Assembly: GCF_004365655.1 (NCBI RefSeq)
Contig: NZ_SOEO01000002.1
Location: 1 to 64,000, forward strand
DNA: 64,000 nt
DNA from: Epilithonimonas xixisoli
GTDB taxonomy: Bacteria > Bacteroidota > Bacteroidia > Flavobacteriales > Weeksellaceae
Direction of reading: 5' to 3'
The position numbers were made by a program, and so were the translations under genes. The notes beneath the pieces are model-generated. The model was not told the origin of the DNA, made no database searches, and saw only the letters and a list, made by a program, of their open reading frames with translations. Positions 1-64,000 of the stretch are shown here, piece after piece; positions within the stretch are counted from its first letter, which is position 1; every line of letters starts with the position of its first letter.

Positions 1-574
1 TTCCTTTTTTATCCTACAAGACTTTTTTTAACTAAATCTAGCACTCTTCATCAAGCCCTAAATTCATAATCATCGTCTGTAAGCTCTTCTGCGCTACCAA
101 TTCTCTCGTTTTGGTTCTGCAAATATAGGGTGGAAAAAGCTGCACTTGCAAATGGATTTAACATAATGTTTACAATTGTGTAAAACTACCGTAATTAACG
201 AACTGTAAAACAACAAGATAAAACGTAGTTTAAAGTTATCCACATTATGTTAAATATCGTTAAACGGATGAAAAACATCGATTCTATGGAGTGCGACAGG
301 GATAGTAGCGGTTATCCTTTTGCTTTTTTCGTGGATGGATTGGGAAAATGTGAGTCGGGAAAGAATGGTTCTTTATATATAGTATGTTGAAACTATAACA
401 AAAAAAAGCAAAAGATAGTAGCGGATAGCCCGGTGACAAAAATTGCGTGGGGAAAGAATTGGCTTTTTGGCAGTTGCCCAAAGGACTATTGGAATTGATT
501 GAATATCTAAATCCTTTTGAAATTTCTCGCAGATCAAGCGGATTTTGCAGATTTGATTATGATTGAAAATAATT
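1..574. other. Intergenic region at left edge
   Basis: No convincing gene is present. Positions 1-283 are AT-rich with no supported feature. Positions about 295-435 hold the repeat element listed separately. A 65-codon open frame on the minus strand across that element is biased toward P, F, S and Y in a way typical of chance frames, so I do not call it a gene. The 13-mer TATATATAGTATG occurs near 374 and again near 609. Confidence 0.6.
295..435. repeat. Structured intergenic repeat element
   Basis: The 11-mer GATAGTAGCGG occurs at 301-311 and again at 414-424. Between them lie inverted arms: CTTTTGCTTTTTT at 317-329 and its reverse complement at 402-414. The element therefore folds into a long stem with about 70 nt of loop, each arm flanked by the same 11-mer. 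This organisation resembles dispersed intergenic repeats of flavobacterial genomes. That resemblance is from memory and has not been searched. Confidence 0.5.
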
Positions 575-1000
575 TTAAATCTTGTTTTGAAATTTCACAT
601 ACTTATTATATATATAGTATGCGAATGATAATCCTAATGTGTCTGCAATAGCATCAAGAACTTCCAGTGAGCGACCCCACTTCATAACGTCTTGTAGAAT
701 CTCTGTGAGTAATGCGTAAGAAATGAGAATGAGAAAGTAGTAAAGTATGGATACTTTGGGAAAACGAACCCGGAAGAAAAATCCTAGAAGGAAAAATATG
801 GTAAAGTGAATGAGTTTGTCCAGATGCGGAAACATAAAGAAATATTCTTTGTTCTCCACGCCGGGACGCAAAAGCATATAAGTAAGAAATGCCCAATAAA
901 TGGGCAATGTGATCTTACTGTATTTGTTTATGAGATTATCCAACAACTTCTTGGTATTCTTCTGCGGATAGCAAGTTTGCGAAATCTGCTGAGTCAGCAA
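575..1000 (-). CDS. VanZ-like membrane protein
   Basis: A 141-residue inner-membrane protein with four hydrophobic segments at roughly residues 32-47, 62-79, 84-104 and 117-133. The core carries the VanZ-family pattern: a HLDKLIHF stretch before helix 2 and, before helix 4, E-I-L-Q followed by WGRS and D-x3-D-x2-G. The biochemical role of most VanZ-like proteins outside glycopeptide-resistance operons is unknown. The longest reading frame overlaps the 3' end of gcvH by 65 nt. A TTG codon near residue 22 would give a shorter and perhaps more natural product, so the start is uncertain. It is probably co-transcribed with gcvH. Confidence 0.75.
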
Positions 1001-1313
1001 CTTTCAATTTGATGATCCAACCTTTTCCGTACGGATCTGTATTGAGTAATTCTGGCTGATCTTCCAAATCTGCGTTGACTTCTAAAACAGTTCCCGGAAT
1101 TGGAAGGAAAAGATCGGAAACAGTTTTCACGGCTTCTACACTTCCGAAAACGTCGCCTTCGTTTAGATCTTCGTCCACTGTGTCAACATCTACGAAAACG
1201 ATGTCTCCCAATTCGCCTTGGGCATAATCTGTAATTCCGATTGTTGCAACGTCGCCTTCAACTTTTACCCACTCGTGGTCTTTGGTGTACTTTAGTTCTG
1301 ATGGTGTGTTCAT
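936..1313 (-). CDS. gcvH: Glycine cleavage system H protein
   Basis: A 125-residue lipoyl carrier of the glycine cleavage system. It shuttles the aminomethyl group from the P protein (glycine decarboxylase) to the T protein in the cytoplasm. The lipoyl-domain motif [11 protein letters not shown] is intact and Lys63 is the expected lipoylation site. The preceding GDIVFVDV strand and the YTKDHEWV start are typical of the family, as is the length. It stands apart from genes for the P and T proteins, and follows sprA in the same direction. A good flavobacterial promoter at 1,334-1,364 and the sprA terminator upstream suggest it is transcribed on its own together with the vanZ-like gene. Confidence 0.96.
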
Positions 1314-1333
1314 TTTCTTTGATTAGGTTTTGG

Positions 1334-1364
1334 CAAATTTAATTATATAATTAAGATATAACAA
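1334..1364 (-). promoter_or_regulatory. Promoter of gcvH
   Basis: Read on the minus strand, TTG (1,362-1,364) is followed by 20 nt and then TAAATTTG (1,334-1,341). This matches the Bacteroidota TTG - N17-23 - TAnnTTTG promoter. It lies 21 nt before the gcvH ATG. Confidence 0.65.
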
Positions 1365-1384
1365 TAGAATAAAAATAAATTACA

Positions 1385-1419
1385 AAAAAAAGAGTAAACA
1401 AATTGCTTACTCTTTTTCA
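1385..1419 (-). terminator. Terminator downstream of sprA
   Basis: AAAGAGTAA (1,389-1,397) pairs with TTACTCTTT (1,407-1,415), with A- and T-tracts on either side. It lies between the 3' end of sprA and the gcvH promoter and separates the two transcripts. Confidence 0.75.
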
Positions 1420-1465
1420 TAATTGATGAATGATAATTGTTTAATGATAAATCATCGATTCATTT

Positions 1466-4400
1466 TTAATTTCCTGTTCCTCCAAATGTGAGTGTGGCTG
1501 TGATACCCGCTCGAACTGTGGACAATGGGAATGCTGTTGAAATCTTATATTTTGTCATCATCTGATCGTAGAAGAATTTCAGGTTTAGGTTTTGAGACAT
1601 ATTGTAGTCTGCTGAGAACTTAAGACTGAAAATCTTTTGTCCACCTGTAATCTGAGAATCGTCTATCAAAATATTGGTGATTGTCGTTTTGCTATCTCTC
1701 ATAGAAAGATCTGCTCTGATGTTCAAATCACTCTTGATGTCTCTCGGTTTGCTCTTATAATTGATTCGGATTTTCAAATCTTTCAAGATGTAACCGTAAC
1801 CTACTACGAACTCGTTTCCTAATTCCTCCGTCAAAGTGGTGTTGACCAATCCTAATACATAAGTTCTGTCTCTATTGTAATTGAAACGGAACTGCATGTT
1901 ATTCCTCATCGTCACATCAAAACCAACAAGTGGTGAAAACTGCTCCACATATCCAACTTGTGTAAATGAGTAAGGATTGTACCTGTTCCCATTGGAATCA
2001 TAAGCTGTTGATGTATTGGACGGATCTATGTTATAATAATCTATGCTAGACTGCACGCCTGCCATTGTAAATGTAGAAACATAAGAATGCAAAATATCAA
2101 ACTTGGAGAACTGACTATTTACAATCGGAAGGTTTCTAAGCCCGGAGTAAACCAATTTCCAGTTTGGTAACGGAATTCCTGCTTTGGTTGGGTTGCTCAA
2201 TTTCTTAGGAGACTTCCCTTCTATCGCCGCTTGGAATGCCGGAATCAAAACATACGAATTGCTCTTGGAGTAGCCTGCCGTAAATCCTTCTCGGTCTTGA
2301 ATACCTTCATACTGTTGAGAAATTGCCAATGCATTATCTTTAATCGATTGATAAAGCGCCGCGCCATCTTTGAAAGCCGTTTTGAATGACCAAGTTGTAT
2401 TGGAATAAGTAATCATCTCTGTTCCAAATGCATCTCTGTAACCACGATAATCCGTAAGATCATCCACTACATTGTATCCACCCTGCGTATAATTTCTGTT
2501 ATAATTCTGCAAGACGTTGAAATCTATTCTAAGGTCATTGGCTGGCATCACCTGCAAATTCCCCGTGAAAGTTCTGTTGCTCATTTCAGAATAGACATCG
2601 TTCATCAATGTAGAGTTGGAAACCCATCCGTTTTCTATCACCGTTCTTCTGATGTCGGCCTGAGATCCGAGCAAGAATCCAACAGTTGGTCCGCCAAGTG
2701 TTTGTCCAACGCCGTAGAAATTAGGAGCAGACAACAGTCCTGGCAACATAATTCCGTTGTTTTCATTGTAATTAAAATCCAATTGTTTGAACGAGGTCAA
2801 TGCATAAGCCACAGCTTGGATTGGCGTCAATTTGTTCTTGAATTTATAAGACTTGAATTTGAATCTACTATTTTTCTTGGTAAATGCTGTGTTGTAAACA
2901 TTGTTCAACGAGTCAATTTCCTGACGGCGCTTTTGCATTGTTTCATTAATCTTCTTAAAGTAATTGAACTTGCCAAAGAACTTAGGAATATCTACTGTCG
3001 AAGTTGCTACGATTGCATTGGTATTTTGAGAAATATTACCCAAATTATCAATTGCTCCAGTTTCCGGGTTTTGGAAGTTTCTCACTGCTGTAGATCTTGC
3101 ATTCCAGTTGTACTGGAACTGATAACTCACTTCGGCATTGATGAAATCCAAATATGGGAAATATTCAAACGGCAATCTGTAGTTCAACTGCGCTCTGTGA
3201 TTGTACAAAACAGGACGACCTGCACGGAACGGATTTCCGAAGATCGAACGGTTGTTCATAGAGTTCACGTCTATCTGATCATTCAACGTTTTGGTTTCGG
3301 AATTGATTTCCAGCTTTAGAGATTTCGTAAAATTAAATCCTAAACTGTACTGCCATCCGAAGAAGAAGTTTCTGTTTCTGATGGTTTCAAAATCATTTCC
3401 TGGATTTCCGGAAAGAAGTGCATCTACATTTCTATATTCTAACTCATTGTAATTTCTGTCCAAGATTGTTCTGAAAGATAACCTGGTTGGAATCGGATTG
3501 AAGTTGACTTCCTTGATCCATCTCAAATATTTGTAAGACTTCGCAGTATCGCTCACCATTTTGTTGAATGGTTTCAAAACATACGGTTTGAAGGTATAGT
3601 TGTACTCTACATAACCTTTCAAATATTGTCTGTAATTTCTCTTGGTGTAAACATCTCTGTAGAAATCGTCGTTATAAATCGCCGTTACATTTAAGTTCTC
3701 CACATCGTAGAACTTCGGTTTTTTATCCGGATTCATTCTTTCTTTTCTCATATTCACAACACCGATGCTTCTTTGCTGTGTGTAGGTGCTCACTACTTTT
3801 TTAAGCTCGCCTTCGTTTGGTGCTTTGCTCAATTCGATATCATTGTCCAAAGGATTGTACTTTGGATTGGTCATCGTTTGTGTGTAAGAATAATTTACAG
3901 GAATCTTCATCCCGACTTTCTCTGGCAAGAATTTGTCCACATTCACAGTTGTGTTGATGCTGAAAGCAGAATTCTCATCCTGAGATCTTTCGGATGGTTT
4001 TTGATCTATCGCTCCAAATCCTACAGAGGCATACGATGCATTGGCATTCACCATTGCAAAATCTCCAAGGTTGAAGTTAAGACTTGCGTTCCCTGCGTAT
4101 CCACCTTTGTTTTCGATTTCGGAAAGACGGATTTCATTGACCCAAAGAACAAGAGTTTTGGGATCTGCCCGAAAGATTTTGTCTGCAGCACCTGGAACTG
4201 TATTTCTAACCCCAATCAAAATGGTGGTTATATTTCCGATACTAGGACGACCTTTTACGTAGATTTTTTTATCATTATCTCCATAATCTGGGAATATATA
4301 TCTATCTGCTATATTTTGCCCTCCGGATCTTATGAGTTCATCTCTTTTCAATTTAGCATTCACGAAGTTTTCAATCTCAAGATTCACTTCATTTTCTGAT

Positions 4401-7400
4401 GGCCAAATATCCAATGGCGACGTTGCATTTTGTGATGTATAATTTAGTGAAGATTCATATTCATAATAATTATCTACCGCATCACTACCAAAACGGATAA
4501 AGAATTTGGCATTTGGATCTTTAGTAAGATTTGTCTGAAGTAGATTTTGTGCGTGTACAAACATTTGTAATTTTTTGTAACGACGCATATCCAAACTTGT
4601 ATTTTTGAAAACACCTCTAGCTTCACCACTCAAGTTGGTAACTTTCATATATAGTGAAGACTCATTTTGTCTTTGTGCACCGGCATTTCCGCTCAATACT
4701 TGTCTGTCAATTCCAGGAGGCAAAACGTAAGGTGGAGAACCTTGACCATTCTCTTCTAAGTTCACACTCCCCACATCAAAGTTTGAATTGATATCTTGAA
4801 CAGATGGTGAATTACCTTCGTCTTCATTATCAACAGCTGGACTTACAATTAAGTTTGCATATTTTCTCCAGTCTGACCTTACCAAATCGAAAGTTCCAAA
4901 TCTCAAAGTAGAAGTCTGGTCAAATCCTTTCATTAATAATCTTGCAAATCTCACATTATTAAGAACAGATGCGCTAGAACCTTCAACAACTTCGCCTCCA
5001 GTTACACCATCATATTGTGCCACAGGGATTCTGAACAAGAACCATTTAACTTTTCTAGATTGTCCGTTTTCAAATTTTGCATCGACTTCTTTTACATCTA
5101 CAATTTTGTTCTGTCCCAAAACCATACTTGAAGCTGATAAGTCGATGGTGTATTGATTATAGTTTTCTGTAAGATCTAAGTTGTAATCTCTGTTTACATC
5201 TTCTGCATCCGGTGTTTGGGAAGATACTTCCATAGAGTTTGCCGCAGAGTTGCCTTCCGGATTTCGGAAATATCTGTAACGCTCTGTCAAAGAAGATGCA
5301 AGATCTCCCTGGAATTGGTCGGACATATAGAACACAAAATTATCAGAAGCCGGATCTAACTCATTCGTAATTGGATTCACAAAATTGACTCCAAATTTCT
5401 CCTGCTCCTGAGTTCCGTTCATCCCATCATAACCCAAATCTTGTTGCGCTCTCTCATCACCTTCTGTGGAGAAAGCGTAAAGAATTGGAAATTGACTTGG
5501 CTGAGTTCCCCAGTTTGTAGAAGAAGTATTGGTTGGGGTACTTCCCGTCGGCAATCCGTTTTCGTATTGTAGTTTACCATCTTTCAGGACATCTTCGGAG
5601 ACGTTTCCTAGCTGTAGCAATAGTTTTGGATCGGTTCCCAAATTGTTTCCGTCAGCTCTTGGATCCATCATCCAAAATTCAACATAATCGATATTGGATG
5701 TGACGAAGTTGGTAACAGAAATTGGTCTCATCAAACCGGCCCATCTTTGAGAAGGTGATTCGGTAAGTGGATTGACGTTGTAAGGACCTCTCTGCTCCGG
5801 ATAATAAGTAATATCAAAAGTGTTAAGAATCGTTTGCTCTCCTGCCACAAAATCTCGGCTGTTGAAAAGTTCTCTCATCTCTACTCTTCTGGATGCGTGA
5901 TTGGAAAGTGCCTGTGCATTGATTCCATTTGGAGCACCACCACCAACACCGTAGAATCTCGGATCAATGGTGTACCAAGATAAAAGACCTCTTCCGTATC
6001 CGCTTGTAAGATTGTCATTATCCACATTCATCGGGAAAGTCACAAGATCATCCTTATTTTTCTCCGGGCGAGATGCCAAACTCCACATTGCTGGTTCTTT
6101 CAAAGAGATTTTGGAGGTTGTTTGTTCAAAATCATCGATGTAAGATTGGTCATTGATTCCTTTGCTTTGTCCCGGTATTAGATAAGCGCCTTCTGCTTTA
6201 AAGTTCAAATTGGATGGTGCTTCTGTATTGACGAATGGAATTTTGTCGGTCAATCTTGTCAAGAATGGCAATTCATTATTGTACATCATATTGAATCCGG
6301 CCATCGTGTTGCTCACAGCTTCCTGCCCGTAATTCACTTTTTGGGTCAAAGGTCTTTCTGAATAATTAACAACCGTTGCACCAACCATCAAATGATCACT
6401 GAATTTCCGCTCCAAATTCAATCCCCAGAAACTTTTTCTCTGAGTGTTGAATGTCAATTGATTTTCTAATGAAATATTAATCGCCTGTCCGGATTGTTTT
6501 ACGGTTTCATTAATGATATTAACGGTTCCCGTCATGTAATCCACCGTGTAATCTACACCTTCCATCAGCTGTGCTCCGTTTGCAGTAACTTTTACAGAGC
6601 CCTGCGGAACGTTAATTGCGCCTAGAGAAATCCCTTGACCTTGACTTCCTTTGTAGCGACCTTCGATGGTGTAGCGTAATGGGACATCAGATTGTGGGTT
6701 TTTCTGTTTATTATAAATATCATTAAAAACATAACTGGATTTATCCGTATTTGACAAGATACTTTCTAAATAACTTCCAAAAGGCTTAGCTTTTGTAAAG
6801 ATGATTTTTCCGTTCTCAGCATCTACTGTAATCCCATTTACAAAATCGAAAACTCCATCACCTCTTTCTCCATTAGCATTGGTCTGGACGTCATTATTGA
6901 TATTCAAACGGTCTAAATTGAATAATCTTAGTAAATTTGTATCTGGTGGAAAAGGATTAAGATTAGGATTATTTGGGTCCGTACCATATGTCGCTCCGGG
7001 AAGATAATTAACTTTACCTCCAGAGTTTGGATCTTTATAATAGACATTCAATAAGAAATCCTGTGGCTGAATCTGGCTTGTGTTAAGAGAATAGATATTC
7101 TTCATCATCAAATCCCACATTGGAGATGTGGTATTCACAGAAACGTTGGATCTCAAAAGTTTTGCTACAAGAACGCTATTCTCCTCCGCAAACTCCCCAA
7201 CTTTGTAAACTTGGCTAGATCCGTTCAATGTATAAGAATAAGATACTGCTAAAAACTGTTCATTATTCAATCTTTGATTCAACGAGATGTAACCAAGTTG
7301 CGTATTATATTTATATTCAGAACTTGTTAGTCTTCTGGCTTTTCTGTTGAAGATGTATTGCTCACCATTGTTACTATATGGTTGAGTACTTCCCGGGAAT

Positions 7401-8614
7401 GTGTTTCCATTCAACAAATCTGGAGGAGAGGAAGCTTCTCTATTGGTTCCTAATGTACTTGTAATTGCTCCATACAAACCTTGATTGGTATTACTTGGCG
7501 TTGTCCCATCCTGTTCTCCCAAATCTCGGATTCCGATAATTGGTTTTTGAGTTTCTAAGTTGGCTCCACCTTGATCCAGAACCCAAACTTCCAACCTTGT
7601 GATGTTAACTCGGGAATTAATCAAGGGATAATTGGCTAAAGCTGTATCATAGTTGTCCAAGAAATATTTCCCTAAGAAAAAGTGCTGGTTATCTTCATAA
7701 TCATAAGCGTTTACCTTAAAAGTGCTCATTGTTCCGCCACCTTGTGCTACAATCGTTTTCGCCTCGCCTTGCTGTTGAGAAAAGACTAAAGTTCCCGTTG
7801 TTTTACCCAACTGAAACTCTGTTTTGAGACCGAATAACGATTGTGAACCTCGGATCAAACTGGTAGAAAGCGGCATACTGATGTTACCAACTTCTACCCT
7901 CTTGATGATTTTATCTTCTGGGTCGTTTCCTTTTTCATTAAGACCTTTATTCATCAGATCTTTCCAAGTTCCCTTTTGTTGCCAAACCATATTCATACGA
8001 TTTTCAAAAGCAAATCCACTTTGGGTATCGTAATTGGCTTTTAGCTGAAGATTTTCTCCAACTTTTCCTGTGATTCCCAATTGGATTCTCTGTTGAATAT
8101 TGATCGCAAAACTGGTTCTATTCTGAGGAAGAACGAGTGGATTATCGATTTTTTGGTAAAGTCCGCCAAGATCAAATGAGGCAAAACCTTGCGGAATCAA
8201 CTCAATTTTGTTGCCACCAAAAACATTTTCGAACATTTTATTTTTGATCGTAATTGCCGGTAGCAAGCCCTTTTTCTTGGCATCGCTTTGGTCTTTTCTA
8301 CGTCCAAGATCATTTAATAATGACTTTTCTTCATAATAGGTACGAAGATTGTTCTCCATCACGTATGTTTTGTATTCCTCAAACGTCATTGCGATTGGAG
8401 CACCCACCACCGAGTTACCGATTTTTGGATACAGATAATACATACCCGTTTTGATGTCATAGAATGCATCATAGCGGATGGGATCTGCAAGACTAAAATC
8501 TGTTCTGATGCTTACCAAGCTGTCAGACGGTTTTTCCTGTGCAAATATGCTTGTAGAACCTACAAAAAATAAAAAAAGGAGGGTTAATTTATAAAGGTAA
8601 ATATTTTTCTTCAC
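1466..8614 (-). CDS. sprA: SprA, type IX secretion outer-membrane translocon
   Basis: A 2,382-residue protein, matching the very large SprA/Sov family. SprA forms the giant outer-membrane beta-barrel channel of the Bacteroidota type IX secretion system, which exports gliding adhesins and enzymes. The N terminus is a Sec signal peptide (MKKNIYLYK, then a hydrophobic core ending at IFAQ). The long body is rich in aromatic beta-strand segments, and the C terminus ends in a short barrel-like strand with FGGTGN. It sits directly behind ruvA and ahead of gcvH, the usual flavobacterial neighbourhood. No frameshift or truncation is seen, so the host should have a working translocon if the remaining T9SS genes are present elsewhere. 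Confidence 0.96.
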   Translation of the reverse strand: MKKNIYLYKLTLLFLFFVGSTSIFAQEKPSDSLVSIRTDFSLADPIRYDAFYDIKTGMYYLYPKIGNSVVGAPIAMTFEEYKTYVMENNLRTYYEEKSLLNDLGRRKDQSDAKKKGLLPAITIKNKMFENVFGGNKIELIPQGFASFDLGGLYQKIDNPLVLPQNRTSFAINIQQRIQLGITGKVGENLQLKANYDTQSGFAFENRMNMVWQQKGTWKDLMNKGLNEKGNDPEDKIIKRVEVGNISMPLSTSLIRGSQSLFGLKTEFQLGKTTGTLVFSQQQGEAKTIVAQGGGTMSTFKVNAYDYEDNQHFFLGKYFLDNYDTALANYPLINSRVNITRLEVWVLDQGGANLETQKPIIGIRDLGEQDGTTPSNTNQGLYGAITSTLGTNREASSPPDLLNGNTFPGSTQPYSNNGEQYIFNRKARRLTSSEYKYNTQLGYISLNQRLNNEQFLAVSYSYTLNGSSQVYKVGEFAEENSVLVAKLLRSNVSVNTTSPMWDLMMKNIYSLNTSQIQPQDFLLNVYYKDPNSGGKVNYLPGATYGTDPNNPNLNPFPPDTNLLRLFNLDRLNINNDVQTNANGERGDGVFDFVNGITVDAENGKIIFTKAKPFGSYLESILSNTDKSSYVFNDIYNKQKNPQSDVPLRYTIEGRYKGSQGQGISLGAINVPQGSVKVTANGAQLMEGVDYTVDYMTGTVNIINETVKQSGQAINISLENQLTFNTQRKSFWGLNLERKFSDHLMVGATVVNYSERPLTQKVNYGQEAVSNTMAGFNMMYNNELPFLTRLTDKIPFVNTEAPSNLNFKAEGAYLIPGQSKGINDQSYIDDFEQTTSKISLKEPAMWSLASRPEKNKDDLVTFPMNVDNDNLTSGYGRGLLSWYTIDPRFYGVGGGAPNGINAQALSNHASRRVEMRELFNSRDFVAGEQTILNTFDITYYPEQRGPYNVNPLTESPSQRWAGLMRPISVTNFVTSNIDYVEFWMMDPRADGNNLGTDPKLLLQLGNVSEDVLKDGKLQYENGLPTGSTPTNTSSTNWGTQPSQFPILYAFSTEGDERAQQDLGYDGMNGTQEQEKFGVNFVNPITNELDPASDNFVFYMSDQFQGDLASSLTERYRYFRNPEGNSAANSMEVSSQTPDAEDVNRDYNLDLTENYNQYTIDLSASSMVLGQNKIVDVKEVDAKFENGQSRKVKWFLFRIPVAQYDGVTGGEVVEGSSASVLNNVRFARLLMKGFDQTSTLRFGTFDLVRSDWRKYANLIVSPAVDNEDEGNSPSVQDINSNFDVGSVNLEENGQGSPPYVLPPGIDRQVLSGNAGAQRQNESSLYMKVTNLSGEARGVFKNTSLDMRRYKKLQMFVHAQNLLQTNLTKDPNAKFFIRFGSDAVDNYYEYESSLNYTSQNATSPLDIWPSENEVNLEIENFVNAKLKRDELIRSGGQNIADRYIFPDYGDNDKKIYVKGRPSIGNITTILIGVRNTVPGAADKIFRADPKTLVLWVNEIRLSEIENKGGYAGNASLNFNLGDFAMVNANASYASVGFGAIDQKPSERSQDENSAFSINTTVNVDKFLPEKVGMKIPVNYSYTQTMTNPKYNPLDNDIELSKAPNEGELKKVVSTYTQQRSIGVVNMRKERMNPDKKPKFYDVENLNVTAIYNDDFYRDVYTKRNYRQYLKGYVEYNYTFKPYVLKPFNKMVSDTAKSYKYLRWIKEVNFNPIPTRLSFRTILDRNYNELEYRNVDALLSGNPGNDFETIRNRNFFFGWQYSLGFNFTKSLKLEINSETKTLNDQIDVNSMNNRSIFGNPFRAGRPVLYNHRAQLNYRLPFEYFPYLDFINAEVSYQFQYNWNARSTAVRNFQNPETGAIDNLGNISQNTNAIVATSTVDIPKFFGKFNYFKKINETMQKRRQEIDSLNNVYNTAFTKKNSRFKFKSYKFKNKLTPIQAVAYALTSFKQLDFNYNENNGIMLPGLLSAPNFYGVGQTLGGPTVGFLLGSQADIRRTVIENGWVSNSTLMNDVYSEMSNRTFTGNLQVMPANDLRIDFNVLQNYNRNYTQGGYNVVDDLTDYRGYRDAFGTEMITYSNTTWSFKTAFKDGAALYQSIKDNALAISQQYEGIQDREGFTAGYSKSNSYVLIPAFQAAIEGKSPKKLSNPTKAGIPLPNWKLVYSGLRNLPIVNSQFSKFDILHSYVSTFTMAGVQSSIDYYNIDPSNTSTAYDSNGNRYNPYSFTQVGYVEQFSPLVGFDVTMRNNMQFRFNYNRDRTYVLGLVNTTLTEELGNEFVVGYGYILKDLKIRINYKSKPRDIKSDLNIRADLSMRDSKTTITNILIDDSQITGGQKIFSLKFSADYNMSQNLNLKFFYDQMMTKYKISTAFPLSTVRAGITATLTFGGTGN

Positions 8615-8656
8615 TTATATTTTTTTAAGAAACTGATGATAAAAAACCACCAATTG

Positions 8657-9241
8657 TTAAATATTTTTTAAAATCTCTTTCACTAATTCTTCTACAGAAG
8701 CTTCCGGTTTTTGCTTCAGAACACGATCTGCAATTTTCTCGCTTACTTTCTTGGAAATCCCTAAAACTTCTAAAGCAGATAACGCCTCATTCTTGATTTT
8801 ATTGTTTACAAAATTAGAAAGTTTTTCCTCAGAAATACTGAATGCACCAACCTTATCACGAAGATCGACGATGATTCTTTCGGCAGTTTTCACACCTATT
8901 CCTTTTACCTTTTGGATGAGTCCGCTGTTGCCGGAAAGAATGGCATTTGCAGCATCGGACAAACTGAGAGATGAGAGCAAAATCAAGGCAGAAACCGGTC
9001 CTACGCCGTTAACACTTATTAACAGGTTAAACATCTCCTTTTCCTCCTTGCTGTAGAATCCAAAAAGTAAATGCGCATCCTCACGAATGATTTGCTGGAT
9101 GAAAAGAAAAACCTCAGAATTTAGTTTTAGATTATGGGAAGTTTGCAAGCTTACACTTACATAATATCCAATTCCACCTGCCTCGATAACGGCAAATGTG
9201 GGCGTGAGTTCTTGAACCAAACCTCTTATAGAATAAATCAT
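8657..9241 (-). CDS. ruvA: Holliday junction branch migration protein RuvA
   Basis: A 194-residue DNA-binding subunit of the RuvAB branch-migration motor, which moves Holliday junctions so RuvC can cut them. The order is an N-terminal OB fold (about residues 1-63), two helix-hairpin-helix motifs (SVNGVGPVSA near residue 77 and KGIGVKTAE near residue 113), a flexible linker, and the small C-terminal domain that contacts RuvB (about 148-194). Length and motifs are normal. It is 42 nt upstream of sprA and likely shares its transcript. Confidence 0.96.
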   Translation of the reverse strand: MIYSIRGLVQELTPTFAVIEAGGIGYYVSVSLQTSHNLKLNSEVFLFIQQIIREDAHLLFGFYSKEEKEMFNLLISVNGVGPVSALILLSSLSLSDAANAILSGNSGLIQKVKGIGVKTAERIIVDLRDKVGAFSISEEKLSNFVNNKIKNEALSALEVLGISKKVSEKIADRVLKQKPEASVEELVKEILKNI

Positions 9242-9289
9242 TGAAATACAAAAATTAGGGTTTTGCGAAGATATAAATTAACTCAAAGA

Positions 9290-9322
9290 AAAAAGCCATC
9301 TTAACAACTAAAATGGCTTTTT
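9290..9322. terminator. Terminator between ruvA and the LRR gene
   Basis: AAAAAGCCAT (9,290-9,299) pairs with ATGGCTTTTT (9,313-9,322) around a 13-nt loop. It can end transcription in either direction. The 25-nt segment at 9,295-9,319 is nearly identical to the hairpin at 10,342-10,367 on the other side of the LRR gene. Confidence 0.7.
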
Positions 9323-9442
9323 ATCAATATTTCTTTAATAATTTTCTTCTTTCGCGCTCATCCTTATTTTTAAACAAGCGTTTTACAGATATTTGAATAA
9401 AATTTCAATTTATTTTTATGTTAATTTTAAAAAGAGTTTAAT

Positions 9443-10285
9443 CTAATTTTTCTTAAAATATATTTCTCCAGAAGACAATTTGGATCTTGAAAATTGCAAA
9501 TCATTTTCAGAAACCGGATTCTTGTCCAAACCTATGGATTGTAGTAAAACTAAATTTGACAGGTCCAAAGCAAAAGATGAAATCTTATTATTTTCTAAGG
9601 CGAGTACTTTCAAACTTTTCAAATTACTGAGTTCTTGACCAATTTTTTCAATCTGATTATTTTCCAAAAACAAACCCCATAAGTTTGGCAGATCATAAAT
9701 GAAATTTGGAACAGCCTTGATTTTGTTATTATTAAAATTAATTCTTTTTAATCTCTTGAGGTTTGCAATTTCCGCAGGTATTTCCTCAAACTGGTTATGA
9801 TCGAGATATAAATCTTCCAAATTCTTTAGGTTTGAGAAAGAAACTGGCAACGTATTAAAATCGTTTTCGGTGAAGTAAACATCTTTCAAATTGGTCAATT
9901 TCCCAATATCTTTGGGCAATTGTTTAAATCTACAGCGATCGAAGGCCAGTTCTTCAAGATTTTTTAAATCCGTAATCGAATTGGGAATTTTTGAAAGTGA
10001 TTTGTTATCGACAATCTTAAGTGTTTTTAGATTTTGCAAACTTCCCAGTTATTCGGGCAAAGATTTTAATTTGGGGTTGAACGCAATGATCAATATCTCT
10101 AAATTGACAAATCTATCGATAGAATTAGGCAATTCCACAATATTCTCATCATCAGAAATAGATAATCTTGTGACTTTCAAAGGTTCTTTGAACGCTTCTT
10201 CCAAAGATCCATAGAATTTTTGCTGAGCGTAAGAAAAACCACTTATGAAAATAAATATCAGTAAAATAAATCTGGCTTTATTCAT
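9443..10285 (-). pseudogene. Secreted leucine-rich-repeat protein, broken by an in-frame stop
   Basis: The first part (10,285 to 10,049) encodes a signal peptide (MNKARFILLIFIFISG...YAQ) and the first leucine-rich repeats. The second part (10,039 to 9,443) continues the repeats in the same frame, with about seven more L-x2-L-x-L units. The only interruption is a TAA at 10,049-10,051, in the motif SLPE-stop-LGSLQNL. The leucine-rich consensus would allow Glu there, so a GAA-to-TAA change is the simplest explanation. Restored, the protein would have 281 residues and be exported, a class often used for protein-protein contact. It could be a true loss, a polymorphic site or a sequencing error. 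The gene is inserted between ruvA and maeB, which are usually adjacent. Confidence 0.8.
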
Positions 10286-10341
10286 ATTTCAATTTTAAAT
10301 GAATATCGAAAAGACTAAGATAGAAATACTAAAACAAAAAC

Positions 10342-10367
10342 GCCATCTTAGTTAACTAAAATGGCTT
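10342..10367. terminator. Terminator-like hairpin between the LRR gene and maeB
   Basis: GCCAT (10,342-10,346) pairs with ATGGC (10,361-10,365) around a TTAGTTAACTAA centre. It differs from the hairpin at 9,295-9,319 only in the loop. On the minus strand it lies just downstream of maeB. Confidence 0.6.
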
Positions 10368-10387
10368 CTGTCTGTATTAAAAATGTT

Positions 10388-12670
10388 TTATTTTTTCTCT
10401 TTCGTCTGCGCGTCCAACACTGCAATCGTTGCAAGATTCACAATTTCGTCCACACTAGATCTCATCTGTAAAACGTGAACTGGCTGATCCAATCCCATCA
10501 AGATCGGTCCGATGGTTTGAGCCGCCTTCATTCCTCTGATGATTTTATAAGAAAGGTTCGCGCTTTCAAGATTTGGGAAAACCAAAACGTTGGCTGGATT
10601 GGTTCCTAATTTTGAGAATGGATAATCTGCCAAGTGATCGCTGTTCAAAGCAAAATCCGGCTGAATCTCTCCGTCCACAATCATTTTCGGATATTTTGTG
10701 TGAAGAATTTTCACCGCTTCTGCTACTTTTTTGGAAGAATCGGCTTTCGCAGAGAAATTCTCATAACCCAACATTGCAATTCTTGGTTCAATCGCAAAAG
10801 ACTTCACGGTGATTTCTGCCATTTTTGCAATATCAACCAAATCTTCTGCTGATGGATTTTTATTAATTGATGTATCAGCAAAGAATAATGGTTTCTTCTC
10901 TGTCAAAATCATCATCATCGCTGCGACTTTGTTCACGCCTTGTTTTTTAGGAATGATCTCCAAAATAGGCTTTAGAATAGATGCATAACTTTTGGAAAAA
11001 CCAACTATCAAAGCATCTGTATCGCCGTGTTCCAACATTAATGGGCCAAAGTAATCGCGTTGTCTTACGTATCTTTTGGCTTTATATTCATTGATACCTT
11101 TTCTATTTCTAAGATTCCAAAGTGTTTTTCTGTATTTCTTGCGGGTTTCTTTGTTTTCGTCATCATTCGGATCAATGATTGGAATATCCAAATCCATCCC
11201 AAATTCTGCCATTCTTTCTTTGATAAGTTTTTTACTTCCCAACAAACTTGGATAAGCAATTCCTTCTTCCTGAAGAATTTGTGCGGCTTTCAAAATGTTA
11301 TATTCTTCACCATTTCCAAGCGTTACTCTTTTTGGATTTGCTTTGGCGCGGTTTTGCATCATTCGGACAAGTTTTTCATCTCGTCCCATTCTGTCCAGCA
11401 ATTGATTTTCGTAAGCTTCGAAATCCTCAATTGGTTTTCCAGCGATTCCACTTTCCATTGCCGCTTTTGCAACAGCGATAGAAACTTTTGTGATCAGTCT
11501 GTTATCAAATGGCTTCGGGATAAAATATTCTTTTCCGAAGCTCATATTCGTCACATTATAAGCCAATTTTACCATTTCAGGAACTGGTTCTTTTGCAATT
11601 TCAGCCAAAGCATAAACGGCAGCCAACTTCATCGCTTCATTGATTCCTCTTGCCTGAACGTCCAATGCGCCACGGAAAATATATGGGAAACCAAGAACAT
11701 TGTTCACCTGATTAGGATAATCACTTCTTCCGGTTGCCATCATCACATCTGGTCTTGTTGCCAATGCCAAATCATAACTGATCTCAGGATCCGGATTTGC
11801 CAGAGCAAAAACGATTGGATTTTCTGCCATAGACAATAACATCTCTGCAGACATCACATTCCCTTTTGACAAACCGATGAAAACATCAGAGCCTTTCAAA
11901 GCATCTTCCAAAGTTGAAAGATCCGTCTGGGCAATGAAGTCTAATTTTTCCGGCGTTAGGTTTTCTCTTTTATGATTGATGACACCTTTGCTGTCACACA
12001 TCAAGATATTTTTTGGATTAAGTCCTAATGAAATGTATAATTTTGCACAAGCAACTGCAGCAGCTCCTGCTCCATTGATCACCATTTTCACTTCTCCGAT
12101 TTTCTTTCCTGCAATTTCCAAAGCGTTGATCAAAGCAGCGGCAGAAATGATCGCTGTTCCGTGCTGATCATCGTGCATCAAAGGAATATCCAATTCCTCT
12201 TTCAGTCTTTGTTCTATATAGAATGCTTCCGGCGCTTTGATATCTTCAAGATTAATCCCACCAAAAGTTGGCGCAATTGCTTTTACAGTTTCAATGAATT
12301 TGTCTGGATCTTTTTCATTGATCTCAATATCAAAAACATTGATGCCAGCAAAAATCTTGAAAAGTAAACCTTTACCTTCCATTACTGGTTTTGAAGCTTC
12401 GGGACCGATGTCACCCAATCCTAAAACGGCTGTCCCATTGGAGATTACTGCAACGAGATTTCCTTTGGATGTGTATTCGTATACTTTTTGAGGATCGTCG
12501 TGGATTGCCATACAAGGCACAGCAACGCCCGGAGAATACGCCAGAGAAAGATCTCTCTGCGAGGAATGCGGTTTGGAAGGAATAACTTCTATTTTACCTT
12601 TCGGTTCTTGGCTGTGATAATCTAACGCTGCCTTGTCGAAAGCGATTTGATCTCTTGAATTTTTTGACAT
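10388..12670 (-). CDS. maeB: NADP-dependent malic enzyme with phosphotransacetylase-like domain
   Basis: A 760-residue cytoplasmic enzyme that decarboxylates malate to pyruvate while reducing NADP, supplying NADPH and linking the TCA cycle to pyruvate. The malic N-terminal domain (about residues 1-160) contains SPGVAVPC and the signature HDDQHGTA. The Rossmann NAD(P)-binding domain (about 165-420) has the run VINGAGAAAVACAKL. A C-terminal domain (about 430-755) resembles phosphotransacetylase and in MaeB proteins is regulatory rather than catalytic. The two-domain length is typical. Ribosome-binding signals are weak, as usual in this phylum. Confidence 0.95.
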   Translation of the reverse strand: MSKNSRDQIAFDKAALDYHSQEPKGKIEVIPSKPHSSQRDLSLAYSPGVAVPCMAIHDDPQKVYEYTSKGNLVAVISNGTAVLGLGDIGPEASKPVMEGKGLLFKIFAGINVFDIEINEKDPDKFIETVKAIAPTFGGINLEDIKAPEAFYIEQRLKEELDIPLMHDDQHGTAIISAAALINALEIAGKKIGEVKMVINGAGAAAVACAKLYISLGLNPKNILMCDSKGVINHKRENLTPEKLDFIAQTDLSTLEDALKGSDVFIGLSKGNVMSAEMLLSMAENPIVFALANPDPEISYDLALATRPDVMMATGRSDYPNQVNNVLGFPYIFRGALDVQARGINEAMKLAAVYALAEIAKEPVPEMVKLAYNVTNMSFGKEYFIPKPFDNRLITKVSIAVAKAAMESGIAGKPIEDFEAYENQLLDRMGRDEKLVRMMQNRAKANPKRVTLGNGEEYNILKAAQILQEEGIAYPSLLGSKKLIKERMAEFGMDLDIPIIDPNDDENKETRKKYRKTLWNLRNRKGINEYKAKRYVRQRDYFGPLMLEHGDTDALIVGFSKSYASILKPILEIIPKKQGVNKVAAMMMILTEKKPLFFADTSINKNPSAEDLVDIAKMAEITVKSFAIEPRIAMLGYENFSAKADSSKKVAEAVKILHTKYPKMIVDGEIQPDFALNSDHLADYPFSKLGTNPANVLVFPNLESANLSYKIIRGMKAAQTIGPILMGLDQPVHVLQMRSSVDEIVNLATIAVLDAQTKEKK

Positions 12671-12745
12671 TTTTAATTTCTTTTGAGTGAATCAAATTTT
12701 GAAAATATTGACTCACAGGTTTTTATTACGAATCTGGTTGCGTAA

Positions 12746-12898
12746 GGGCGGAGGGCATTGTTGGAGCTCTCCCGATAGAAACTTTGCAAAGTTTCTATCG
12801 GGAAGCGACTGCCCGTAGACCGACCCGCTTGTTTTTGCGTTTCAGAAAAGTTCTATTGAAAGACCAAAGCCGGAAAGCAAAAACAAAGGGATACGCCC
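12746..12898. repeat. Structured intergenic element with nested inverted repeats
   Basis: This stretch between maeB and the kinase gene holds three nested or adjacent pairings. The outer pair is GGGCG (12,746-12,750) and CGCCC (12,894-12,898). The main hairpin is a perfect 34-bp palindrome at 12,770-12,803 with arm TCCCGATAGAAACTTTG. The third pair is TTGTTTTTGC (12,829-12,838) and GCAAAAACAA (12,877-12,886). The region is richer in G and C than its surroundings. It looks like a mobile or dispersed non-coding repeat rather than a terminator, because no T-tract follows the hairpin on either strand. Confidence 0.6.
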
Positions 12899-12914
12899 AA
12901 ATATTTATGCAAAG

Positions 12915-13775
12915 TTAAAGCTTTGGAATGATATAGTCACGATGATAATTCACCAGACTTTCTATTGGTTTCTGAACAACAGTACCGATTTTGAAATGGA
13001 AATCTGATGCAGCGGCGCGAAGTGAATCTTCGAAAAAATAAGCAATTGAGCCTATAAAATTGACTTCGCATTCTCGGCACTCTTCGTACGGCATCACCTG
13101 AAACTCAAGGAAATTCTTGAGTTCTTTGTAAATAAAATTCTGAAAATATGGATGTGTTTTTCTATCAACAATGAAGCGCGTGAAATCTGCCATATAAGCG
13201 TTAGCCCTCGGATTGTGATACATATTTTTGAGAAGATCGTCAATATTCAACTGATAAATCTCAGTAAACTGCTGGTGCAAATCTGGCGGTAGTTTTTTCA
13301 TAAAATAATGACGCACCAACTGCTTTCCAAGCGCACTTCCACTGCCTTCGTCGCCGATGAGAAAACCTAAAGACGGCAATTCGGTTTTGACTTTTTCGCC
13401 ATCGAAATAGCAGGCGTTGGAACCAGTTCCGAGAATGCAGACGATTGCAGGAACACCTCTATAAGCTGCATAAGCGGCCGCCAAAAGATCTTCCTTCACG
13501 TGAATTTGGGCATTGGTAAAAACCTTTTGAATCTCTCTTTCCACAATTAATTTCTTTTCTGAAGTTCCACAGCCGGAACCGTAGAAAAAGATGTGTTCTA
13601 TATAATCGTGGAATTTTGAAAGTGCCTGATTATTCTCTATTTCAGGAGCAATTAATTCGGCTTTTATGATATTGGGATTGAAACCGATGGTTTCTGTCTT
13701 GAGTACTTCTGTACCATCATTTTCCAGGATAACCCAGTCGCATTTGGTAGATCCGCCGTCAACAATAGCAATCAT
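12915..13775 (-). CDS. N-acetylglucosamine kinase-like ATPase (BadF/BadG family)
   Basis: A 286-residue protein of the ASKHA sugar-kinase fold. The phosphate-1 motif DGGSTKCDW opens the protein, the phosphate-2 motif ILGTGSNACYF lies near residue 115, and IGDEGSGSALG near residue 140 is the sugar/adenosine-side motif of N-acetylglucosamine kinases. Such enzymes salvage amino sugars released during peptidoglycan turnover or chitin use. The family match is strong, but the exact sugar cannot be read from the sequence. No pathway partners are adjacent. It is transcribed leftward after the 84-residue gene. Confidence 0.85.
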   Translation of the reverse strand: MIAIVDGGSTKCDWVILENDGTEVLKTETIGFNPNIIKAELIAPEIENNQALSKFHDYIEHIFFYGSGCGTSEKKLIVEREIQKVFTNAQIHVKEDLLAAAYAAYRGVPAIVCILGTGSNACYFDGEKVKTELPSLGFLIGDEGSGSALGKQLVRHYFMKKLPPDLHQQFTEIYQLNIDDLLKNMYHNPRANAYMADFTRFIVDRKTHPYFQNFIYKELKNFLEFQVMPYEECRECEVNFIGSIAYFFEDSLRAAASDFHFKIGTVVQKPIESLVNYHRDYIIPKL

Positions 13776-13828
13776 ATAATATGTTTTAAGATGCTAATGT
13801 AATATTTTTTGGGAAGATTTTGTGATAA

Positions 13829-14083
13829 TTATGTTGATTGCCCGTCTTGTACCAGCCAATCTTCGATCTCTTCTTCGAGATATGATGTTTGTAATTTGAT
13901 GGCGTTGATGAAATCGTCGGGAACACTTTCTGTGCTCTCGCTACTTTCAAGATCCCAAAGTTCATCGGACATCAATTCATATTCTGAATAGATTCTTTTG
14001 AATCTGGAATTACTCTTTTCCAACTCCTCAATCTTTTTTTGCTGAGGCAGAAATTTTCTGTAAGGTCTGTTAGAGTTTTTCAT
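13829..14083 (-). CDS. Small conserved-looking protein, unknown function
   Basis: 84 residues, charged and mostly helical. The N terminus is basic (PYRKFLPQQKK), followed by an acidic C-terminal half rich in E, D and S. There is no membrane segment and no motif I recognise. It lies 53 nt upstream of the kinase gene in the same direction and may share its transcript. The composition (an amphipathic first half and an acidic tail) suggests a small soluble adaptor or regulator, which is speculative. Confidence 0.6.
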   Translation of the reverse strand: MKNSNRPYRKFLPQQKKIEELEKSNSRFKRIYSEYELMSDELWDLESSESTESVPDDFINAIKLQTSYLEEEIEDWLVQDGQST

Positions 14084-14327
14084 TTTTTGTAATAATTATT
14101 TTGTGATTGGGGCGAGTTGATAAATTCTGAAAAAAATACCTGACTAACATCTAAGCCAGGGAAAGATAACGTCATCGACCAGCGTTAAGCTTTTCACAAT
14201 TTATTAACTATATAATAATTAATCTTTCAACCAAATCGTAAAAATCATTAACACTTAATAAAAGTAAAAATATTTTTGATACTAAAAAATATTTTAACAA
14301 TTATTTTAAAAGATTTAACAAATCGTA

Positions 14328-14335
14328 TAAATTTG
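14328..14335 (+). promoter_or_regulatory. -7 box upstream of the gtrA-like gene
   Basis: TAAATTTG fits TAnnTTTG and lies 7 nt before the ATG. It would give a very short leader. No clear TTG element is found at the expected distance upstream. Confidence 0.4.
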
Positions 14336-14342
14336 CAAAAGA

Positions 14343-14801
14343 ATGAAAGAATTACTTTTCCGTCATAAGCAAGTCCTACTCTTCATCATCGCTGGTGGGC
14401 TAAGTGCGATTGTAGAAATCGGCAGTTTTAAAATGCTAAGTGTGTACTTGCCAAAATTGTTCTCTTGGGAATATAATCTCTCCGGAATTAAATATCCGTT
14501 TAGTAATATCTTGTCTACAAGTTGCGGAATCATCACCAATTATTTTTTGAGCATTTGGTTTGTCTTTGAAAGAGGGAAACATTCTAAGAGAAAAGAGTTC
14601 GCTTATTTCATTTCTGTTTCTGTGGTTTCAACTTTCATCAGTTTGTTTTTGTTTCAGATTTTGTATCATTTTGTTTTCAAGAGTGTGATAGATTTGGGTT
14701 TCTACGTGGTTTCTCAAGAAATGATGAGCAAAATAACATCCATCGTCATTGTGTCACTTCTTAATTATTCGGTAAAGAAAAAAGTGATATTTAACGGATA
14801 A
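14343..14801 (+). CDS. GtrA-family membrane protein
   Basis: 152 residues with four hydrophobic segments (about residues 11-30, 44-75, 87-108 and 121-142), the size and layout of the GtrA family. GtrA-like proteins are thought to help move lipid-linked sugars across the inner membrane or to assist cell-surface polysaccharide synthesis. The first helix carries the family-like pattern LLFIIAGGLSAIVE and the central part has SCGIITNYFLS. The acyltransferase gene follows 42 nt downstream, so the pair may form a small envelope-related operon. Confidence 0.75.
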   Translation: MKELLFRHKQVLLFIIAGGLSAIVEIGSFKMLSVYLPKLFSWEYNLSGIKYPFSNILSTSCGIITNYFLSIWFVFERGKHSKRKEFAYFISVSVVSTFISLFLFQILYHFVFKSVIDLGFYVVSQEMMSKITSIVIVSLLNYSVKKKVIFNG

Positions 14802-14843
14802 AAAACCTATTTTTGATTTTTATTACATTTTTTTAAAATATTA

Positions 14844-15572
14844 ATGAGAACAATTCTAGTGTATGCGTGGCGATTTTGGATGGTAATTTTAGGAACCGTT
14901 CTCACGTTAATATTTTTTCTTCCGGTTTACATTTTATCTTTCCGAAAAGAACATTATAAATACTGTTACTTCTTCATCCGTCTTTGGGCGATGGGAATGT
15001 TCTACGGAATGGGTTTTCGCTACAAACTGATTAAAGAAACCAATAAAATAATCGATAAAAATCAGGCGTACGTCATCATTTCCAATCATACTTCTATTAT
15101 GGATGTGATGTTGCCTTGCATTCTTTTCCCCAATCATCCACTTTGCTACGTTGGTAAAAAAGAGATCGAAAAAATTCCAATTTTCGGAACGGTTTACAAA
15201 AGAGTCTGCGTGATGGTGGATAGAAAAAGTGCCAGAAGCCGCGCCGATGTTTACAGGCGATGTGCCGAGAGAATGCAAGATGGACAAAGCGTGGTGATTT
15301 TTCCAGAAGGTGGCGTGCCAGATGATACCAATGTAATCTTGGATCAGTTCAAAGATGGTGCTTTCATTCTCGCAACCAAACATCAATTTCCGATTGCCGT
15401 TTTTACTTTCCGAGGTTTGAAGGAGATGTTTCCATTCGATAATAGAAAAGGATATCCCGGCGTGGTAAAAGTTTTTTTTAATAACATCCTTACACCAGAC
15501 CTTCCTCAAAAAGAACTGAAAGAAAAAGCCTTTAATGAAATTCAATTGTCTCTAATTGAGAAATTAAAATAA
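14844..15572 (+). CDS. plsC: 1-acyl-sn-glycerol-3-phosphate acyltransferase (PlsC family)
   Basis: A 242-residue membrane-associated acyltransferase that adds the second acyl chain to lysophosphatidic acid in phospholipid synthesis. An N-terminal membrane helix (about residues 9-32) precedes the catalytic NHTSIMD (the H-x4-D motif, His82 and Asp87). The substrate-binding motif VIFPEGG is at about residues 151-157, and IPIFGTVYKR lies between. All catalytic residues are present. Other LPLAT-family roles, such as aminolipid acylation, cannot be excluded, so the gene symbol is a family-level call. Confidence 0.85.
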   Translation: MRTILVYAWRFWMVILGTVLTLIFFLPVYILSFRKEHYKYCYFFIRLWAMGMFYGMGFRYKLIKETNKIIDKNQAYVIISNHTSIMDVMLPCILFPNHPLCYVGKKEIEKIPIFGTVYKRVCVMVDRKSARSRADVYRRCAERMQDGQSVVIFPEGGVPDDTNVILDQFKDGAFILATKHQFPIAVFTFRGLKEMFPFDNRKGYPGVVKVFFNNILTPDLPQKELKEKAFNEIQLSLIEKLK

Positions 15573-15598
15573 ATTAATATCCAATAAGACTTTTTAAT

Positions 15599-15606
15599 TA
15601 CATTTG
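15599..15606 (+). promoter_or_regulatory. -7 box upstream of the sugar transporter
   Basis: TACATTTG matches TAnnTTTG and lies 40 nt before the ATG of the transporter, giving a plausible leader of about 35 nt. Confidence 0.5.
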
Positions 15607-15646
15607 TCTTGAAAATATAAACCTTAAATTAACAAACAATTAATAC

Positions 15647-17083
15647 ATGACACCACAAAAAACCAATTGGGGACAATTCATCCCATTGATTACAGTTTTT
15701 TTCTTCTGGGGATTTGTTGCAGCGAGTAATGATATCTTGATTCCTGTTTTCAAAGAAGCGTTTGATTTGTCTCAATTACAGAGTCAGCTTGTTTCCTTGG
15801 CATTTTATATTGCCTACACCGTGGGATCATTAATCTACTTACTGATTTCATATCTCACAAAAGGCGATTTGATCAACAGAATCGGTTACAAAAATGCTTT
15901 GGCGCTTGGACTAGGAATTTCGGCATTGGGAACATTGCTATTTTATCCTGCTGCGAATTTGAAATCTTTTCCGCTGATGCTTTCCGGATTGTTCATCGTT
16001 GCCTTAGGATTTTCCCTTCAGCAGACGGTTGCCAATCCTTTAGCCATTGCGCTTGGACCGGTAAAAACAGGTTCTCAAAGATTGACATTAGCTGGAGGAA
16101 TCAACAACCTTGGAACAACCATTGGCCCTTTGATTGTAAGTTTTGCCATCTTCGGGTCTGCAACTTCGGCCAATACGCATATGAATATAGAAAGTGTGAA
16201 AGTTCCATATTTGATTCTTGGCGCCGCATTTTTACTCGTCGCTGTTTTGCTTAAGTTTTCATCTATTCCGGATAAGCCTGCTGCAATTGTGGAGTCTGAC
16301 GAAGAAGCAAGCTCATCCAGAAGTTCCGCTCTCAAATATCCCCAATTGATTCTCGGAATGATAGCTATTTTCGTTTACGTAGGCGTAGAGGTTTCTACGG
16401 CGAGTAATTTACCGGCTTATATGGAGAAGAACCTGGGATTCTTGACCAAAGATGTCGCACCTTACATTTCACTTTACTGGGCAAGTTTGATGATTGGAAG
16501 ATGGACTGGAGCGGTAGAAGCTTTTACAGATAACATGACTTGGCAAAAGATTTTGAGATTCCTGGCGCCATATTTAGCTTTCGGAGTTTTCCTATTGGTA
16601 AATGCTCTTGCAAAGCACGATTTGACACCTTTCTATGTTTACGGTTTGATTATTTTAGTATTGATTGGAGCTGATATGGCAAGCAAAGGAAATCCAGCAA
16701 GAATGTTGCTTCTGTTTTCAGCATTAGGAATTATTGCATTGGTGATTGGAATGGTTTCCGATGGAATGGTTAGCGTTTATGCTTTCACCAGCGTTGGATT
16801 GTTCTGCAGTACGCTTTGGCCTTGTATCTTTACATTGGCTGTGAGCGGACTAGGAAAACACACGAGCCAAGGAAGTAGTTTCTTAATTATGATGATTATG
16901 GGAGGTGGCTTTATCAGTCTTCTTCAGGGCTATGTCGCCGACGTTGCTACGATCCAAATTAGTTATATTGTAGGAGTTGCTTGTTTTGCGTATCTTGCGT
17001 TCTATGCTTGGAAAGTTACCCAAATTTTAAAATCACAAGGCATCGATCTTGAAAAAGAAAAATTATCTGGTGGAGGACACTAA
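15647..17083 (+). CDS. Sugar MFS transporter, FucP/GluP type
   Basis: A 478-residue permease with about 12 membrane segments. The N-terminal region FFFWGFVAASNDILIPVFK is characteristic of the fucose/glucose-galactose proton symporter group. The motif LGFSLQQTVANPLAIALGP in helix 4-5 is also typical of this group, and an extended cytoplasmic loop (about residues 205-228) contains a serine-rich stretch. It imports a hexose driven by protons. The precise sugar cannot be assigned. The downstream DUF3810 gene overlaps its 3' end. Confidence 0.9.
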   Translation: MTPQKTNWGQFIPLITVFFFWGFVAASNDILIPVFKEAFDLSQLQSQLVSLAFYIAYTVGSLIYLLISYLTKGDLINRIGYKNALALGLGISALGTLLFYPAANLKSFPLMLSGLFIVALGFSLQQTVANPLAIALGPVKTGSQRLTLAGGINNLGTTIGPLIVSFAIFGSATSANTHMNIESVKVPYLILGAAFLLVAVLLKFSSIPDKPAAIVESDEEASSSRSSALKYPQLILGMIAIFVYVGVEVSTASNLPAYMEKNLGFLTKDVAPYISLYWASLMIGRWTGAVEAFTDNMTWQKILRFLAPYLAFGVFLLVNALAKHDLTPFYVYGLIILVLIGADMASKGNPARMLLLFSALGIIALVIGMVSDGMVSVYAFTSVGLFCSTLWPCIFTLAVSGLGKHTSQGSSFLIMMIMGGGFISLLQGYVADVATIQISYIVGVACFAYLAFYAWKVTQILKSQGIDLEKEKLSGGGH

Positions 17084-18137
17084 AAAAAATATTTTTCTGA
17101 AAAATAAAAGTTGGGCAATCATTTTGGTTGCCCAATTTTTGTTGTTCTTTATATTGTCAAAAATTGATTTTGCCATTCATTTCTTTTCTGATTTTTTTGA
17201 ATGGAAAAAGAAGTTTCACATTATGCTTTTTTCAGGAGTTAGAATTTCTGTTGGAGATATTATTTATCCGCTTGCTTTTCTATTTTTAATTTATTCTTTG
17301 ATTCAAATTATTAAAAACAGAAAAAGTTCAACCTTAAAACATCTACTTATTTTTTTAAATACAACGTACTTTATTTATCAGTTTTTTTGGGGAATGTTGT
17401 ATTTCCAGCCTTTGCTCATTAAGAAAATATCAAGGACAGAAGTTGAAATCAGCAATGACAACTTAAAACAATTAGCATCAAAATATCTAAAGCTTTGCCA
17501 GGAAACCAGAGAAAAAGTATCTGAAGACGATAATGGAATTTTTAAAATTAATGATATTCAGAAAATCAAGGAGGATATCTTGAAGCTCCAAAATCATTTA
17601 CCCAAACAAATCAACCAAAAGAAGGCTGTTCCCGTACTTTCTGTAAAATCCAGCTTGTATGATAAGTTTATGAACAAAACGGGAATTTTGGGTTATTACA
17701 ACCCATTCTCAGCAGAAGCACAATACAATCCAAATCTTCCAGCCACCAACATTCCTTTTACGCTTGCTCACGAGATGGCGCATCAGTTGGGTTATGCGCG
17801 AGAGCAGGAAGCCAGTTTTATCGCTTATTTATGTGTAAAAAACTCCGATAATTTAGATTTGCAGTACAGCACGCGACTTTACGTTTTGAAAGGTTTATTG
17901 AGAGCGTTGTCTCAAGATAAAAGGAACAATGATTTTATTTTGAATTTGACATCCCAATACTCCGAAAAAATGAAGAGAGACCGTAAAAAGGAAGTAGAAT
18001 TCTATGAAAGTAACGAAGGAATCATCAGTGATTTTTTTGGCATTACGAATGAGTTATTTCTGAAGTCCAACCAGCAGGAAGGGAGAATCACCTATTCCTA
18101 TTTTATCAATCTGGTACTGGCTTACGAGCAGCAATAA
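17049..18137 (+). CDS. DUF3810 membrane protein with HExxH motif
   Basis: The open frame is 362 residues from a TTG codon inside the transporter gene. An upstream non-ATG start is likely because no ATG occurs before about residue 59. Three membrane segments (about residues 22-48, 64-90 and 99-116) are followed by a soluble domain. It contains HEMAHQLGYAREQEA (residues 241-255), an HExxH zinc-peptidase motif with a downstream Glu typical of DUF3810. It is therefore a probable membrane-bound metallopeptidase of unknown substrate. It is the last host gene before the prophage and is followed by a terminator. Confidence 0.8.
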   Translation: MKKKNYLVEDTKKNIFLKNKSWAIILVAQFLLFFILSKIDFAIHFFSDFFEWKKKFHIMLFSGVRISVGDIIYPLAFLFLIYSLIQIIKNRKSSTLKHLLIFLNTTYFIYQFFWGMLYFQPLLIKKISRTEVEISNDNLKQLASKYLKLCQETREKVSEDDNGIFKINDIQKIKEDILKLQNHLPKQINQKKAVPVLSVKSSLYDKFMNKTGILGYYNPFSAEAQYNPNLPATNIPFTLAHEMAHQLGYAREQEASFIAYLCVKNSDNLDLQYSTRLYVLKGLLRALSQDKRNNDFILNLTSQYSEKMKRDRKKEVEFYESNEGIISDFFGITNELFLKSNQQEGRITYSYFINLVLAYEQQ

Positions 18138-18141
18138 AAAA

Positions 18142-18167
18142 AGAATCGTACGATGAAGTACGATTCT
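18142..18167 (+). terminator. Terminator after the DUF3810 gene
   Basis: AGAATCGTAC (18,142-18,151) pairs perfectly with GTACGATTCT (18,158-18,167) around a 6-nt loop. It starts four bases after the stop codon. The T-tract is poor, but position and stem make it convincing. Confidence 0.7.
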
Positions 18168-18384
18168 AAAAACACAAATGATGAAAAAAAATTTATTGCT
18201 TCTAAGTGATTGTCTCAAAAGCCCTGTAAAAGTATAACATTCTGAATTATCCTCCAAATATATTTTGAAATAAATTTAAAATAATTTAAAAAACATTAAA
18301 AATCAAAGCGTTACAAACTAAAATATTTTATCACTTATTGTCTCTAAATGAGTTCCTTATTAATCTAAAAATATTTCAACAAAA
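18168..18384. other. Intergenic stretch at the host-prophage border
   Basis: AT-rich sequence with no supported gene, RNA or promoter. It lies between the terminator of the last host gene and the hairpin that follows the tRNA-like remnant. Confidence 0.5.
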
Positions 18385-18418
18385 AAAACTCTCTTCTTAA
18401 TTAAAAGAAGAGAGTTTT
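18385..18418. terminator. Terminator next to the prophage left end
   Basis: ACTCTCTTCTT (18,388-18,398) pairs with AAGAAGAGAGT (18,405-18,415), bordered by an A-tract on the left and TTTT on the right. On the minus strand it directly follows the tRNA 3'-end-like sequence and is probably the original terminator of the host tRNA gene. Confidence 0.8.
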
Positions 18419-18419
18419 G

Positions 18420-18436
18420 TAGCGAAGACGGGAATC
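18420..18436 (-). other. Probable attL: tRNA 3'-end-like core
   Basis: Read on the minus strand this is GATTCCCGTCTTCGCTA. It fits the 3' part of a tRNA: T-loop end, T-stem CCCGT, acceptor strand CTTCGCT and discriminator A. It is followed by a strong terminator. Upstream the match to a tRNA breaks down (the T-loop reads ATTGATT instead of TTCGATT and no cloverleaf follows). This is what one expects at a prophage end where only the tRNA tail remains. An intact tRNA would lie at the right end, outside this window. Confidence 0.6.
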
Positions 18437-18465
18437 AATCTCCCATTTCACAACTTTTCAGATAA

Positions 18466-18570
18466 ATTACACCCTATAACAAATCAACACGTTGTAAAAA
18501 ATATTATCGTGCTTACATTTTATATAAAGTAAACTACAATTTAAAATTGTGGGTGTAAAATCGGGTGTTA
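18466..18570. promoter_or_regulatory. Candidate integrase arm-type sites
   Basis: The heptamer TACACCC or its complement occurs near 18,466-18,474 and 18,551-18,558, and a one-base variant at 18,563-18,570. The last two are in direct orientation 12 nt apart. All lie between the attL core and the integrase gene, where arm-binding sites of tyrosine integrases are expected. This is based on position and repetition only. Confidence 0.35.
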
Positions 18571-19857
18571 CCTTTTGTTGAACTTCGACATTTCGGATTT
18601 CCTTAACTCGTCCACGATTTTGATGTAAGGCTTCATTGCTCTTAAATCTTTGTGGCCAGTCCACTTCATTATGACGTCTGCAGGGATTCCCATTGTGATG
18701 CCATTAGTTACAAAAGTTCGTCTCCCAGCGTGTGAAGAAATTATTTGGTGCTTAATGTGGGTTATCTCAAAGCGTTTGCTTCCTACAAAGTAAACCTCAT
18801 TGATAATTTCATCAAATTCCAATATCTCAGAAATCACTTTGATGTCATCGTTGAAATTCTGCGAAGAAACAACAGGAAAAAGAATGTTGTTTGGAAAAGA
18901 AAATTCCCAATATTTTTCTATCAACTCTCTTGAAAAATCATTTAAGTCAATTCTCAGAGGATCAATCGTTTTTTCTGTGACCACTATAATGTAGTCATCT
19001 TTAACGTGGCTCTTTTTTAGCTTTTTCAAATCCGAGTATCGCATTCCTGTGAAGCACAGAAAACAAAACATATCTCGAATTTTGTTTTTGTAAGCATTTT
19101 CGAAATCGTGATTGTACATTTTCATCAGTTCATCCCAACTGAGATAAACCAAATCGATCAATCCACCTTCGGATCCTTTGAATACGGGAGTGAATGTCTC
19201 GTGAAGATTTCCTTTGTAAATATCTCTTTTCGCTGACCATTTCAGCATTGCCGTGAAATCTGCAAATTCTTTCGCGATTGATGTATTTTTATGAGGTTGC
19301 TTTTTCTTTCTGGTTTTAAAATCTAAAGGCCCATTTTCGAAATACTGAATAAAACCAATAAGATCTTTTTCTTTCAAATCATTAAGAAGTAAATCTTTAT
19401 TATAGATTTCCCAGTGATTTCTCAGCTGGTTATATTTTTTAAACCTCCCTTCTTTCCATTGGTGTAAAGTTCCTACGTGGTTTGTGTAATCATCAAACAA
19501 TTGTAGAATACTAATATCGGAATTGGTAATTTTTACAGATTTGTTGGTCGAAAATTTAAACTCATTCCTGAGTTCTTTGACGGTTGGGAATCTTTTATGC
19601 TGATAATAGAAATCGTCGAAAATATCAGATATGACAGTTTCCAGCTTATTTAGCTCGCTGTTTTCAAATCCTTTCTTCTGCCAGGATCTTTGCGTTTCCG
19701 GATTCCAATCTATTTCCCGAATACTTACACCGGTATAAAAATCCGGTCTCTGCCCATTGAAAGACACGCGCATCCGTACAGGAAAATAAGTTTCTAAATC
19801 TGAGCTTTCATCTGTATTTCTTTTGTGGAGGGAAAATGTAATGCCGTGCTTAAGCAT
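18568..19857 (-). CDS. int: Phage tyrosine integrase
   Basis: A 429-residue site-specific recombinase that inserts and removes the prophage. An N-terminal arm-binding region (about 1-105) and a core-binding SAM-like region (about 110-215) precede the catalytic domain. The catalytic residues are visible: Arg273 in TGMRYSDL, His386 and Arg389 in SHAGRRTF, His412 in WTGHKDL and the nucleophile Tyr421 in KPYIKI. It is the outermost phage gene and points toward attL. Its start overlaps the preceding gene by 8 nt, so the two are co-translated. This is the integrase type common in Bacteroidota mobile elements. Confidence 0.95.
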   Translation of the reverse strand: MLKHGITFSLHKRNTDESSDLETYFPVRMRVSFNGQRPDFYTGVSIREIDWNPETQRSWQKKGFENSELNKLETVISDIFDDFYYQHKRFPTVKELRNEFKFSTNKSVKITNSDISILQLFDDYTNHVGTLHQWKEGRFKKYNQLRNHWEIYNKDLLLNDLKEKDLIGFIQYFENGPLDFKTRKKKQPHKNTSIAKEFADFTAMLKWSAKRDIYKGNLHETFTPVFKGSEGGLIDLVYLSWDELMKMYNHDFENAYKNKIRDMFCFLCFTGMRYSDLKKLKKSHVKDDYIIVVTEKTIDPLRIDLNDFSRELIEKYWEFSFPNNILFPVVSSQNFNDDIKVISEILEFDEIINEVYFVGSKRFEITHIKHQIISSHAGRRTFVTNGITMGIPADVIMKWTGHKDLRAMKPYIKIVDELRKSEMSKFNKR

Positions 19858-20134
19858 CTATCCTATATCTCTTTTTTGGTTTGCCAATTCCTAAGATCAG
19901 CCAGTCCAAAGAAAAACCATATTCCAAAGCTAAAATATAAACCGCTTCCATAGGTAAGATCTTCACAACTTTGCCGAAATGATTTTTCAAAGTAAACATT
20001 GTGGTCTTTGGGAGTTGATGCGCTTCGCAAAAATAAACCAATCCTGGAATTGTCTTATCGGATTTCAGCATATCAATTGCTTCCATAAATCTGTCAACAA
20101 TTTCTTTTGTGGGTACATTGAGGGATGTGAGCAT
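19850..20134 (-). CDS. Small helix-turn-helix-like protein beside integrase
   Basis: 94 residues, helical. The C-terminal half (VYILALEYGFSLDWLILGIGKPKKR) resembles the end of phage repressor-type HTH domains, where a region like LDWLLTGKG follows the last helix. The N-terminal half includes PTKEIVDRFMEAIDML and PKTTMFTLKNHFGKV. It may act as an excisionase or as a modulator of integrase. The 8-nt overlap with the integrase gene supports joint expression. The function is inferred from context and is not certain. Confidence 0.65.
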   Translation of the reverse strand: MLTSLNVPTKEIVDRFMEAIDMLKSDKTIPGLVYFCEAHQLPKTTMFTLKNHFGKVVKILPMEAVYILALEYGFSLDWLILGIGKPKKRYRIDA

Positions 20135-20139
20135 AGGTA

Positions 20140-20667
20140 TTATTTTTTTTCAATATGATTAGAAAAAACCTTATAAAGTTTAGAAAGTTCATTCTGATAT
20201 TTCTCAGGAACAACAAAATCTTGATATTTACCATTTTGAACAAATCTTATATCAGTTATTTTCTTGTCTTGAAACTGACTTAAATCGCCTTTTAGCATAA
20301 CGTAATTTTTATAATAAAAGGCGTCCGTCATTGATTGTTTCACTCTTTCAAACTGATTGCTTCCAGCAGTTGTAAAATCGTAACTTACACCTTCTGAATC
20401 TAAGAATACAAATTTATCTCCCTCATAAATATTCAAAGCATAACCCTCGGAATACCATAGCAGATGTAAGTAAACATTTTCTTGCTCCATAACTATATTT
20501 ACAGCAATTGCGTCATTGGGAACCAGAAAGCCTTTGGATTTTGTTAGTTCTACATAAGAAGTTTTAACGGTTCTTTTCTTTGAAAACTTATCAATCTTGT
20601 CTTCACGGATTTTTTGCCCAAATGCAAATCCAGAAATCAGGAGTAGGAATAAAATCAGGTTTTTCAT
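20140..20667 (-). CDS. Exported protein of unknown function in lysogeny module
   Basis: 175 residues with a clear Sec signal peptide (MKNLILFLLLISGFAFGQ). The mature part is a probable beta-rich periplasmic domain with no known motif. Its start is adjacent to the stop of the membrane-anchored gene upstream, so both are likely expressed with the repressor from the lysogen. Placement between repressor and integrase is typical of lysogenic-conversion genes, for example superinfection exclusion or host-envelope modification. That role is inference only. Confidence 0.7.
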   Translation of the reverse strand: MKNLILFLLLISGFAFGQKIREDKIDKFSKKRTVKTSYVELTKSKGFLVPNDAIAVNIVMEQENVYLHLLWYSEGYALNIYEGDKFVFLDSEGVSYDFTTAGSNQFERVKQSMTDAFYYKNYVMLKGDLSQFQDKKITDIRFVQNGKYQDFVVPEKYQNELSKLYKVFSNHIEKK

Positions 20668-21462
20668 TTATATAAAGTTATTTATTCTATTTTTTAATCT
20701 ATTAATTTTTGAGTGAAAGTTGATAGGAACACCAAGGGGATTAATATATGTTTCATTATTGTCATAGCAATTACGAATTTTCGCAGCATCATCTGGAAAT
20801 TTCATCGATAGAAAACTCATTCTATTATACTCCTTATTTTGCTCTTCCTCAATCAGCCATTCAATCGCTTGGATTTCTAACTCTTTTTGATGTGTTTTAC
20901 GATACAATATTATTAATCTATCTAAAGCATCGTATTGTGAAATATTTTGTAATTTTTGATATATTTTTATAGCCTCCAAATTATCAATATCTTCTAAAGA
21001 TCTTGCTTTATTATACAAATTTTTCCTTTCAACATCATCATTACGTTTTTTATCCTCTGCAGTGATATTTATAAGAATTTCTTCAAACTCTTCATTAGTA
21101 ATACCAATTGACTTTAATCCTAAAATAACTGTAATTGCTTTTCTGTTTTTTACCTCTTCATTACAATAAGAAAGATAGTTACGATTTGTAAATTCTTCAT
21201 GTGAGAAATATTTCAAATTACCTTCGTTTACAGTTAAAAATATTTTATAGGAATTTGAAAGCTTTTCGTTTCTTTTTTTTATTTCTACAGATAATCTAAC
21301 TGCCTGCAGGTAGTTTGTTTTAACCTTAATATTTTCTCTCTCTAAAATATCAAGTGACTTTTGTTCATTTTCTTTACTTTTCGCAATCGAAGACCCAGTA
21401 GATAATAATAAAAAAATCACTACGACAAAAATTGAGAGAAATATAATAAGACCAAAACTCAT
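20668..21462 (-). CDS. Membrane-anchored helical protein, unknown function
   Basis: 264 residues. One N-terminal transmembrane helix (about residues 3-25, ending at LLLSTGSS) is followed by a long charged helical domain. Residues about 155-215 (YNKARSLEDIDNLEAIKIYQ onward) have the spacing of tetratricopeptide-like helix pairs. The start codon overlaps the repressor stop (ATGA at 21,459-21,462), so it is translationally coupled to the repressor and should be made in the lysogen. That makes it a good candidate for an immunity or exclusion factor, although no family is recognised. Confidence 0.75.
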   Translation of the reverse strand: MSFGLIIFLSIFVVVIFLLLSTGSSIAKSKENEQKSLDILERENIKVKTNYLQAVRLSVEIKKRNEKLSNSYKIFLTVNEGNLKYFSHEEFTNRNYLSYCNEEVKNRKAITVILGLKSIGITNEEFEEILINITAEDKKRNDDVERKNLYNKARSLEDIDNLEAIKIYQKLQNISQYDALDRLIILYRKTHQKELEIQAIEWLIEEEQNKEYNRMSFLSMKFPDDAAKIRNCYDNNETYINPLGVPINFHSKINRLKNRINNFI

Positions 21463-22250
21463 TGAATATCTCTTACCGGTGGTCTGAATCCAACAATTTT
21501 TCTGAAAACATAAAAAGCCAAAACATCTTCCAAAGGAATATTGTAATCTTTGAACTCTTTATTATATGAATGACAAGTGATGTAGCCTAATTCTGTATTA
21601 TGCTCAGTAATTTGTTTTAGTGCTTGTCCATCTTTTGCATCCACAACAAAGAGATTATCTCTAATTGGTAATTTTTCGCCATTCTCCAAATAATATCTTT
21701 TGATCAAAATATTTGCGCCGTTGGGAATAGAATAAATACTTCCATCATCCATTGAAGGTCCATCTACTCTAACCACCAAATATTCTCCGCGATCATATTC
21801 TTTTGGAACCAATAAAGTTTTCTTTGGTGCTTTTACATCTACTCTACTCAGCGGCCCGGCCGCAACGGAAAGATCGCGATATTCAACTTCCATATGTGAC
21901 TCGTCTGCCAAGGGTGTGACTGAATCTTTCATATTTACCTCAGAGACATTTCCCATCTTATCTACCTGATAATTCTTCCCAAACGGAGTTTTCCCCTCCA
22001 TTTTTATCATCTCGCCATCACCGGTTCGCAACCAGACATTATTTATATCATTAAAAACCTTCTCTATTCTATCTAAAATATCTGTCTTATTTGGATCAGG
22101 ATATTTATTTGTTCGGCCATCAATATTGAAAAATCTATTCACTTTTTGTGGCACTACATCAATCGCAGAAGAAAAACGAGAAACATTACCATTAAACTTT
22201 TCATTTATTACCCTCCTTATCCTTGCATTTACCGATGGCAGTTCATTCAT
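21459..22250 (-). CDS. Phage repressor with S24 autocleavage domain (CI/LexA-like)
   Basis: A 263-residue master repressor of lysogeny. The N-terminal DNA-binding region (about 1-75) contains FNGNVSRFSSAIDVVPQKVNRF, cut here by description into the HTH of the XRE type. The C-terminal peptidase S24 domain has the Ala131-Gly132 cleavage site (SVAAGPLS), the nucleophile Ser166 in VDGPSMDDGS and the general-base candidate Lys212 in GQALKQI. All elements for RecA-stimulated self-cleavage are present, so induction by DNA damage is expected. It faces the divergent early genes across a region full of repeated half-sites. Confidence 0.93.
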   Translation of the reverse strand: MNELPSVNARIRRVINEKFNGNVSRFSSAIDVVPQKVNRFFNIDGRTNKYPDPNKTDILDRIEKVFNDINNVWLRTGDGEMIKMEGKTPFGKNYQVDKMGNVSEVNMKDSVTPLADESHMEVEYRDLSVAAGPLSRVDVKAPKKTLLVPKEYDRGEYLVVRVDGPSMDDGSIYSIPNGANILIKRYYLENGEKLPIRDNLFVVDAKDGQALKQITEHNTELGYITCHSYNKEFKDYNIPLEDVLAFYVFRKIVGFRPPVRDIQ

Positions 22251-22444
22251 TGTATTAAATTTTATATCTGATTTTCAGCTAATTAAACTATTTTGTATTA
22301 AAATTTAATACATTTATTTGTTTAGTTTAATACTTTGTTTTAGATTTGTATTCAAGATTTACATACATAGTATTAAATTCACTTACTTACTAAGTACAAA
22401 TATATAAAATTAACAAATAGTAATAATAATACAAACATATTAAA
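22251..22444. promoter_or_regulatory. Repressor operator region between lysogeny and early genes
   Basis: The half-site (T/A)GTATTAAA occurs five times: at 22,251-22,259, as the perfect palindrome TGTATTAAA-A-TTTAATACA at 22,294-22,312 (two half-sites), inverted at 22,326-22,334 and direct at 22,369-22,377. Repeated palindromic sites between divergent repressor and early genes are the classic layout of a lysis-lysogeny switch. Promoters must lie here, but I cannot fix them confidently. Confidence 0.7.
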
Positions 22445-22654
22445 ATGGAAGATGGAAAACTAAAAGTCCTTACAACGGACGGAGCCTGCAAAGAGCTTGG
22501 CGTTAGCCGTACAACGTTTGAAATTAGAATCAAACAAAGATTGACAAAACTTGAAAAAGTTGGCACCAGAAACTTCTTCTTATATGATGAAGTGATGAGA
22601 TTGAAAAATGAAGCTGGAAAGATTATCACGCCAAAGTATAATGTAATCGCTTAG
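22445..22654 (+). CDS. Small HTH DNA-binding protein, first early gene
   Basis: 69 residues. The pattern LTTDGACKELGVSRTTFEIRI is a winged or MerR/excisionase-type helix-turn-helix, followed by a short wing-like segment (KVGTRNFFLYDEVMRLK). Being the first gene transcribed opposite the repressor, it is placed like Cro or an early regulator. An excisionase role is also possible because the fold is shared. A TAG-separated antirepressor gene follows 11 nt later. Confidence 0.7.
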   Translation: MEDGKLKVLTTDGACKELGVSRTTFEIRIKQRLTKLEKVGTRNFFLYDEVMRLKNEAGKIITPKYNVIA

Positions 22655-22665
22655 AACTGAAAATT

Positions 22666-23394
22666 ATGGAACTAATTAAAATCACAGAACAAAACGGAAA
22701 GCAAGCGGTAAGCGCTAGAGAACTGTATTTATACTTAGGATATGATAAAAGCCAATATTCTAGATGGTATAAAAAACACATTATAGAAAATAGCTTTTCT
22801 GTTGAAAATGAAGACTACCAAGGGTTCGACACGTTTGTCGAGGGTAACGAAGTTAAAGATTTTGCACTGTCATTAGATTTTGCTAAAAAACTTTGTATGA
22901 TTTCTAAAACAAAAGTAGGTGAAAAAGTAAGAGATTATTTCATTGACTGTGAAAAAAAGTTGAAGGGAATTTCGATAGACTTTAATAATCCGGACACTGT
23001 TTTAATGCTTGCTCAAAATTGGAAAAACGAAAAAGACAGAGCGGACCAGTTACAAATATCTAATGCCAGACTTCAAAACCGCTCAGATGTTTATGACAAA
23101 GTGTTTGGAGCTGAAAAGTATTTGACAGGCTCACAGGTTTGTAAAGTTCTTGATCTAGGCTACGGAAATATCACACTTTACAAAAAGCTTCGGGAAATCG
23201 GAATATTCTTTAAGAACAAAAATGAACCGATGCAGCAGTACGCTAATAAGAAATGGGTAATGCTAAAAGAAAAATGGATCGAAGGGAAAGAAGAGCCAGT
23301 TGTAACTCCATATTTCTCGCAGACTTTCATCCCTCATTTGGCAATGAAACTCGGAGCCGTGACGAATCACTTAACCAAAATACAATCAGCATAA
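22666..23394 (+). CDS. Phage antirepressor (AntA/AntB domain)
   Basis: 242 residues. The N-terminal AntA/AntB domain (about residues 13-98) shows VSARELYLYLGYDKSQYSRW and the family signature LSLDFAKKLCMISKT, ending in GEKVRDYFIDCEKKL. A central coiled region is followed by a KilA-C-like DNA-binding domain (about 130-215; LTGSQVCKVLDLGYGNITLYKK). Antirepressors of this type bind and inactivate phage repressors, favouring induction. It follows the small HTH gene in the early operon, and its stop overlaps the next ATG (TAATG). Confidence 0.9.
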   Translation: MELIKITEQNGKQAVSARELYLYLGYDKSQYSRWYKKHIIENSFSVENEDYQGFDTFVEGNEVKDFALSLDFAKKLCMISKTKVGEKVRDYFIDCEKKLKGISIDFNNPDTVLMLAQNWKNEKDRADQLQISNARLQNRSDVYDKVFGAEKYLTGSQVCKVLDLGYGNITLYKKLREIGIFFKNKNEPMQQYANKKWVMLKEKWIEGKEEPVVTPYFSQTFIPHLAMKLGAVTNHLTKIQSA

Positions 23395-23690
23395 TGGCAG
23401 AAAATAAATTATTTGGAGATTTTAATCCAGAAGAATTAGAAAAATTTGAAAAGGACACAAACGGTGTTGTGATTTTTAATGGCTTTGGAGATAACGCTAT
23501 TTCATTTCAAAATACCGAAGATAATGTCATTTTCTATGTTGATAAAATTGATGAAGCAAGCGATGATAAAGAACATACCGCTTATCCAAATCTTTTTTTA
23601 CTCGATAAAGGACAGATAGGAAAACTGTATAATTTTTTAGCTGAGTTCATAAATGCGAATCCAGAAACTTATAAAATCCGCTTAGAATGA
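23394..23690 (+). CDS. Small acidic early protein, unknown function
   Basis: 98 residues from the ATG that overlaps the antirepressor stop. A longer frame upstream runs through the antirepressor gene and is not used. The protein is acidic, with a segment PEELEKFEKDTNGVVIFNGFGDNAISFQ. No known motif is visible. The 4-nt overlap with the next gene places it in a translationally coupled early chain. Confidence 0.65.
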   Translation: MAENKLFGDFNPEELEKFEKDTNGVVIFNGFGDNAISFQNTEDNVIFYVDKIDEASDDKEHTAYPNLFLLDKGQIGKLYNFLAEFINANPETYKIRLE

Positions 23691-24034
23691 ATCTCACTGC
23701 ATCCCTCAGCAAAAGAGAAGAAGAAGTTGCCGAAGTGATGGCTTTTACGAAAGATAAGACCGAAGCCAGTAAGCGACTTTTCATATCAGCCGGCACCTTG
23801 TCCGCGCACACCTTCAGGATCTATGACAAATTGGAGATCAACAGCAAATCAGAATTAGTGATCTGGTGGATGGTCCGGAAGATGGGAATCTCGAAGAAAG
23901 CAATCCCTTACTTCCAATATCTCGGAGTTCTGGTCATAAGTTTCGGAGTAATGAATGACGACAATCCAATTATCAGACGACAATCATTCAGACACAAATA
24001 CAAATGTCAAAAAGAATACATCACATCAAAATAA
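23687..24034 (+). CDS. LuxR-type HTH protein, candidate phage regulator
   Basis: 115 residues. The N-terminal two thirds is a GerE/LuxR-type helix-turn-helix: LSKREEEVAEVMAFTKDKTE, then ISAGTLSAHTFRIYDKLEIN and KSELVIWWM, which follows the family order LTxRExEVL - ISxxTVxxHxxxIxxKL - SRxEL. There is no receiver or ligand domain. The C terminus is short and basic (RRQSFRHKYKCQK). A stand-alone LuxR domain in an early operon could control later phage promoters. See the finding on the shared late palindrome. The link is a hypothesis. Confidence 0.8.
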   Translation: MNLTASLSKREEEVAEVMAFTKDKTEASKRLFISAGTLSAHTFRIYDKLEINSKSELVIWWMVRKMGISKKAIPYFQYLGVLVISFGVMNDDNPIIRRQSFRHKYKCQKEYITSK

Positions 24035-24040
24035 AATACT

Positions 24041-24295
24041 ATGAATACACTTAAAAAAACGCTCACCAGCATCCTCGGATTGCTTTTCCTTTTTGCGGTT
24101 CTCGCGGGTGGCGCATTAGGATTAGACGAGTTATCGCTTTTACTTATAGCCATCTTGGTTATCGGATTTTTTAGGATTTTTTACGTCCAACTTTATCAAT
24201 TTTTTACAGAAAATGAATCATCAGACAATCGCCATCATTATTCAAATGAGTTTGAAAAAAGTACCACAGAACCATCCAAATCGGAATTAGTATGA
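24041..24295 (+). CDS. Small two-helix membrane protein
   Basis: 84 residues with two hydrophobic segments (about 9-27 and 30-54) and a polar, S/T/E-rich C-terminal tail. No family recognised. The stop overlaps the start of the 33-residue gene. Small membrane proteins in early operons can target the host envelope or exclude other phages, but nothing specific is shown here. Confidence 0.6.
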   Translation: MNTLKKTLTSILGLLFLFAVLAGGALGLDELSLLLIAILVIGFFRIFYVQLYQFFTENESSDNRHHYSNEFEKSTTEPSKSELV

Positions 24296-24393
24296 GAATA
24301 ATTGCAATGATCTTCGGATTAAAAGTCAGACACCACGAACTGAACAATGGAAAGTTCTACACACAATATTGGTTTAACGGAAAATGGTATTGA
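24292..24393 (+). CDS. 33-residue small protein
   Basis: A short frame starting at an ATG that overlaps the preceding stop (ATGA). It encodes a hydrophobic start (MRIIAMIFGL) and an aromatic, H/N/Y/W-rich end (YTQYWFNGKWY). It fills the gap exactly and stops 3 nt before the next ATG, which supports translation. Function unknown. Confidence 0.45.
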   Translation: MRIIAMIFGLKVRHHELNNGKFYTQYWFNGKWY

Positions 24394-24396
24394 GAA

Positions 24397-24708
24397 ATGG
24401 AAGTAACCTTTGATAGCTTACCACAAGCAGTTGGGGAATTGTTGCAAAAAATGCAACAACTGACAGAGAAGGTGGAAAAATTGGAACCACCAAAGCAGAA
24501 AGAAGAATATTACGGAATCGCTGGAATCGCAAAGATCCTCAATTGTTGTAACACCACAGCACAGCGCGTAAAGAACACCGGATATATCGACGGCGCAATT
24601 TATCAGGCCGGAAGACAAATGCTGGTGGATAAAGAAAAACTTCAAAGTCTCTACAAAGAGAATGAACACAAGATAAAATCAAAAATCAAAAAATCCCTCG
24701 CAAAATGA
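24397..24708 (+). CDS. Probable DUF3853-type DNA-binding protein
   Basis: 103 residues. An N-terminal coiled coil (about 8-32, LLQKMQQLTEKVEKLE) is followed by a helix-turn-helix-like domain (IAGIAKILNCCNTTAQRVKN) and a short wing (QAGRQMLVDKEKLQSL). The arrangement matches small Bacteroidota DNA-binding proteins with a leading coiled coil, as in DUF3853. The family name is from memory. Its stop overlaps the next start by 4 nt. Confidence 0.65.
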   Translation: MEVTFDSLPQAVGELLQKMQQLTEKVEKLEPPKQKEEYYGIAGIAKILNCCNTTAQRVKNTGYIDGAIYQAGRQMLVDKEKLQSLYKENEHKIKSKIKKSLAK

Positions 24709-25046
24709 AAAATTCCTCAGACGAAATTATTGATGCTCTAGAAATTAAAGTTCAAGACGAGCAAGAACAAATGAAACAAGTAATGTTTCTGAAACAAGGT
24801 GCTTACTACGGAATGACTCAATATGAAGATAAATCTCATTCCATAGTTCACGAAAAAGTCGATCATCCCAAAACTGGTGATATAATGTTTGATTACAAAC
24901 AAAGAATGATGCAGATTCTTGAGATAATTGAAACACGTGATCATCGTGGAGTCTTCGAAACAGAAGCAAAAAGAAAAAAAATATCCATCGTTACGGCACG
25001 TCCAGTTGTTTTCTTGTTGCCTCCTAAAAAACCATTAGCAAAATGA
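24705..25046 (+). CDS. Early protein, unknown function
   Basis: 113 residues, mixed charge, with an acidic N-terminal helix (SDEIIDALEIKVQDEQEQMK) and a basic C terminus ending in LPPKKPLAK. No known motif. It overlaps both neighbours by 4 nt, so it is part of the tightly coupled early chain leading to the SbcC-like ATPase. Confidence 0.6.
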   Translation: MKNSSDEIIDALEIKVQDEQEQMKQVMFLKQGAYYGMTQYEDKSHSIVHEKVDHPKTGDIMFDYKQRMMQILEIIETRDHRGVFETEAKRKKISIVTARPVVFLLPPKKPLAK

Positions 25047-25312
25047 CAGACTTAGAGAAGTTACAAGAAAGAAGACCTGATTTGGTCGAGATTCTAAAAC
25101 AATACTCGCACGAAGAACTTCTTGAGAATTACGCCACAGAGGTTTTGGAAAAAGACGAAGCAGAAATGTATTCGAAACTTAATGCAGTCGATTTCGGTTG
25201 GCTTTCAGCCAGAGTGAAAGAACACGTAGAGACAGTTTACGGAGAAGACCATTCCGCCATCATCACCAGTGAAAAATCTACCATCATTCATAACGTACAA
25301 ACTTACAGATAA
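25043..25312 (+). CDS. Early protein, unknown function
   Basis: 89 residues, acidic and helical (EKLQERRPDLVEILKQYS, LENYATEVLEKDEAEMYSKL). No family recognised. It lies 2 nt before the ATPase gene and overlaps the previous gene by 4 nt. Confidence 0.6.
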   Translation: MTDLEKLQERRPDLVEILKQYSHEELLENYATEVLEKDEAEMYSKLNAVDFGWLSARVKEHVETVYGEDHSAIITSEKSTIIHNVQTYR

Positions 25313-25314
25313 CT

Positions 25315-27288
25315 ATGAAAAACGTATTCCTAAAATCTTTGAAATTGTATTTCTTCAAAGGAACAAAAAAGAGAGAGGTCATCTTCAAAGATCACCAGAC
25401 AGATATTGCCGGACCAAACGGATCAGGAAAGACTACATTGTTCGATGCTTTTACCTGGTTGCTTTTTGGCAAAGATTCTCACGACAGAAAAGATTTCAAT
25501 ATCAAAACATTGGAATCTTCTGGAAAGAATATCGAAAAAACAGAACACACCGTCCAAGGCGTTCTTTCAGTTGACGGCAAAGATTATGACCTGAGACGAG
25601 TTTACAAGGAGAATTGGGTGAAAACCAGAGGTGAATTAGAACTCACGCTTAAAGGTCACGAGACGCTTTTTTATATCAATGAAGTTCCAAGAAAAGCAAC
25701 TGAGTACGCTCACGAAATCGGAGAATTGATCGATGAAAGTCTTTTCAAACTGATAACGAATCCGAGATACTTCGCTAACCTTAATTGGACGAAACAGAGG
25801 GAAATTCTCTTTTCTATGTCAGGTGATGTAGAAAATGATTTTCTTCTTGATAAAATTTCAACCATCCAGAACAAAACAGAAATTGGTGGATTGATAAATA
25901 TTCTTAATTCAGGAAAAGACCTTGAGAAATATAAACTGGAATTAAGGGATAAGAAGAAAAAGCTGAAAGAAGATCTTGATAAAATTCCTACTCGTGTCGA
26001 CGAAGCAGAAAACAGCAAGCCGGAAGAAGCGGATTTCGCTAAAACTGAGGAAACAATCAAATTCCTTGCGGATAGAGTTGGCAAGATCGATGAAGCTTTG
26101 GAATCTGCAAGTTCGGCATTCAGCGAAAAACACAATTCAAATCAGTCGGTTCTTTCAGAGATAAATACTCTGAGATCAAAGCAACAGCAAGTTGTTTTCG
26201 ATGCTAATACAGAAGCAAGAACAAAAGATTTTGAATCTAAATCTGGCAGACGTGACAATGAATCAAAAATCAAAGAAGCAGAATCCAGAGTCAGAATCTT
26301 AAAAAACTCTCTTGCATCTACTCAAAAAGCGAAAGAAATAACACTTGGAAAACGTGACGCGCTTCGTGAGAAATATTCCACAGTCGATAATTCTGAATTC
26401 ACTCAGAAAGATGGTCAATTGACTTGTCCTGTATTCAACATCGTTTGTGATAGTCCGAAAGCCAATGAGCTTCACAAAGCCAACGCAGACACAGCGCGTG
26501 AGACCTTCAACAAAAAGAAAGTTGAGGAACTGGAAACCATCAATCAGAATGGTGCCGAACTTAATCAGGAATTAGCAAATCACGAAGCTGAGATTACCAA
26601 CGTAAATGCTGACATCGAGAAAGAAGAAACTTTGATTGCTGGATTAAAATCTCAATTAGATGCTTTTCCTGCAGACGAACCAATCAAAGAATTGACTGGG
26701 GAGGACGTTCCTGCCTTTACAGAACTACAATATCAGATCAATATTCTGAACAAGAAGATCGTAGAAGTAAAAGCTGACGATAATTCACTTTTGAAAGAAG
26801 AAAAACAAAATCTTCTTACTGAGATCGACGCGCTTAAAAAAATCCTTGCAGGTAAAGACCAGATCCATAGATTGAACGAGCGTATCGCTGAGCTGAACGA
26901 AACAGGCAGAAACCTGGCGCAGCAGATCGCTGATCTTGAGAAAGACGAGTTCGCGGTGGATGCTTTCAATAAGGCGAAGATCGAGGAATGCGAAAGCCGA
27001 ATTAATGGCAAATTCTCAATGGTAAGTTTCAAACTATTCAATCAACAATTGAACGGTGGTGAATCTGAGACTTGTGAAATCTTGATCAACGGCGTGCCTT
27101 ACTCCGATGCAAATACAGCTTCTCAAATTAACGCCGGTCTGGATGTGATAAATGTCCTTTCAAAATTCCACGGTGTTACGGCTCCTATTTTTATCGATAA
27201 CCGTGAAAGTGTTTCAAATATCATTTATACTGAAAGCCAAGTGATCAATCTATTGGTAACAAACGATAAAGAACTTGTAATAAAATAA
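25315..27288 (+). CDS. SbcC/Rad50-like AAA ATPase
   Basis: 657 residues with the SMC-like layout. The N-terminal Walker A is GPNGSGKT (residues 33-40). A long coiled coil (about 165-560) is interrupted in the middle by TCPVFNIVCD, with two cysteines where Rad50 has its zinc hook. The C-terminal lobe has LNGGESETCEI as signature-like region and APIFIDNRES as Walker B. Such phage ATPases act on DNA ends, usually with a nuclease. No SbcD (calcineurin-type nuclease) gene is nearby. A RecT annealase and an MBL-fold protein follow, so a DNA-end processing role in replication or recombination is the best inference. Confidence 0.85.
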   Translation: MKNVFLKSLKLYFFKGTKKREVIFKDHQTDIAGPNGSGKTTLFDAFTWLLFGKDSHDRKDFNIKTLESSGKNIEKTEHTVQGVLSVDGKDYDLRRVYKENWVKTRGELELTLKGHETLFYINEVPRKATEYAHEIGELIDESLFKLITNPRYFANLNWTKQREILFSMSGDVENDFLLDKISTIQNKTEIGGLINILNSGKDLEKYKLELRDKKKKLKEDLDKIPTRVDEAENSKPEEADFAKTEETIKFLADRVGKIDEALESASSAFSEKHNSNQSVLSEINTLRSKQQQVVFDANTEARTKDFESKSGRRDNESKIKEAESRVRILKNSLASTQKAKEITLGKRDALREKYSTVDNSEFTQKDGQLTCPVFNIVCDSPKANELHKANADTARETFNKKKVEELETINQNGAELNQELANHEAEITNVNADIEKEETLIAGLKSQLDAFPADEPIKELTGEDVPAFTELQYQINILNKKIVEVKADDNSLLKEEKQNLLTEIDALKKILAGKDQIHRLNERIAELNETGRNLAQQIADLEKDEFAVDAFNKAKIEECESRINGKFSMVSFKLFNQQLNGGESETCEILINGVPYSDANTASQINAGLDVINVLSKFHGVTAPIFIDNRESVSNIIYTESQVINLLVTNDKELVIK

Positions 27289-27290
27289 TT

Positions 27291-27722
27291 ATGAGTTTAC
27301 CAGACGGTGCAGAATATTGGCAAAAGAATTCATTTCATCTACCAAATACATTTCGTCACGCAAAAGGTGTTGAATGCGTTCATAATCACAACACAGAAAC
27401 TGAATATATCAACGATGTTGAATGTAGGGCGTGTCTGAAAATCATCGAAGAAAAACGACCAGAGAACTTAATGGACGGCGATGCACCAGAATTCTACTAC
27501 TACTCAAAAACTTACGCTAAAAAAATGCGAAAGGCTAAGAAAGAGAGAGAAGAATTCAATGATAAATATGGAGTTTGTGACTGTGGCTGTGATTGGCGAA
27601 TTAGACTTAACAAAAGTAATAGTCAAGAATTTTTAGGATGCAGTAACTACCCTAAATGCAAGAAAACAAAATCAATTTTAAAAATTAACAATGAAAAAAT
27701 TCCGAAAACGAATCAACATTGA
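27291..27722 (+). CDS. Zinc-ribbon protein with topoisomerase-type C4 finger
   Basis: 143 residues. The C-terminal part (CDCGCDWRIRLNKSNSQEFL then GCSNYPKCKKT) has the cysteine spacing of the C4 zinc finger at the ends of topoisomerase I. An earlier pair (CVHNH and CRAC) may bind a second metal. It probably touches DNA or assists the neighbouring recombination proteins. The last 32 nt overlap the next gene. Confidence 0.65.
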   Translation: MSLPDGAEYWQKNSFHLPNTFRHAKGVECVHNHNTETEYINDVECRACLKIIEEKRPENLMDGDAPEFYYYSKTYAKKMRKAKKEREEFNDKYGVCDCGCDWRIRLNKSNSQEFLGCSNYPKCKKTKSILKINNEKIPKTNQH

Positions 27723-28011
27723 GAACGCTACGGCTTTCAAATTAGAGTATACGGACGGTAATGGCGAAATGAAAGAAAAGGAATTTACTTCATACAAATC
27801 AATGGAGCAATTCCACAGCCGACAGGAAGCTTTTCTCTATCTGGATTTTCACAGATACGCTTTTGTAAACAATCAATGGCATCGGTTTATGAAACTGAGA
27901 AGTCCTTTTGTTTTCCAAGAAGAAATCGACTTTATCACCAAAACATTCAAAGAAAAGAATGATGTTAAAAATCTTCAAAAATCAAAAATTGAAGAAAATC
28001 AGAATCAATAA
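27691..28011 (+). CDS. Small basic early protein
   Basis: 106 residues starting within the previous gene. It is rich in K, F and H and has a segment SRQEAFLYLDFHRYAFVNNQWHR, given in part. No known domain. It immediately precedes the recT-like gene and may belong to the recombination module. Confidence 0.55.
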   Translation: MKKFRKRINIENATAFKLEYTDGNGEMKEKEFTSYKSMEQFHSRQEAFLYLDFHRYAFVNNQWHRFMKLRSPFVFQEEIDFITKTFKEKNDVKNLQKSKIEENQNQ

Positions 28012-28033
28012 TTAACCCTCAAATATTAAAAAA

Positions 28034-28795
28034 ATGTCAAAAGAACAAAACGCACCAGCAGTGCAAGACAAAGGAACCGTAACCTACCAAGTAGCAGGTC
28101 AAGATGTAAAACTTTCTTATCAAATTGTTAGAGATTTCCTCACCAAAGGAAACGGACAAGTCTCAGATCAAGATCTTGTGCAGTTCATCTCAATCTGTAA
28201 GTACAATCAGCTGAATCCATTCTTGAACGAAGCATATTTGGTCAAATTTGGCACAACACCAGCGCAAATGATCGTATCAAAAGAAGCCTTAATGAAAAGA
28301 GCCGAAGCGAACGACCAGTACGATGGATTGAAAGGTGGCCTTATCATCCAACGTGAAAATCAAATCTTAGAGATCGAAGGGAATTTCCACTTGAAAACAG
28401 ATACACTTCTTGGAGCTTGGGCAGAAGTTTACAGAAAAGATAGAAAGTTTCCAGTGATTGCAAAAGTATCGCTTGAAGAGTACGACAAAAAGCAATCTTC
28501 CTGGAATGAGAAAAAATCTACAATGATTGGAAAGGTTGCAAAAGTTCAAGCGCTGCGTGAAGCATTCCCTGCCCAGCTTGGTGCTATGTACACTCAGGAA
28601 GAATCGAACAACACAATCGATGCGGAATATACAGAAGTGAAAGTTGCAAACGAGATAAAGTCCGAAGCAAACAAGACCGTTTTCGAGATTGCAGACGTTG
28701 CAGACGAACCGCAAAAAGAAGTAATTCCAACAGCTTCTGCAGAAATCGCTTTCCCGAAGGATGAAAATAAAGTTTCTGCTGGACCTAATTTCTAA
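28034..28795 (+). CDS. RecT/Bet single-strand annealing protein
   Basis: 253 residues. The motif LVQFISICKYNQLNPFLNEA and the run MIVSKEALMKRAEANDQYDG are characteristic of the phage Bet/RecT family. These proteins coat single-stranded DNA and anneal complementary strands during phage recombination and replication. The C-terminal 60 residues are acidic and low in complexity, a likely contact site for other proteins. The next gene, 6 nt downstream, encodes an MBL-fold protein in the place where an exonuclease partner is expected. Confidence 0.88.
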   Translation: MSKEQNAPAVQDKGTVTYQVAGQDVKLSYQIVRDFLTKGNGQVSDQDLVQFISICKYNQLNPFLNEAYLVKFGTTPAQMIVSKEALMKRAEANDQYDGLKGGLIIQRENQILEIEGNFHLKTDTLLGAWAEVYRKDRKFPVIAKVSLEEYDKKQSSWNEKKSTMIGKVAKVQALREAFPAQLGAMYTQEESNNTIDAEYTEVKVANEIKSEANKTVFEIADVADEPQKEVIPTASAEIAFPKDENKVSAGPNF

Positions 28796-28801
28796 TCAAT
28801 T

Positions 28802-29521
28802 ATGAAACTATCCATCTTAGGCTCCAACAGCAACGGAAACTGCTACATCATTCATAACGATTCAGAAGCGTTAATTCTCGAATGTGGTATCAGGTTCTCA
28901 GAAGTTCAAAAAGCTTTGAATTTCAACCTTTCCAAAGTTGTTGGAGTATTGGTATCGCACGAACACGGCGACCATTTTAAACACGTTGGTGATTTCATAA
29001 ACAAAAGAATTCCGGTGTACGCTTCCGCCGGAACTTTTGAAGCCAAGAACATCAAAGGTCAAAACGTGATATCTTCCAATGTTTCAACTAAAATAGGAAA
29101 ATTCACGATAACGCCTTTTGCTTTGAAACACGATTGCAACGAGCCTTTAGGATTTTACATCAATCATCCTGAGACTGGGAATATTCTTTTTGCGACAGAC
29201 ACCTACTATCTGCCTTTTTTGTTTCCAAATGTGAGACACTGGATGATAGAGTGTAATTACAGAAAAGACATCCTGGACCGCAGTTCTATTGATGCCAGAC
29301 GAAGAAACAGACTATTGGAATCTCATATGAGTTTTGCAACCTGTCTGGAAGCTTTACAGGCCAATGACCTGAGCAAGACAAACAACATCATTCTAATCCA
29401 CTTATCCGATGGTAACAGCAACGCTCGTGAGTTCAGATATGACATTGAAAAAGCCTTTGGGAAAACGACGTACACCGCCGACAAAGGAATGGAAATAAGT
29501 TTAACAGAAACACCTTTTTAG
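28802..29521 (+). CDS. MBL-fold metallo-hydrolase, probable DNA exonuclease
   Basis: 239 residues. The metallo-beta-lactamase-fold motif SHEHGDH binds two metals, and later metal-ligand positions are the CDCN-like KHDCNEPLG stretch and FATDTYYL. The N-terminal GSNSNGNCYII is typical of the YycJ/WalJ branch of this fold. In a phage, directly after recT, it may be the 5'-3' exonuclease that makes single strands for RecT. The fold is clear, the nuclease role is inferred. It is not an antibiotic-resistance enzyme. Confidence 0.8.
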   Translation: MKLSILGSNSNGNCYIIHNDSEALILECGIRFSEVQKALNFNLSKVVGVLVSHEHGDHFKHVGDFINKRIPVYASAGTFEAKNIKGQNVISSNVSTKIGKFTITPFALKHDCNEPLGFYINHPETGNILFATDTYYLPFLFPNVRHWMIECNYRKDILDRSSIDARRRNRLLESHMSFATCLEALQANDLSKTNNIILIHLSDGNSNAREFRYDIEKAFGKTTYTADKGMEISLTETPF

Positions 29522-29523
29522 GG

Positions 29524-30210
29524 ATGAAAAAATACAAAGTCCTTAATCTCTACTCGTGTTTAGGCGGCAACCGTTTTGAATGGGATGAATCAGCCAAAGA
29601 AGTGGGCATTGAATTGGAAGTGACAGCTGTTGAGATTTGCCCAGAACTCGCCAAGATTTATCAAGATCGTTTTCCAGATGATATTGTTATTGTCGGCGAT
29701 GCCCACCAATATTTACTTGATCATTATAAAGAATTTAATTTTATATGGGGTTCGCCTCCTTGCCCTACACACAGCCAAATGATGAAGGCAACAAAACACG
29801 ACATAAGCGCCTATCCTGATATGAAGCTTTATGAAGAGATTCTTTTGTTAAAACATTTTTTTAAAGGCAAATTCGTAATAGAAAATGTTAAATCTTATTA
29901 CGACCCATTGATAGAGCCACAACATATAAATCGACATTATTATTGGGCAAATTTTAAAATTCCCGAGATAAAGATAAAACCGATGAAAAATTTCAGCCAA
30001 GCAAAAAGAAGTGAAGTTGCTGAATGGTTAGGCTTTGATTATCCAGGTAAAAATATTTACATAAAAGGGAATCACGACCCGGCGCAAGTTTTAAGAAACT
30101 GCATTCATCCATTGGAAGGAAAGGCAATCCTCGACACCGCTTTAGGAATCTACAACCAACCAAAGAGAATCATCCAATCACTATTCGACGAACAAGTATT
30201 TGAATTATGA
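29524..30210 (+). CDS. Phage C5 cytosine DNA methyltransferase-like protein
   Basis: 228 residues. Motif I is NLYSCLGGNRF (SAM binding), motif IV is SPPCPTHSQ with catalytic Cys80, and motif VI is IENV (about residues 119-122). The protein is shorter than typical restriction-linked enzymes, so the target-recognition part is small. No restriction nuclease gene is adjacent, so it is an orphan enzyme. It may protect phage DNA from host restriction or change the host's methylation. Its target sequence cannot be predicted. Confidence 0.8.
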   Translation: MKKYKVLNLYSCLGGNRFEWDESAKEVGIELEVTAVEICPELAKIYQDRFPDDIVIVGDAHQYLLDHYKEFNFIWGSPPCPTHSQMMKATKHDISAYPDMKLYEEILLLKHFFKGKFVIENVKSYYDPLIEPQHINRHYYWANFKIPEIKIKPMKNFSQAKRSEVAEWLGFDYPGKNIYIKGNHDPAQVLRNCIHPLEGKAILDTALGIYNQPKRIIQSLFDEQVFEL

Positions 30211-30470
30211 ATCTCTTCTCTGACCTACAAAAACAGACCGCAGACCAGCTTTTGGATATGATAAACTACGGACTGAAAGAAAAAGAGAAATATCACTCAG
30301 TCGCTGTCTTTACAGAAGGAATTTACGAGGTCTATATCTGTGGAAGAAGGTTCGAAAAGGACAAGATCGAACTGCAATTCAACATACTGGATTTCGAGGG
30401 GAAAATACCACCAGGTTTTTCTGCCAATTGGAGAAATTACGAACACATTAAAAGAGAATTGAAATTATGA
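30207..30470 (+). CDS. Early protein, unknown function
   Basis: 87 residues, coupled to the methyltransferase stop by an ATGA-type overlap and to the next gene by another. It contains a strand-like region (VYICGRRFEKDKIELQFNIL). No domain recognised. Its place behind the methyltransferase does not reveal a role. Confidence 0.55.
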   Translation: MNLFSDLQKQTADQLLDMINYGLKEKEKYHSVAVFTEGIYEVYICGRRFEKDKIELQFNILDFEGKIPPGFSANWRNYEHIKRELKL

Positions 30471-30664
30471 CAATAAGACAAAACGGGAGCGTGTACTCAG
30501 TAGAAACAGAAGATAAAACGTATCGTTATTGGCTATTTGGGATCGGACTCATTCCGCTACATCCAAAGCCAAACTTCGCAAAGGAATTCTTTATCCGGTC
30601 AGCTTTGAAACGTGAGATCTTCGGGCATAAGGAAATGGAAGAAAGACTTAAAACAGAGAAGTAG
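30467..30664 (+). CDS. Early protein, unknown function
   Basis: 65 residues, with a central hydrophobic patch (YWLFGIGLIPLHP) and a charged C terminus. Starts inside the previous stop. No family recognised. Confidence 0.5.
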   Translation: MTIRQNGSVYSVETEDKTYRYWLFGIGLIPLHPKPNFAKEFFIRSALKREIFGHKEMEERLKTEK

Positions 30665-30666
30665 CA

Positions 30667-30831
30667 ATGATCGGAACTTTCAAGACTTTGAACAAAGATA
30701 ACCTCTCAAAAGGCAACATCTGGGGAAGAAAAGGCGACAAAGTGAAGATCATATCCGTAAGCGGAAACGCTGTAATATATGAAGATTTACAAGGGAAAAG
30801 ATTCCCTTGTAATATTAAAGATTTGAAATAA
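30667..30831 (+). CDS. 54-residue small protein
   Basis: A short frame that fits exactly between its neighbours: it starts 2 nt after the previous stop and ends 1 nt before the next ATG. The product is basic and looks like a small beta fold (KGDKVKIISVSGNAVIYED). The spacing supports translation; function unknown. Confidence 0.5.
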   Translation: MIGTFKTLNKDNLSKGNIWGRKGDKVKIISVSGNAVIYEDLQGKRFPCNIKDLK

Positions 30832-30832
30832 A

Positions 30833-31684
30833 ATGGCTGAAAATAAAAATAGTTTTATCATCTACACCGATTGGAAGCAAGACTTCGAATTTTTAACAGA
30901 TGAAGAAGCAGGGAAGCTAATTAAGCATTTGCTTCGTTTTGCTTCGGACGAAAATCCAACGATAGAAAATGAAGACCGTCTTTTGCAATTTGCCGCGCAA
31001 AAAATGAAAGCTGTGATGAAAAAGGACTTGAAAAAATATGAAGCAGTTATCCAAAAAAGGTCAGAAGCTGGAAAAAAAGGCGGTGTAAATAGCGGAAAAT
31101 CAAGAACATCGAAGCAAGATGAAGCAAACAAAGCAAATGCTTCAACTCCGAAGCAAAACGAACGTGTTAATGATAATGTTAATGATAATGTTATTCTTTT
31201 AAAAAAAGAAACAAAATACGTAGTAGATGATGAAGCGGAAAACGTCGAAAAAATCTCCGAATTCAAAAACTTCCTAAAAACTGAAAAGCAAATCCAAATG
31301 GATCGCTTGAGAATGGCTCACAAACTTACAGATGAAGAATTGGATTTGAAGATCGATGAATTCGTGGAAAAGAAAGTTTCTTGGGGTGATGATGAGAAGT
31401 GGCACAACACCAACGATATGGCTAAAAACTTTGAATTCTGGTTGAACAAATATCCGAAGATTCAAATTTCAAGCTTCAAGGATTGGGATAAAAAACAATT
31501 CTTCGAAAATATTAACACATCTTCGGGAACTGTCTCGAAAGAGGTAAAACAAGATTTCTTCAATCATTACAGCCAGCCTACGCCATCCGGAGAAATGTTA
31601 TTCCAAAGCTTCAATGCTTGGGATACCAAGACCAGAATGAAAAAATGGATCAACTCACAAAACAAATTTGCCAATGTATCCTGA
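30833..31684 (+). CDS. DUF6291-like replication-region protein
   Basis: 283 residues. The first about 85 residues (SFIIYTDWKQDFEFLTDEEA, then KLIKHLLRFASDENP) match a domain often found at the start of phage replication proteins in Bacteroidota, which I recall as DUF6291. A K/S-rich linker follows (about 85-115), then a helical C-terminal part. The gene overlaps dnaB and is probably a replication initiator or helicase-loader equivalent. That role is inferred from position. Confidence 0.65.
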   Translation: MAENKNSFIIYTDWKQDFEFLTDEEAGKLIKHLLRFASDENPTIENEDRLLQFAAQKMKAVMKKDLKKYEAVIQKRSEAGKKGGVNSGKSRTSKQDEANKANASTPKQNERVNDNVNDNVILLKKETKYVVDDEAENVEKISEFKNFLKTEKQIQMDRLRMAHKLTDEELDLKIDEFVEKKVSWGDDEKWHNTNDMAKNFEFWLNKYPKIQISSFKDWDKKQFFENINTSSGTVSKEVKQDFFNHYSQPTPSGEMLFQSFNAWDTKTRMKKWINSQNKFANVS

Positions 31685-33182
31685 TAAAAATAATTTCAAA
31701 AAAGAAAAAGACCACGTAAGAGAGTTATCGATCTCTGATGGGAAGATGCCACCAAGTGCGGTAGAGTTCGAAAAAATCATCATCGGAACCTTGCTGGTAG
31801 ATTTGAAAGCCTACGATATGGTGATCAAAAGATTTGGTAAAAACGAGGATGTCTTCTACGATCCAAGACATCAACAGATTTTCAAATCGATCAAGAGAAT
31901 CAAGGAAAAAGATTCGCCAATCGACCTGATGACTGTGATACAGGAACTCAAAAGAACGGAAAAATTGAGCATTGCAGGTGGTGACAATTACATCATCGAT
32001 CTATCAATGGGTGTAAGTTCGTCAGCTCATCTTGAGCATCATTGTATGGTGGTTTTGGAGAAATATCTGCTTCGAAAAGTGATAAACATCTCAATGCAGA
32101 TGATAAACGAAGCTTACTCAGAAACGACGGATATGTTTGAACTATTTGCCAAATTGCAAAATGCAGTCCACGATATTGAAGAAGAAATTGCTTCACAGCA
32201 GGAAACAGCAACGGCGCAACAGCTTTTTGTGCAGGTTTTGGAACAACAGAAAGAAAAAACAATTCCTGGCGTTCCTTGCAAAAACCGAGACATCCAAATG
32301 CGGATGAACGGTTGGCGTAATGGTTCACTCGTCGTTATCGGAGCAAGACCTGCTATGGGAAAAACCGCTTTTGTTTTGGATGAAGCTTTGGGAATTGCCA
32401 AAAAAGGTGATCCAGTTGCATTTGTCAGCTTCGAAATGAGCGCTTTGGAATTGCAGGAGCGACAAATGGCTAACGAACTTGAAATCAGCGGAAACAAATT
32501 CAGAGATAGAAATCTCACGGATTACGATTGGCAGAGAATATCGGAATGCAGTACATTCGAAAATCTACCACTTTACATCATCGAAGGGAAAAGCGTTGGG
32601 TTTGACCTTTACCGAACAATGGCAAAATTGAGATTGCTGAAAAAGGAAAAAGGTTTGAAGATGATTATTTGGGATTATATTCAGCTGACCGAAGTTTCCG
32701 GATTAGACAAAGGTAAAAATCGGGAGCAGATTATTTCCACGATTTCCAGAAAGATGAAGCAACTCGCTCAGGAATTGGATTTACCTATCGTTGCATTGTC
32801 ACAACTCTCGAGAAGTGTTGAATCCAGACCAGGAAAAAGACCAATGCTTTCTGATCTTCGTGAATCGGGAGCAATCGAACAGGATGCTGATGTGGTTGGC
32901 TTTCTATTCCGTCCAGAGTATTACAAAATCGAAAAGTGGGATAATGATCCGGAAGGAGCAGAAACTGATACCAAAGGGCAGGTGGAATTAATGATTGAGA
33001 AATTCCGTGGCGGTTCAGTCTTTACGGAGAGAATGAAGTTCAGAGGGGATTATCAGAAGTTTTTCCCTATCGAAACTGATTTTGATTATCAAAATCCAGT
33101 GCCACTTGGGAATCTGAAAGATGCTTTTGGAGAAATTAAAACTGAAAACAAAATCGAAGAAGATGACGACTTCAAATTCTAA
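31674..33182 (+). CDS. dnaB: Replicative DNA helicase, DnaB type
   Basis: 502 residues from the ATG at 31,674; a TTG 6 nt upstream is also in frame but less likely. The N-terminal DnaB helical domain begins with PPSAVEFEKIIIGTLL. The RecA-like motor has Walker A GARPAMGKT (about residues 223-231), the Walker B region MIIWDYIQL and the motif ALSQLSRSVESR. The C terminus is acidic. It is the hexameric helicase that unwinds phage DNA ahead of the fork. The overlap with the upstream gene suggests that gene is its loader partner. Confidence 0.93.
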   Translation: MYPDKNNFKKEKDHVRELSISDGKMPPSAVEFEKIIIGTLLVDLKAYDMVIKRFGKNEDVFYDPRHQQIFKSIKRIKEKDSPIDLMTVIQELKRTEKLSIAGGDNYIIDLSMGVSSSAHLEHHCMVVLEKYLLRKVINISMQMINEAYSETTDMFELFAKLQNAVHDIEEEIASQQETATAQQLFVQVLEQQKEKTIPGVPCKNRDIQMRMNGWRNGSLVVIGARPAMGKTAFVLDEALGIAKKGDPVAFVSFEMSALELQERQMANELEISGNKFRDRNLTDYDWQRISECSTFENLPLYIIEGKSVGFDLYRTMAKLRLLKKEKGLKMIIWDYIQLTEVSGLDKGKNREQIISTISRKMKQLAQELDLPIVALSQLSRSVESRPGKRPMLSDLRESGAIEQDADVVGFLFRPEYYKIEKWDNDPEGAETDTKGQVELMIEKFRGGSVFTERMKFRGDYQKFFPIETDFDYQNPVPLGNLKDAFGEIKTENKIEEDDDFKF

Positions 33183-33384
33183 ACTCCAAGACCTAAAACA
33201 AACCTACAAAGCCAAACGAGATGATAGAAGAAAATCTTATTCAGAAAATCAAGGGTCAATATCAGACCGAATTGAAGCAAGCCGAAGCGACTTTCGAAAT
33301 CTCGCAGAGCAGGATCGAGAGCAAAAGCAGAGAGAGAAAGGTTTTCTACATCCGATTGCTAATTTTCAAAAACTTAAGCGCTGA
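33163..33384 (+). CDS. Possible small charged protein overlapping dnaB end
   Basis: A 73-residue frame that starts inside the last codons of dnaB and overlaps the next candidate gene in a different frame by 164 nt. It is rich in K, R, D and Q. Both frames are open, and only one may be used. I favour the downstream frame because it ends exactly at the VRR-NUC start. Confidence 0.3.
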   Translation: MTTSNSKLQDLKQTYKAKRDDRRKSYSENQGSISDRIEASRSDFRNLAEQDREQKQREKGFLHPIANFQKLKR

Positions 33385-33538
33385 GCATTGCGAAAAAGAA
33401 ATTTCATCCGCATTACGGAAAAGGATTTTTCTCGTGAAATACTACCTCAAGACCTACGACAGTTGCAAACTCTGTGACAAGAAATTCACCGAAATGGAAA
33501 AACAATTTTTAAAAACGAAATCAGAATGGCAAGATTAA
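33221..33538 (+). CDS. Small protein with CxxC pair upstream of VRR-NUC gene
   Basis: 105 residues. A basic helical N-terminal half is followed by a C-terminal SCKLCDKKFTE that could form part of a zinc site. The stop overlaps the start of the VRR-NUC gene by 13 nt, which supports translation. No family recognised. It may assist the nuclease next to it. Confidence 0.55.
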   Translation: MIEENLIQKIKGQYQTELKQAEATFEISQSRIESKSRERKVFYIRLLIFKNLSAEHCEKEISSALRKRIFLVKYYLKTYDSCKLCDKKFTEMEKQFLKTKSEWQD

Positions 33539-33906
33539 ACCACGCAGAAAGCCGATTGCAAATCGCCTGCGTAGATTGGTTCAATTACCAATATCGCGTT
33601 TTGTCGCCGGTGTTCTTTGCGGTGCCGAACGGTGGAAGACGGGATAAGACAGAAGCGAAAATAATGAAAGCTGAAGGAACGAAGGCCGGAGTTTCAGATC
33701 TGCTACTTCTCACGCCGAACGAAGACTTTAATTTCCTCGCAATCGAGATGAAAACAACAGATGGCCGACAGAATCCAAACCAGAAGATTTGGCAAAAGGA
33801 TGTCGAGAAGCTGGGGGCAAAGTATGTGATTTGCAGAACAGTTCCCGAATTTATGACCGAGATCAATAACTATTTGAAAAGCACAAAGTTTGGTGTAAAA
33901 TTTTGA
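33526..33906 (+). CDS. VRR-NUC endonuclease
   Basis: 126 residues, the length of the stand-alone phage VRR-NUC fold. The motifs appear in order: FFAVPNGGRRD near the start, KAGVSDLLLL, the catalytic AIEMKTTDG (Glu-x-Lys) and QKIWQKDVEKLGA. Stand-alone phage versions cut branched or supercoiled DNA. It closes the replication module. A gap of about 130 nt with a promoter and palindrome follows. Confidence 0.88.
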   Translation: MARLNHAESRLQIACVDWFNYQYRVLSPVFFAVPNGGRRDKTEAKIMKAEGTKAGVSDLLLLTPNEDFNFLAIEMKTTDGRQNPNQKIWQKDVEKLGAKYVICRTVPEFMTEINNYLKSTKFGVKF

Positions 33907-33911
33907 TTAAA

Positions 33912-33945
33912 AAATATCAGTAACTGATATTTATTTTTATCTTTG
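33912..33945 (+). promoter_or_regulatory. Late-module promoter with shared palindrome, copy 1
   Basis: The 21-bp palindrome AAATATCAGT-A-ACTGATATTT at 33,912-33,932 is followed by TATCTTTG (33,938-33,945), a TAnnTTTG -7 box. No TTG lies at the normal -33 position, which the palindrome occupies. It controls the ParB-like to head gene module. Confidence 0.65.
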
Positions 33946-33984
33946 TGGTTAGTAATTCTTTTCATAGTTTATTTTTTTGAGATT

Positions 33985-34015
33985 CCTCGCTACCAGATTC
34001 GTCGAAGTAGTGAGG
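33985..34015 (+). promoter_or_regulatory. Leader hairpin before the ParB-like gene
   Basis: CCTCGCTAC (33,985-33,993) pairs with GTAGTGAGG (34,007-34,015) with one G-T pair around a 13-nt loop. It lies in the presumed 5' leader of the first late transcript, 20 nt before the ATG. It could affect stability or translation; function not known. Confidence 0.4.
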
Positions 34016-34034
34016 ATTTCAAAATTCCGAGAAT

Positions 34035-34616
34035 ATGCAAGTACAAAACATCAAAATATCAAAACTCCGCTTCAACGACGGGCAGATCGATGGACTTCCA
34101 AAAAATCCACGATTTATCCGTGATTATCGCTTTGAAAAGCTTGTGCAATCGCTGAAAGATGATCCAGAAATGCTTGAGATCCGAGAATTGATCGTAATTC
34201 CGTTCAATGACTGTTATCTCGTTATCGGTGGAAATATGCGACTGCGCGCAATGCGAGAGCTTGGATTTACCGAAGCAATTTGCAAAGTACTTCCAGAAGA
34301 TACGCCAGTTAAAAAACTTCGTGCGTATGCCATCAAAGATAACGTTGCGTACGGATCTGACGATAATGATGCCTTAGCAAACGAATGGGATGCAATTGAA
34401 CTCGAACACTGGGGTGTTGAATTTCCAATTTTCGAAGAACCGGAAGAAGAAAAAGAAACGCTTCCAAAGGCTGACGAAGACAATATGATCGCCATCACTT
34501 TGACCGATGAAGAAAAAGCTGAATGGGAAAATGCCAAGGCCTATGTAAAACTGAAAGACGATAAAAAATCCCTCTTCAAAATAATTCTAAGGCTTTACGA
34601 AGCTGAAAATAACTAA
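34035..34616 (+). CDS. ParB/Srx-like domain protein
   Basis: 193 residues. The N-terminal ParB-like nuclease fold (about residues 1-115) has KNPRFIRDYR, the core VIGGNMRLRAMRELG, and AYAIKDNVAYGS. The C-terminal part (about 125-193) is acidic and helical (EEPEEEKE and TLTDEEKAEWENAK). Phage ParB-like proteins near terminase genes often act in DNA packaging or modification rather than plasmid partition. No ParA is present. It is the first gene behind the late palindrome promoter. Confidence 0.75.
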   Translation: MQVQNIKISKLRFNDGQIDGLPKNPRFIRDYRFEKLVQSLKDDPEMLEIRELIVIPFNDCYLVIGGNMRLRAMRELGFTEAICKVLPEDTPVKKLRAYAIKDNVAYGSDDNDALANEWDAIELEHWGVEFPIFEEPEEEKETLPKADEDNMIAITLTDEEKAEWENAKAYVKLKDDKKSLFKIILRLYEAENN

Positions 34617-34620
34617 AATT

Positions 34621-34950
34621 ATGAGACAGGTTTTAAATTCTGAGAAAGCAAAAGAGGTTTGTAATGCTGCGGCGTTGGGTTTCGCTAATGCCGCAGCGGA
34701 AGTTTTAGCAAATAAGACCGAAGAAAGCCAAAGCTCTAAAATATCAAAATTCATTCAAGAACTGGAAAAAGAAAATCTGCAGAGAATAAAAAGAATCAAA
34801 GAAGATACTGAATATTTGACAGAAGGTCAAGGCACTTACCTATTCCCGTCTGAAAAGAAGATTTTCACAGATTCAATCGAAAGTGATAAATCATTATTGA
34901 AAATTAATCAGGATAGAATTAGAAAACTTAAGAAAAAGCATAATCTATGA
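34621..34950 (+). CDS. Coiled-coil protein with CNAAALG motif
   Basis: 109 residues. The N terminus KEVCNAAALGFANAAAEVL is an alanine-rich motif that returns in the protein at 41,556. The rest is a highly charged helix (ELEKENLQRIKRIKEDTEY and a lysine-rich end). No family recognised. It overlaps the radical SAM gene by 4 nt. Confidence 0.65.
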   Translation: MRQVLNSEKAKEVCNAAALGFANAAAEVLANKTEESQSSKISKFIQELEKENLQRIKRIKEDTEYLTEGQGTYLFPSEKKIFTDSIESDKSLLKINQDRIRKLKKKHNL

Positions 34951-36149
34951 TCTCTCCACTCACCAACGCTTTTCTGATCAATCCAATGCCACTGCAACTG
35001 ACTTTAAATCTTTGCAGTCACGGTTGTATTTACTGTTTTTCAATCTTGAACGACCCGAAGCGAAAAGCGGACTTGAAAAAAATTCTTTCAATTCTTAAGC
35101 ATCACAAAAACAGAAACGACATCACAAGTCTTTTTCTGAAAGATAAATATCCGGTCTTGATCTCAAACAATGTTGATCCGTTTTCAAAAAACAATCACGT
35201 CCTGACAAATCAGATTCTTAAACTTTTGGTTGCTATGGACATTCCGGTTCAATTGAACACTCGTGGCGGTTATGGTTGGCAAGAAGCCAGCGAAAAAATA
35301 AAACCGTCGATTTGGTATGTTTCCGTTCCCTACTCTGATGATGAAGTCAGAAAAATCTTCGAGCCGAACGCTCCAAGTCTTGACGAGCGTTTTGAAATGG
35401 TGAAAGAGCTGGTGAAAAAACACAAGGTAATGATTGGGATCAATCCTTTTGATGCTAAGTTTTCAGACGATCACAAAGCGATTATCGATAAATATTCAGA
35501 GATCGGAGTAAAGCATTTTTGGATCAATCGCTTTCATTTGAACTACAAACAACAGTCAAATCTTACGGATAGTCAAAAAGAGATATTTGGACCAGAGTTT
35601 TTGAAACAAGCAGCTTCGAAAGATATTAATCCCGAGACCGTGAAGCTTTACATTGCTCTACGAGATTATGCTAAAGAAAAAGACTGCGAGATCATCGGTA
35701 CACCTTCCGGACATTACGAATCCTGGTTTGATGATTTCTATTCCATCTACCCGAAGACAATGCCGACGCAAAATGATTTCTTCAAATGGTGTGAGGAAAA
35801 CAAAAGCGAAGGCGACACGATTTCCTTTGACGAGTTCTTTGACTTTTTCGCTCCACTCATTCCAGATTGGGAAACGGATATTTCAAAATTCATCTACAAC
35901 AAATCGAATCTCGACGATAAAACCTTTATGAAGAAAACGAGATTAAAAAACATTCTTCACGTTTACTGGGATAGCAAAGCAGGATTGAATCTCGCAAAGA
36001 ATTATCCGGTTTTCAGCTGGTTCAAAGTGCAGACGGAAAAGAAATTGGATTGGGCGAAAGATGGCAATGGTGACAGACTTTTGATTTACCATCCGAACAA
36101 TTACAACACGAAGGAATTTTTGATTTTAGAAGAAACAAAGCAATCCTAA
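34947..36149 (+). CDS. Phage radical SAM protein, SPL-like
   Basis: 400 residues. The radical SAM cluster motif is C-x3-C-x2-C in NLCSHGCIYCFS (about residues 26-37), close to the start. Downstream come PVLISNNVDPFSKNNHV, QLNTRGGYGW and WYVSVPYSDDEVRKIFEP, in the order of the spore photoproduct lyase-like branch (SplB/COG1533). Such enzymes use a 4Fe-4S cluster and S-adenosylmethionine to start radical chemistry on DNA or other targets. The C-terminal about 130 residues carry no second cluster. The substrate is unknown. A link to DNA repair or modification is inferred from the branch and from the ParB-like neighbour. Confidence 0.82.
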   Translation: MISPLTNAFLINPMPLQLTLNLCSHGCIYCFSILNDPKRKADLKKILSILKHHKNRNDITSLFLKDKYPVLISNNVDPFSKNNHVLTNQILKLLVAMDIPVQLNTRGGYGWQEASEKIKPSIWYVSVPYSDDEVRKIFEPNAPSLDERFEMVKELVKKHKVMIGINPFDAKFSDDHKAIIDKYSEIGVKHFWINRFHLNYKQQSNLTDSQKEIFGPEFLKQAASKDINPETVKLYIALRDYAKEKDCEIIGTPSGHYESWFDDFYSIYPKTMPTQNDFFKWCEENKSEGDTISFDEFFDFFAPLIPDWETDISKFIYNKSNLDDKTFMKKTRLKNILHVYWDSKAGLNLAKNYPVFSWFKVQTEKKLDWAKDGNGDRLLIYHPNNYNTKEFLILEETKQS

Positions 36150-36161
36150 AGCAATCCAACT

Positions 36162-36572
36162 ATGAAAGAGAATTTCAAAGGTAAAGATGGCACCGCAGGC
36201 TTTCATAAAAACCCACAGAACATCAACCGTACTGGGGCAAATAGAAAGTCGTTTTCGACCATCAATGAAGCTTTGAAAAAGAAAGGCATCCAGCCACTGA
36301 AAAAGAACGAACTGATTGAAAGTTACACTTTGATCTTCAATGCGACCGAAGAGGAACTAAAACGAATTGCTGTTGATAAAAAAACGCCTTTCGCTCTTCG
36401 ATTGATAATTACCGAGCTGAATGATAAGAACACCCGAAGCAAAGCGATTGCCGATCTTCGAAATTATATGTTTGGTCAAGCTATGCAGGAGATAAACCAC
36501 ACCGTTAAGGCTCGTGTACTTACTCCCGAAGAAATGAAAGAACATCTTAAAAACTTGAACGACGAATATTAA
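36162..36572 (+). CDS. Probable terminase small subunit
   Basis: 136 residues. The basic, glycine- and asparagine-rich N terminus (NPQNINRTGANRKSF) precedes a helical domain (INEALKKKGIQPLKKNELIE, given in part) and an acidic-basic tail. Its place just ahead of the HNH and large terminase genes, its size and its N-terminal pattern fit a small subunit that recognises the packaging site. No strong motif confirms it. Confidence 0.65.
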   Translation: MKENFKGKDGTAGFHKNPQNINRTGANRKSFSTINEALKKKGIQPLKKNELIESYTLIFNATEEELKRIAVDKKTPFALRLIITELNDKNTRSKAIADLRNYMFGQAMQEINHTVKARVLTPEEMKEHLKNLNDEY

Positions 36573-36589
36573 ATATCAAAATAAAAACT

Positions 36590-36976
36590 ATGAAACTCAC
36601 CAAATCTCAAAGAGAGATATTATCTCAAAAGTATGATGGTAAGTGCGCGTACTGCGGTTGTGAGTTGCAAAAAGGCTGGCACGCCGATCATATAGAAGCT
36701 TGTGTGAGAAATCGCAGTTATGTTGACGGTAAAGGATGGATCTTCGATGGAACATTTGAAAAGCCAGAAAATAATCATATCGGTAATTTCAATCCTTCTT
36801 GTCCAAAATGCAATATCAATAAGCATCAAATGACTATAGAACAATTTCGAGATTCAATCAAACAGTATGTTCAAAGCCTTAATAAATATTCAGTTCAATA
36901 TCAAATGGCGAAGAAATACAACCTCATTAATGAGACCGAAATCGAAGTTGTATTTTATTTCGAAACAATAAAATAA
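36590..36976 (+). CDS. HNH endonuclease next to terminase
   Basis: 128 residues. The HNH fold is visible: CAYCGCEL (first metal pair), HADHIEA (the catalytic His region), FNPSCPKCNINK (second metal pair) and a final helix. HNH proteins beside the large terminase are needed for cos-type packaging in several siphoviruses. It lies between the small and large subunit genes with a 3-nt gap to the latter. Confidence 0.85.
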   Translation: MKLTKSQREILSQKYDGKCAYCGCELQKGWHADHIEACVRNRSYVDGKGWIFDGTFEKPENNHIGNFNPSCPKCNINKHQMTIEQFRDSIKQYVQSLNKYSVQYQMAKKYNLINETEIEVVFYFETIK

Positions 36977-36979
36977 CAA

Positions 36980-38467
36980 ATGTCCACCGCCACCGAAATA
37001 AGAGATGTAGATATAACAAAAACGTGGGCTTTAGAGTCGACACTTAATTTCACTCGCTATTTCTTCAAGAAAAATTTCGGTAAAAAGTTCATCGTAAATG
37101 ATCATCATAGAATTATTTGCAACGCTCTTGATCGAGTTATCCAAGGCAAGACAAAACGCTTAATGCTCAATGTAGCACCTCGTTACTCAAAGACTGAACT
37201 CGTCATTAAAAACTTCTCTGCTTACGGTTTCGCAATCAATCCAGCATCCAAATTCATACACCTCTCCTACTCTGCCGACCTCGCAATGGATAACAGCCGA
37301 GAAGTTCAAGACACGGTAACAAGTGAAGCTTTTCAAGAACTATTTGACGTAACTCTTACATCAGAATCAAAAAAGAAATGGCAGACGACCGAAGGCGGTG
37401 GTTTTTACGCTGTTAGTTCTGGTGGTCAGGTAACTGGTTTTGGAGCCGGTGCGGTCCAATCAGAAAACCAAGATGATGAAGATATTGATTTTGAAAACTT
37501 CATTCCTTATTTCGATTCTGAGTTTGCCGGTGCAATTCTTATCGATGACCCGATAAAACCAGATGACGCGCAATCCGACCAAAAGAGAGAAGCGGTAAAT
37601 CTTAAATTTGACACTACGATTCGGAACCGTGTAAATTCGCGAGATACGCCGATAATCATCATTATGCAAAGGCTTCATATGAACGACCTTTGCGGATACC
37701 TTCAAAAATTGGAAGGCGTTCTCGGGATTGATGATGGCGGTGAATGGGAATTGATCGAGCTTCCTTGTCTCCAAACCGATGAAAACGGAGAAGAAAAAGC
37801 ATTGTGGCCACACAAACACACGGTGGAAGAGTTACACCAGATGAGATTAAAAAGTCCGTTTGTTTTCGAAACGCAATATCAACAAAATCCAAAACCAAAA
37901 GAAGGATTAATGTATGACAGACCTTTTCGGACATATCCATATCCGACAATTCCGTACACTTCCAGTAATATCAAAAAAAGTTACACCGATTCCGCAGACA
38001 CAGGTGGTGATTATTTATGTTCCATCTGCTACACGGAAACCGATTACGGAAACTTTGTTGAAGATATTCTATTTACGACAAAATCGATGGAATACACCGA
38101 GCCGAAGATGGCCGAAATGTTGGCAAAACATCAAACATCAACTGCTTACATCGAATCCAACAATGGAGGGCGAACTTTCGGGCGTAATGTGGAACAACAA
38201 ACAAGGATTCTGGGAAACAACACAACCGAATTTGATCTATTCCACCAAGGCGACAATAAAGATGTCAGAATCTTCACCAAATCAAACGAAGTTATGAATC
38301 TTACTTTCTTTCCCGAAGGCTGGGATAAGATGTGGCCAACATTTTACACCCACGTTACCAATTATATGAAGACCGGAAAGAATAAAAATGATGATGGTCC
38401 TGATGTACTTACAGGAATGGTTGAAAAACGAGGTGAGGAAGGTGAAGACCCAAGCGATTATTTTTAA
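36980..38467 (+). CDS. terL: Terminase large subunit
   Basis: 495 residues. The ATPase domain has an adapted Walker A, NVAPRYSKTE (residues 64-73), and Walker B GAILIDD (about 184-190, with the acidic pair at its end). The nuclease domain begins about residue 330 (SYTDSADTGGDYL) with acidic metal ligands and AYIESNNGG. It pumps phage DNA into the procapsid and cuts the concatemer. Length and motif order are normal. Confidence 0.92.
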   Translation: MSTATEIRDVDITKTWALESTLNFTRYFFKKNFGKKFIVNDHHRIICNALDRVIQGKTKRLMLNVAPRYSKTELVIKNFSAYGFAINPASKFIHLSYSADLAMDNSREVQDTVTSEAFQELFDVTLTSESKKKWQTTEGGGFYAVSSGGQVTGFGAGAVQSENQDDEDIDFENFIPYFDSEFAGAILIDDPIKPDDAQSDQKREAVNLKFDTTIRNRVNSRDTPIIIIMQRLHMNDLCGYLQKLEGVLGIDDGGEWELIELPCLQTDENGEEKALWPHKHTVEELHQMRLKSPFVFETQYQQNPKPKEGLMYDRPFRTYPYPTIPYTSSNIKKSYTDSADTGGDYLCSICYTETDYGNFVEDILFTTKSMEYTEPKMAEMLAKHQTSTAYIESNNGGRTFGRNVEQQTRILGNNTTEFDLFHQGDNKDVRIFTKSNEVMNLTFFPEGWDKMWPTFYTHVTNYMKTGKNKNDDGPDVLTGMVEKRGEEGEDPSDYF

Positions 38468-38488
38468 ACAAAAACTAACTATATACCA

Positions 38489-39964
38489 ATGACAACTGAG
38501 CAATTAAAAGAGATAACCGATAAACTGAGAAGCGGTTCCGAGCTGGAAGATACTATTTCCGCACTCAAGAAAACACGCATTGTAGATCTTCCAAAAGTTG
38601 AAGACATCAAAAAGGAGTTGGACCCAGCGCAACATAAAGTTTTCGACACTACTTACCGAAAGGATAAAAAAGTCAAAGCAGATGATGGTGAAACCGCTGA
38701 CGGTGGTGTAAAGGTAGTGACGGTAAGCGGAGCAAAAAAAGAAATCGCAATGAAGATCGAGCCGGTTACTCGAATTGCTTTGGCGTACCAGGAGATTATT
38801 GTCAATCGTGCTGCAGCTTTTCTTTTTGGTTTTCCCGTGGATTACCAAACGGAATCCGAAGATGCCAAAGAAGAGGAAGTCTTGAAAGCAGTTCAAAGAA
38901 TCATCCACGACAACAAAATGGAATATTTCGACCTCGATATGGCAAAAGAACTTTTATCTTTTACCGAGGTTGCGGAGATGTGGTTCCCTGTTGAAACGGA
39001 CAAAGAACACGAGATATACGGGTTTAAGACAAAATTCAAATTGAAGTGTATTTCCTTCAAACCTTCAAAAGATGAAGAATTGTATCCTACTTTTGACGAG
39101 TACGGAGATCTTGTTGCTTTCTCCCGTGCCTACTCCCGTAAGGTTGGAGATAAGAGCGTAAAGTATTTTGAAACGCATACCGCTGAATTCTTTTACAGGT
39201 TTGAAAATACCGATGGCTGGAAAGCTTCTGATACATATCCGAAACCAAATCCAATCGGTAAAATTCCAATCGTTTTCGGGAACAAACTCGCAAAGGATTG
39301 GGATAAAGTCCAGAACATCATCGAGAGTGATGAAGATCTTCGCTCCAACTTTTCCGATACGAATAAGTATCATTCCGCTCCGACAATGTTTATCAAAGGA
39401 AAAATAACTGGCTTCGCTAAAAAAGGTGAATCTGGAAAACTAATTCAAGGTGACGCAAATACAGAAGCGGCATACCTGGAATGGAAGGCGGCGTCTGAAA
39501 GTGTAAAACTTGAACACTCTATGAACCGTGAAGATATTTTCTCTTTAACACAAACGCCTGATATATCTTTCAACAATATCAAAGACATAGGAAATCTCGG
39601 ACTTGGTGCGCAGAAAATGCTGTTTATGGATGCTCACTTGAAAGTTAAAGATAATATGCTTGTCTTTGGTCCATATCTGCAAAGACGAATCAATATCATC
39701 AAGGCTTACATTGCAATGTTCAACACCTCTATGCAAGATGCTTGTGATAAAGTCATTATCAAACCGGTTGTAACGCCTTACATTCTCGGAGACGACAAAG
39801 AAACTGCCGATATACTTTCAGTTGCCGTAAACTCAGGATTTATGAGCAAGAAATCAGCGGTATCCAACTTCGATTGGGTGCAAGATGCTGACAAAGAATT
39901 TGCTCAGATCCAAGCCGAAGAAAGAGCGGCGCAAATCATCGATAATTTTCCACCTGCAGAATAA
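38489..39964 (+). CDS. Phage portal protein
   Basis: 491 residues, in the size range of the SPP1 gp6-like portal family. It follows the terminase directly, has a conserved-looking region REDIFSLTQTPDISFNNIKD in the C-terminal third and the segment IALAYQEIIVNRAAAFLFG near residue 92. The portal forms the 12-subunit gate through which DNA is packaged and leaves. The stop is followed within 7 nt by the next head gene. Confidence 0.85.
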   Translation: MTTEQLKEITDKLRSGSELEDTISALKKTRIVDLPKVEDIKKELDPAQHKVFDTTYRKDKKVKADDGETADGGVKVVTVSGAKKEIAMKIEPVTRIALAYQEIIVNRAAAFLFGFPVDYQTESEDAKEEEVLKAVQRIIHDNKMEYFDLDMAKELLSFTEVAEMWFPVETDKEHEIYGFKTKFKLKCISFKPSKDEELYPTFDEYGDLVAFSRAYSRKVGDKSVKYFETHTAEFFYRFENTDGWKASDTYPKPNPIGKIPIVFGNKLAKDWDKVQNIIESDEDLRSNFSDTNKYHSAPTMFIKGKITGFAKKGESGKLIQGDANTEAAYLEWKAASESVKLEHSMNREDIFSLTQTPDISFNNIKDIGNLGLGAQKMLFMDAHLKVKDNMLVFGPYLQRRINIIKAYIAMFNTSMQDACDKVIIKPVVTPYILGDDKETADILSVAVNSGFMSKKSAVSNFDWVQDADKEFAQIQAEERAAQIIDNFPPAE

Positions 39965-39971
39965 TTGAGTT

Positions 39972-40457
39972 ATGGGAATTAAAATTGAAATGAATCTCAT
40001 CGATCCGGAAATGTTTACAGATGCTGTGCAGGAAGTTGTTATCCAGATTTTAGAATCAACACTCTTGGAAATTCAAGAGGAAGCTAAAAAAAAAGTGAAT
40101 GCAAATTCCGACAAAGTTTATAAAGACAGAACAAATTTTCTTAATTCATCAATAGGTTTTGTGATATATCAAAATGGGGAGTTTGTTAAATCTAATTTTT
40201 TTGCTTCCGGAGTTGGAGAAGGGAAAGATGGGCAAAAAGGCGTATTAACAGGTGAAGACTTAGGTAACGAAGTGGCACAGAATTTTACATCTGGATTTGT
40301 TTGCGTGATGGTTGCGGGTGCTGATTACGCTTTATATGTTGAATCAAAAGGATTTGATGTTCTGACTGGAAGTTGGATGGAATTTGATTCTATTTTCAAG
40401 AAAAATGCAGAGAATATAAGCTTAGCGACAGGGATTGAATTCGTAAATAAGAAATAG
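39972..40457 (+). CDS. Head-tail joining protein, HK97 gp10-like
   Basis: 161 residues. The C-terminal region AGADYALYVESKGFDVLTGS is the hallmark of the HK97-gp10-like group, which has Y-A-x-Y-V-E-x-K-G in the same place. A helical N terminus (EEAKKKVNANSDKVYKDR) precedes it. Such proteins join head and tail. The gene sits between portal and head-morphogenesis genes, an unusual but known position in this phage type. Confidence 0.65.
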   Translation: MGIKIEMNLIDPEMFTDAVQEVVIQILESTLLEIQEEAKKKVNANSDKVYKDRTNFLNSSIGFVIYQNGEFVKSNFFASGVGEGKDGQKGVLTGEDLGNEVAQNFTSGFVCVMVAGADYALYVESKGFDVLTGSWMEFDSIFKKNAENISLATGIEFVNKK

Positions 40458-41543
40458 ATGCGCAGACTATCACCAGAAGAAATCGCACGCCAAAAACGTT
40501 TGGAGACTTTGGAAAAGGAACTTAAAAAAATCCTTCTCCAAAGCTTTTCCCTATCTATCAATCTGCCACAGATCCAGAACGCTATCAAGAATCTGAATGG
40601 GCAATTTTCGATTACTCAGAATAAATTATTGGTCCGTAAAATAAACACCATTCTCCGAAATCAGTTTTCAAAATTTAATCTGACTTTAATCAATGGCATT
40701 CAGAAAGAATTTACTATTGCCTCGGATGATCTCTGGAATAATCTCGGTAAAAGATATTCTAAATCGATAGCGCAGGCCAAAGCTTTTGATTTTATTCGAA
40801 ATCAGGCGACCGGAACCGTACGAGATATTGCTTCGCAGAGCAAAACTTTTATTGACACCCAGAAGGGGGGACTGAAATTATCTGACCGAGTTTGGAAGGC
40901 TTTTGAGAACATCCCGAAAGAAATTGATGTAATGGTGCAGAATCACATCAAAGAGGGGAAATCTCCACAGATGTTGGCGCGTGAGCTTCAAAAGAATCTA
41001 ACTGAGCCAAATCGAATTTTTAGACGAGTGACAAATCCGAAAACGGGTAAACTTGAATGGAGTAAAGCAGCAAAAAATTATCATCCCGGTCAGGGAGTTT
41101 ATCGATCTTCGTATAAAAATGGATTACGATTGGCAAGAACTGAAATAAACGGCGCTTATCGATTAGCGGAATGGAACGGGTACCAAAATAATCCATTGAT
41201 AAGTGGTTTTGAAATTATGCTGAGTAATAATACTGAAAATCAATGTGAAACCTGCAAACGCTTGGCTGGAATTTATCCAAAATGGTTTAAATGGAGTAGC
41301 TGGCATCCACATTGCCGATGTAGAATGATTCCAATTCTTATTACAATGGCTGAGCGACAACAATTAGCAATTCTCACTTTACAGAGAAAGAAAAGCGAGT
41401 TTAAACCGAAATTTATCAAAGATCTTCCACCTCAATTTATCAGCTACTTACAAGACAACAAGGAACGGATTTCGAATGCTTCGAGCTTGCCTTATTGGTT
41501 TGAGGATAATGTGGAAGAATTGCAGAAGATATTAACTTTGTAA
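40458..41543 (+). CDS. Head morphogenesis protein (Mu gpF / SPP1 gp7-like)
   Basis: 361 residues. The diagnostic C-terminal motif ENQCETCKRLAG, then WSSWHPHCRCRMIPIL, has the metal-binding Cys/His spacing of the phage Mu F family. Upstream is the typical ARTEINGAYRLAEWNGY. It takes part in assembling the procapsid and is packaged near the portal in related phages. The gene starts immediately after the stop of its neighbour. Confidence 0.88.
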   Translation: MRRLSPEEIARQKRLETLEKELKKILLQSFSLSINLPQIQNAIKNLNGQFSITQNKLLVRKINTILRNQFSKFNLTLINGIQKEFTIASDDLWNNLGKRYSKSIAQAKAFDFIRNQATGTVRDIASQSKTFIDTQKGGLKLSDRVWKAFENIPKEIDVMVQNHIKEGKSPQMLARELQKNLTEPNRIFRRVTNPKTGKLEWSKAAKNYHPGQGVYRSSYKNGLRLARTEINGAYRLAEWNGYQNNPLISGFEIMLSNNTENQCETCKRLAGIYPKWFKWSSWHPHCRCRMIPILITMAERQQLAILTLQRKKSEFKPKFIKDLPPQFISYLQDNKERISNASSLPYWFEDNVEELQKILTL

Positions 41544-41555
41544 AAACTAAAACCA

Positions 41556-41969
41556 ATGAGAGCGATACATTACATAGAGAAGAGAAAAGAAATTTGCAAT
41601 GCTGCTGCTTTAGGAATGGCTAATGCAGCAGCGGAAATTGAAGCAACTAAGCCAGAGACTGCTACTAAATTAGATCCAGAAGATTTAGTAACTCATTTTA
41701 ATGAAAAACACGGAGGGAAAGGACTTTTAAGTGGTATTAAAATTGGAATTTGGAATAAAGGTGACATCAATCGTATTTATATTAATGGCGCAGGTTACAA
41801 CACTAAGAAAGTAAAACAATCTGTATATGTAGATCTTAATACAGGTAAGTTAAGTGTTTACACTGACTCTAATCAACCAAGTAAGTGGAATATTTCTCAA
41901 AGCAATGAATTAAGAGAGAGTAAGCAGGTTCAAATGGTATTACGATACATTAATAGATATAAAAAATAG
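41556..41969 (+). CDS. CNAAALG-motif protein after head morphogenesis gene
   Basis: 137 residues. The N terminus (KRKEICNAAALGMANAAAE) shares its motif with the protein at 34,621. The rest is different: a beta-rich domain with GIKIGIWNKGDINRIYING and QSVYVDLNTGKLSVYTDS. No family recognised. It is the last rightward gene before the leftward accessory block, and its transcript ends in a shared bidirectional terminator. Confidence 0.65.
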   Translation: MRAIHYIEKRKEICNAAALGMANAAAEIEATKPETATKLDPEDLVTHFNEKHGGKGLLSGIKIGIWNKGDINRIYINGAGYNTKKVKQSVYVDLNTGKLSVYTDSNQPSKWNISQSNELRESKQVQMVLRYINRYKK

Positions 41970-41994
41970 CAGGAAATTATCCTGCTATTTTTAT
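41966..41994. terminator. Bidirectional terminator between late genes and accessory block
   Basis: AATAGCAGGA (41,966-41,975) pairs perfectly with TCCTGCTATT (41,981-41,990) around AATTA, with A-tract before and T-tract after. It begins at the stop codon of the rightward gene and separates it from the leftward block. Confidence 0.85.
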
Positions 41995-42036
41995 TAATTT
42001 GTCTATGTGATCTTTTAATTTTTGCAAGTCTGTCAG

Positions 42037-42165
42037 TAAATATTTATTACTCCCTTTTCTTTTTCTTTTAAGCTCAGCGCCTTTAGTAGAACAACCAATA
42101 ATTTCAGCAATCTGGCGATCGTTGTATCTAGATAACCTAATTAATTTTAATATTTTAAAGTGTAG
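42037..42165 (-). pseudogene. HTH-like reading frame without start codon
   Basis: Directly after the TGA of the 80-residue gene, and in the same frame, 43 sense codons follow up to a second TGA at 42,034-42,036. The stretch RYNDRQIAEIIGCSTKGAEL looks like a helix-turn-helix. No ATG, GTG or TTG begins it. It is either a remnant of a DNA-binding gene, a start at a rare codon, or an extension reached by reading through the TGA, which is followed by CTA. Confidence 0.4.
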
Positions 42166-42408
42166 TCAATCCTCTTCGTTGTTTTCTTCCTCTACCTCGA
42201 AATAATCATCACCAGCTGAAACATACTCATCACCTTGCTTTGCAATTATTTGCCCTGACGGAGATTTTATAGTTTCATTTTCATTGTCGTAAACATAATT
42301 GTTATTAGTGAAATCTTCTACCACTACGAACAACTGACCTAAGGCCTCTTGTTTTGTTAATCCGGTTTTTAAATCTTTTCCGTTTTGTGTAATTTTAAAT
42401 GTTGACAT
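42166..42408 (-). CDS. Small acidic protein
   Basis: 80 residues, very acidic at the C terminus (DYFEVEEENNEED). A strand-like first half (FKITQNGKDLKTGLTKQEAL) may form a small beta fold. It has its own promoter region with a palindrome, apart from the rest of the leftward block. Small acidic phage proteins sometimes mimic DNA or block host factors, but nothing here proves this. Confidence 0.6.
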   Translation of the reverse strand: MSTFKITQNGKDLKTGLTKQEALGQLFVVVEDFTNNNYVYDNENETIKSPSGQIIAKQGDEYVSAGDDYFEVEEENNEED

Positions 42409-42446
42409 AATATTTATTTTTATAGGTACAAATCTAAATAAAAAAT

Positions 42447-42477
42447 ATATTTAGTTCCAAATATAAGAACTAAATAT
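42447..42477 (-). promoter_or_regulatory. Promoter inside a palindrome
   Basis: ATATTTAGTTC (42,447-42,457) and its inverted copy GAACTAAATAT (42,467-42,477) flank the minus-strand box TATATTTG (42,458-42,465), which fits TAnnTTTG. A protein bound to the palindrome would cover the -7 box of the acidic-protein gene. A second TAGATTTG lies closer to the gene at 42,429-42,436. Confidence 0.5.
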
Positions 42478-42549
42478 TATATAACTCATTGATAACCAAT
42501 ACAATTATTTTACAACAATTTCACAAACTCGTGTGAGGGTGCGAAAAAA

Positions 42550-43131
42550 TTATTTTATTTCAAGTTCTTTTTCGGTCATGTCAAAATAAATATTTTGAAA
42601 GTGATGAACAAATTTAATCTTTAACTTTTCTTTTATTTGAGCATACTGGCCTATTTCAATATACCATCCATTGTAAGGATAACAAACAAATTCACGATTA
42701 GAAAGTCCGCTGTCTAGTGTGTAGCTAAAATCTTCAGAAAATTTATCATTTGGGTCATAAGTCTCCCTAAAATCACAACTTATAAAACCAAACTTCAATA
42801 ACCATTCTTCTGTTAATGGAATAGGAAAAAATGAATTTATACTTTCATAATGAGTCTCACCATTGTAAAGACAGTGTATATAATCTTTGCCAACGCCAAT
42901 AATCTCAACAATTCCTAATACAGAATGATTTACAAGATTTCCTAATCTTAATTCTTTTTGGTCCATATCAGTTACAATAATTTCTAAACGACCGACTTCA
43001 ATCCCTTCTGAGTCAAAAGATCGAAAAACCTCTACTGTTTTACCTGTTATCTCTTTGCCTTTTCCATTTATTGAAATAAGACCATTTTCAGTGGATGGCG
43101 CAAAAGATTCTTTATTAAAGTCATTTCCCAT
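42550..43131 (-). CDS. Accessory protein, unknown function
   Basis: 193 residues. The middle and C-terminal pattern (ELRLGNLVNH, FPIPLTEEWLLKFGF, and FVHHFQNIYFDMTEKELEI) is of a kind I have seen in many Bacteroidota phage proteins: a small beta-rich domain followed by a helix. Function unknown. It is separated by 9 nt from the SprT-like gene upstream. Confidence 0.65.
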   Translation of the reverse strand: MGNDFNKESFAPSTENGLISINGKGKEITGKTVEVFRSFDSEGIEVGRLEIIVTDMDQKELRLGNLVNHSVLGIVEIIGVGKDYIHCLYNGETHYESINSFFPIPLTEEWLLKFGFISCDFRETYDPNDKFSEDFSYTLDSGLSNREFVCYPYNGWYIEIGQYAQIKEKLKIKFVHHFQNIYFDMTEKELEIK

Positions 43132-43140
43132 ATCTCAAAT

Positions 43141-43746
43141 TTAATTATTTTCTTCAAACTCAACATCACATTTTTTACAAACAATCTCAAGACCAGTCTT
43201 CCCCCAGACGTTGCACCCGCAGGAACAGGTATATTTTGAGCGTTTGCCATCGGCTCCACTCTTCTGTACTTTATCCTTTTTGACCGCGCTAATTTCCAAA
43301 GTTTTGAATCGGGTTTCCTGCAGTTTCTGAAATGCTTTTTCAAATGGTCCGTCGTCAATAACGTAATCATACATCCTTCTGCCAGTTTTGAATCCGTCGG
43401 GCGTTCCTGTGTCGGATGTTTGCAAACCTACATTTTTCATTATCTCAGAGAACTCTAAATTGTGATAACCGGATCTACCAGGTTTGCCGAAAAGATACTG
43501 ATACAGATGACACATCTCGTGAACAATTGTTTGGTGAAACTCGATGTCATAAGGCTCGATGTAGTCTGGGTTCACAGTCAGCTCGTGAATCATTTGACCG
43601 TCTTTTGACTTCCATTTGTCAGGCTGGAACATTCCCGACATTTTATGATCTCTGGAAATAGTGATTATTACTTCTGGAAGTTTATCCTGAAACAATTCTT
43701 TGTTGTAGTAGCTGAAGGTGTTGGATATATAATTGAAGTTCTGCAT
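43141..43746 (-). CDS. SprT-like zinc metalloprotease
   Basis: 201 residues. The catalytic motif is TIVHEMCHLYQY (HExxH). A third ligand is probably His in SGYHNLEF. The C terminus has a zinc ribbon (TCSCGC and VCKKCDVEFE). SprT/Spartan-type proteases degrade proteins crosslinked to DNA. A phage copy could clear blocks on its DNA or attack host DNA-binding proteins. The name is unrelated to the gliding Spr genes. Residue pattern and length agree with the family. Confidence 0.85.
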   Translation of the reverse strand: MQNFNYISNTFSYYNKELFQDKLPEVIITISRDHKMSGMFQPDKWKSKDGQMIHELTVNPDYIEPYDIEFHQTIVHEMCHLYQYLFGKPGRSGYHNLEFSEIMKNVGLQTSDTGTPDGFKTGRRMYDYVIDDGPFEKAFQKLQETRFKTLEISAVKKDKVQKSGADGKRSKYTCSCGCNVWGKTGLEIVCKKCDVEFEENN

Positions 43747-43801
43747 AAATTTTGGTAAGATAGTTATTGGGTTTTGGATTTGTTTACGGGTTTCCGTAAT
43801 T

Positions 43802-44131
43802 CTATTTTTGTTTTATAATTCCATCAAAAAATGAGAATTCTGAACTTATTTTGCCTAGTTGAAATTCATATGCTGGAAATGATTTATCAATAATTTTTAT
43901 AAGTTCACCGAAATCGTTTGTGTTATTTGTTTTTTTAACATCATTAAGAACGTCTACCATTCCAGAAAACCAATTAGGATTTAATTCTTTCAGTCGATTC
44001 ATAGCTGTAGGTAGTTGGTGGGTCATAAAATTATCGTCAAAAATATAATTCAACATTTCATATACATCTCCGATTTCAGTCGATAATCTGCCATCTATTA
44101 TCGAAAATGCTTTTTTAAGTGTGACTTTCAT
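43802..44131 (-). CDS. Accessory protein, unknown function
   Basis: 109 residues, helical. A motif SIIDGRLSTEIGDVYEMLNY and NFMTHQLPTAMNRLKE in the first half looks conserved from what I recall of Bacteroidota phages. No enzyme motif is visible. The start overlaps the previous gene's stop by 4 nt, so the two are coupled. Confidence 0.6.
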   Translation of the reverse strand: MKVTLKKAFSIIDGRLSTEIGDVYEMLNYIFDDNFMTHQLPTAMNRLKELNPNWFSGMVDVLNDVKKTNNTNDFGELIKIIDKSFPAYEFQLGKISSEFSFFDGIIKQK

Positions 44132-44469
44132 TTTGGTTGCTTTACTGATTGGATTAAAGACTCGATTTCTTTGATTTGAAATTCAGCATATTTATCATTT
44201 TTCCATACGAATCTATTTGTTTTTAATATTTCCTCCAACATCTCAATCAATTCTGATTCTCGGTCGGGAACTTCTTCGAGGAAATGAGTAACTTCATAGA
44301 ATGATTTAAACTCATTATCGGCTTTACTAAAGTACATCTTGTTCATATTATATTCGTCTGGATTTTCAGCGGATCTCGCATTAGGGCAATCTACCCAGAC
44401 AAAGTATTTACCATCTTCTTTTGGCAGTCTCTCACTCACGGCTACCTTTATAAATTTAGTGTTGCTCAT
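44128..44469 (-). CDS. DUF551-like accessory protein
   Basis: 113 residues. The opening VAVSERLPKEDGKYFVWVD and the later FKSFYEVTHFLEEVPD match the small DUF551-type fold of phage proteins (RLPxxxGxYLV and THWxPLP). A helical C-terminal half follows. Function unknown; coupled to the next gene. Confidence 0.55.
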   Translation of the reverse strand: MSNTKFIKVAVSERLPKEDGKYFVWVDCPNARSAENPDEYNMNKMYFSKADNEFKSFYEVTHFLEEVPDRESELIEMLEEILKTNRFVWKNDKYAEFQIKEIESLIQSVKQPK

Positions 44470-44471
44470 AG

Positions 44472-44549
44472 CTAATCAGTTTTAAGGTTCGATATAATTT
44501 CGATAATGTCGCCGATGCTTCCTGCTTTCGCCCATTCTTCATCCTCTAT
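44472..44549 (-). pseudogene. C-terminal fragment of a second acyl carrier protein gene
   Basis: Minus-strand codons at 44,549-44,475 read IEDEEWAKAGSIGDIIEIIS followed by NLKTD and TAG. This matches the last part of acyl carrier proteins: I-x-D-E-x6-(S/T)-(I/V)-G-(D/E). A TAG in this frame lies directly upstream, and no start exists. The homing endonuclease gene ends within the same few bases (44,546), so the fragment begins where that gene ends. Its N-terminal two thirds, with the phosphopantetheine serine, are missing. Confidence 0.6.
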
Positions 44550-45094
44550 CTAAACCCTTTTGTCTTTTTTAATTTTCCACTACATACTAGGCTTATTCCA
44601 ACTCTACAAATATTTAATTTAGTTGCAGCTTCTTTAATACTTATAAAGCTATCAATTACATTTTCTGAATCATCAATTTGAAATATTGGCTTACTATCTT
44701 TATGATTTTTACCAGACCTTGCAACCATTAATTTATTATCAAAAGCGTGTTGTATATTATATGAAGGCGTACACCATTCTAAATTTTCTACTACATTATT
44801 TAATTTGTTTCCGTCAATATGGTTAACAAAAGGCTTATTTTCTGGGTTAGGTATAAATGATTCGGCAACCAATCTATGGATTCTTTTAGATTTAACTAAT
44901 CCGAATTTACTTAACCCAACTTCATAATAATTACCTCGTATATTTATTGATAATATCTTTCCTTTTATTGCTTGGAATTGTCCTCTATTATGGTTTGATT
45001 TCCTATCTAAACTCCTAACTTTTCCATTGTCAGATATCTGGTAGATATTTTCATATCCTACTATGTCTCTCCAATTTTCGTTAAGTCTGCTCAT
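44546..45094 (-). CDS. HNH homing endonuclease (NUMOD4-HNH-NUMOD1)
   Basis: 182 residues. An N-terminal NUMOD4 DNA-binding motif (WRDIVGYENIYQISDNGKVR) is followed by an HNH core (IHRLVAESFIPNP, then FVNHIDGNKLNNVVENLEW). The C terminus contains a NUMOD1-like helix (SIKEAATKLNICRVGISLV). These free-standing phage homing nucleases copy themselves into related phages. The gene sits between two accessory genes and abuts the acyl carrier fragment, so it may have entered by replacing the start of that gene. Both flanks should be compared with phages lacking it. Confidence 0.9.
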   Translation of the reverse strand: MSRLNENWRDIVGYENIYQISDNGKVRSLDRKSNHNRGQFQAIKGKILSINIRGNYYEVGLSKFGLVKSKRIHRLVAESFIPNPENKPFVNHIDGNKLNNVVENLEWCTPSYNIQHAFDNKLMVARSGKNHKDSKPIFQIDDSENVIDSFISIKEAATKLNICRVGISLVCSGKLKKTKGFR

Positions 45095-45096
45095 AA

Positions 45097-45573
45097 TTAA
45101 AGTATTTCAAAAATTAAAGTTCTGTCGGGATGGAAGGTTTTGGATTCGGCTTCGTCAAAAGCTTTTTCTTGATGAAAGTTCGTTTGCATTGTAAAAAATG
45201 AACCATTCAAATCATTTTTAGCAGGTTTTTCAATCGGATTCTTTTCCCAATAATAATTCGAAGCTTCTATCGCTGATATGAAAGAGTCAAGAGCGGAAGT
45301 ACAAGAATCTTCATCATCGTATAATGCGTTATAATATTTATAAAGAAATTGACCGTTTGAAGAACAATAACCACCAACCACTAATCCTTTCGCTATCTCT
45401 TCCGATAATTCAGATCCTTTGCAAATCAAATCGAATTTACCACTCATTCTAAAATTTTCTTTTGTATCATTTCCGAAAATATATAATGCATCTTCATAAA
45501 TGTAATAATCATAAATTCTCGGTGTCTCCACTACAAGAACTCTTTTATTTATGTTTAATATTGTGCTTTTCAT
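45097..45573 (-). CDS. Accessory protein, unknown function
   Basis: 158 residues, acidic, with clusters of aromatic residues (RIYDYYIYEDALYIFG and SNYYWEKNP). A two-cysteine stretch is present (GGYCSSNGQF and DSCTSAL). No family recognised. It follows a short intergenic stretch with an inverted repeat, so it may have its own promoter. Confidence 0.55.
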   Translation of the reverse strand: MKSTILNINKRVLVVETPRIYDYYIYEDALYIFGNDTKENFRMSGKFDLICKGSELSEEIAKGLVVGGYCSSNGQFLYKYYNALYDDEDSCTSALDSFISAIEASNYYWEKNPIEKPAKNDLNGSFFTMQTNFHQEKAFDEAESKTFHPDRTLIFEIL

Positions 45574-45596
45574 TTGTTTATTTTTTTAGATTATTT

Positions 45597-45631
45597 CGAC
45601 ACGTTTAAATGATATGTCGATTTTTAAACGT
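45597..45631. repeat. Inverted repeat between two accessory genes
   Basis: ACGTTTAAA (45,601-45,609) pairs with TTTAAACGT (45,623-45,631). A second small pair, CGACA (45,597-45,601) and TGTCG (45,615-45,619), overlaps it. It lies 24 nt upstream of the gene at 45,573 on the minus strand, in the promoter position. It may be an operator or a hairpin. Confidence 0.4.
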
Positions 45632-45658
45632 TTTCTTGCTTAGTCATTAGTATAAGTA

Positions 45659-45904
45659 TTAAGGGTTAAGAATTGATAGTAGTAATTTGAAAGCTTCTCC
45701 AATTGTTTTAACTCTCTCAGTTTTTTCATCTGGAATTATAATGTCGAATTCTTTTTCAATTTCAATTATAAATTGAACTTTGTCTAATGAATCAAATCCT
45801 AAGTAGTCAAAAGTAACATCATCACTTATTTGATGGTTTTGTAAATCTGGAAGTACAATTTTTAAGCACTTAACAAATGGTTCGTATATGTAATTTGGCT
45901 TCAT
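45659..45904 (-). CDS. Phage-encoded acyl carrier protein
   Basis: 81 residues, the normal length of an acyl carrier protein. The phosphopantetheine attachment site is present: YLGFDSLDKVQF, with Ser39 following Asp38. Helix II continues as IIEIEKEFDIIIPDE, and the last helix has VKTIGEAFKLLLS. Carrier proteins hold growing acyl chains through this arm. A phage copy must use host enzymes for arm attachment and acyl transfer, as no synthase genes are nearby. Its purpose in the phage is unknown. Its start overlaps the next gene upstream. Confidence 0.88.
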   Translation of the reverse strand: MKPNYIYEPFVKCLKIVLPDLQNHQISDDVTFDYLGFDSLDKVQFIIEIEKEFDIIIPDEKTERVKTIGEAFKLLLSILNP

Positions 45905-46197
45905 AATTTTGTTGATTCGAGAATATTTTTTATTTTATTTTTTTCAACTTGATATTTTGCATATGGTAGTTTGTCGAATAATAATTTCAACATTTCTCTC
46001 ATTTCATCTCTCTGCTTTAATAATTGAGAGGGGAGAAGTCCGCAGGATTGGATGGTGTTTCCGGCATCGATAATTAAATTAGCTAATTCGTTGTTTTGTT
46101 CATCTTCATTTTTCCAAACCAAACAAAGTGACTTAGTATCATTTCCGATAGCTGTTCCAACTTCATTTTGCATCACTATTTTTAATTCTGTATTCAT
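45901..46197 (-). CDS. Accessory protein upstream of acyl carrier protein
   Basis: 98 residues. Helical, with an internal pattern LANLIIDAGNTIQSCGLLPS and ELLKQRDEMREML-like helix at the C-terminal part. No family recognised. The 4-nt overlap with the acyl carrier gene means both are made together, so it may be a partner of the carrier protein. That is inferred only from coupling. Confidence 0.6.
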   Translation of the reverse strand: MNTELKIVMQNEVGTAIGNDTKSLCLVWKNEDEQNNELANLIIDAGNTIQSCGLLPSQLLKQRDEMREMLKLLFDKLPYAKYQVEKNKIKNILESTKL

Positions 46198-46199
46198 AA

Positions 46200-46328
46200 T
46201 TATTTTCGGTTTTTAAGATTTTCTTTTCTTGCTAATTTGACTTTTTTACGTCTTTGCGTGGATTTTGAACCATTAACTGAATTAGGAGAAAGTCTTTTCA
46301 CGCTCCAATAACTTCGCATATCTGTCAT
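46200..46328 (-). CDS. 42-residue basic protein
   Basis: A short frame (MTDMRSYWSVKRLSPNSVNG onward) ending in a strongly basic tail (KKVKLARKENLKNRK). It stops 2 nt before the next ATG and starts 12 nt after the preceding gene. With about one third K and R, it may bind nucleic acid. Function unknown. Confidence 0.5.
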   Translation of the reverse strand: MTDMRSYWSVKRLSPNSVNGSKSTQRRKKVKLARKENLKNRK

Positions 46329-46340
46329 AATTATTAAGTG

Positions 46341-46535
46341 TTATTTAGTTTCTAATTGTTTTAAAAGTTCGTCAACTTCATTTTCTTTGAAGTTTGCAGT
46401 CGTTTTATAGCCTTTGTCAATGCCAGCTATCAAAACCATTTTAACCTGATGTTTTGAAAGGGATTTTCCGTTATGCTCAAAAGTCTTCCAACTTGTATTG
46501 ATAGCTCTTAAGGCTCCTTGTAAGTCTGCGTGCAT
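46341..46535 (-). CDS. MHADL-family small protein, copy 1
   Basis: 64 residues, a paralog of the protein at 46,998-47,306. Both start with MHADL and share R-A-I-x-x-SWK, GK-x3-K-x-x-V, the core KGYKTTA and the acidic F-K-x-N-E-V-D. No known family. The fold is likely small and helical. The gene lies within the leftward accessory block. Confidence 0.7.
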   Translation of the reverse strand: MHADLQGALRAINTSWKTFEHNGKSLSKHQVKMVLIAGIDKGYKTTANFKENEVDELLKQLETK

Positions 46536-46559
46536 AATATTAGGTTTTAATGGTTAGGG

Positions 46560-46964
46560 TTAAAAAGGCAATTCTTTTAAATGGTTATTATCAATTTCAA
46601 TTACTGTTTTATATTCTTCAACTGTTGCTTTTAATTCGATGATTGAATCAACATAATCGTAATATGCGTGACATTCAATATTTGGCGGCGGGTAGCATCC
46701 AACTTGTGCAGGACTATAAGATAATAGAAACTTAAATTCATAAAATCCATCCTCCACTTCATAATCAAATTCCTTGAAAAATTCTTCAATCAAATCGTGG
46801 TCGACTGAATATCCGGATTCGATAAAATATGAAGATTCATCAAAGTCTGTAATTATTGAATCTTTTATAAACCCCCATCCCGAAACGGCTATAAATCTCT
46901 TATTTAAAGCATTGATAAGCTCAAATACTTCTTTCGTTGATAATTTATTTAAATCTATTTCCAT
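46560..46964 (-). CDS. Acidic accessory protein, unknown function
   Basis: 134 residues from the ATG at 46,964; a TTG 24 nt upstream is also open but less likely. Acidic, aromatic-rich, with VSGWGFIKDSIITDFDESSY and a C-terminal helix (ATVEEYKTVIEIDNNHLKEL). No family recognised. It lies between the two MHADL paralogs. Confidence 0.55.
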   Translation of the reverse strand: MEIDLNKLSTKEVFELINALNKRFIAVSGWGFIKDSIITDFDESSYFIESGYSVDHDLIEEFFKEFDYEVEDGFYEFKFLLSYSPAQVGCYPPPNIECHAYYDYVDSIIELKATVEEYKTVIEIDNNHLKELPF

Positions 46965-46997
46965 AATCTTGTATTCTATTACCGCCAAAAGCGGGGG

Positions 46998-47306
46998 TTA
47001 ATCCGCTCTTAGTTTTAAATCTTTTTTGTTGTACATTTCAACTATTGATTTTTCATCAGTAACTTCAACTTCATTTTTGCGCAGATGATAATATTGAAAT
47101 GATGGAGCAAGATTATCCCACCAATACTTTGATAAAACTAAATCAACTTCATTATCTTTAAAATCAGCAGTCGTTTTATATCCTTTTTCGATACCATATT
47201 TTAGAATATATTCTACTTCTTTTTTGTCCATTGGTTTACCATTATTTTCAAATGACTTCCAACTATTTTTAATCGCTCTTAATGAGCCTTTTAAATCTGC
47301 GTGCAT
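46998..47306 (-). CDS. MHADL-family small protein, copy 2
   Basis: 102 residues. The first 56 align with the whole 64-residue paralog at 46,341 (MHADLKGSLRAIKNSWKSFE, then GIEKGYKTTADFKDNEVD). An extra C-terminal part of about 45 residues (YWWDNLAPSFQYYHLRKN) is absent from copy 1. This is a duplication with change of length. No known family. Confidence 0.7.
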   Translation of the reverse strand: MHADLKGSLRAIKNSWKSFENNGKPMDKKEVEYILKYGIEKGYKTTADFKDNEVDLVLSKYWWDNLAPSFQYYHLRKNEVEVTDEKSIVEMYNKKDLKLRAD

Positions 47307-47338
47307 AATATCTATTGTTTATTGTTAATTCTAATTTG

Positions 47339-47524
47339 TCAAAGACCTAGTTGTTTTATAGCTGAATAGGTTAAAAAACCTTGTGATCCCCACAGTACAC
47401 CGTCGTTTGAAACTATCATCGGATAACATTTATTTAAATCACCGTAATCTTCGTCATTGTAATCTTCATCATCTTCTTCAGGGATTCGACCAAATTCATC
47501 TTCAATCAAATCATATATTTCCAA
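47339..47524 (-). CDS. Small acidic protein
   Basis: 61 residues from a TTG start; the TAA just upstream prevents a longer form. The N-terminal half is extremely acidic (EEDDEDYNDEDYGD). The second half has a small hydrophobic core (GVLWGSQGFLTYSAIKQLGL). No family recognised. Confidence 0.45.
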   Translation of the reverse strand: MEIYDLIEDEFGRIPEEDDEDYNDEDYGDLNKCYPMIVSNDGVLWGSQGFLTYSAIKQLGL

Positions 47525-47570
47525 TGTTTATCTAAATCTGATATTAGTTTCATAATAGTTTGTTTAATGG

Positions 47571-47960
47571 TTAAGAGAGTAATTCGGGGTTGTCGTGGAT
47601 ATTTCCAATCACGTGGAATCGAGTAAGAATTTCTTTAAGCCAAGTATCACCAGAAAAACCAATATCTACGCTTCGGTCTTTGGTGCCATACCTGAAACCA
47701 CCATCTTCATAATAGACTTCAAAAATTAATGGTACTTTTTCAGATGAATCTAAAATATCTCCTTCATAAATCTCTTTGCCATTCTTGTCTTTTAATCCAG
47801 TGAATTGGCTTACGGTTTCAGGTATTACTTGATAGTTGTGAGTTTCTCCATCTTGCTCTGTTTCCCAAATCTGATAATTACTACCCCAAAAAATTATGTG
47901 GCCAAAAACCCACTTTTCACCGATTGTTGTCTTGCCTCTAAATTTTATTTCTCTGTTCAT
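47571..47960 (-). CDS. YopX-family phage protein
   Basis: 129 residues from the ATG at 47,960. The longer frame upstream runs through the promoter palindrome and is not used. The YopX signature is clear: MNREIKFRGKT, then GHIIFWGSNYQIWE, and SQFTGLKDKNGKEIYEGDIL. YopX proteins are widespread in phages, with unknown role. It is the first gene of the leftward accessory block, right behind the shared palindrome. Confidence 0.85.
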   Translation of the reverse strand: MNREIKFRGKTTIGEKWVFGHIIFWGSNYQIWETEQDGETHNYQVIPETVSQFTGLKDKNGKEIYEGDILDSSEKVPLIFEVYYEDGGFRYGTKDRSVDIGFSGDTWLKEILTRFHVIGNIHDNPELLS

Positions 47961-47996
47961 AATTCTGTTATTTGATTTTAATTTCAATGCACATTG

Positions 47997-48031
47997 CAAA
48001 TGTAAAATAAAAATATCAGTAACTGTTATTT
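47997..48031 (-). promoter_or_regulatory. Accessory-block promoter with shared palindrome, copy 2
   Basis: On the minus strand, AAATAACAGT-T-ACTGATATTT (48,011-48,031) is followed by TACATTTG (47,997-48,004), a TAnnTTTG box. The palindrome differs by one base pair from copy 1. It would drive the YopX-led leftward block, 37 nt ahead of the YopX ATG. Confidence 0.6.
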
Positions 48032-48055
48032 TTGCAATAACTTTTTTAATTAAAT

Positions 48056-48086
48056 AAATATCAGTTACTGACATTTAATATATTTG
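48056..48086 (+). promoter_or_regulatory. Structural-module promoter with shared palindrome, copy 3
   Basis: AAATATCAGT-T-ACTGACATTT (48,056-48,076) is followed by TATATTTG (48,079-48,086), a TAnnTTTG box, 31 nt before the scaffold gene. It forms a divergent pair with copy 2. Confidence 0.65.
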
Positions 48087-48116
48087 TATTATTAAAATCA
48101 AATCTAATTTTTATTA

Positions 48117-48821
48117 ATGCTTACACTTGAACAAATCATTGTATTACTGACAACTAAGTTTGCAGGCGTACGAAAAGACGGACTGGCGCAACTTGCTAAA
48201 TTCATCAAGCTAAATGCTACATCCGAAGAAGAAGCTCAGGCACTCGTTGATGGTTATTCACCAGAACAGGTTACTGAATTCGTAAATGATTGGCGAAAAG
48301 ACGTGGATGCAGAAGTCGGAAATGGCGTAAAGACTGCTGAAAGCAATTTCAAAAAGAAATACAACATTACCGACGTACCTGCTGAACCGAAGCCAGGAGA
48401 TCCACCAGTAGAGCCAAAACCTGCGGATGTTCCAGCTGACATAGCATCAATTATTCAGGCGGCGATCAAGCCATTTGCGGACAAACTTAACGCAATCGAA
48501 ACAGGAAACATCACAGCTACAAGAAGTGAGCAGTTAAACAGCAAGCTGGCTAACGCTCCGCAAGCTTTCAAAGATCGTGTTCTCAGAGATTACGGCAGGA
48601 TGAATTTCGAAAATGACGAAGCGTTTACTGGATATTTGACGGAATTAGACGCTGATTTGACGAACTACACCCAAGAAGTGAGCAATCAATCACTTTCTGC
48701 ATTCGGAAAGCCAATTGTTGCTGGCAGCGAAGCTGGATCCGTTCCAACTGCCGTCGAGCAATATCTTAAAGAAACGCAAGCGGGAGGTGCTACCAATACT
48801 CTTGGAGGTAAAGAACTTTAA
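48117..48821 (+). CDS. Probable capsid scaffold protein
   Basis: 234 residues, acidic. It has a helical N-terminal part (residues 1-80), a P/E/K-rich linker near residues 85-105 (EPKPGDPPVEPKP) and a long helical segment (IIQAAIKPFADKLNAIE), a common scaffold layout. It is encoded just before the decoration-like and capsid genes, where scaffolds are expected. It helps the capsid shell assemble and leaves or is cut afterwards. No protease motif is present. The call rests on position and composition. Confidence 0.65.
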   Translation: MLTLEQIIVLLTTKFAGVRKDGLAQLAKFIKLNATSEEEAQALVDGYSPEQVTEFVNDWRKDVDAEVGNGVKTAESNFKKKYNITDVPAEPKPGDPPVEPKPADVPADIASIIQAAIKPFADKLNAIETGNITATRSEQLNSKLANAPQAFKDRVLRDYGRMNFENDEAFTGYLTELDADLTNYTQEVSNQSLSAFGKPIVAGSEAGSVPTAVEQYLKETQAGGATNTLGGKEL

Positions 48822-48839
48822 CCATTAAAACTAATAACG

Positions 48840-49370
48840 ATGTATATCGAAAGAAAACAAGAAGAAACTCCGGCAACGTCGATTCTGCACAAGGTTGCAG
48901 ACATTCCGAATGGTGTGACTATTAAAACCACAGGATTAGCGAACGGAACTGTTATCGCAGAAGCGACACCGCTTTATCCTGATGCCAATGGTCTTTACGC
49001 TGTTCTGGGAACGGCTAAGGTTGTTGAAGTTGCAGCGGCGAATGCAGTAAACTATTCAGTTGCGAAAGGTCATACTTTATTGGTAGGGCAAAAGCTTTAC
49101 AAAGATGCTTCTACAAACGTAGATATTTCTGCAATCAACACAACCGATCCAACAAAAGATGTAGTAACAGTGAGTGCTACGCTTGGGGCGAAAGCTATTG
49201 GAGGTTTGTTATCACAAGGAAATGTTGCACAGTCAGTTGCAATCACTGGGGAATCTCACACGGTTCAGGCTGGTAGAAATGTATTTGCAAGTGGTTGGGT
49301 AATTGCGGTGGTGAACAAGAATATGTCTCCGGAGCCAGCAAACAAACCCGCATTAGTGCAGTATGTTTAA
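48840..49370 (+). CDS. Capsid decoration or head fibre-like protein
   Basis: 176 residues, rich in A, V, T and N. Small beta-rich domain with repeated turn motifs (TIKTTGLANGTVIAEAT and VNYSVAKGHTLLVGQKLYKD). Such proteins between scaffold and capsid genes usually decorate the outer shell. No strong motif proves this. Confidence 0.55.
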   Translation: MYIERKQEETPATSILHKVADIPNGVTIKTTGLANGTVIAEATPLYPDANGLYAVLGTAKVVEVAAANAVNYSVAKGHTLLVGQKLYKDASTNVDISAINTTDPTKDVVTVSATLGAKAIGGLLSQGNVAQSVAITGESHTVQAGRNVFASGWVIAVVNKNMSPEPANKPALVQYV

Positions 49371-49398
49371 TTATTAACCATTAAAAAACTAATAACCA

Positions 49399-50472
49399 AT
49401 GTCAATTAATAAAACATTATTAGCAGGAGTGTCCGAGAAAGGAATGGACGCGGTGATCAGATCTTATGATTTCAAGCCGTACTACTTCCCTACTCTTTTT
49501 CCGCTGAAAGAAAATTTAACGCTTGACTTCAAAACCTTGGAAGCAGTTGCCGGACTTAAAGTAGCTGGGGATATTGTTTCCAGAGGTTCAACCATCGGAA
49601 GAAAGAAGCGAGAAGCCATCGGAAAAGTTGGTGGGATCATTCCTAAAATCGCTGTTTCGAGAGAAATGGACGAGAACGATCTTACTGAATACGAGACCGC
49701 ACTTGCTTTAGCAGGTGGAAATCCAAACCTTGTATCTATCGTAAGATTCTGGGGTGAGGATATGCAGTTTTGTTGGGATGCTGTCGCTTCCAGAATTGAA
49801 TGGATGGCACTTCGTCAACTTTCGACTGGTAAATTGAAATTAACGCAATCGGATAATCAAAATGTGGTTACTGAATTTGATGTTGATTATCAAATTCCTG
49901 CTGCAAACAGAAATACAGTTGGAACTCTTTGGGGAAGCCAAGCGGATGCCACGCCGGTCAAGGATTTGGAAGATCGTGTGAAATTTGCAAAATCTAAAGG
50001 CTTTAACCCCAAAGTTGTTTTGATGAACAAAAACACTTTTGCAAAGTTCGCTTCTACAGAAGAAGTCATCAAGAAATCAGCTTCGTTCGCCAATAACGCT
50101 TTGGGTATTTCTCAGACGCCTTCTTTGGAAGATATCAACAATATGTTGAGACGTGAAGCGTGGTTGAATGGCTTGCAGATTTCTGTAATCGATCAGGATA
50201 TTGCAATTGAGATTGATGGGAAAAGAACTGTTTCCAATCCATTTATCGACGATGTTGCGACTTTGGTAGAATCTCCTGTAATGGGTAACACATTCTGGAA
50301 AACTCCGGTAGATATGAAGTTGCAAGCATCTTCTGCAATCAAAGTGATGAATGGTCCTATTATGATCAAGAAGTTCTCAAACGAAGAGCCAGTTGAGGAA
50401 GTAACGCAAGGAATTGCAAATGCTTTCCCAGCGTGGAACGGAGCAAACAGATCATTAATCTTGAGTGTCTAA
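49399..50472 (+). CDS. Major capsid protein
   Basis: 357 residues. Position after scaffold and decoration genes, and length, fit an HK97-fold capsid protein. The N-terminal part (FKPYYFPTLFPLKENLTLDF) leads into a long helix-containing region (VSREMDENDLTEYETALALA), and the C-terminal part includes ATLVESPVMGNTFWKTPVDM. It forms the icosahedral shell. The start follows a 28-nt gap after the previous gene. Confidence 0.8.
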   Translation: MSINKTLLAGVSEKGMDAVIRSYDFKPYYFPTLFPLKENLTLDFKTLEAVAGLKVAGDIVSRGSTIGRKKREAIGKVGGIIPKIAVSREMDENDLTEYETALALAGGNPNLVSIVRFWGEDMQFCWDAVASRIEWMALRQLSTGKLKLTQSDNQNVVTEFDVDYQIPAANRNTVGTLWGSQADATPVKDLEDRVKFAKSKGFNPKVVLMNKNTFAKFASTEEVIKKSASFANNALGISQTPSLEDINNMLRREAWLNGLQISVIDQDIAIEIDGKRTVSNPFIDDVATLVESPVMGNTFWKTPVDMKLQASSAIKVMNGPIMIKKFSNEEPVEEVTQGIANAFPAWNGANRSLILSV

Positions 50473-50475
50473 CCA

Positions 50476-50787
50476 ATGACCAATAAAGAGTATTTCACCG
50501 CAACATTATCTCGCTTCAATGTAAGTGAAACAGAAATTGATTTGATTCTAATTAATCAAGGATTAAACGCTGGTTCTGATGTTGATGTTGCGGTTGCGAA
50601 ATTAGCAATGTTCAAAGAGATCCCGATGTTCATTCCGATTGCCGATGAAAAGGAAGGAGGAAGATCTATCACTTGGAATATTGAAGCAATTAAAATGTGG
50701 TACTCTCTATTGGCCAAAGAATTAAATCAAGACGATCTTTTGAATGTAAGTGATGATGAAGTCTCTGATTATAGTTTTATGATGTGA
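50476..50787 (+). CDS. Head-tail connector protein
   Basis: 103 residues, helical, directly behind the capsid gene. The segment EYFTATLSRFNVSETEIDLI and the C-terminal acidic tail (NVSDDEVSDYSFMM) match small adaptor proteins of Bacteroidota phages in this position. It likely forms the ring between portal and tail. Coupled to the next gene by a 4-nt overlap. Confidence 0.6.
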   Translation: MTNKEYFTATLSRFNVSETEIDLILINQGLNAGSDVDVAVAKLAMFKEIPMFIPIADEKEGGRSITWNIEAIKMWYSLLAKELNQDDLLNVSDDEVSDYSFMM

Positions 50788-51161
50788 TGGTAAGGCGATA
50801 CTATTTATATAAGCAGGAATCCACGGAGGAAGCGGTACAAAGTCTTGAGGGAGATTTTTCGAGCGCACCTCCGGAATGGATTCTTCACTCAAAATGTGAA
50901 GATGAAGTAAACGGTTCCGGAAGATCAATAGCATTGGCAGATGGGTCCAATTATGTCTTTACGGGAGTTATCTATTTGGATTCGACTGCAGGCATAATTC
51001 CAGAAGGACAGAGAGTTTTAGTAAGTACTGAAAAACTTTGTTCATCACAGATCAATGACGAATCACAACTTAAAACACTAAGACAGGAAGGTAAAATCCG
51101 ATTAAGTGGAATTGTAAAAGGCTTTGAAAAAAGCAAACTGAATATAAGATTATGGGTGTAA
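50784..51161 (+). CDS. Probable head closure protein
   Basis: 125 residues, beta-rich (FTGVIYLDSTAGIIPEGQRV and GKIRLSGIVKGFEKS). Position between connector and tail completion genes suggests the head-closure (stopper) protein. No diagnostic motif is visible, so this rests on gene order. Confidence 0.5.
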   Translation: MMVRRYYLYKQESTEEAVQSLEGDFSSAPPEWILHSKCEDEVNGSGRSIALADGSNYVFTGVIYLDSTAGIIPEGQRVLVSTEKLCSSQINDESQLKTLRQEGKIRLSGIVKGFEKSKLNIRLWV

Positions 51162-51601
51162 AAAACAGACTTTTCTCTCAGGATGTAGAAACGATGCTTT
51201 GGAAGATCTGCAATAAATCAACGGAACTGAAAGCTATGATTTCCGGAAAGATCTACAAAGAAGGATTCCGGCCTACAAACTCAAAGAAAGAAGATGTTTG
51301 TATCAGTACAATTTCTTTAACACAGGATAATCCACAAGTAGGACTTTTCAACATCAATATTTATACAAAAGCATTAAAGCAGAAAATTGAAGGCGCAGAC
51401 GAATATGTTCCAGATAGCGTTAAGCTCAGCGAAATTGCTGATACTGTGAGAAACTTGATTGAAAATGAATTGATTTCAGGTGATTTTAAAGATTGCTCTT
51501 TCAATATAGTTGGTCAAAAAACTATTGAAAATCAAGATTCCACAAACAAGGAATATTACCAGAACATCAGACTTCAATTTTTTATACCACAAAACCAATA
51601 A
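51152..51601 (+). CDS. Probable tail completion protein
   Basis: 149 residues. The layout (WKICNKSTELKAMISGKIYK, then VCISTISLTQDNPQVGLFNI and LSEIADTVRNLIE) resembles small tail-terminator proteins that cap the tail tube. It lies immediately before the tail tube gene. The call depends mainly on order. Confidence 0.6.
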   Translation: MGVKNRLFSQDVETMLWKICNKSTELKAMISGKIYKEGFRPTNSKKEDVCISTISLTQDNPQVGLFNINIYTKALKQKIEGADEYVPDSVKLSEIADTVRNLIENELISGDFKDCSFNIVGQKTIENQDSTNKEYYQNIRLQFFIPQNQ

Positions 51602-51620
51602 AAAATAAAAACCAATAACC

Positions 51621-52088
51621 ATGGCAACTCTTTTCACATTTGGTTTAAGCCAAATTAAATACAATGGAACCAAGGTTGGAATGACCTATAAAGATACTTG
51701 TAAAATCACGCAGGATGCTGCGGAAGTTACAGAACATTTTGAAGAAGGTAAATCATCTCCAGCGATCCAAACAAAGGATAAAAAGATTCCAAAAGCTGAA
51801 TTCTCCATTATGAATCCTGATGCTAAGTTTCTTGCGGATCATTTGGGAGGAACATATAACGCAACTGATAAATCTTGGTCATTCGATGGTTCAGAAACTG
51901 TCGAACCTGGCGAATGGGAAATCGAAACCAAAAAAGGTATGGATTTTAGAATTCCGAAAGGAGATTCTGATGTTACAATTGATTTCGAGGTTTCTGATAA
52001 GGGAATTTTACTTGTGAAATTCATCATCACTCCACTAACTCCGGAAGATCCAACTGAAAAGCCTTTTATCGCAACAGAGAAAGCATAG
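51621..52088 (+). CDS. Major tail tube protein
   Basis: 155 residues, acidic, with beta-rich segments (LFTFGLSQIKYNGTKVGMTY, EVTEHFEEGKSSPAIQTKDK, KGILLVKFIITPLTPEDP). Gene order (tail completion, then this, then chaperone and tape measure) and length fit the tube subunit. A strong terminator follows, which would make this product more abundant than the downstream tail proteins. Confidence 0.72.
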   Translation: MATLFTFGLSQIKYNGTKVGMTYKDTCKITQDAAEVTEHFEEGKSSPAIQTKDKKIPKAEFSIMNPDAKFLADHLGGTYNATDKSWSFDGSETVEPGEWEIETKKGMDFRIPKGDSDVTIDFEVSDKGILLVKFIITPLTPEDPTEKPFIATEKA

Positions 52089-52110
52089 ACAAAACTAAAT
52101 TATAATTATA

Positions 52111-52143
52111 AAAGTCCGTCCAACTTCGGACGGACTTTTTTTC
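52111..52143 (+). terminator. Terminator inside the tail operon
   Basis: AAAGTCCGTCC (52,111-52,121) pairs perfectly with GGACGGACTTT (52,128-52,138) around AACTTC, followed by a T-tract. It lies between the tail tube gene and the chaperone gene, in the middle of a co-oriented structural run. It probably lets only part of the transcription pass to the downstream tail genes. Confidence 0.88.
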
Positions 52144-52159
52144 AAAGTAAAAGCATCAG

Positions 52160-52678
52160 ATGAAAAATAATTTAGAGGAAAAAAGAAGAGAAATAACAAG
52201 GATTTTAGGGAAAGGTTTTCATTTTGAAATTGCTGAAAAAATAGAAATCAAACCAAAAGGATTGCTTTCATTTTTCAAGAAAAAAGAATATCAAATTATT
52301 CCAAGAGCATTTCAAATCAAAGAGCCTACGCTTTCTGTTTTAGATCGCATTTCGCTGGAATCGATCAATCTGATTGAATCTGAATTTAATGATCTAAAAA
52401 CTTTTGCGGACCAAAAGAGATTCAGCCGGAAACATTACAAATTGATGGCAAAAATAATTGCAATTGCTGTCGCTGGCCCCTACGGAGAAGAATCAGAAAT
52501 CACAGAATTTAAAAATCTTTTCTTCAAGTATTTAAAACCTTCTGATCTGTACAATATCGTCCAAATGATTGACATTACGAGCAATCTAATGGATTTTATA
52601 AACTCTACCCGACTTGTGACCGCCGCCAACGTACTAGCCGAGACGGATCTGGTAGAGAAAAAGGAGTTACAGGACTAA
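52160..52678 (+). CDS. Tail assembly chaperone (G-like), short form
   Basis: 172 residues, helical, with LLSFFKKKEYQIIPRAFQIK near the N terminus and LYNIVQMIDITSNLMDFI near the C terminus. It lies between tail tube and tape measure genes, where siphoviruses encode the chaperones that hold the tape measure protein. A second frame joins by -1 frameshift near its 3' end to give a longer product, as in lambda G and GT. Confidence 0.75.
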   Translation: MKNNLEEKRREITRILGKGFHFEIAEKIEIKPKGLLSFFKKKEYQIIPRAFQIKEPTLSVLDRISLESINLIESEFNDLKTFADQKRFSRKHYKLMAKIIAIAVAGPYGEESEITEFKNLFFKYLKPSDLYNIVQMIDITSNLMDFINSTRLVTAANVLAETDLVEKKELQD

Positions 52679-52887
52679 ATTCTATTTATGGAAGAAGAGG
52701 GCAGATTTGCCAGACTTTCGGATGGACGATAGAATATCTTGAAAATGAGATTTCTTTCAATAGGCTTCAAAAAACACTTACTGATATGCCAAGCTACGAC
52801 GAGGATGAAAACAATTCTAATGATGAATTCAATTTCGAAGAGATGACAGCTGAGCAAGTCAATGAAAAACTTTCAAAACTATTCTAA
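52658..52887 (+). CDS. Chaperone extension reached by -1 frameshift (GT-like)
   Basis: The -1 frame is open from upstream of the first stop to TAA at 52,885-52,887. It encodes GLNSIYGRRGQICQTFGWTI and then an acidic tail rich in D, E and N. It has no start codon or ribosome site of its own before residue about 40. Slippage near GAG AAA AAG (52,655-52,663) would yield a product of 242 residues. The run GAAAAAG is not the strongest known slippery heptamer, so the exact site is uncertain. Confidence 0.65.
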
Positions 52888-52890
52888 CCA

Positions 52891-55800
52891 ATGGCTGAAA
52901 TTAACGGAGGATCACTAAAATATACTGCTGAACTTGATGTTTCTGGCCTAAAGAAAGCTGCGCAGGAAGGAAATGTATCTCTTTCAAAGCTTTCTGATAC
53001 CGCAACAAAAACAGGGGAAAGTATTGATGATGCCTTTGGTGCTACAAAAGAAAATATTAAGATCCAGAAAGAGGTAATTCTAGATCTTGAAAATCAATAT
53101 AAAGAACTTCAAAAAACAATTGACAAAATCGCACCTGGTCAAGCTAAACTCAATCTTATGGGTGATGCAGCCGGAATCGCGAAAGAAATCGAAGTTGAGA
53201 AAAAAGCTTTGATTGAACTTGAGACCTTTGTCAAATCCAACCAAGAAACACACGAATCTCTTCGCCAAAAACTAACTGCAGTCAAAAGTGAGATGCAGGA
53301 ATTGGCAGTTGCCGGAAAAAGAGATTCGATTCAATACGATGAACTTTCCAAAAAAGCTGAGGACTATCAAAAGGCTATTGATGAAGTAAATGGCACAATG
53401 AAAGCTTTGGGAGGAAATACCGGTTTGAATGCTTTAGTTCAGACTTTAGGTCTTGCTTCCGGAGCAATGGCTACATTTCAGGGACTTTCTGCAATGAGCG
53501 CAGGGGAAAACGAAAGACTTGACCAGATTATGGTCAAATTGCAATCTACAATGTCGATCGCAATCGGTATTCAACAAATTCAAAATTCTCTGCAAAAAGA
53601 ATCCGGTGTTATCCAATCTGTTATGGCTTTACAGGCTATGGCGAGAGCGAGAGCAGAAAAATTAGCCACCACAAATACAATCGCATCAACTGTCGCCCAA
53701 AGGGTTTTTAATGCTGTCGCAAAAGCAAATCCTTATGTTTTGTTAGCGACAGCATTGATTACGGTAGTTGGCGCATTGGTCTTATTCTCAAAAAGAACAA
53801 AAGATGCTCGTGAAAATGAATCAGCATTAGCAAAAGCAACCGCAGAAGGTGCAGCAGAATCTGTTTCCAGTTATAAAAAATTACAATACCAATGGAATGC
53901 ATTGGGGAATGATCTGAAAAAGAAAGAACAGTTCATTAAAGACAATAAAGATGAATTTAAAAAATTAGGAACTGAAGTTGAGAATGTTGCTGATGCTGAG
54001 AATGTCTTAATTAAAAATACAGAATCTTTCCTAAATGCTTTGATGCTTCGTGCTAGAGCAGCCGCAGAGATGCAAATCGCTCAGGAAAACTATAAGAAAT
54101 ATCTTGAAAATAAAGATCAAGTTGATTCTAATGAAGAAAAATATAAGGGTCAGACTTTCGGAGGAATAAACAGGGCGGTAGATAATTTCGGACGTGATTA
54201 TCTTGGTATTGGAGGTGTTTCCAAAGACACAAATAACTCCTATCTCACAACAGCCAATCAAAAGATTAAAGATCACGTAAAAACCACAGAAAAAGCAGCG
54301 CAAGAATTAGAAAAGGCTAAAATAAAAATAGCAGGATCTCCACCCGCAAAAGGTTCGGAGGAATGGTATAAATCTGAAATTGCTCGTTTGGAAGAATTGA
54401 AGAGTAAAGCAATTGTTGGGTCTAAAGAATGGAATTCCTATAAAAAACAAATCGAGAATTATCAAGATCTAATCAATCCAAAAAAAGCAAAGAAAACAAA
54501 AAAAGAAAAAGTTGATGAATTTTTTCCACCAGGTTCTGTTGGAGAAATACAAAAACGAATTGCAGAAATTGACAATGCACTTTCTAAAGCTACCGGAGAT
54601 AAACAAATTGCCGAGTTAAAAAATAAAAGAATTGCCATCGCAAAAGAGTTGGCAGAAGCTGAGAAGAAAATCCAGATTCTTTCTATCCAAGAACAACTTG
54701 ATGAAAGTAATAAGCTCTGGTCAGAATACTACTCTACTGTTGAATCTCTCGGGAAAAATGTTGCTGACAATATTTATGGTGATTTGTTGAAAGAAGGAAA
54801 GTCTCAATTTGACCAACTTGTAAAATTGCATCAGGAACTTTCTGAAAAATCTGCGAAAGGAACTCTTACATCAGAAGAAAAAGAAGTATATGTTCAGGCA
54901 ACTCAGGCGATCGATGCTATGTTGGGGAGGCAATCAGCTTTGGAAAAATTCAACTCTGATATTCAGTTTTCTCTTTCAAAAATGACAACTGCAACTGAAC
55001 GCCTTAAATTCTTACAAGATCAACTGGCAGGATTGAATGAAGATGACAAATCCAATGGAAAATATGCTTCATTGGAAGAGCTTAAAAGAAATGAAATTGA
55101 TGACCAGAAACGTCAGTATCAAGATTTATTACTACAACATCAGTCTTTTGAAGACAAGCGAAATGAAATCGCAAAGCAAGCGTCGGAGCAAAGAATCCAA
55201 ATTCTTAATGATGAGAATCTAACACCTGAACGAAAAGCAGACCTTACTAATAAGATTACAAAAGAACAAAACAATGCTACTTCTGCTGCTGCATTAGAAG
55301 AATTGCAAAACTCAGATGTTTGGCAAACGCTTAATGAGAATCTTGATGTCCTTACAGCTACACAGATAGAAAACCTACTTCGAATCCTTGATGAAAAAGC
55401 TCCGGAATTGGCGGCTAAAATGACACCAATGGATTTTGAGAAAGTAAAGCAAAATCTGAGATCTGCAAGACAGCAATTGCTCAACCTTAACCCATTTACA
55501 GGAATGTTGAGTTTGGCGAGAAAAAATCTTGAGGAATTTTCGGGTGAATTGGGGAAAACTGGTGAGGAATCTTCTTCTTGGGAAAATACAGCACAACGAG
55601 TAAGTAATGTTGCAGGAAAAATAAAACTTGCCACAAAAGCTTTAGAACCTTTTCAAGATATTCTTGGAGAAACTGGCTCGGAAGTACTCTCTACAATTTC
55701 CACAGTTGCTACTGGTGCGATTGTAATGGTGGAGCAAATTGGTGTTGTAGTCAAAGCAACTTCTGAAGGAATTAAAAAAGCTGAAATGGGATCAGTCATA

Positions 55801-56925
55801 TTAGCTATCCTTCAAATAGTAATGATGGCTGTTAAAATGATTATCAGCTTATTCAGTTTGTTTTCTGGTGATAAGAAAAAGGAAAAAGCTATCAAAGCTT
55901 GGGCAAATGAAGTTGAAAATCTAAAAAACAAATATGATGAACTTACCCGAGCGATAGAAGGTTCTGCGCAGGAAGGAACAATTGAAGCACAGCGAAAATT
56001 GATTGATAATCTCCGAGAACAGCAAAGGCTTTTGAAGCAGATGAAAAGTGCAGAAGCTGACAAAAAGAAAGCTGACGCAGGGAAAATAAACGACTTAAAT
56101 GGTCAAATTCAAGACGTTAACAATAAGATTGAAGATTTAGTAAATGATTTCAAAGATTCTGTAATAACAACTGATTTGAGATCACTTTCTGAGGATATTG
56201 CGTCTTCATTGGTTGAAGCATTCGGGAAAGGAGAAGATGCAGCAGCGGCTTTTGAAAAAACGGTTGATGACGTTATGCGAAATGCTGTGATGAATGCTTT
56301 AAGGATTAAAATTCTACAACCTGCTATTGAAGAAATGATTGATAAACTCTACTCTTCTATGGGATATGGAAACTCGCAATCATCGCAAACGCAATCTCAG
56401 ATCACAGATTTAGAAAAAGAATTAGCACAAGTTCAAAAAGATTTGCAAAATGGGCCATCATATGCGAATGGTTCATTACGAGCTAAAGAAATGCTGTTGA
56501 AGAAAGAGCTGGAAAGATTGAAACAGCTTTTACAAAATCAATCTACCGGCGGAAGTTTCGATGGACTTACAGATGCTGAACGAGAGGAAATCAAAGCAAT
56601 GGGTCAAGGTGCAATGGAGCAATATATGGCAGCGCTTCAACAATATGAAGACCTTTTTGGTTCGGCTTCCACTAATGCAAGTAGTTTATCTGGTGCAATC
56701 AAAGGAATCACAGAGGAAACGGCTTCAATTTTAGCAGGACAGATGAACGCTATCAGAATTATGCAGGGAGAAGCTTTGAATGTTAATCGTGAATCTCAGA
56801 ATGTACTTAGAAATCAATTATTACAACTTACTCAGATTGAGATCAACACAAGGTATTTGAAAGGAATTTATATGGTTTTGAATAGCCAAAAAACACTTGA
56901 TTTAAGATCATCAGGATTAGTATAA
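52891..56925 (+). CDS. Tail tape measure protein
   Basis: 1,344 residues, the usual size and composition of tape measure proteins. Long coiled-coil regions alternate with hydrophobic stretches at about residues 280-302 (YVLLATALITVVGALVLF) and 965-990 (VILAILQIVMMAVKMII). It sets tail length and helps DNA enter the cell. If fully helical at 0.15 nm per residue the tail would be about 200 nm, a rule-of-thumb estimate. No lysozyme-like domain is seen. Confidence 0.93.
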   Translation: MAEINGGSLKYTAELDVSGLKKAAQEGNVSLSKLSDTATKTGESIDDAFGATKENIKIQKEVILDLENQYKELQKTIDKIAPGQAKLNLMGDAAGIAKEIEVEKKALIELETFVKSNQETHESLRQKLTAVKSEMQELAVAGKRDSIQYDELSKKAEDYQKAIDEVNGTMKALGGNTGLNALVQTLGLASGAMATFQGLSAMSAGENERLDQIMVKLQSTMSIAIGIQQIQNSLQKESGVIQSVMALQAMARARAEKLATTNTIASTVAQRVFNAVAKANPYVLLATALITVVGALVLFSKRTKDARENESALAKATAEGAAESVSSYKKLQYQWNALGNDLKKKEQFIKDNKDEFKKLGTEVENVADAENVLIKNTESFLNALMLRARAAAEMQIAQENYKKYLENKDQVDSNEEKYKGQTFGGINRAVDNFGRDYLGIGGVSKDTNNSYLTTANQKIKDHVKTTEKAAQELEKAKIKIAGSPPAKGSEEWYKSEIARLEELKSKAIVGSKEWNSYKKQIENYQDLINPKKAKKTKKEKVDEFFPPGSVGEIQKRIAEIDNALSKATGDKQIAELKNKRIAIAKELAEAEKKIQILSIQEQLDESNKLWSEYYSTVESLGKNVADNIYGDLLKEGKSQFDQLVKLHQELSEKSAKGTLTSEEKEVYVQATQAIDAMLGRQSALEKFNSDIQFSLSKMTTATERLKFLQDQLAGLNEDDKSNGKYASLEELKRNEIDDQKRQYQDLLLQHQSFEDKRNEIAKQASEQRIQILNDENLTPERKADLTNKITKEQNNATSAAALEELQNSDVWQTLNENLDVLTATQIENLLRILDEKAPELAAKMTPMDFEKVKQNLRSARQQLLNLNPFTGMLSLARKNLEEFSGELGKTGEESSSWENTAQRVSNVAGKIKLATKALEPFQDILGETGSEVLSTISTVATGAIVMVEQIGVVVKATSEGIKKAEMGSVILAILQIVMMAVKMIISLFSLFSGDKKKEKAIKAWANEVENLKNKYDELTRAIEGSAQEGTIEAQRKLIDNLREQQRLLKQMKSAEADKKKADAGKINDLNGQIQDVNNKIEDLVNDFKDSVITTDLRSLSEDIASSLVEAFGKGEDAAAAFEKTVDDVMRNAVMNALRIKILQPAIEEMIDKLYSSMGYGNSQSSQTQSQITDLEKELAQVQKDLQNGPSYANGSLRAKEMLLKKELERLKQLLQNQSTGGSFDGLTDAEREEIKAMGQGAMEQYMAALQQYEDLFGSASTNASSLSGAIKGITEETASILAGQMNAIRIMQGEALNVNRESQNVLRNQLLQLTQIEINTRYLKGIYMVLNSQKTLDLRSSGLV

Positions 56926-56930
56926 AAATT

Positions 56931-57434
56931 ATGAGAATAGGCAAAGAGATAACGCTGGAATTGCGCAAGGCAAAGATTGAAATATGTGAAGAATTTTATC
57001 AAAATATGATGACTTTCTCAAATTATGCTCAATTGGCAACAATGTATTTCAAAGGTTCGGATTGGTCTATGGAGAATGATTTTCCAAGATTAGAGCTGTT
57101 GAGAAAACATAAAGTCGGTCTGCTTTCAGTTGGGATGGTAACTGATGTCAAAGAAACTTATAATAATATTCGCTATCTGGCGGTTTTCGGAGATTCAGAA
57201 GTTAATATCAACTACTCGGGATATTCAGTTGCTCAAGTTATCATTAGGCACAATTCCAAAGTTAAAATAATTGTAAAAGATGAATCTAAAATTCAGATCA
57301 ATATTTTGGATAACGCCGAAATAGAAATTGATTGTCAAGACAATGCAGTAGTATCTGTTTATGATTACGGAAAAAACACAAAAATAAAAACCAGCGGAAA
57401 TATAAAAATAACACCATCAAAATGGCAGAAGTAA
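56931..57434 (+). CDS. Tail-region protein with solenoid-like C terminus
   Basis: 167 residues. The C-terminal half has repeated short strands (VKIIVKDESKIQINILDNAE, then IEIDCQDNAVVSVYDYGKN) with spacing like a small beta-solenoid. The N-terminal half is helical. It lies between the tape measure and the distal tail protein. Role unknown, probably a tail-tip part. Overlaps the next gene by 13 nt. Confidence 0.55.
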   Translation: MRIGKEITLELRKAKIEICEEFYQNMMTFSNYAQLATMYFKGSDWSMENDFPRLELLRKHKVGLLSVGMVTDVKETYNNIRYLAVFGDSEVNINYSGYSVAQVIIRHNSKVKIIVKDESKIQINILDNAEIEIDCQDNAVVSVYDYGKNTKIKTSGNIKITPSKWQK

Positions 57435-58435
57435 TTTATTCTTTAAACGGTAAATATTTCAAGGACTACGATATTTTCATCAGTTCCAGCGATGGGCTGT
57501 TTGATGGTTTGAAGCCTAAAAAACAGAATACCTACGATTGGGCGGAATATTCGGGAACAGCTTCGGATATTACCCAGAAGAAAAGATTTGAACCTCGAAA
57601 ATTCACACTTGTAGGATTTGTAAAAGGAAGCGATTGGAAAAAGATGATGGACAATTTCTGGACAGTTTTTGGCGATTTGAATAAACCTGGAAGACAAAGA
57701 TTGCTTATCAAACCATTTGACGTTGAAACACTCGTTTATGATGTGACAAATGAGGAAACAATCGACGTTAAGAAGACATTCAAAAATGGTGAATGCTATG
57801 CGATTTTTACTGTGAAACTCGTGGAGCAAAAACCAATAAAAAAGATTCTTTACATTGATAAAGCAAATCTACAACTGTCCTTCAACACACCTAAATGGGT
57901 AGAAGTAAATATTGATGGAAATATTGGGATTTATAAAAATTCTGTTGTCATTAATCAGAATATTCCAAATAGAATTTTAAGTCCTTATGACAATGGCGGA
58001 CGTAATTTGGCAAAAAATAGTAAGGATTTATTGGATCAGAATAGTTATTGGGTTCGTGATTTTGATTTGAGTGAAAACTTAGTTGTGGGGAAGGAATATA
58101 CGGTAACAGTTAATACTAATACTGTATCGCAAAACCCTAATGCATATTTTGAGATTGGTGATAGCTCTGGAAGAATTACGTATCTGAATAAAATATCATC
58201 AACAAGATTTGAGATAACATTTACAGCGCCAAGGTCAACAAACAAAATTATTCTCTTTAGAGAACCAAACGACAATTCTTTCTACCAATTCCTATCACTT
58301 AAAATAGAGAAGGGGAATAAATCTACCGGATGGACTCCTGCGCCTGAAGATCAGCATTTTATTGTCATAGCTGGTGAGATTGATGAGATTACAAATTTAA
58401 CCACAAACGCAGAAGTATTATGGGAGAAATTGTAA
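57422..58435 (+). CDS. Distal tail protein with carbohydrate-binding-like module
   Basis: 337 residues. The first about 150 residues have the Dit-like layout for joining tail tube and tip (DYDIFISSSDGLFDGLKPKK, then RKFTLVGFVKGSDWKKMMDN). The C-terminal about 130 residues (192-325) are a beta-sandwich module starting GGRNLAKNSKDLLDQNSYWV and ending STGWTPAPEDQ. That module recurs twice in the next protein. It probably binds surface sugars of the host. Confidence 0.75.
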   Translation: MAEVIYSLNGKYFKDYDIFISSSDGLFDGLKPKKQNTYDWAEYSGTASDITQKKRFEPRKFTLVGFVKGSDWKKMMDNFWTVFGDLNKPGRQRLLIKPFDVETLVYDVTNEETIDVKKTFKNGECYAIFTVKLVEQKPIKKILYIDKANLQLSFNTPKWVEVNIDGNIGIYKNSVVINQNIPNRILSPYDNGGRNLAKNSKDLLDQNSYWVRDFDLSENLVVGKEYTVTVNTNTVSQNPNAYFEIGDSSGRITYLNKISSTRFEITFTAPRSTNKIILFREPNDNSFYQFLSLKIEKGNKSTGWTPAPEDQHFIVIAGEIDEITNLTTNAEVLWEKL

Positions 58436-61400
58436 TCAATAGAGGAAGTCAAAAAATTGATTTATTGAGTTTGATTCCGTTTGTGACGGTGACAAACGCA
58501 AATCATATTCAAGAGATATTATCTGCAGATAGAATAGAAATCACGATTGAAACTGTCAATCCAATGCTTTTCTATTTAGGAGATTACATTATTCAAGCGG
58601 GAAGAAAGTTCACGCTTAATCAAGATCCTAAAATGCAGAAACTTAATGAGACACATTATATCTACAATCTAAATTTTGAAGGCGTACAGTATGATCTTTT
58701 GCGAAAAAAATATTTCAATTACGATTCAGAAGGTTTCTACACAACTGGGGATTTCCCATTAACAGGTGAAATAGATGTTTTTCTTGTGACCTTGCTTAAC
58801 AATGCAGAGCGTGATGAAATAGAATACGACTGGATTCTTGGCGAAGTTCCTCAAGATACAGATACAAAAACGATCACTTTTGACAATGCCAATTGTTTGT
58901 CTGCGCTTCAAACAGTTTGTGAGGAATTTGAGCAAGAATTTGAGATCATTCAGGATATAGTCGAAAAAACGAACACTCTTAACATTAAAAAGATTGGTAC
59001 AACATTGCCATATTCCTTTGAGTACGGGATGGGTAATGGCTTATATGGTCTTTCCCGTGAAAAAGTATCAGAAGGACAAGTAATAACAAGATTATATCCG
59101 TATGGATCAAATTCAAACATACCAACCGATTACAGAAACTTTTCCCCGAGATTAAAGCTTCCAGAATCATTTGGCTCTTACATTCAAGATAATGCTAAGG
59201 TAGATTTGTATGGACTTGTTGAGGAAATTAAAAATTACGATGATATAAAGCCAACATTCAAAGGAATTATTTCTTCCGTTGGTGCTTTTGATGCAAATAA
59301 AGGTACAATGCCTTTTGTTTGTGATAATATGGATTTCGATCTGAATGAAAAGAAAACAGATGGAGTTTCTACTAAATATCTAATTGCCGGAACTCCTGCA
59401 AAAATACACATAAACAAGGGCAATCTTGCGGGGTATTCTTTCGAACTTCATAAATATACACACGCAACAAAAACTTTTGAAATAAAGCAATTTGCAGACG
59501 AAAGAGATCAAAAATTCCCTGACACCGCAACTATTTTCACTTTTGCGCCTGGTGACGAATTTACATTGATTGATATTATAATGCCTGATATTTATATCGC
59601 TAATGCTGAAAATAAACTAAAGGAAAAAGCACTTGAAGATTATGAAAAACTTTCACAGAATAATGTTAAATATTCGCTTGATATTGATCCTTTGTTTTTT
59701 GCTTCCATTGACGGTGGTGTTGATGTTAAGCATCTTGGCATTGGGGATTTTGTTAATATTAAAGATACTGCACTTGGCATTAATAAAACGAGCCGAATAA
59801 TTTCCTTAACTCGTGATTTGTTGAATTTTGATGGGTACAAATATTCGGTAGATATTTCTGATTCTTACGAAATATCTACCGTAACACAGATTCTTCAAGA
59901 TATTCAGACAGTTTCTTCACAAGTTGAAACTGTAATTGTGAGAAATAAAGAAGCAATGCTTTCTGGCTATCGCAGAATGAAAGAATTGCAGGGATTAGTT
60001 TTCGATACTGATGGTTATTTTGATCCAATTAATATCAAACCAAATTCCATCGAGACAAATATGTTGACTGTGGGTGCTAAGTCTCAACAGTTAACACTTG
60101 AAAGTGTAATTTTCACGGCTAACAAAAACAATAATCCGAATTTAGTTAATATTTCTAATGGAAAATTAGTTCATTTTTCAATTGATGAAACTGGTATTCG
60201 CGAGTGGTTTTTATTGGGAATAGAACAGACTTTATTGTCAAATGCACCGCATTATATTTATGCGAGAGTACCGAGAGGAAACAATACTGGAACGTTTTTA
60301 ATTACAACAGAACAGCGAAAATTTGATTCTGAAGCTAATTTCTACAATTTTTTAGTAGCTGTTTTATTTGCTCCACAAAATGGAATTCGCCTTACTGAAT
60401 TGATGTATGGATCTACATTTATTCACGGACGTACAATTACAACTGGAAGAATTCAATCAGTTGATGGTTTGACGTGGTTTGATCTTGATACAGGACAAAT
60501 TAAAGGCAAAATTGAATTTCTTCCAGATTCACCAGCTTACGATCAGATCAATAATTCTATCATTATTGGTGGGCGAAATCTTGTTAAAAAATCAAATCAA
60601 TTCATTGATTCAAGTGCTTATTTAGTGAAAGAATATGATTTGGGCGAGGATTTTGTCACGGCTCAAAAATATACGATAACAATTGAAACCCGATCTGAAA
60701 ATCAAAATCCAGCATCTTATTTTGGATTATGGGATTCGACTGGTAGTATTTTAGTGGGCAACATCACTAAAATCTCGACTAATAAATATCAACAAACTTT
60801 CACTTTTCCAACTGGAATAGCGAATAAGAAAAAGATCAAAATTTATCACTTGCCAAATGATTCTACATTTTATCAGATTGAGAGGATAAAACTTGAAAAA
60901 GGTACAAAATCAACTGATTGGACGCCGGCGCCTGAAGATGTTCAGGAAGCAATAACGAATGCAGAAAATTCAGCAAACACAGCTAATGCTTTATTGTCGG
61001 ATATTTCTAATGATAACAAACTTACTGCACAGGAAAAACAAGCGTTAAAGAAGGAGTACGATATAATCCTTGCAGAAAAACCACAGTTACAGGCACAAGC
61101 TACAACTTACGGAGTGAGTGTGACTAATTATGTAAATGCTTATAATAACCTTGTGGTTTACACGAATCCACTACTTGTCAATCTGAGTATTACATCCGAT
61201 ATAGTAGGAACTGTATTAAGATCAACTTACTCTACATATTACACCGCGAAAGTAAATCTTTTGAAAGCGGTAACAGATATGGTAAATGATGATCTGTCTG
61301 AGATTGGGGATATGGTAAACGAAGCTCAACAAACAGCAGATTCAGCCTTGAGCCAATTGACAGATATTGCGAGTGATAGCAAATTAACGGCTTCGGAAAA

Positions 61401-62946
61401 ACAGACAACATTAAATGAATGGAATAGAATCAAATCTGAATACTTGCAAAACAATGCACTTGCATCAAGTCTTTCTATTTCTGTCACAAATTATCAAAAC
61501 GCCTATAATGGACTAAATAGCTATATCACACCATTATTAAGTAATCTTACAACGACATCAGCAATTGATGGAGCTATTTTCCGAGCAACATTCAAAGGAT
61601 ACTACGATCAAAACATTGCGATTACAACAGCTATCGCTAATAAGCAAATTGAAAATATTCGGGTGGGAGGTAAAAATATTGTGCGCTTCTCAAAGGAATT
61701 TATCGATTCAAATGCTTACTTGGTGAAGACTTTCGATTTATCAGAAGATTTTATTATTGGACAGGAATATATAGTTACAGTGAAAAACAAAGTTATTCCT
61801 TCAAATCCATCAGCTTCATTTGGACTGTGGGATTCTAGTGGAAATATTCTTATCACCGAGATGTTGCAAATTGATTCTGTGACTTTTCAAAGAAAATTCA
61901 CTTTCAATCAATCAATCGCGAACAAACGAAAGATAAATCTTTACCGTATTCCAAATGATTCTACATTTTATCAGTTTGAATGGATAAAAATAGAAAAAGG
62001 AAACAAAGCAACAGATTGGACGCCGGCACCAGAGGATGTTGATGTAGCTATTTCAAATGCAAACACAAATTCTGCAAATGCTTTGGCTCAAGCACAAAAT
62101 GCAATTAATACAGCAAATACAGCATCGCAGATGACTAATTTTATGCAAACTACCATTGATGGTAATGTAGTAGCCACGGGAACAATGCTTGTAGGCTCTG
62201 CTAATGGAGCAAATGGAGGAATTACAGGAGTAATAGACAATGGTATTGATTCGGTTTCTTTATGGTTTGGAACTAATTACGCTAATAGATATAACGCTCC
62301 GTTTAGAACGACCCAAAAAGGACATACATATTTATCTGGAATAGAAATCGAAAGCAAAAAACCAAACTCAAACGCTGGTGTAAAAATTAAAGATGGACTT
62401 ATTACTATCACTAGAAATAGCGGAATTAAAGCATTTGAGTTTGGTGTAGTAAATGAAAAAGAGGTATTCAACATCTATAACTCAGACGGTTTAATGGTTG
62501 CATCAATCGGTGATCGTGGAATAGTTTTCAACGGTTATTTACCAGAGAGCTATGAGCAACAGGATTTTTACAGATTTCCAAATCAATCGCTGACAATAGC
62601 GCAGATGTTTGCTGACTCCAAAAGTAGAAGTCGAGTTTTGACAGAGAGTAATGGCATTTATAAACAAACTATAAATGCTCCAAACTTAAGTGCATATCTC
62701 TATTTTGCTGGTTACAATTTCGAAAGCGCTAATAATGATCAATACAATTTCAAATATTTTTCAACCCAAAACAAACTAGGTGCAAAAATTACTGATGGTT
62801 GGTATGGAGTTACTTATCGAAGGGATATTCCTCAGAGCGCAACGGTTGAATTTACAGTTGAAATATACTACATCGAAAACGGATTACCAACGCTTATGGA
62901 AGGCGCTACTTATACAGAAAATTGGTCTTGGTTTATAATACAATAA
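58420..62946 (+). CDS. Tail tip protein with two carbohydrate-binding-like modules
   Basis: 1,508 residues. The N-terminal about 470 residues form the tail hub region (SKIIDLLSLIPFVTVTNA-like start, then RLYPYGSNSNIPTDYRNFSP). Two beta-sandwich modules at about 715-841 and 1,082-1,207 share GG(R/K)N, AYLVK, FGLWDS, PNDSTFYQ and TDWTPAPEDV. Between them lie two helical repeats (about 868-965 and 989-1,080) starting LTAQEKQ and LTASEKQ. The C-terminal region is beta-rich with a probable fibre end. It probably recognises and contacts the host surface. Confidence 0.82.
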   Translation: MGEIVINRGSQKIDLLSLIPFVTVTNANHIQEILSADRIEITIETVNPMLFYLGDYIIQAGRKFTLNQDPKMQKLNETHYIYNLNFEGVQYDLLRKKYFNYDSEGFYTTGDFPLTGEIDVFLVTLLNNAERDEIEYDWILGEVPQDTDTKTITFDNANCLSALQTVCEEFEQEFEIIQDIVEKTNTLNIKKIGTTLPYSFEYGMGNGLYGLSREKVSEGQVITRLYPYGSNSNIPTDYRNFSPRLKLPESFGSYIQDNAKVDLYGLVEEIKNYDDIKPTFKGIISSVGAFDANKGTMPFVCDNMDFDLNEKKTDGVSTKYLIAGTPAKIHINKGNLAGYSFELHKYTHATKTFEIKQFADERDQKFPDTATIFTFAPGDEFTLIDIIMPDIYIANAENKLKEKALEDYEKLSQNNVKYSLDIDPLFFASIDGGVDVKHLGIGDFVNIKDTALGINKTSRIISLTRDLLNFDGYKYSVDISDSYEISTVTQILQDIQTVSSQVETVIVRNKEAMLSGYRRMKELQGLVFDTDGYFDPINIKPNSIETNMLTVGAKSQQLTLESVIFTANKNNNPNLVNISNGKLVHFSIDETGIREWFLLGIEQTLLSNAPHYIYARVPRGNNTGTFLITTEQRKFDSEANFYNFLVAVLFAPQNGIRLTELMYGSTFIHGRTITTGRIQSVDGLTWFDLDTGQIKGKIEFLPDSPAYDQINNSIIIGGRNLVKKSNQFIDSSAYLVKEYDLGEDFVTAQKYTITIETRSENQNPASYFGLWDSTGSILVGNITKISTNKYQQTFTFPTGIANKKKIKIYHLPNDSTFYQIERIKLEKGTKSTDWTPAPEDVQEAITNAENSANTANALLSDISNDNKLTAQEKQALKKEYDIILAEKPQLQAQATTYGVSVTNYVNAYNNLVVYTNPLLVNLSITSDIVGTVLRSTYSTYYTAKVNLLKAVTDMVNDDLSEIGDMVNEAQQTADSALSQLTDIASDSKLTASEKQTTLNEWNRIKSEYLQNNALASSLSISVTNYQNAYNGLNSYITPLLSNLTTTSAIDGAIFRATFKGYYDQNIAITTAIANKQIENIRVGGKNIVRFSKEFIDSNAYLVKTFDLSEDFIIGQEYIVTVKNKVIPSNPSASFGLWDSSGNILITEMLQIDSVTFQRKFTFNQSIANKRKINLYRIPNDSTFYQFEWIKIEKGNKATDWTPAPEDVDVAISNANTNSANALAQAQNAINTANTASQMTNFMQTTIDGNVVATGTMLVGSANGANGGITGVIDNGIDSVSLWFGTNYANRYNAPFRTTQKGHTYLSGIEIESKKPNSNAGVKIKDGLITITRNSGIKAFEFGVVNEKEVFNIYNSDGLMVASIGDRGIVFNGYLPESYEQQDFYRFPNQSLTIAQMFADSKSRSRVLTESNGIYKQTINAPNLSAYLYFAGYNFESANNDQYNFKYFSTQNKLGAKITDGWYGVTYRRDIPQSATVEFTVEIYYIENGLPTLMEGATYTENWSWFIIQ

Positions 62947-62957
62947 AATATAATAAA

Positions 62958-63275
62958 ATGAATCTACAAATTATGAGCACTTCAATTACAGTGCAAGCAC
63001 AAAAGGAAATAAGCGGAAATACGGCAGAATTCGCTTGGAATTATCAAGAAGGAAAGTTACCAACAGCTATCAATTTTAATTTAAAACGTGGCATAGTTGG
63101 ATTGGAGGGATTTACTGGGAATCAAATGATGACTGGTGCTTATTATCCGGAATCAGGAAAATTTGATGTAAACAATAACAATTTCGTTGCTGGTGATCTG
63201 GATATTTATCAAGATTTACTTGAAACGTGCCAATTTATTATTGAGGACTTGAAGCCAAACGAACCAGAAATCTAA
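62958..63275 (+). CDS. Small tail-region protein, unknown function
   Basis: 105 residues from the ATG at 62,958; the open frame also extends upstream to a TTG inside the tail-tip gene. It has a beta-rich pattern (TSITVQAQKEISGNTAEFAW and VGLEGFTGNQMMTGAYYPES). It may be a small tail accessory protein. No family recognised. Confidence 0.55.
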   Translation: MNLQIMSTSITVQAQKEISGNTAEFAWNYQEGKLPTAINFNLKRGIVGLEGFTGNQMMTGAYYPESGKFDVNNNNFVAGDLDIYQDLLETCQFIIEDLKPNEPEI

Positions 63276-63281
63276 TAACCA

Positions 63282-63548
63282 ATGAAAACCAAACTAAACA
63301 AAATCTATCACCGATACTTCTCTGAAATAATGACGGGGATTCTCGCTTCTCTTCTGATTATTACAGGATTGTTGATTTTCGGGATTTGGAACAGTACAAA
63401 TCAAAGAGAGAATATCAGGCAAACTACGCAGGGAAAGCTTGATATTATTAGAAACGAACAATCTGAAATGCGGACAGATTTGATGGTAAAATCTGACAGT
63501 ATTGAAATTTCGCTTCGTGAAAAACTTGACAATATTAACAAAAAATAG
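63282..63548 (+). CDS. Small membrane protein in probable lysis region
   Basis: 88 residues with one transmembrane helix (about 16-37, IMTGILASLLIITGLLIFGI) followed by a charged helical tail. A holin or other lysis membrane factor is possible from its position after the tail genes. No motif settles it. Confidence 0.5.
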   Translation: MKTKLNKIYHRYFSEIMTGILASLLIITGLLIFGIWNSTNQRENIRQTTQGKLDIIRNEQSEMRTDLMVKSDSIEISLREKLDNINKK

Positions 63549-63559
63549 CATCAAAAATA

Positions 63560-63856
63560 ATGGCAGAGAAACAAGACTTGACCACGCCAAAAAACTTTTT
63601 TTCGTGGGTTCTATACGGTTTATCGGGTACGATTGCAACCGTTTCCTCCATTGCCTATTTTGATATGAGATCACAGCGAAATGAAGCCGTTGACCGTGTT
63701 AATATGATGACGGACAGGATTTGGGAAAAAGATTATAAAATCCAAGAACTGAAAAAAGAAAATGAAAATAAGGACGAGATTATCAAGTATGCTGACAGCA
63801 CTTTGCGAGATAATACACTTCCAGAAGCTAAACAAATTCTAAATTCAAAAAAATGA
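63560..63856 (+). CDS. Membrane-anchored coiled-coil protein, possible holin or spanin
   Basis: 98 residues with a transmembrane helix (about 13-31) followed by a coiled coil (MMTDRIWEKDYKIQELKKEN and more). The layout, anchor then a long periplasmic or cytoplasmic helix, recalls inner-membrane spanins, but a holin is also possible. Overlaps the next start by 4 nt. Confidence 0.5.
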   Translation: MAEKQDLTTPKNFFSWVLYGLSGTIATVSSIAYFDMRSQRNEAVDRVNMMTDRIWEKDYKIQELKKENENKDEIIKYADSTLRDNTLPEAKQILNSKK

Positions 63857-64000
63857 GAAAAAATGTAATCATTGCGGTTTTGCTACTATTAGCGACCGTC
63901 TTAATACTAAATACAGTTTTCGGATGGTTCACGCTCTCCGAAGATGAACGATTGATGAAGGATTATGAAAATCCGAAAAACGATACCATAACGTTGGAAA
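63853..64000 (+). CDS. Membrane-anchored protein, cut by window end
   Basis: 49 codons are visible. A hydrophobic N-terminal helix (NVIIAVLLLLATVLILNTVF) is followed by a charged part. It is probably another lysis-region protein. The C terminus is outside the window, so the domain content is unknown. Confidence 0.5.
   Translation, partial: MRKNVIIAVLLLLATVLILNTVFGWFTLSEDERLMKDYENPKNDTITLE

Follow-up and report, generated by a model that had tools for sequence, protein, structure and literature searches.

Three copies of one palindrome at phage promoters

What does a palindrome do that stands at three separate phage promoters, and which protein would bind it? The question is raised by the window, i.e. 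the whole 64-kb stretch of Epilithonimonas xixisoli DNA analysed here, in which an earlier note had pointed to the 21-bp palindrome AAATATCAGT-N-ACTGATATTT, with a one-base spacer. Our pattern scan recovered its three copies, hereafter called operators: operator 1 (33912-33932) is an exact palindrome and precedes the first late operon, operator 2 (48011-48031) has one mismatch and lies at the leftward accessory block, and operator 3 (48056-48076), also with one mismatch, lies at the structural operon. Up to three mismatches, these are the only matches in the window, and 100 dinucleotide shuffles of the window gave none. In the whole host genome (3.39 Mb, 11 contigs), the same tolerance added a single place, with three mismatches and on another contig. 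The concern that the palindrome might be frequent elsewhere in that genome was not borne out, since within two mismatches it occurs nowhere outside its three sites in the window.

Each operator is accompanied by a -7 box of the TAnnTTTG type, namely TATCTTTG (33938-33945, plus strand) for the first late promoter, TACATTTG (47997-48004, minus strand) for the leftward accessory block, and TATATTTG (48079-48086, plus strand) for the structural operon. The distances from operator centre to box, previously given as 13-17 bp, measure 16, 17, and 13, respectively. The first gene after operator 1 encodes a ParB-like protein (34035-34616, plus strand; PHROG 17622), the leftward accessory block begins with a YopX family gene (47571-47963, minus strand; PF09643, E 4e-21), and operator 3 is followed by the first capsid-module gene (48117-48821, plus strand; PHROG 5824). 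The ORF caller places the start of the leftward YopX family gene at 48074, inside operator 3; a start near 47963 (MNREIKF...) seems likelier, in which case operators 2 and 3 would both fall in the intergenic gap. An extra box, TATTTTTG, overlaps operator 2 at 48027-48034 (plus strand).

Recurrence of the palindromes in related phages

As the earlier note had recommended, related phages were searched, and Bacteroidota relatives were found to carry 21-bp palindromes with a one-base spacer at the matching promoters, with letters that vary by phage type. The equivalent places are upstream of the ParB-like gene, upstream of the first capsid-module gene and, often, after a tail gene. A palindrome at the spot of operator 1 occurs in relatives, operator 2 has a counterpart in records G321-G324, and operator 3 has one in many relatives. 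In Porphyromonas phage005a, just one palindrome recurs outside genes (when pairs may differ by up to 5 mismatches), and it occupies three places and no others: upstream of the ParB-like gene, upstream of the homolog of the gene at 48117, and after the tail gene. The number of sites per phage record ranges from one to nine (at most one mismatch). Near 119 sites we counted 79 boxes, 6.2 being expected, with operator-to-box offsets of 18 (22 cases), 10 (13), 17 (10), and 27 (6), and no nearby box for 41 sites. A scan for box-linked palindromes found at least two clustered together in 16 of 36 records, versus 2 of 36 with a reversed box; three of these 16 (G325, G341, and G362) are not late-promoter repeats, and the strict limits of the scan missed real regulons (G322, G331, G336, and others). 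Two of the four G356 sites were already known when the motif of that record was fitted, and G340 was counted on two sites, one of them box-linked only. Judged by these sequence comparisons, the palindrome is a conserved late-operon operator in many temperate Bacteroidota phages.

A 14-base core scan of the collection (at least 120 stretches) gave, among the matches listed, a protein match to the window only in L016, L021, and L049, none of which shows clear synteny with the window, so exact-core matches elsewhere are treated as chance. A family-wide pattern search with two mismatches hit 25 of 320 genomes, the host's own among them, versus 15 for a reversed-pattern control, and these counts were kept out of the evidence.

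That the palindromes are RNA hairpins acting as terminators, or are due to chance, is barely credible. A stop codon does precede operator 1, whose folding is somewhat stronger than that of shuffled sequence (z -2.06), and several relatives have their ParB-side sites inside a longer inverted repeat with T's after it, but the folding of operators 2 and 3 does not exceed that of shuffled sequence (z -0.92 and 0.33), and the lack of chance matches, the sharp box spacing, and the many phages with sites all speak against such an origin.

A PHROG 9710 protein as the best candidate binder

The best candidate binder is a 94-aa protein with a CI-like HTH (19850-20134, minus strand; PHROG 9710, E 9e-16), whose gene adjoins that of an integrase (18568-19857, minus strand; an ORF with homologs labelled 'integrase' by the depositor in phage005a). 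We infer from gene content and covariation that it probably binds the operators and acts as a late repressor. PHROGs lists family 9710 as function unknown. A PHROG 9710 protein (E < 1e-6) occurs in 25 records, every one of which carries two or more sites, and the protein is absent from the site-free records G325 and G341, the best match in G325 being a CI protein (E 0.08). The exception is G328, with nine sites and no recognised 9710, CI, LuxR-type or integrase homolog. The gene/site table holds 22 records with both, one with sites only, and two with neither (Fisher p 0.01, for records that are not independent, many being near-duplicates of one another). It leaves out G321, G332, G333, G342, G353, and G354, which have sites and whose integrase side lies outside the record, the fragments G348, G349, and G350, each with the gene and two sites, and G343, G352, and G362, in which no site set was found (G343 has a weak 9710 match only). 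Of the 20 GTATYA-type records with the 9710 gene, 11 have a site 283-290 bp ahead of it; in the window, no site lies near its own 9710 gene.

In a Mantel test, divergence of the 9710 HTH followed that of the operator with r 0.76 (0.73 with terminase distance removed), the best of four families. The set behind this test offers few different types of operator and includes near-duplicate phages (G322/323/324/347, G335/353, G336/338, and G344/345/346), and its HTH alignments are gapped for CI and G337. The LuxR-type (r 0.44) and CI (r 0.56) families gave the same permutation p of 0.0005 as 9710, and since they also correlate with the operator, the test ranks the families and does not exclude them.

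The structure model of the 9710 protein (94 aa) is an all-helical HTH that most resembles phage CI/Cro-type proteins in structure, at modest scores; the nearest, phage 186 CI (2fjr), is itself a modest match (Foldseek E 0.025; Z 6.8, below 8; rmsd 4.0 over 80 residues). Pfam Phage_CI_repr scores 16.1 bits against the protein, with a cut-off of 22. The 9710 HMM finds 15 of 22 CI proteins weakly (E 0.0016-0.09), and a CI HMM finds 12 of 25 9710 proteins, also weakly (E 0.0009-0.07), when built without the 9710 proteins of G327, G330, and G340, whose inclusion gives stronger values. The best E in a PDB sequence search with the protein was 0.17, which yielded nothing usable.

Other proposed binders

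The earlier note had one regulator act on all three modules, as activator or repressor, and named two candidates; the single regulator is retained here, the two named proteins are not. The LuxR/GerE-type protein (23687-24034, plus strand; PF00196, E 3e-11) was considered and is very unlikely to be the binder in either role. Of the 22 larger records with sites, 17 encode it, as do the fragments G348 and G350, and in seven records a site lies 250-410 bp upstream of its gene. However, it does not occur wherever sites do: an HMM did not find it in the site-bearing G337, G339, G356, and Porphyromonas phage005a (G330, whose record lacks the region of this gene, stands outside the count), whereas the site-free G325 and G341 encode a distant, shorter LuxR-type protein (E 1e-9, their own sequences being excluded from the model) that a single-sequence search had missed. 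Moreover, despite their different operators, the window and G322 have almost identical versions of its recognition helix, and its partial correlation with the operator is 0.34. The ParB-like protein (34035) is not favoured either, as its identity between phages does not track the operator type: the proteins of the window and G321 share 73% identity and go with different operators, and those of G322 and G323 share 48% and go with one operator type. A DUF3853 protein, not found in the site-bearing G337, G339, and G356, is not favoured as binder, and no other record examined encodes a relative of the 54-aa HTH protein of G328.

The main CI repressor (21459-22250, minus strand), with an S24 peptidase-like C-terminus (PHROG 6201, E 7e-4; PF00717, E 5e-4, under the Pfam cut-off), has a likely operator of its own among the repeats of the CI gap, TGTATTAAA-A-TTTAATACA (22294-22312) with GTATTAAA half-sites close by, which differs from the late operator. 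It would be quite improbable as the protein that binds the late sites. Its correlation with operator divergence (r 0.51 with terminase distance removed, n 16), its distant relationship to the 9710 proteins, and repeats resembling late sites in some CI-side gaps (e.g. G334 at 6010) are consistent with such a role, but the CI gap of the window contains GTATTAAA repeats without the late palindrome, and no CI distinct from 9710 was found in the site-bearing G327. Furthermore, G322, G323, G324, and G347 have the same type of late operator, almost identical 9710 proteins, and three CI HTH types, and their control-region repeats differ with the CI HTH type. It is also improbable, if a little less so, that another, unrecognised regulator binds the sites and the 9710 protein simply travels with these. 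G328, with sites and no 9710 protein, would fit this, and the HMM follow-up across records covered five regulator families; against it stand the coincidence of gene and sites in 25 of 25 records, the lack of sites in the two records without the gene, the eleven records with a site ahead of the 9710 gene, and the covariation, which is best for 9710.

Repression or activation

The absence of a TTG at -33 of the three promoters, noticed before, was confirmed by eye. Across the records, a TTG at -33 occurs at 5 of 62 site-linked boxes versus 18 of 81 other boxes upstream of ORFs (Fisher p 0.024). Such poor -33 elements at site-linked promoters would also suit an activated promoter. The operator geometry suggests repression rather than activation because the operators cover the -33 to +1 region: operators at offset 10 adjoin or overlap the -7 box, and several sites of G328 overlap or come after the box. 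An activating role of the site-bound 9710 protein, at late promoters devoid of a -33 element, is unlikely. The rarity of the -33 TTG, the sharply conserved offsets, and the sites retained by G328 without a recognised lysogeny module agree with activation, but offsets of 10, 17-18, and 27 do not fall on one helix face, the sites that touch, overlap or follow the box are ill placed for it, and the 9710 gene adjoins CI and the integrase, outside the early lytic operon.

A proposed late-silencing circuit

We propose that a large group of temperate Bacteroidota phages share a circuit for silencing late genes and that the three palindromes serve as its operators. The small CI-like 9710 protein, encoded in the leftward segment with CI and the integrase, would most likely bind as a dimer over the -33 to -7 region and block RNA polymerase at the first late, the leftward accessory, and the structural promoter, while CI would separately govern the early promoters via another operator. 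Upon induction, the late repressor would be lost, diluted or antagonised before the late genes start. Immunity could then have two layers, an exchangeable CI with its HTH and repeats, and a conserved late repressor whose operator is common to CI-heteroimmune phages, so that a prophage might silence the late genes of incoming relatives despite a CI mismatch, including G328-like phages with their nine operators and no recognised repressor gene; we hold this to be possible but doubtful. The second layer is a testable idea.

To our knowledge, late-gene control in temperate Bacteroidota phages is hardly described. In the open-licence literature searched, we found no description of this regulon and no mention of the PHROG 9710 family name, and phrases for late-gene repressors led mostly to work on Chlamydia, in which this regulon was not found. 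One review among the results (PMC6379469) deals with 'grounded' prophages. The present analysis provides a concrete regulon, with operators, promoters, and a candidate repressor family, whose naturally diverged repressor-operator pairs are material for studying change of DNA specificity.

Comparison with known systems

The proposed system resembles phage 186 CI and lambda-type CI in its CI-like HTH fold (2fjr) and in short palindromic operators over promoters. Phage 186 CI also represses a promoter required for late genes. Here, in contrast, a second CI-like protein without a C-terminal domain, seemingly dedicated to the late operons, stands beside a normal CI, and the operators lie directly on three late promoters. 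The LexA-like S24 regulators of Bacteroidetes, from the same phylum, likewise use palindromic operators, and their motifs turn over from one regulator group to the next; compared by eye, the late operators match neither of their SOS motifs, GGA-N5-TCC and CTAA-N5-TTAG (PMC8565304), and the late operator has no match at up to two mismatches in the rest of the host genome. SPbeta MrpR, a lysogeny-keeping phage repressor, also acts on an element repeated at several phage promoters, but it is reported to have a tyrosine-recombinase fold and a 15-bp SPBRE motif (PMC10516654), whereas our candidate has a CI-like HTH and a palindrome whose letters vary by phage type. Finally, mycobacteriophage L5-type phages have one repressor and several genome-spread sites, some off promoters; as characterised in PMC9283540, these stoperators are asymmetric 13-bp sites bound by a monomer, 26 in the studied genome, which differs from 21-bp palindromes numbering one to nine per record. 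The 41 of 119 sites without a nearby box would be compatible with a stoperator-like stop of elongation.

A palindrome repeated at three late promoters

All three copies of the 21-bp palindrome with a one-base spacer were found where the earlier note had placed them, at 33912-33932 (exact), 48011-48031 (one mismatch) and 48056-48076 (one mismatch), and these were the only sites in the window at up to three mismatches, with none in 100 shuffles. The rest of the 3.39-Mb host genome holds a single match, with three mismatches, indicating that this is a prophage motif. The TAnnTTTG (-7) boxes lie 16, 17 and 13 bases after the palindrome centres, in agreement with the claimed spacing of 13-17 bp. 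An additional TATTTTTG box, at 48027-48034 (+), overlaps operator 2.

Relatives were gathered by searches with the first capsid-module protein (48117-48821, plus strand), the ParB-like protein (34035-34616, plus strand) and the large terminase. The phage group recovered keeps much of the gene order of the window, and searching it for palindromes showed that the shared late switch proposed earlier is real and far wider than one phage. Phages G322, G323 and G324 carry AAAGTATYATNATRATACTTT-type sites at the same three promoters as the window (ParB-side, leftward and structural), with an additional one upstream of a RecT-like gene in G322 and G323, while the closest partial relative, G321, has another 21-bp palindrome, AAAGTACAC...GTGTACTTT, at the ParB-side and leftward promoters. 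In a bigger and more remote group the sites are of the AACGTATTAA type: they precede the ParB-side operon and the capsid module, often follow the tail gene as well, and in some records also lie in the gap separating portal from minor head genes, ahead of small-HTH/LuxR genes or upstream of the gene for the PHROG 9710 protein. G356 contains four sites with half-site RTGMTTAY, a motif fitted after two of the four had been seen; one of them precedes the ParB-like gene by 31 bp and another precedes the 48117 homolog by 67 bp. At the equivalent place upstream of this homolog, stretches L230, L294 and L297, from a palindrome-free group, carry another element, ATTACG-TAAAAC-CGTAAT or close to it.

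Using the core GTATYANNNTRATAC at up to one mismatch and eight shuffles per record, we counted 1-9 sites in each of 24 records versus shuffle means of 0-0.88; G325 and G341 have one each, neither intergenic, versus 1.25 and 1.0. With site, box and TTG counts all inflated by near-duplicate phages, 79 boxes versus 6.2 expected were found near 119 sites (30 records), most commonly at offsets 18 (22 boxes), 10 (13), 17 (10) and 27 (6), 41 sites being box-less, and, in keeping with the lack of a -33 TTG noticed earlier, a TTG at that position was rarer for site-linked boxes (5/62) than for others (18/81; Fisher p 0.024).

The PHROG 9710 protein is the candidate late repressor

The sites are best explained by a second, CI-like late-gene repressor, for which the candidate is a 94-aa protein encoded beside the integrase (19850-20134, minus strand). 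It matches PHROG 9710 (function unknown; E 9e-16), and its AlphaFold2 model contains five helices (mean pLDDT 81). The nearest structure, a modest match, is that of phage 186 CI (Foldseek E 0.025; Z 6.8); a small phage antirepressor complex and further repressors of the CI/Cro type come next. Sequence profiles link the 9710 family only weakly to CI proteins, whichever of the two serves as query. Every one of the 25 records in which a PHROG 9710 protein was recognised (E < 1e-6) has at least two sites, and this protein was not found in the site-free G325 and G341.

The earlier note had named the LuxR-type protein (23687-24034, plus strand) and the ParB-like protein as candidate binders. The latter was not supported, and neither was the former, which was not found in the site-bearing G337, G339, G356 and Porphyromonas phage005a; G325 and G341 contain a distant, shorter LuxR-type protein detectable by profile only. 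In G326-G340, most LuxR-type proteins show a hydrophobic, membrane-helix-like stretch after the GerE domain, then a basic tail. As for CI (21459-22250, minus strand), the main repressor, G322, G323, G324 and G347 share a single type of late operator and have almost identical 9710 proteins but three CI HTH types and differing CI control-region repeats, which disfavours CI as the late binder. In these phages the N-terminal HTH and the control-region repeats are swapped and the S24-side C-terminus is retained. The CI gap of the window carries GTATTAAA repeats.

Operator divergence correlated best with that of the 9710 HTH segment (r 0.76; 0.73 with terminase distance removed; n=21), then with CI (0.56; 0.51; n=16), LuxR (0.44; 0.34; n=18) and DUF3853 (0.26; 0.19; n=19); since 9710, CI and LuxR all reach permutation p 0.0005, this test ranks candidates without excluding any. 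The 9710 recognition segment of G356 is similar to that of G337. Among GTATYA-type records with the 9710 gene, 11 of 20 have a site 283-290 bp upstream of it, which would fit self-control of the gene; G349 has both gene and upstream site, and the window has no site upstream of its own 9710 gene at up to three mismatches.

Phage005a is a prophage, and particles obtained from culture were enriched in its DNA (PMC10367356); neither 'repressor' nor 'operator' appears in the main text of that paper. In its annotated record the PHROG 9710 protein is labelled 'repressor'. Searching for repeated palindromes (pairs up to five mismatches apart, up to three within each), we found CGTGTTTTATATTAAAACACG and variants at 15275 (before the ParB-like gene), 30568 (before the 48117 homolog) and 44905 (after a tail gene), and elsewhere one further pair, inside genes.

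Late operators would hinder polymerase

At offset 10 an operator adjoins the -7 box or overlaps it, at offsets 17-18 and 27 it spans the -33 region, and several sites of G328 overlap the -7 box or come after it. These positions are not on one helix face and every one would impede polymerase, which favours repression. The poor -33 elements of the site-linked promoters speak against it, as does G328 (L413-L415), where nine class-A sites occur and no integrase, CI, LuxR-type or 9710 homolog was recognised among the lysogeny genes searched. If repression does hold, the late operons would be kept silent in the lysogen through operators lying on their promoters, and perhaps also early in infection. 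The proposed late repressor would act in the manner of multi-site phage repressors already known, although it fits neither the stoperator nor the SPBRE definition.

In G329, G334, G335 and G338, the ParB-side operator forms part of a more extended inverted repeat with a run of T's after it, which resembles a terminator for the operon upstream that overlaps the late promoter. G335, G336, G329, G331 and G338 have box-less sites inside a late operon, in the gap between its portal and minor head genes; these are possibly roadblocks.
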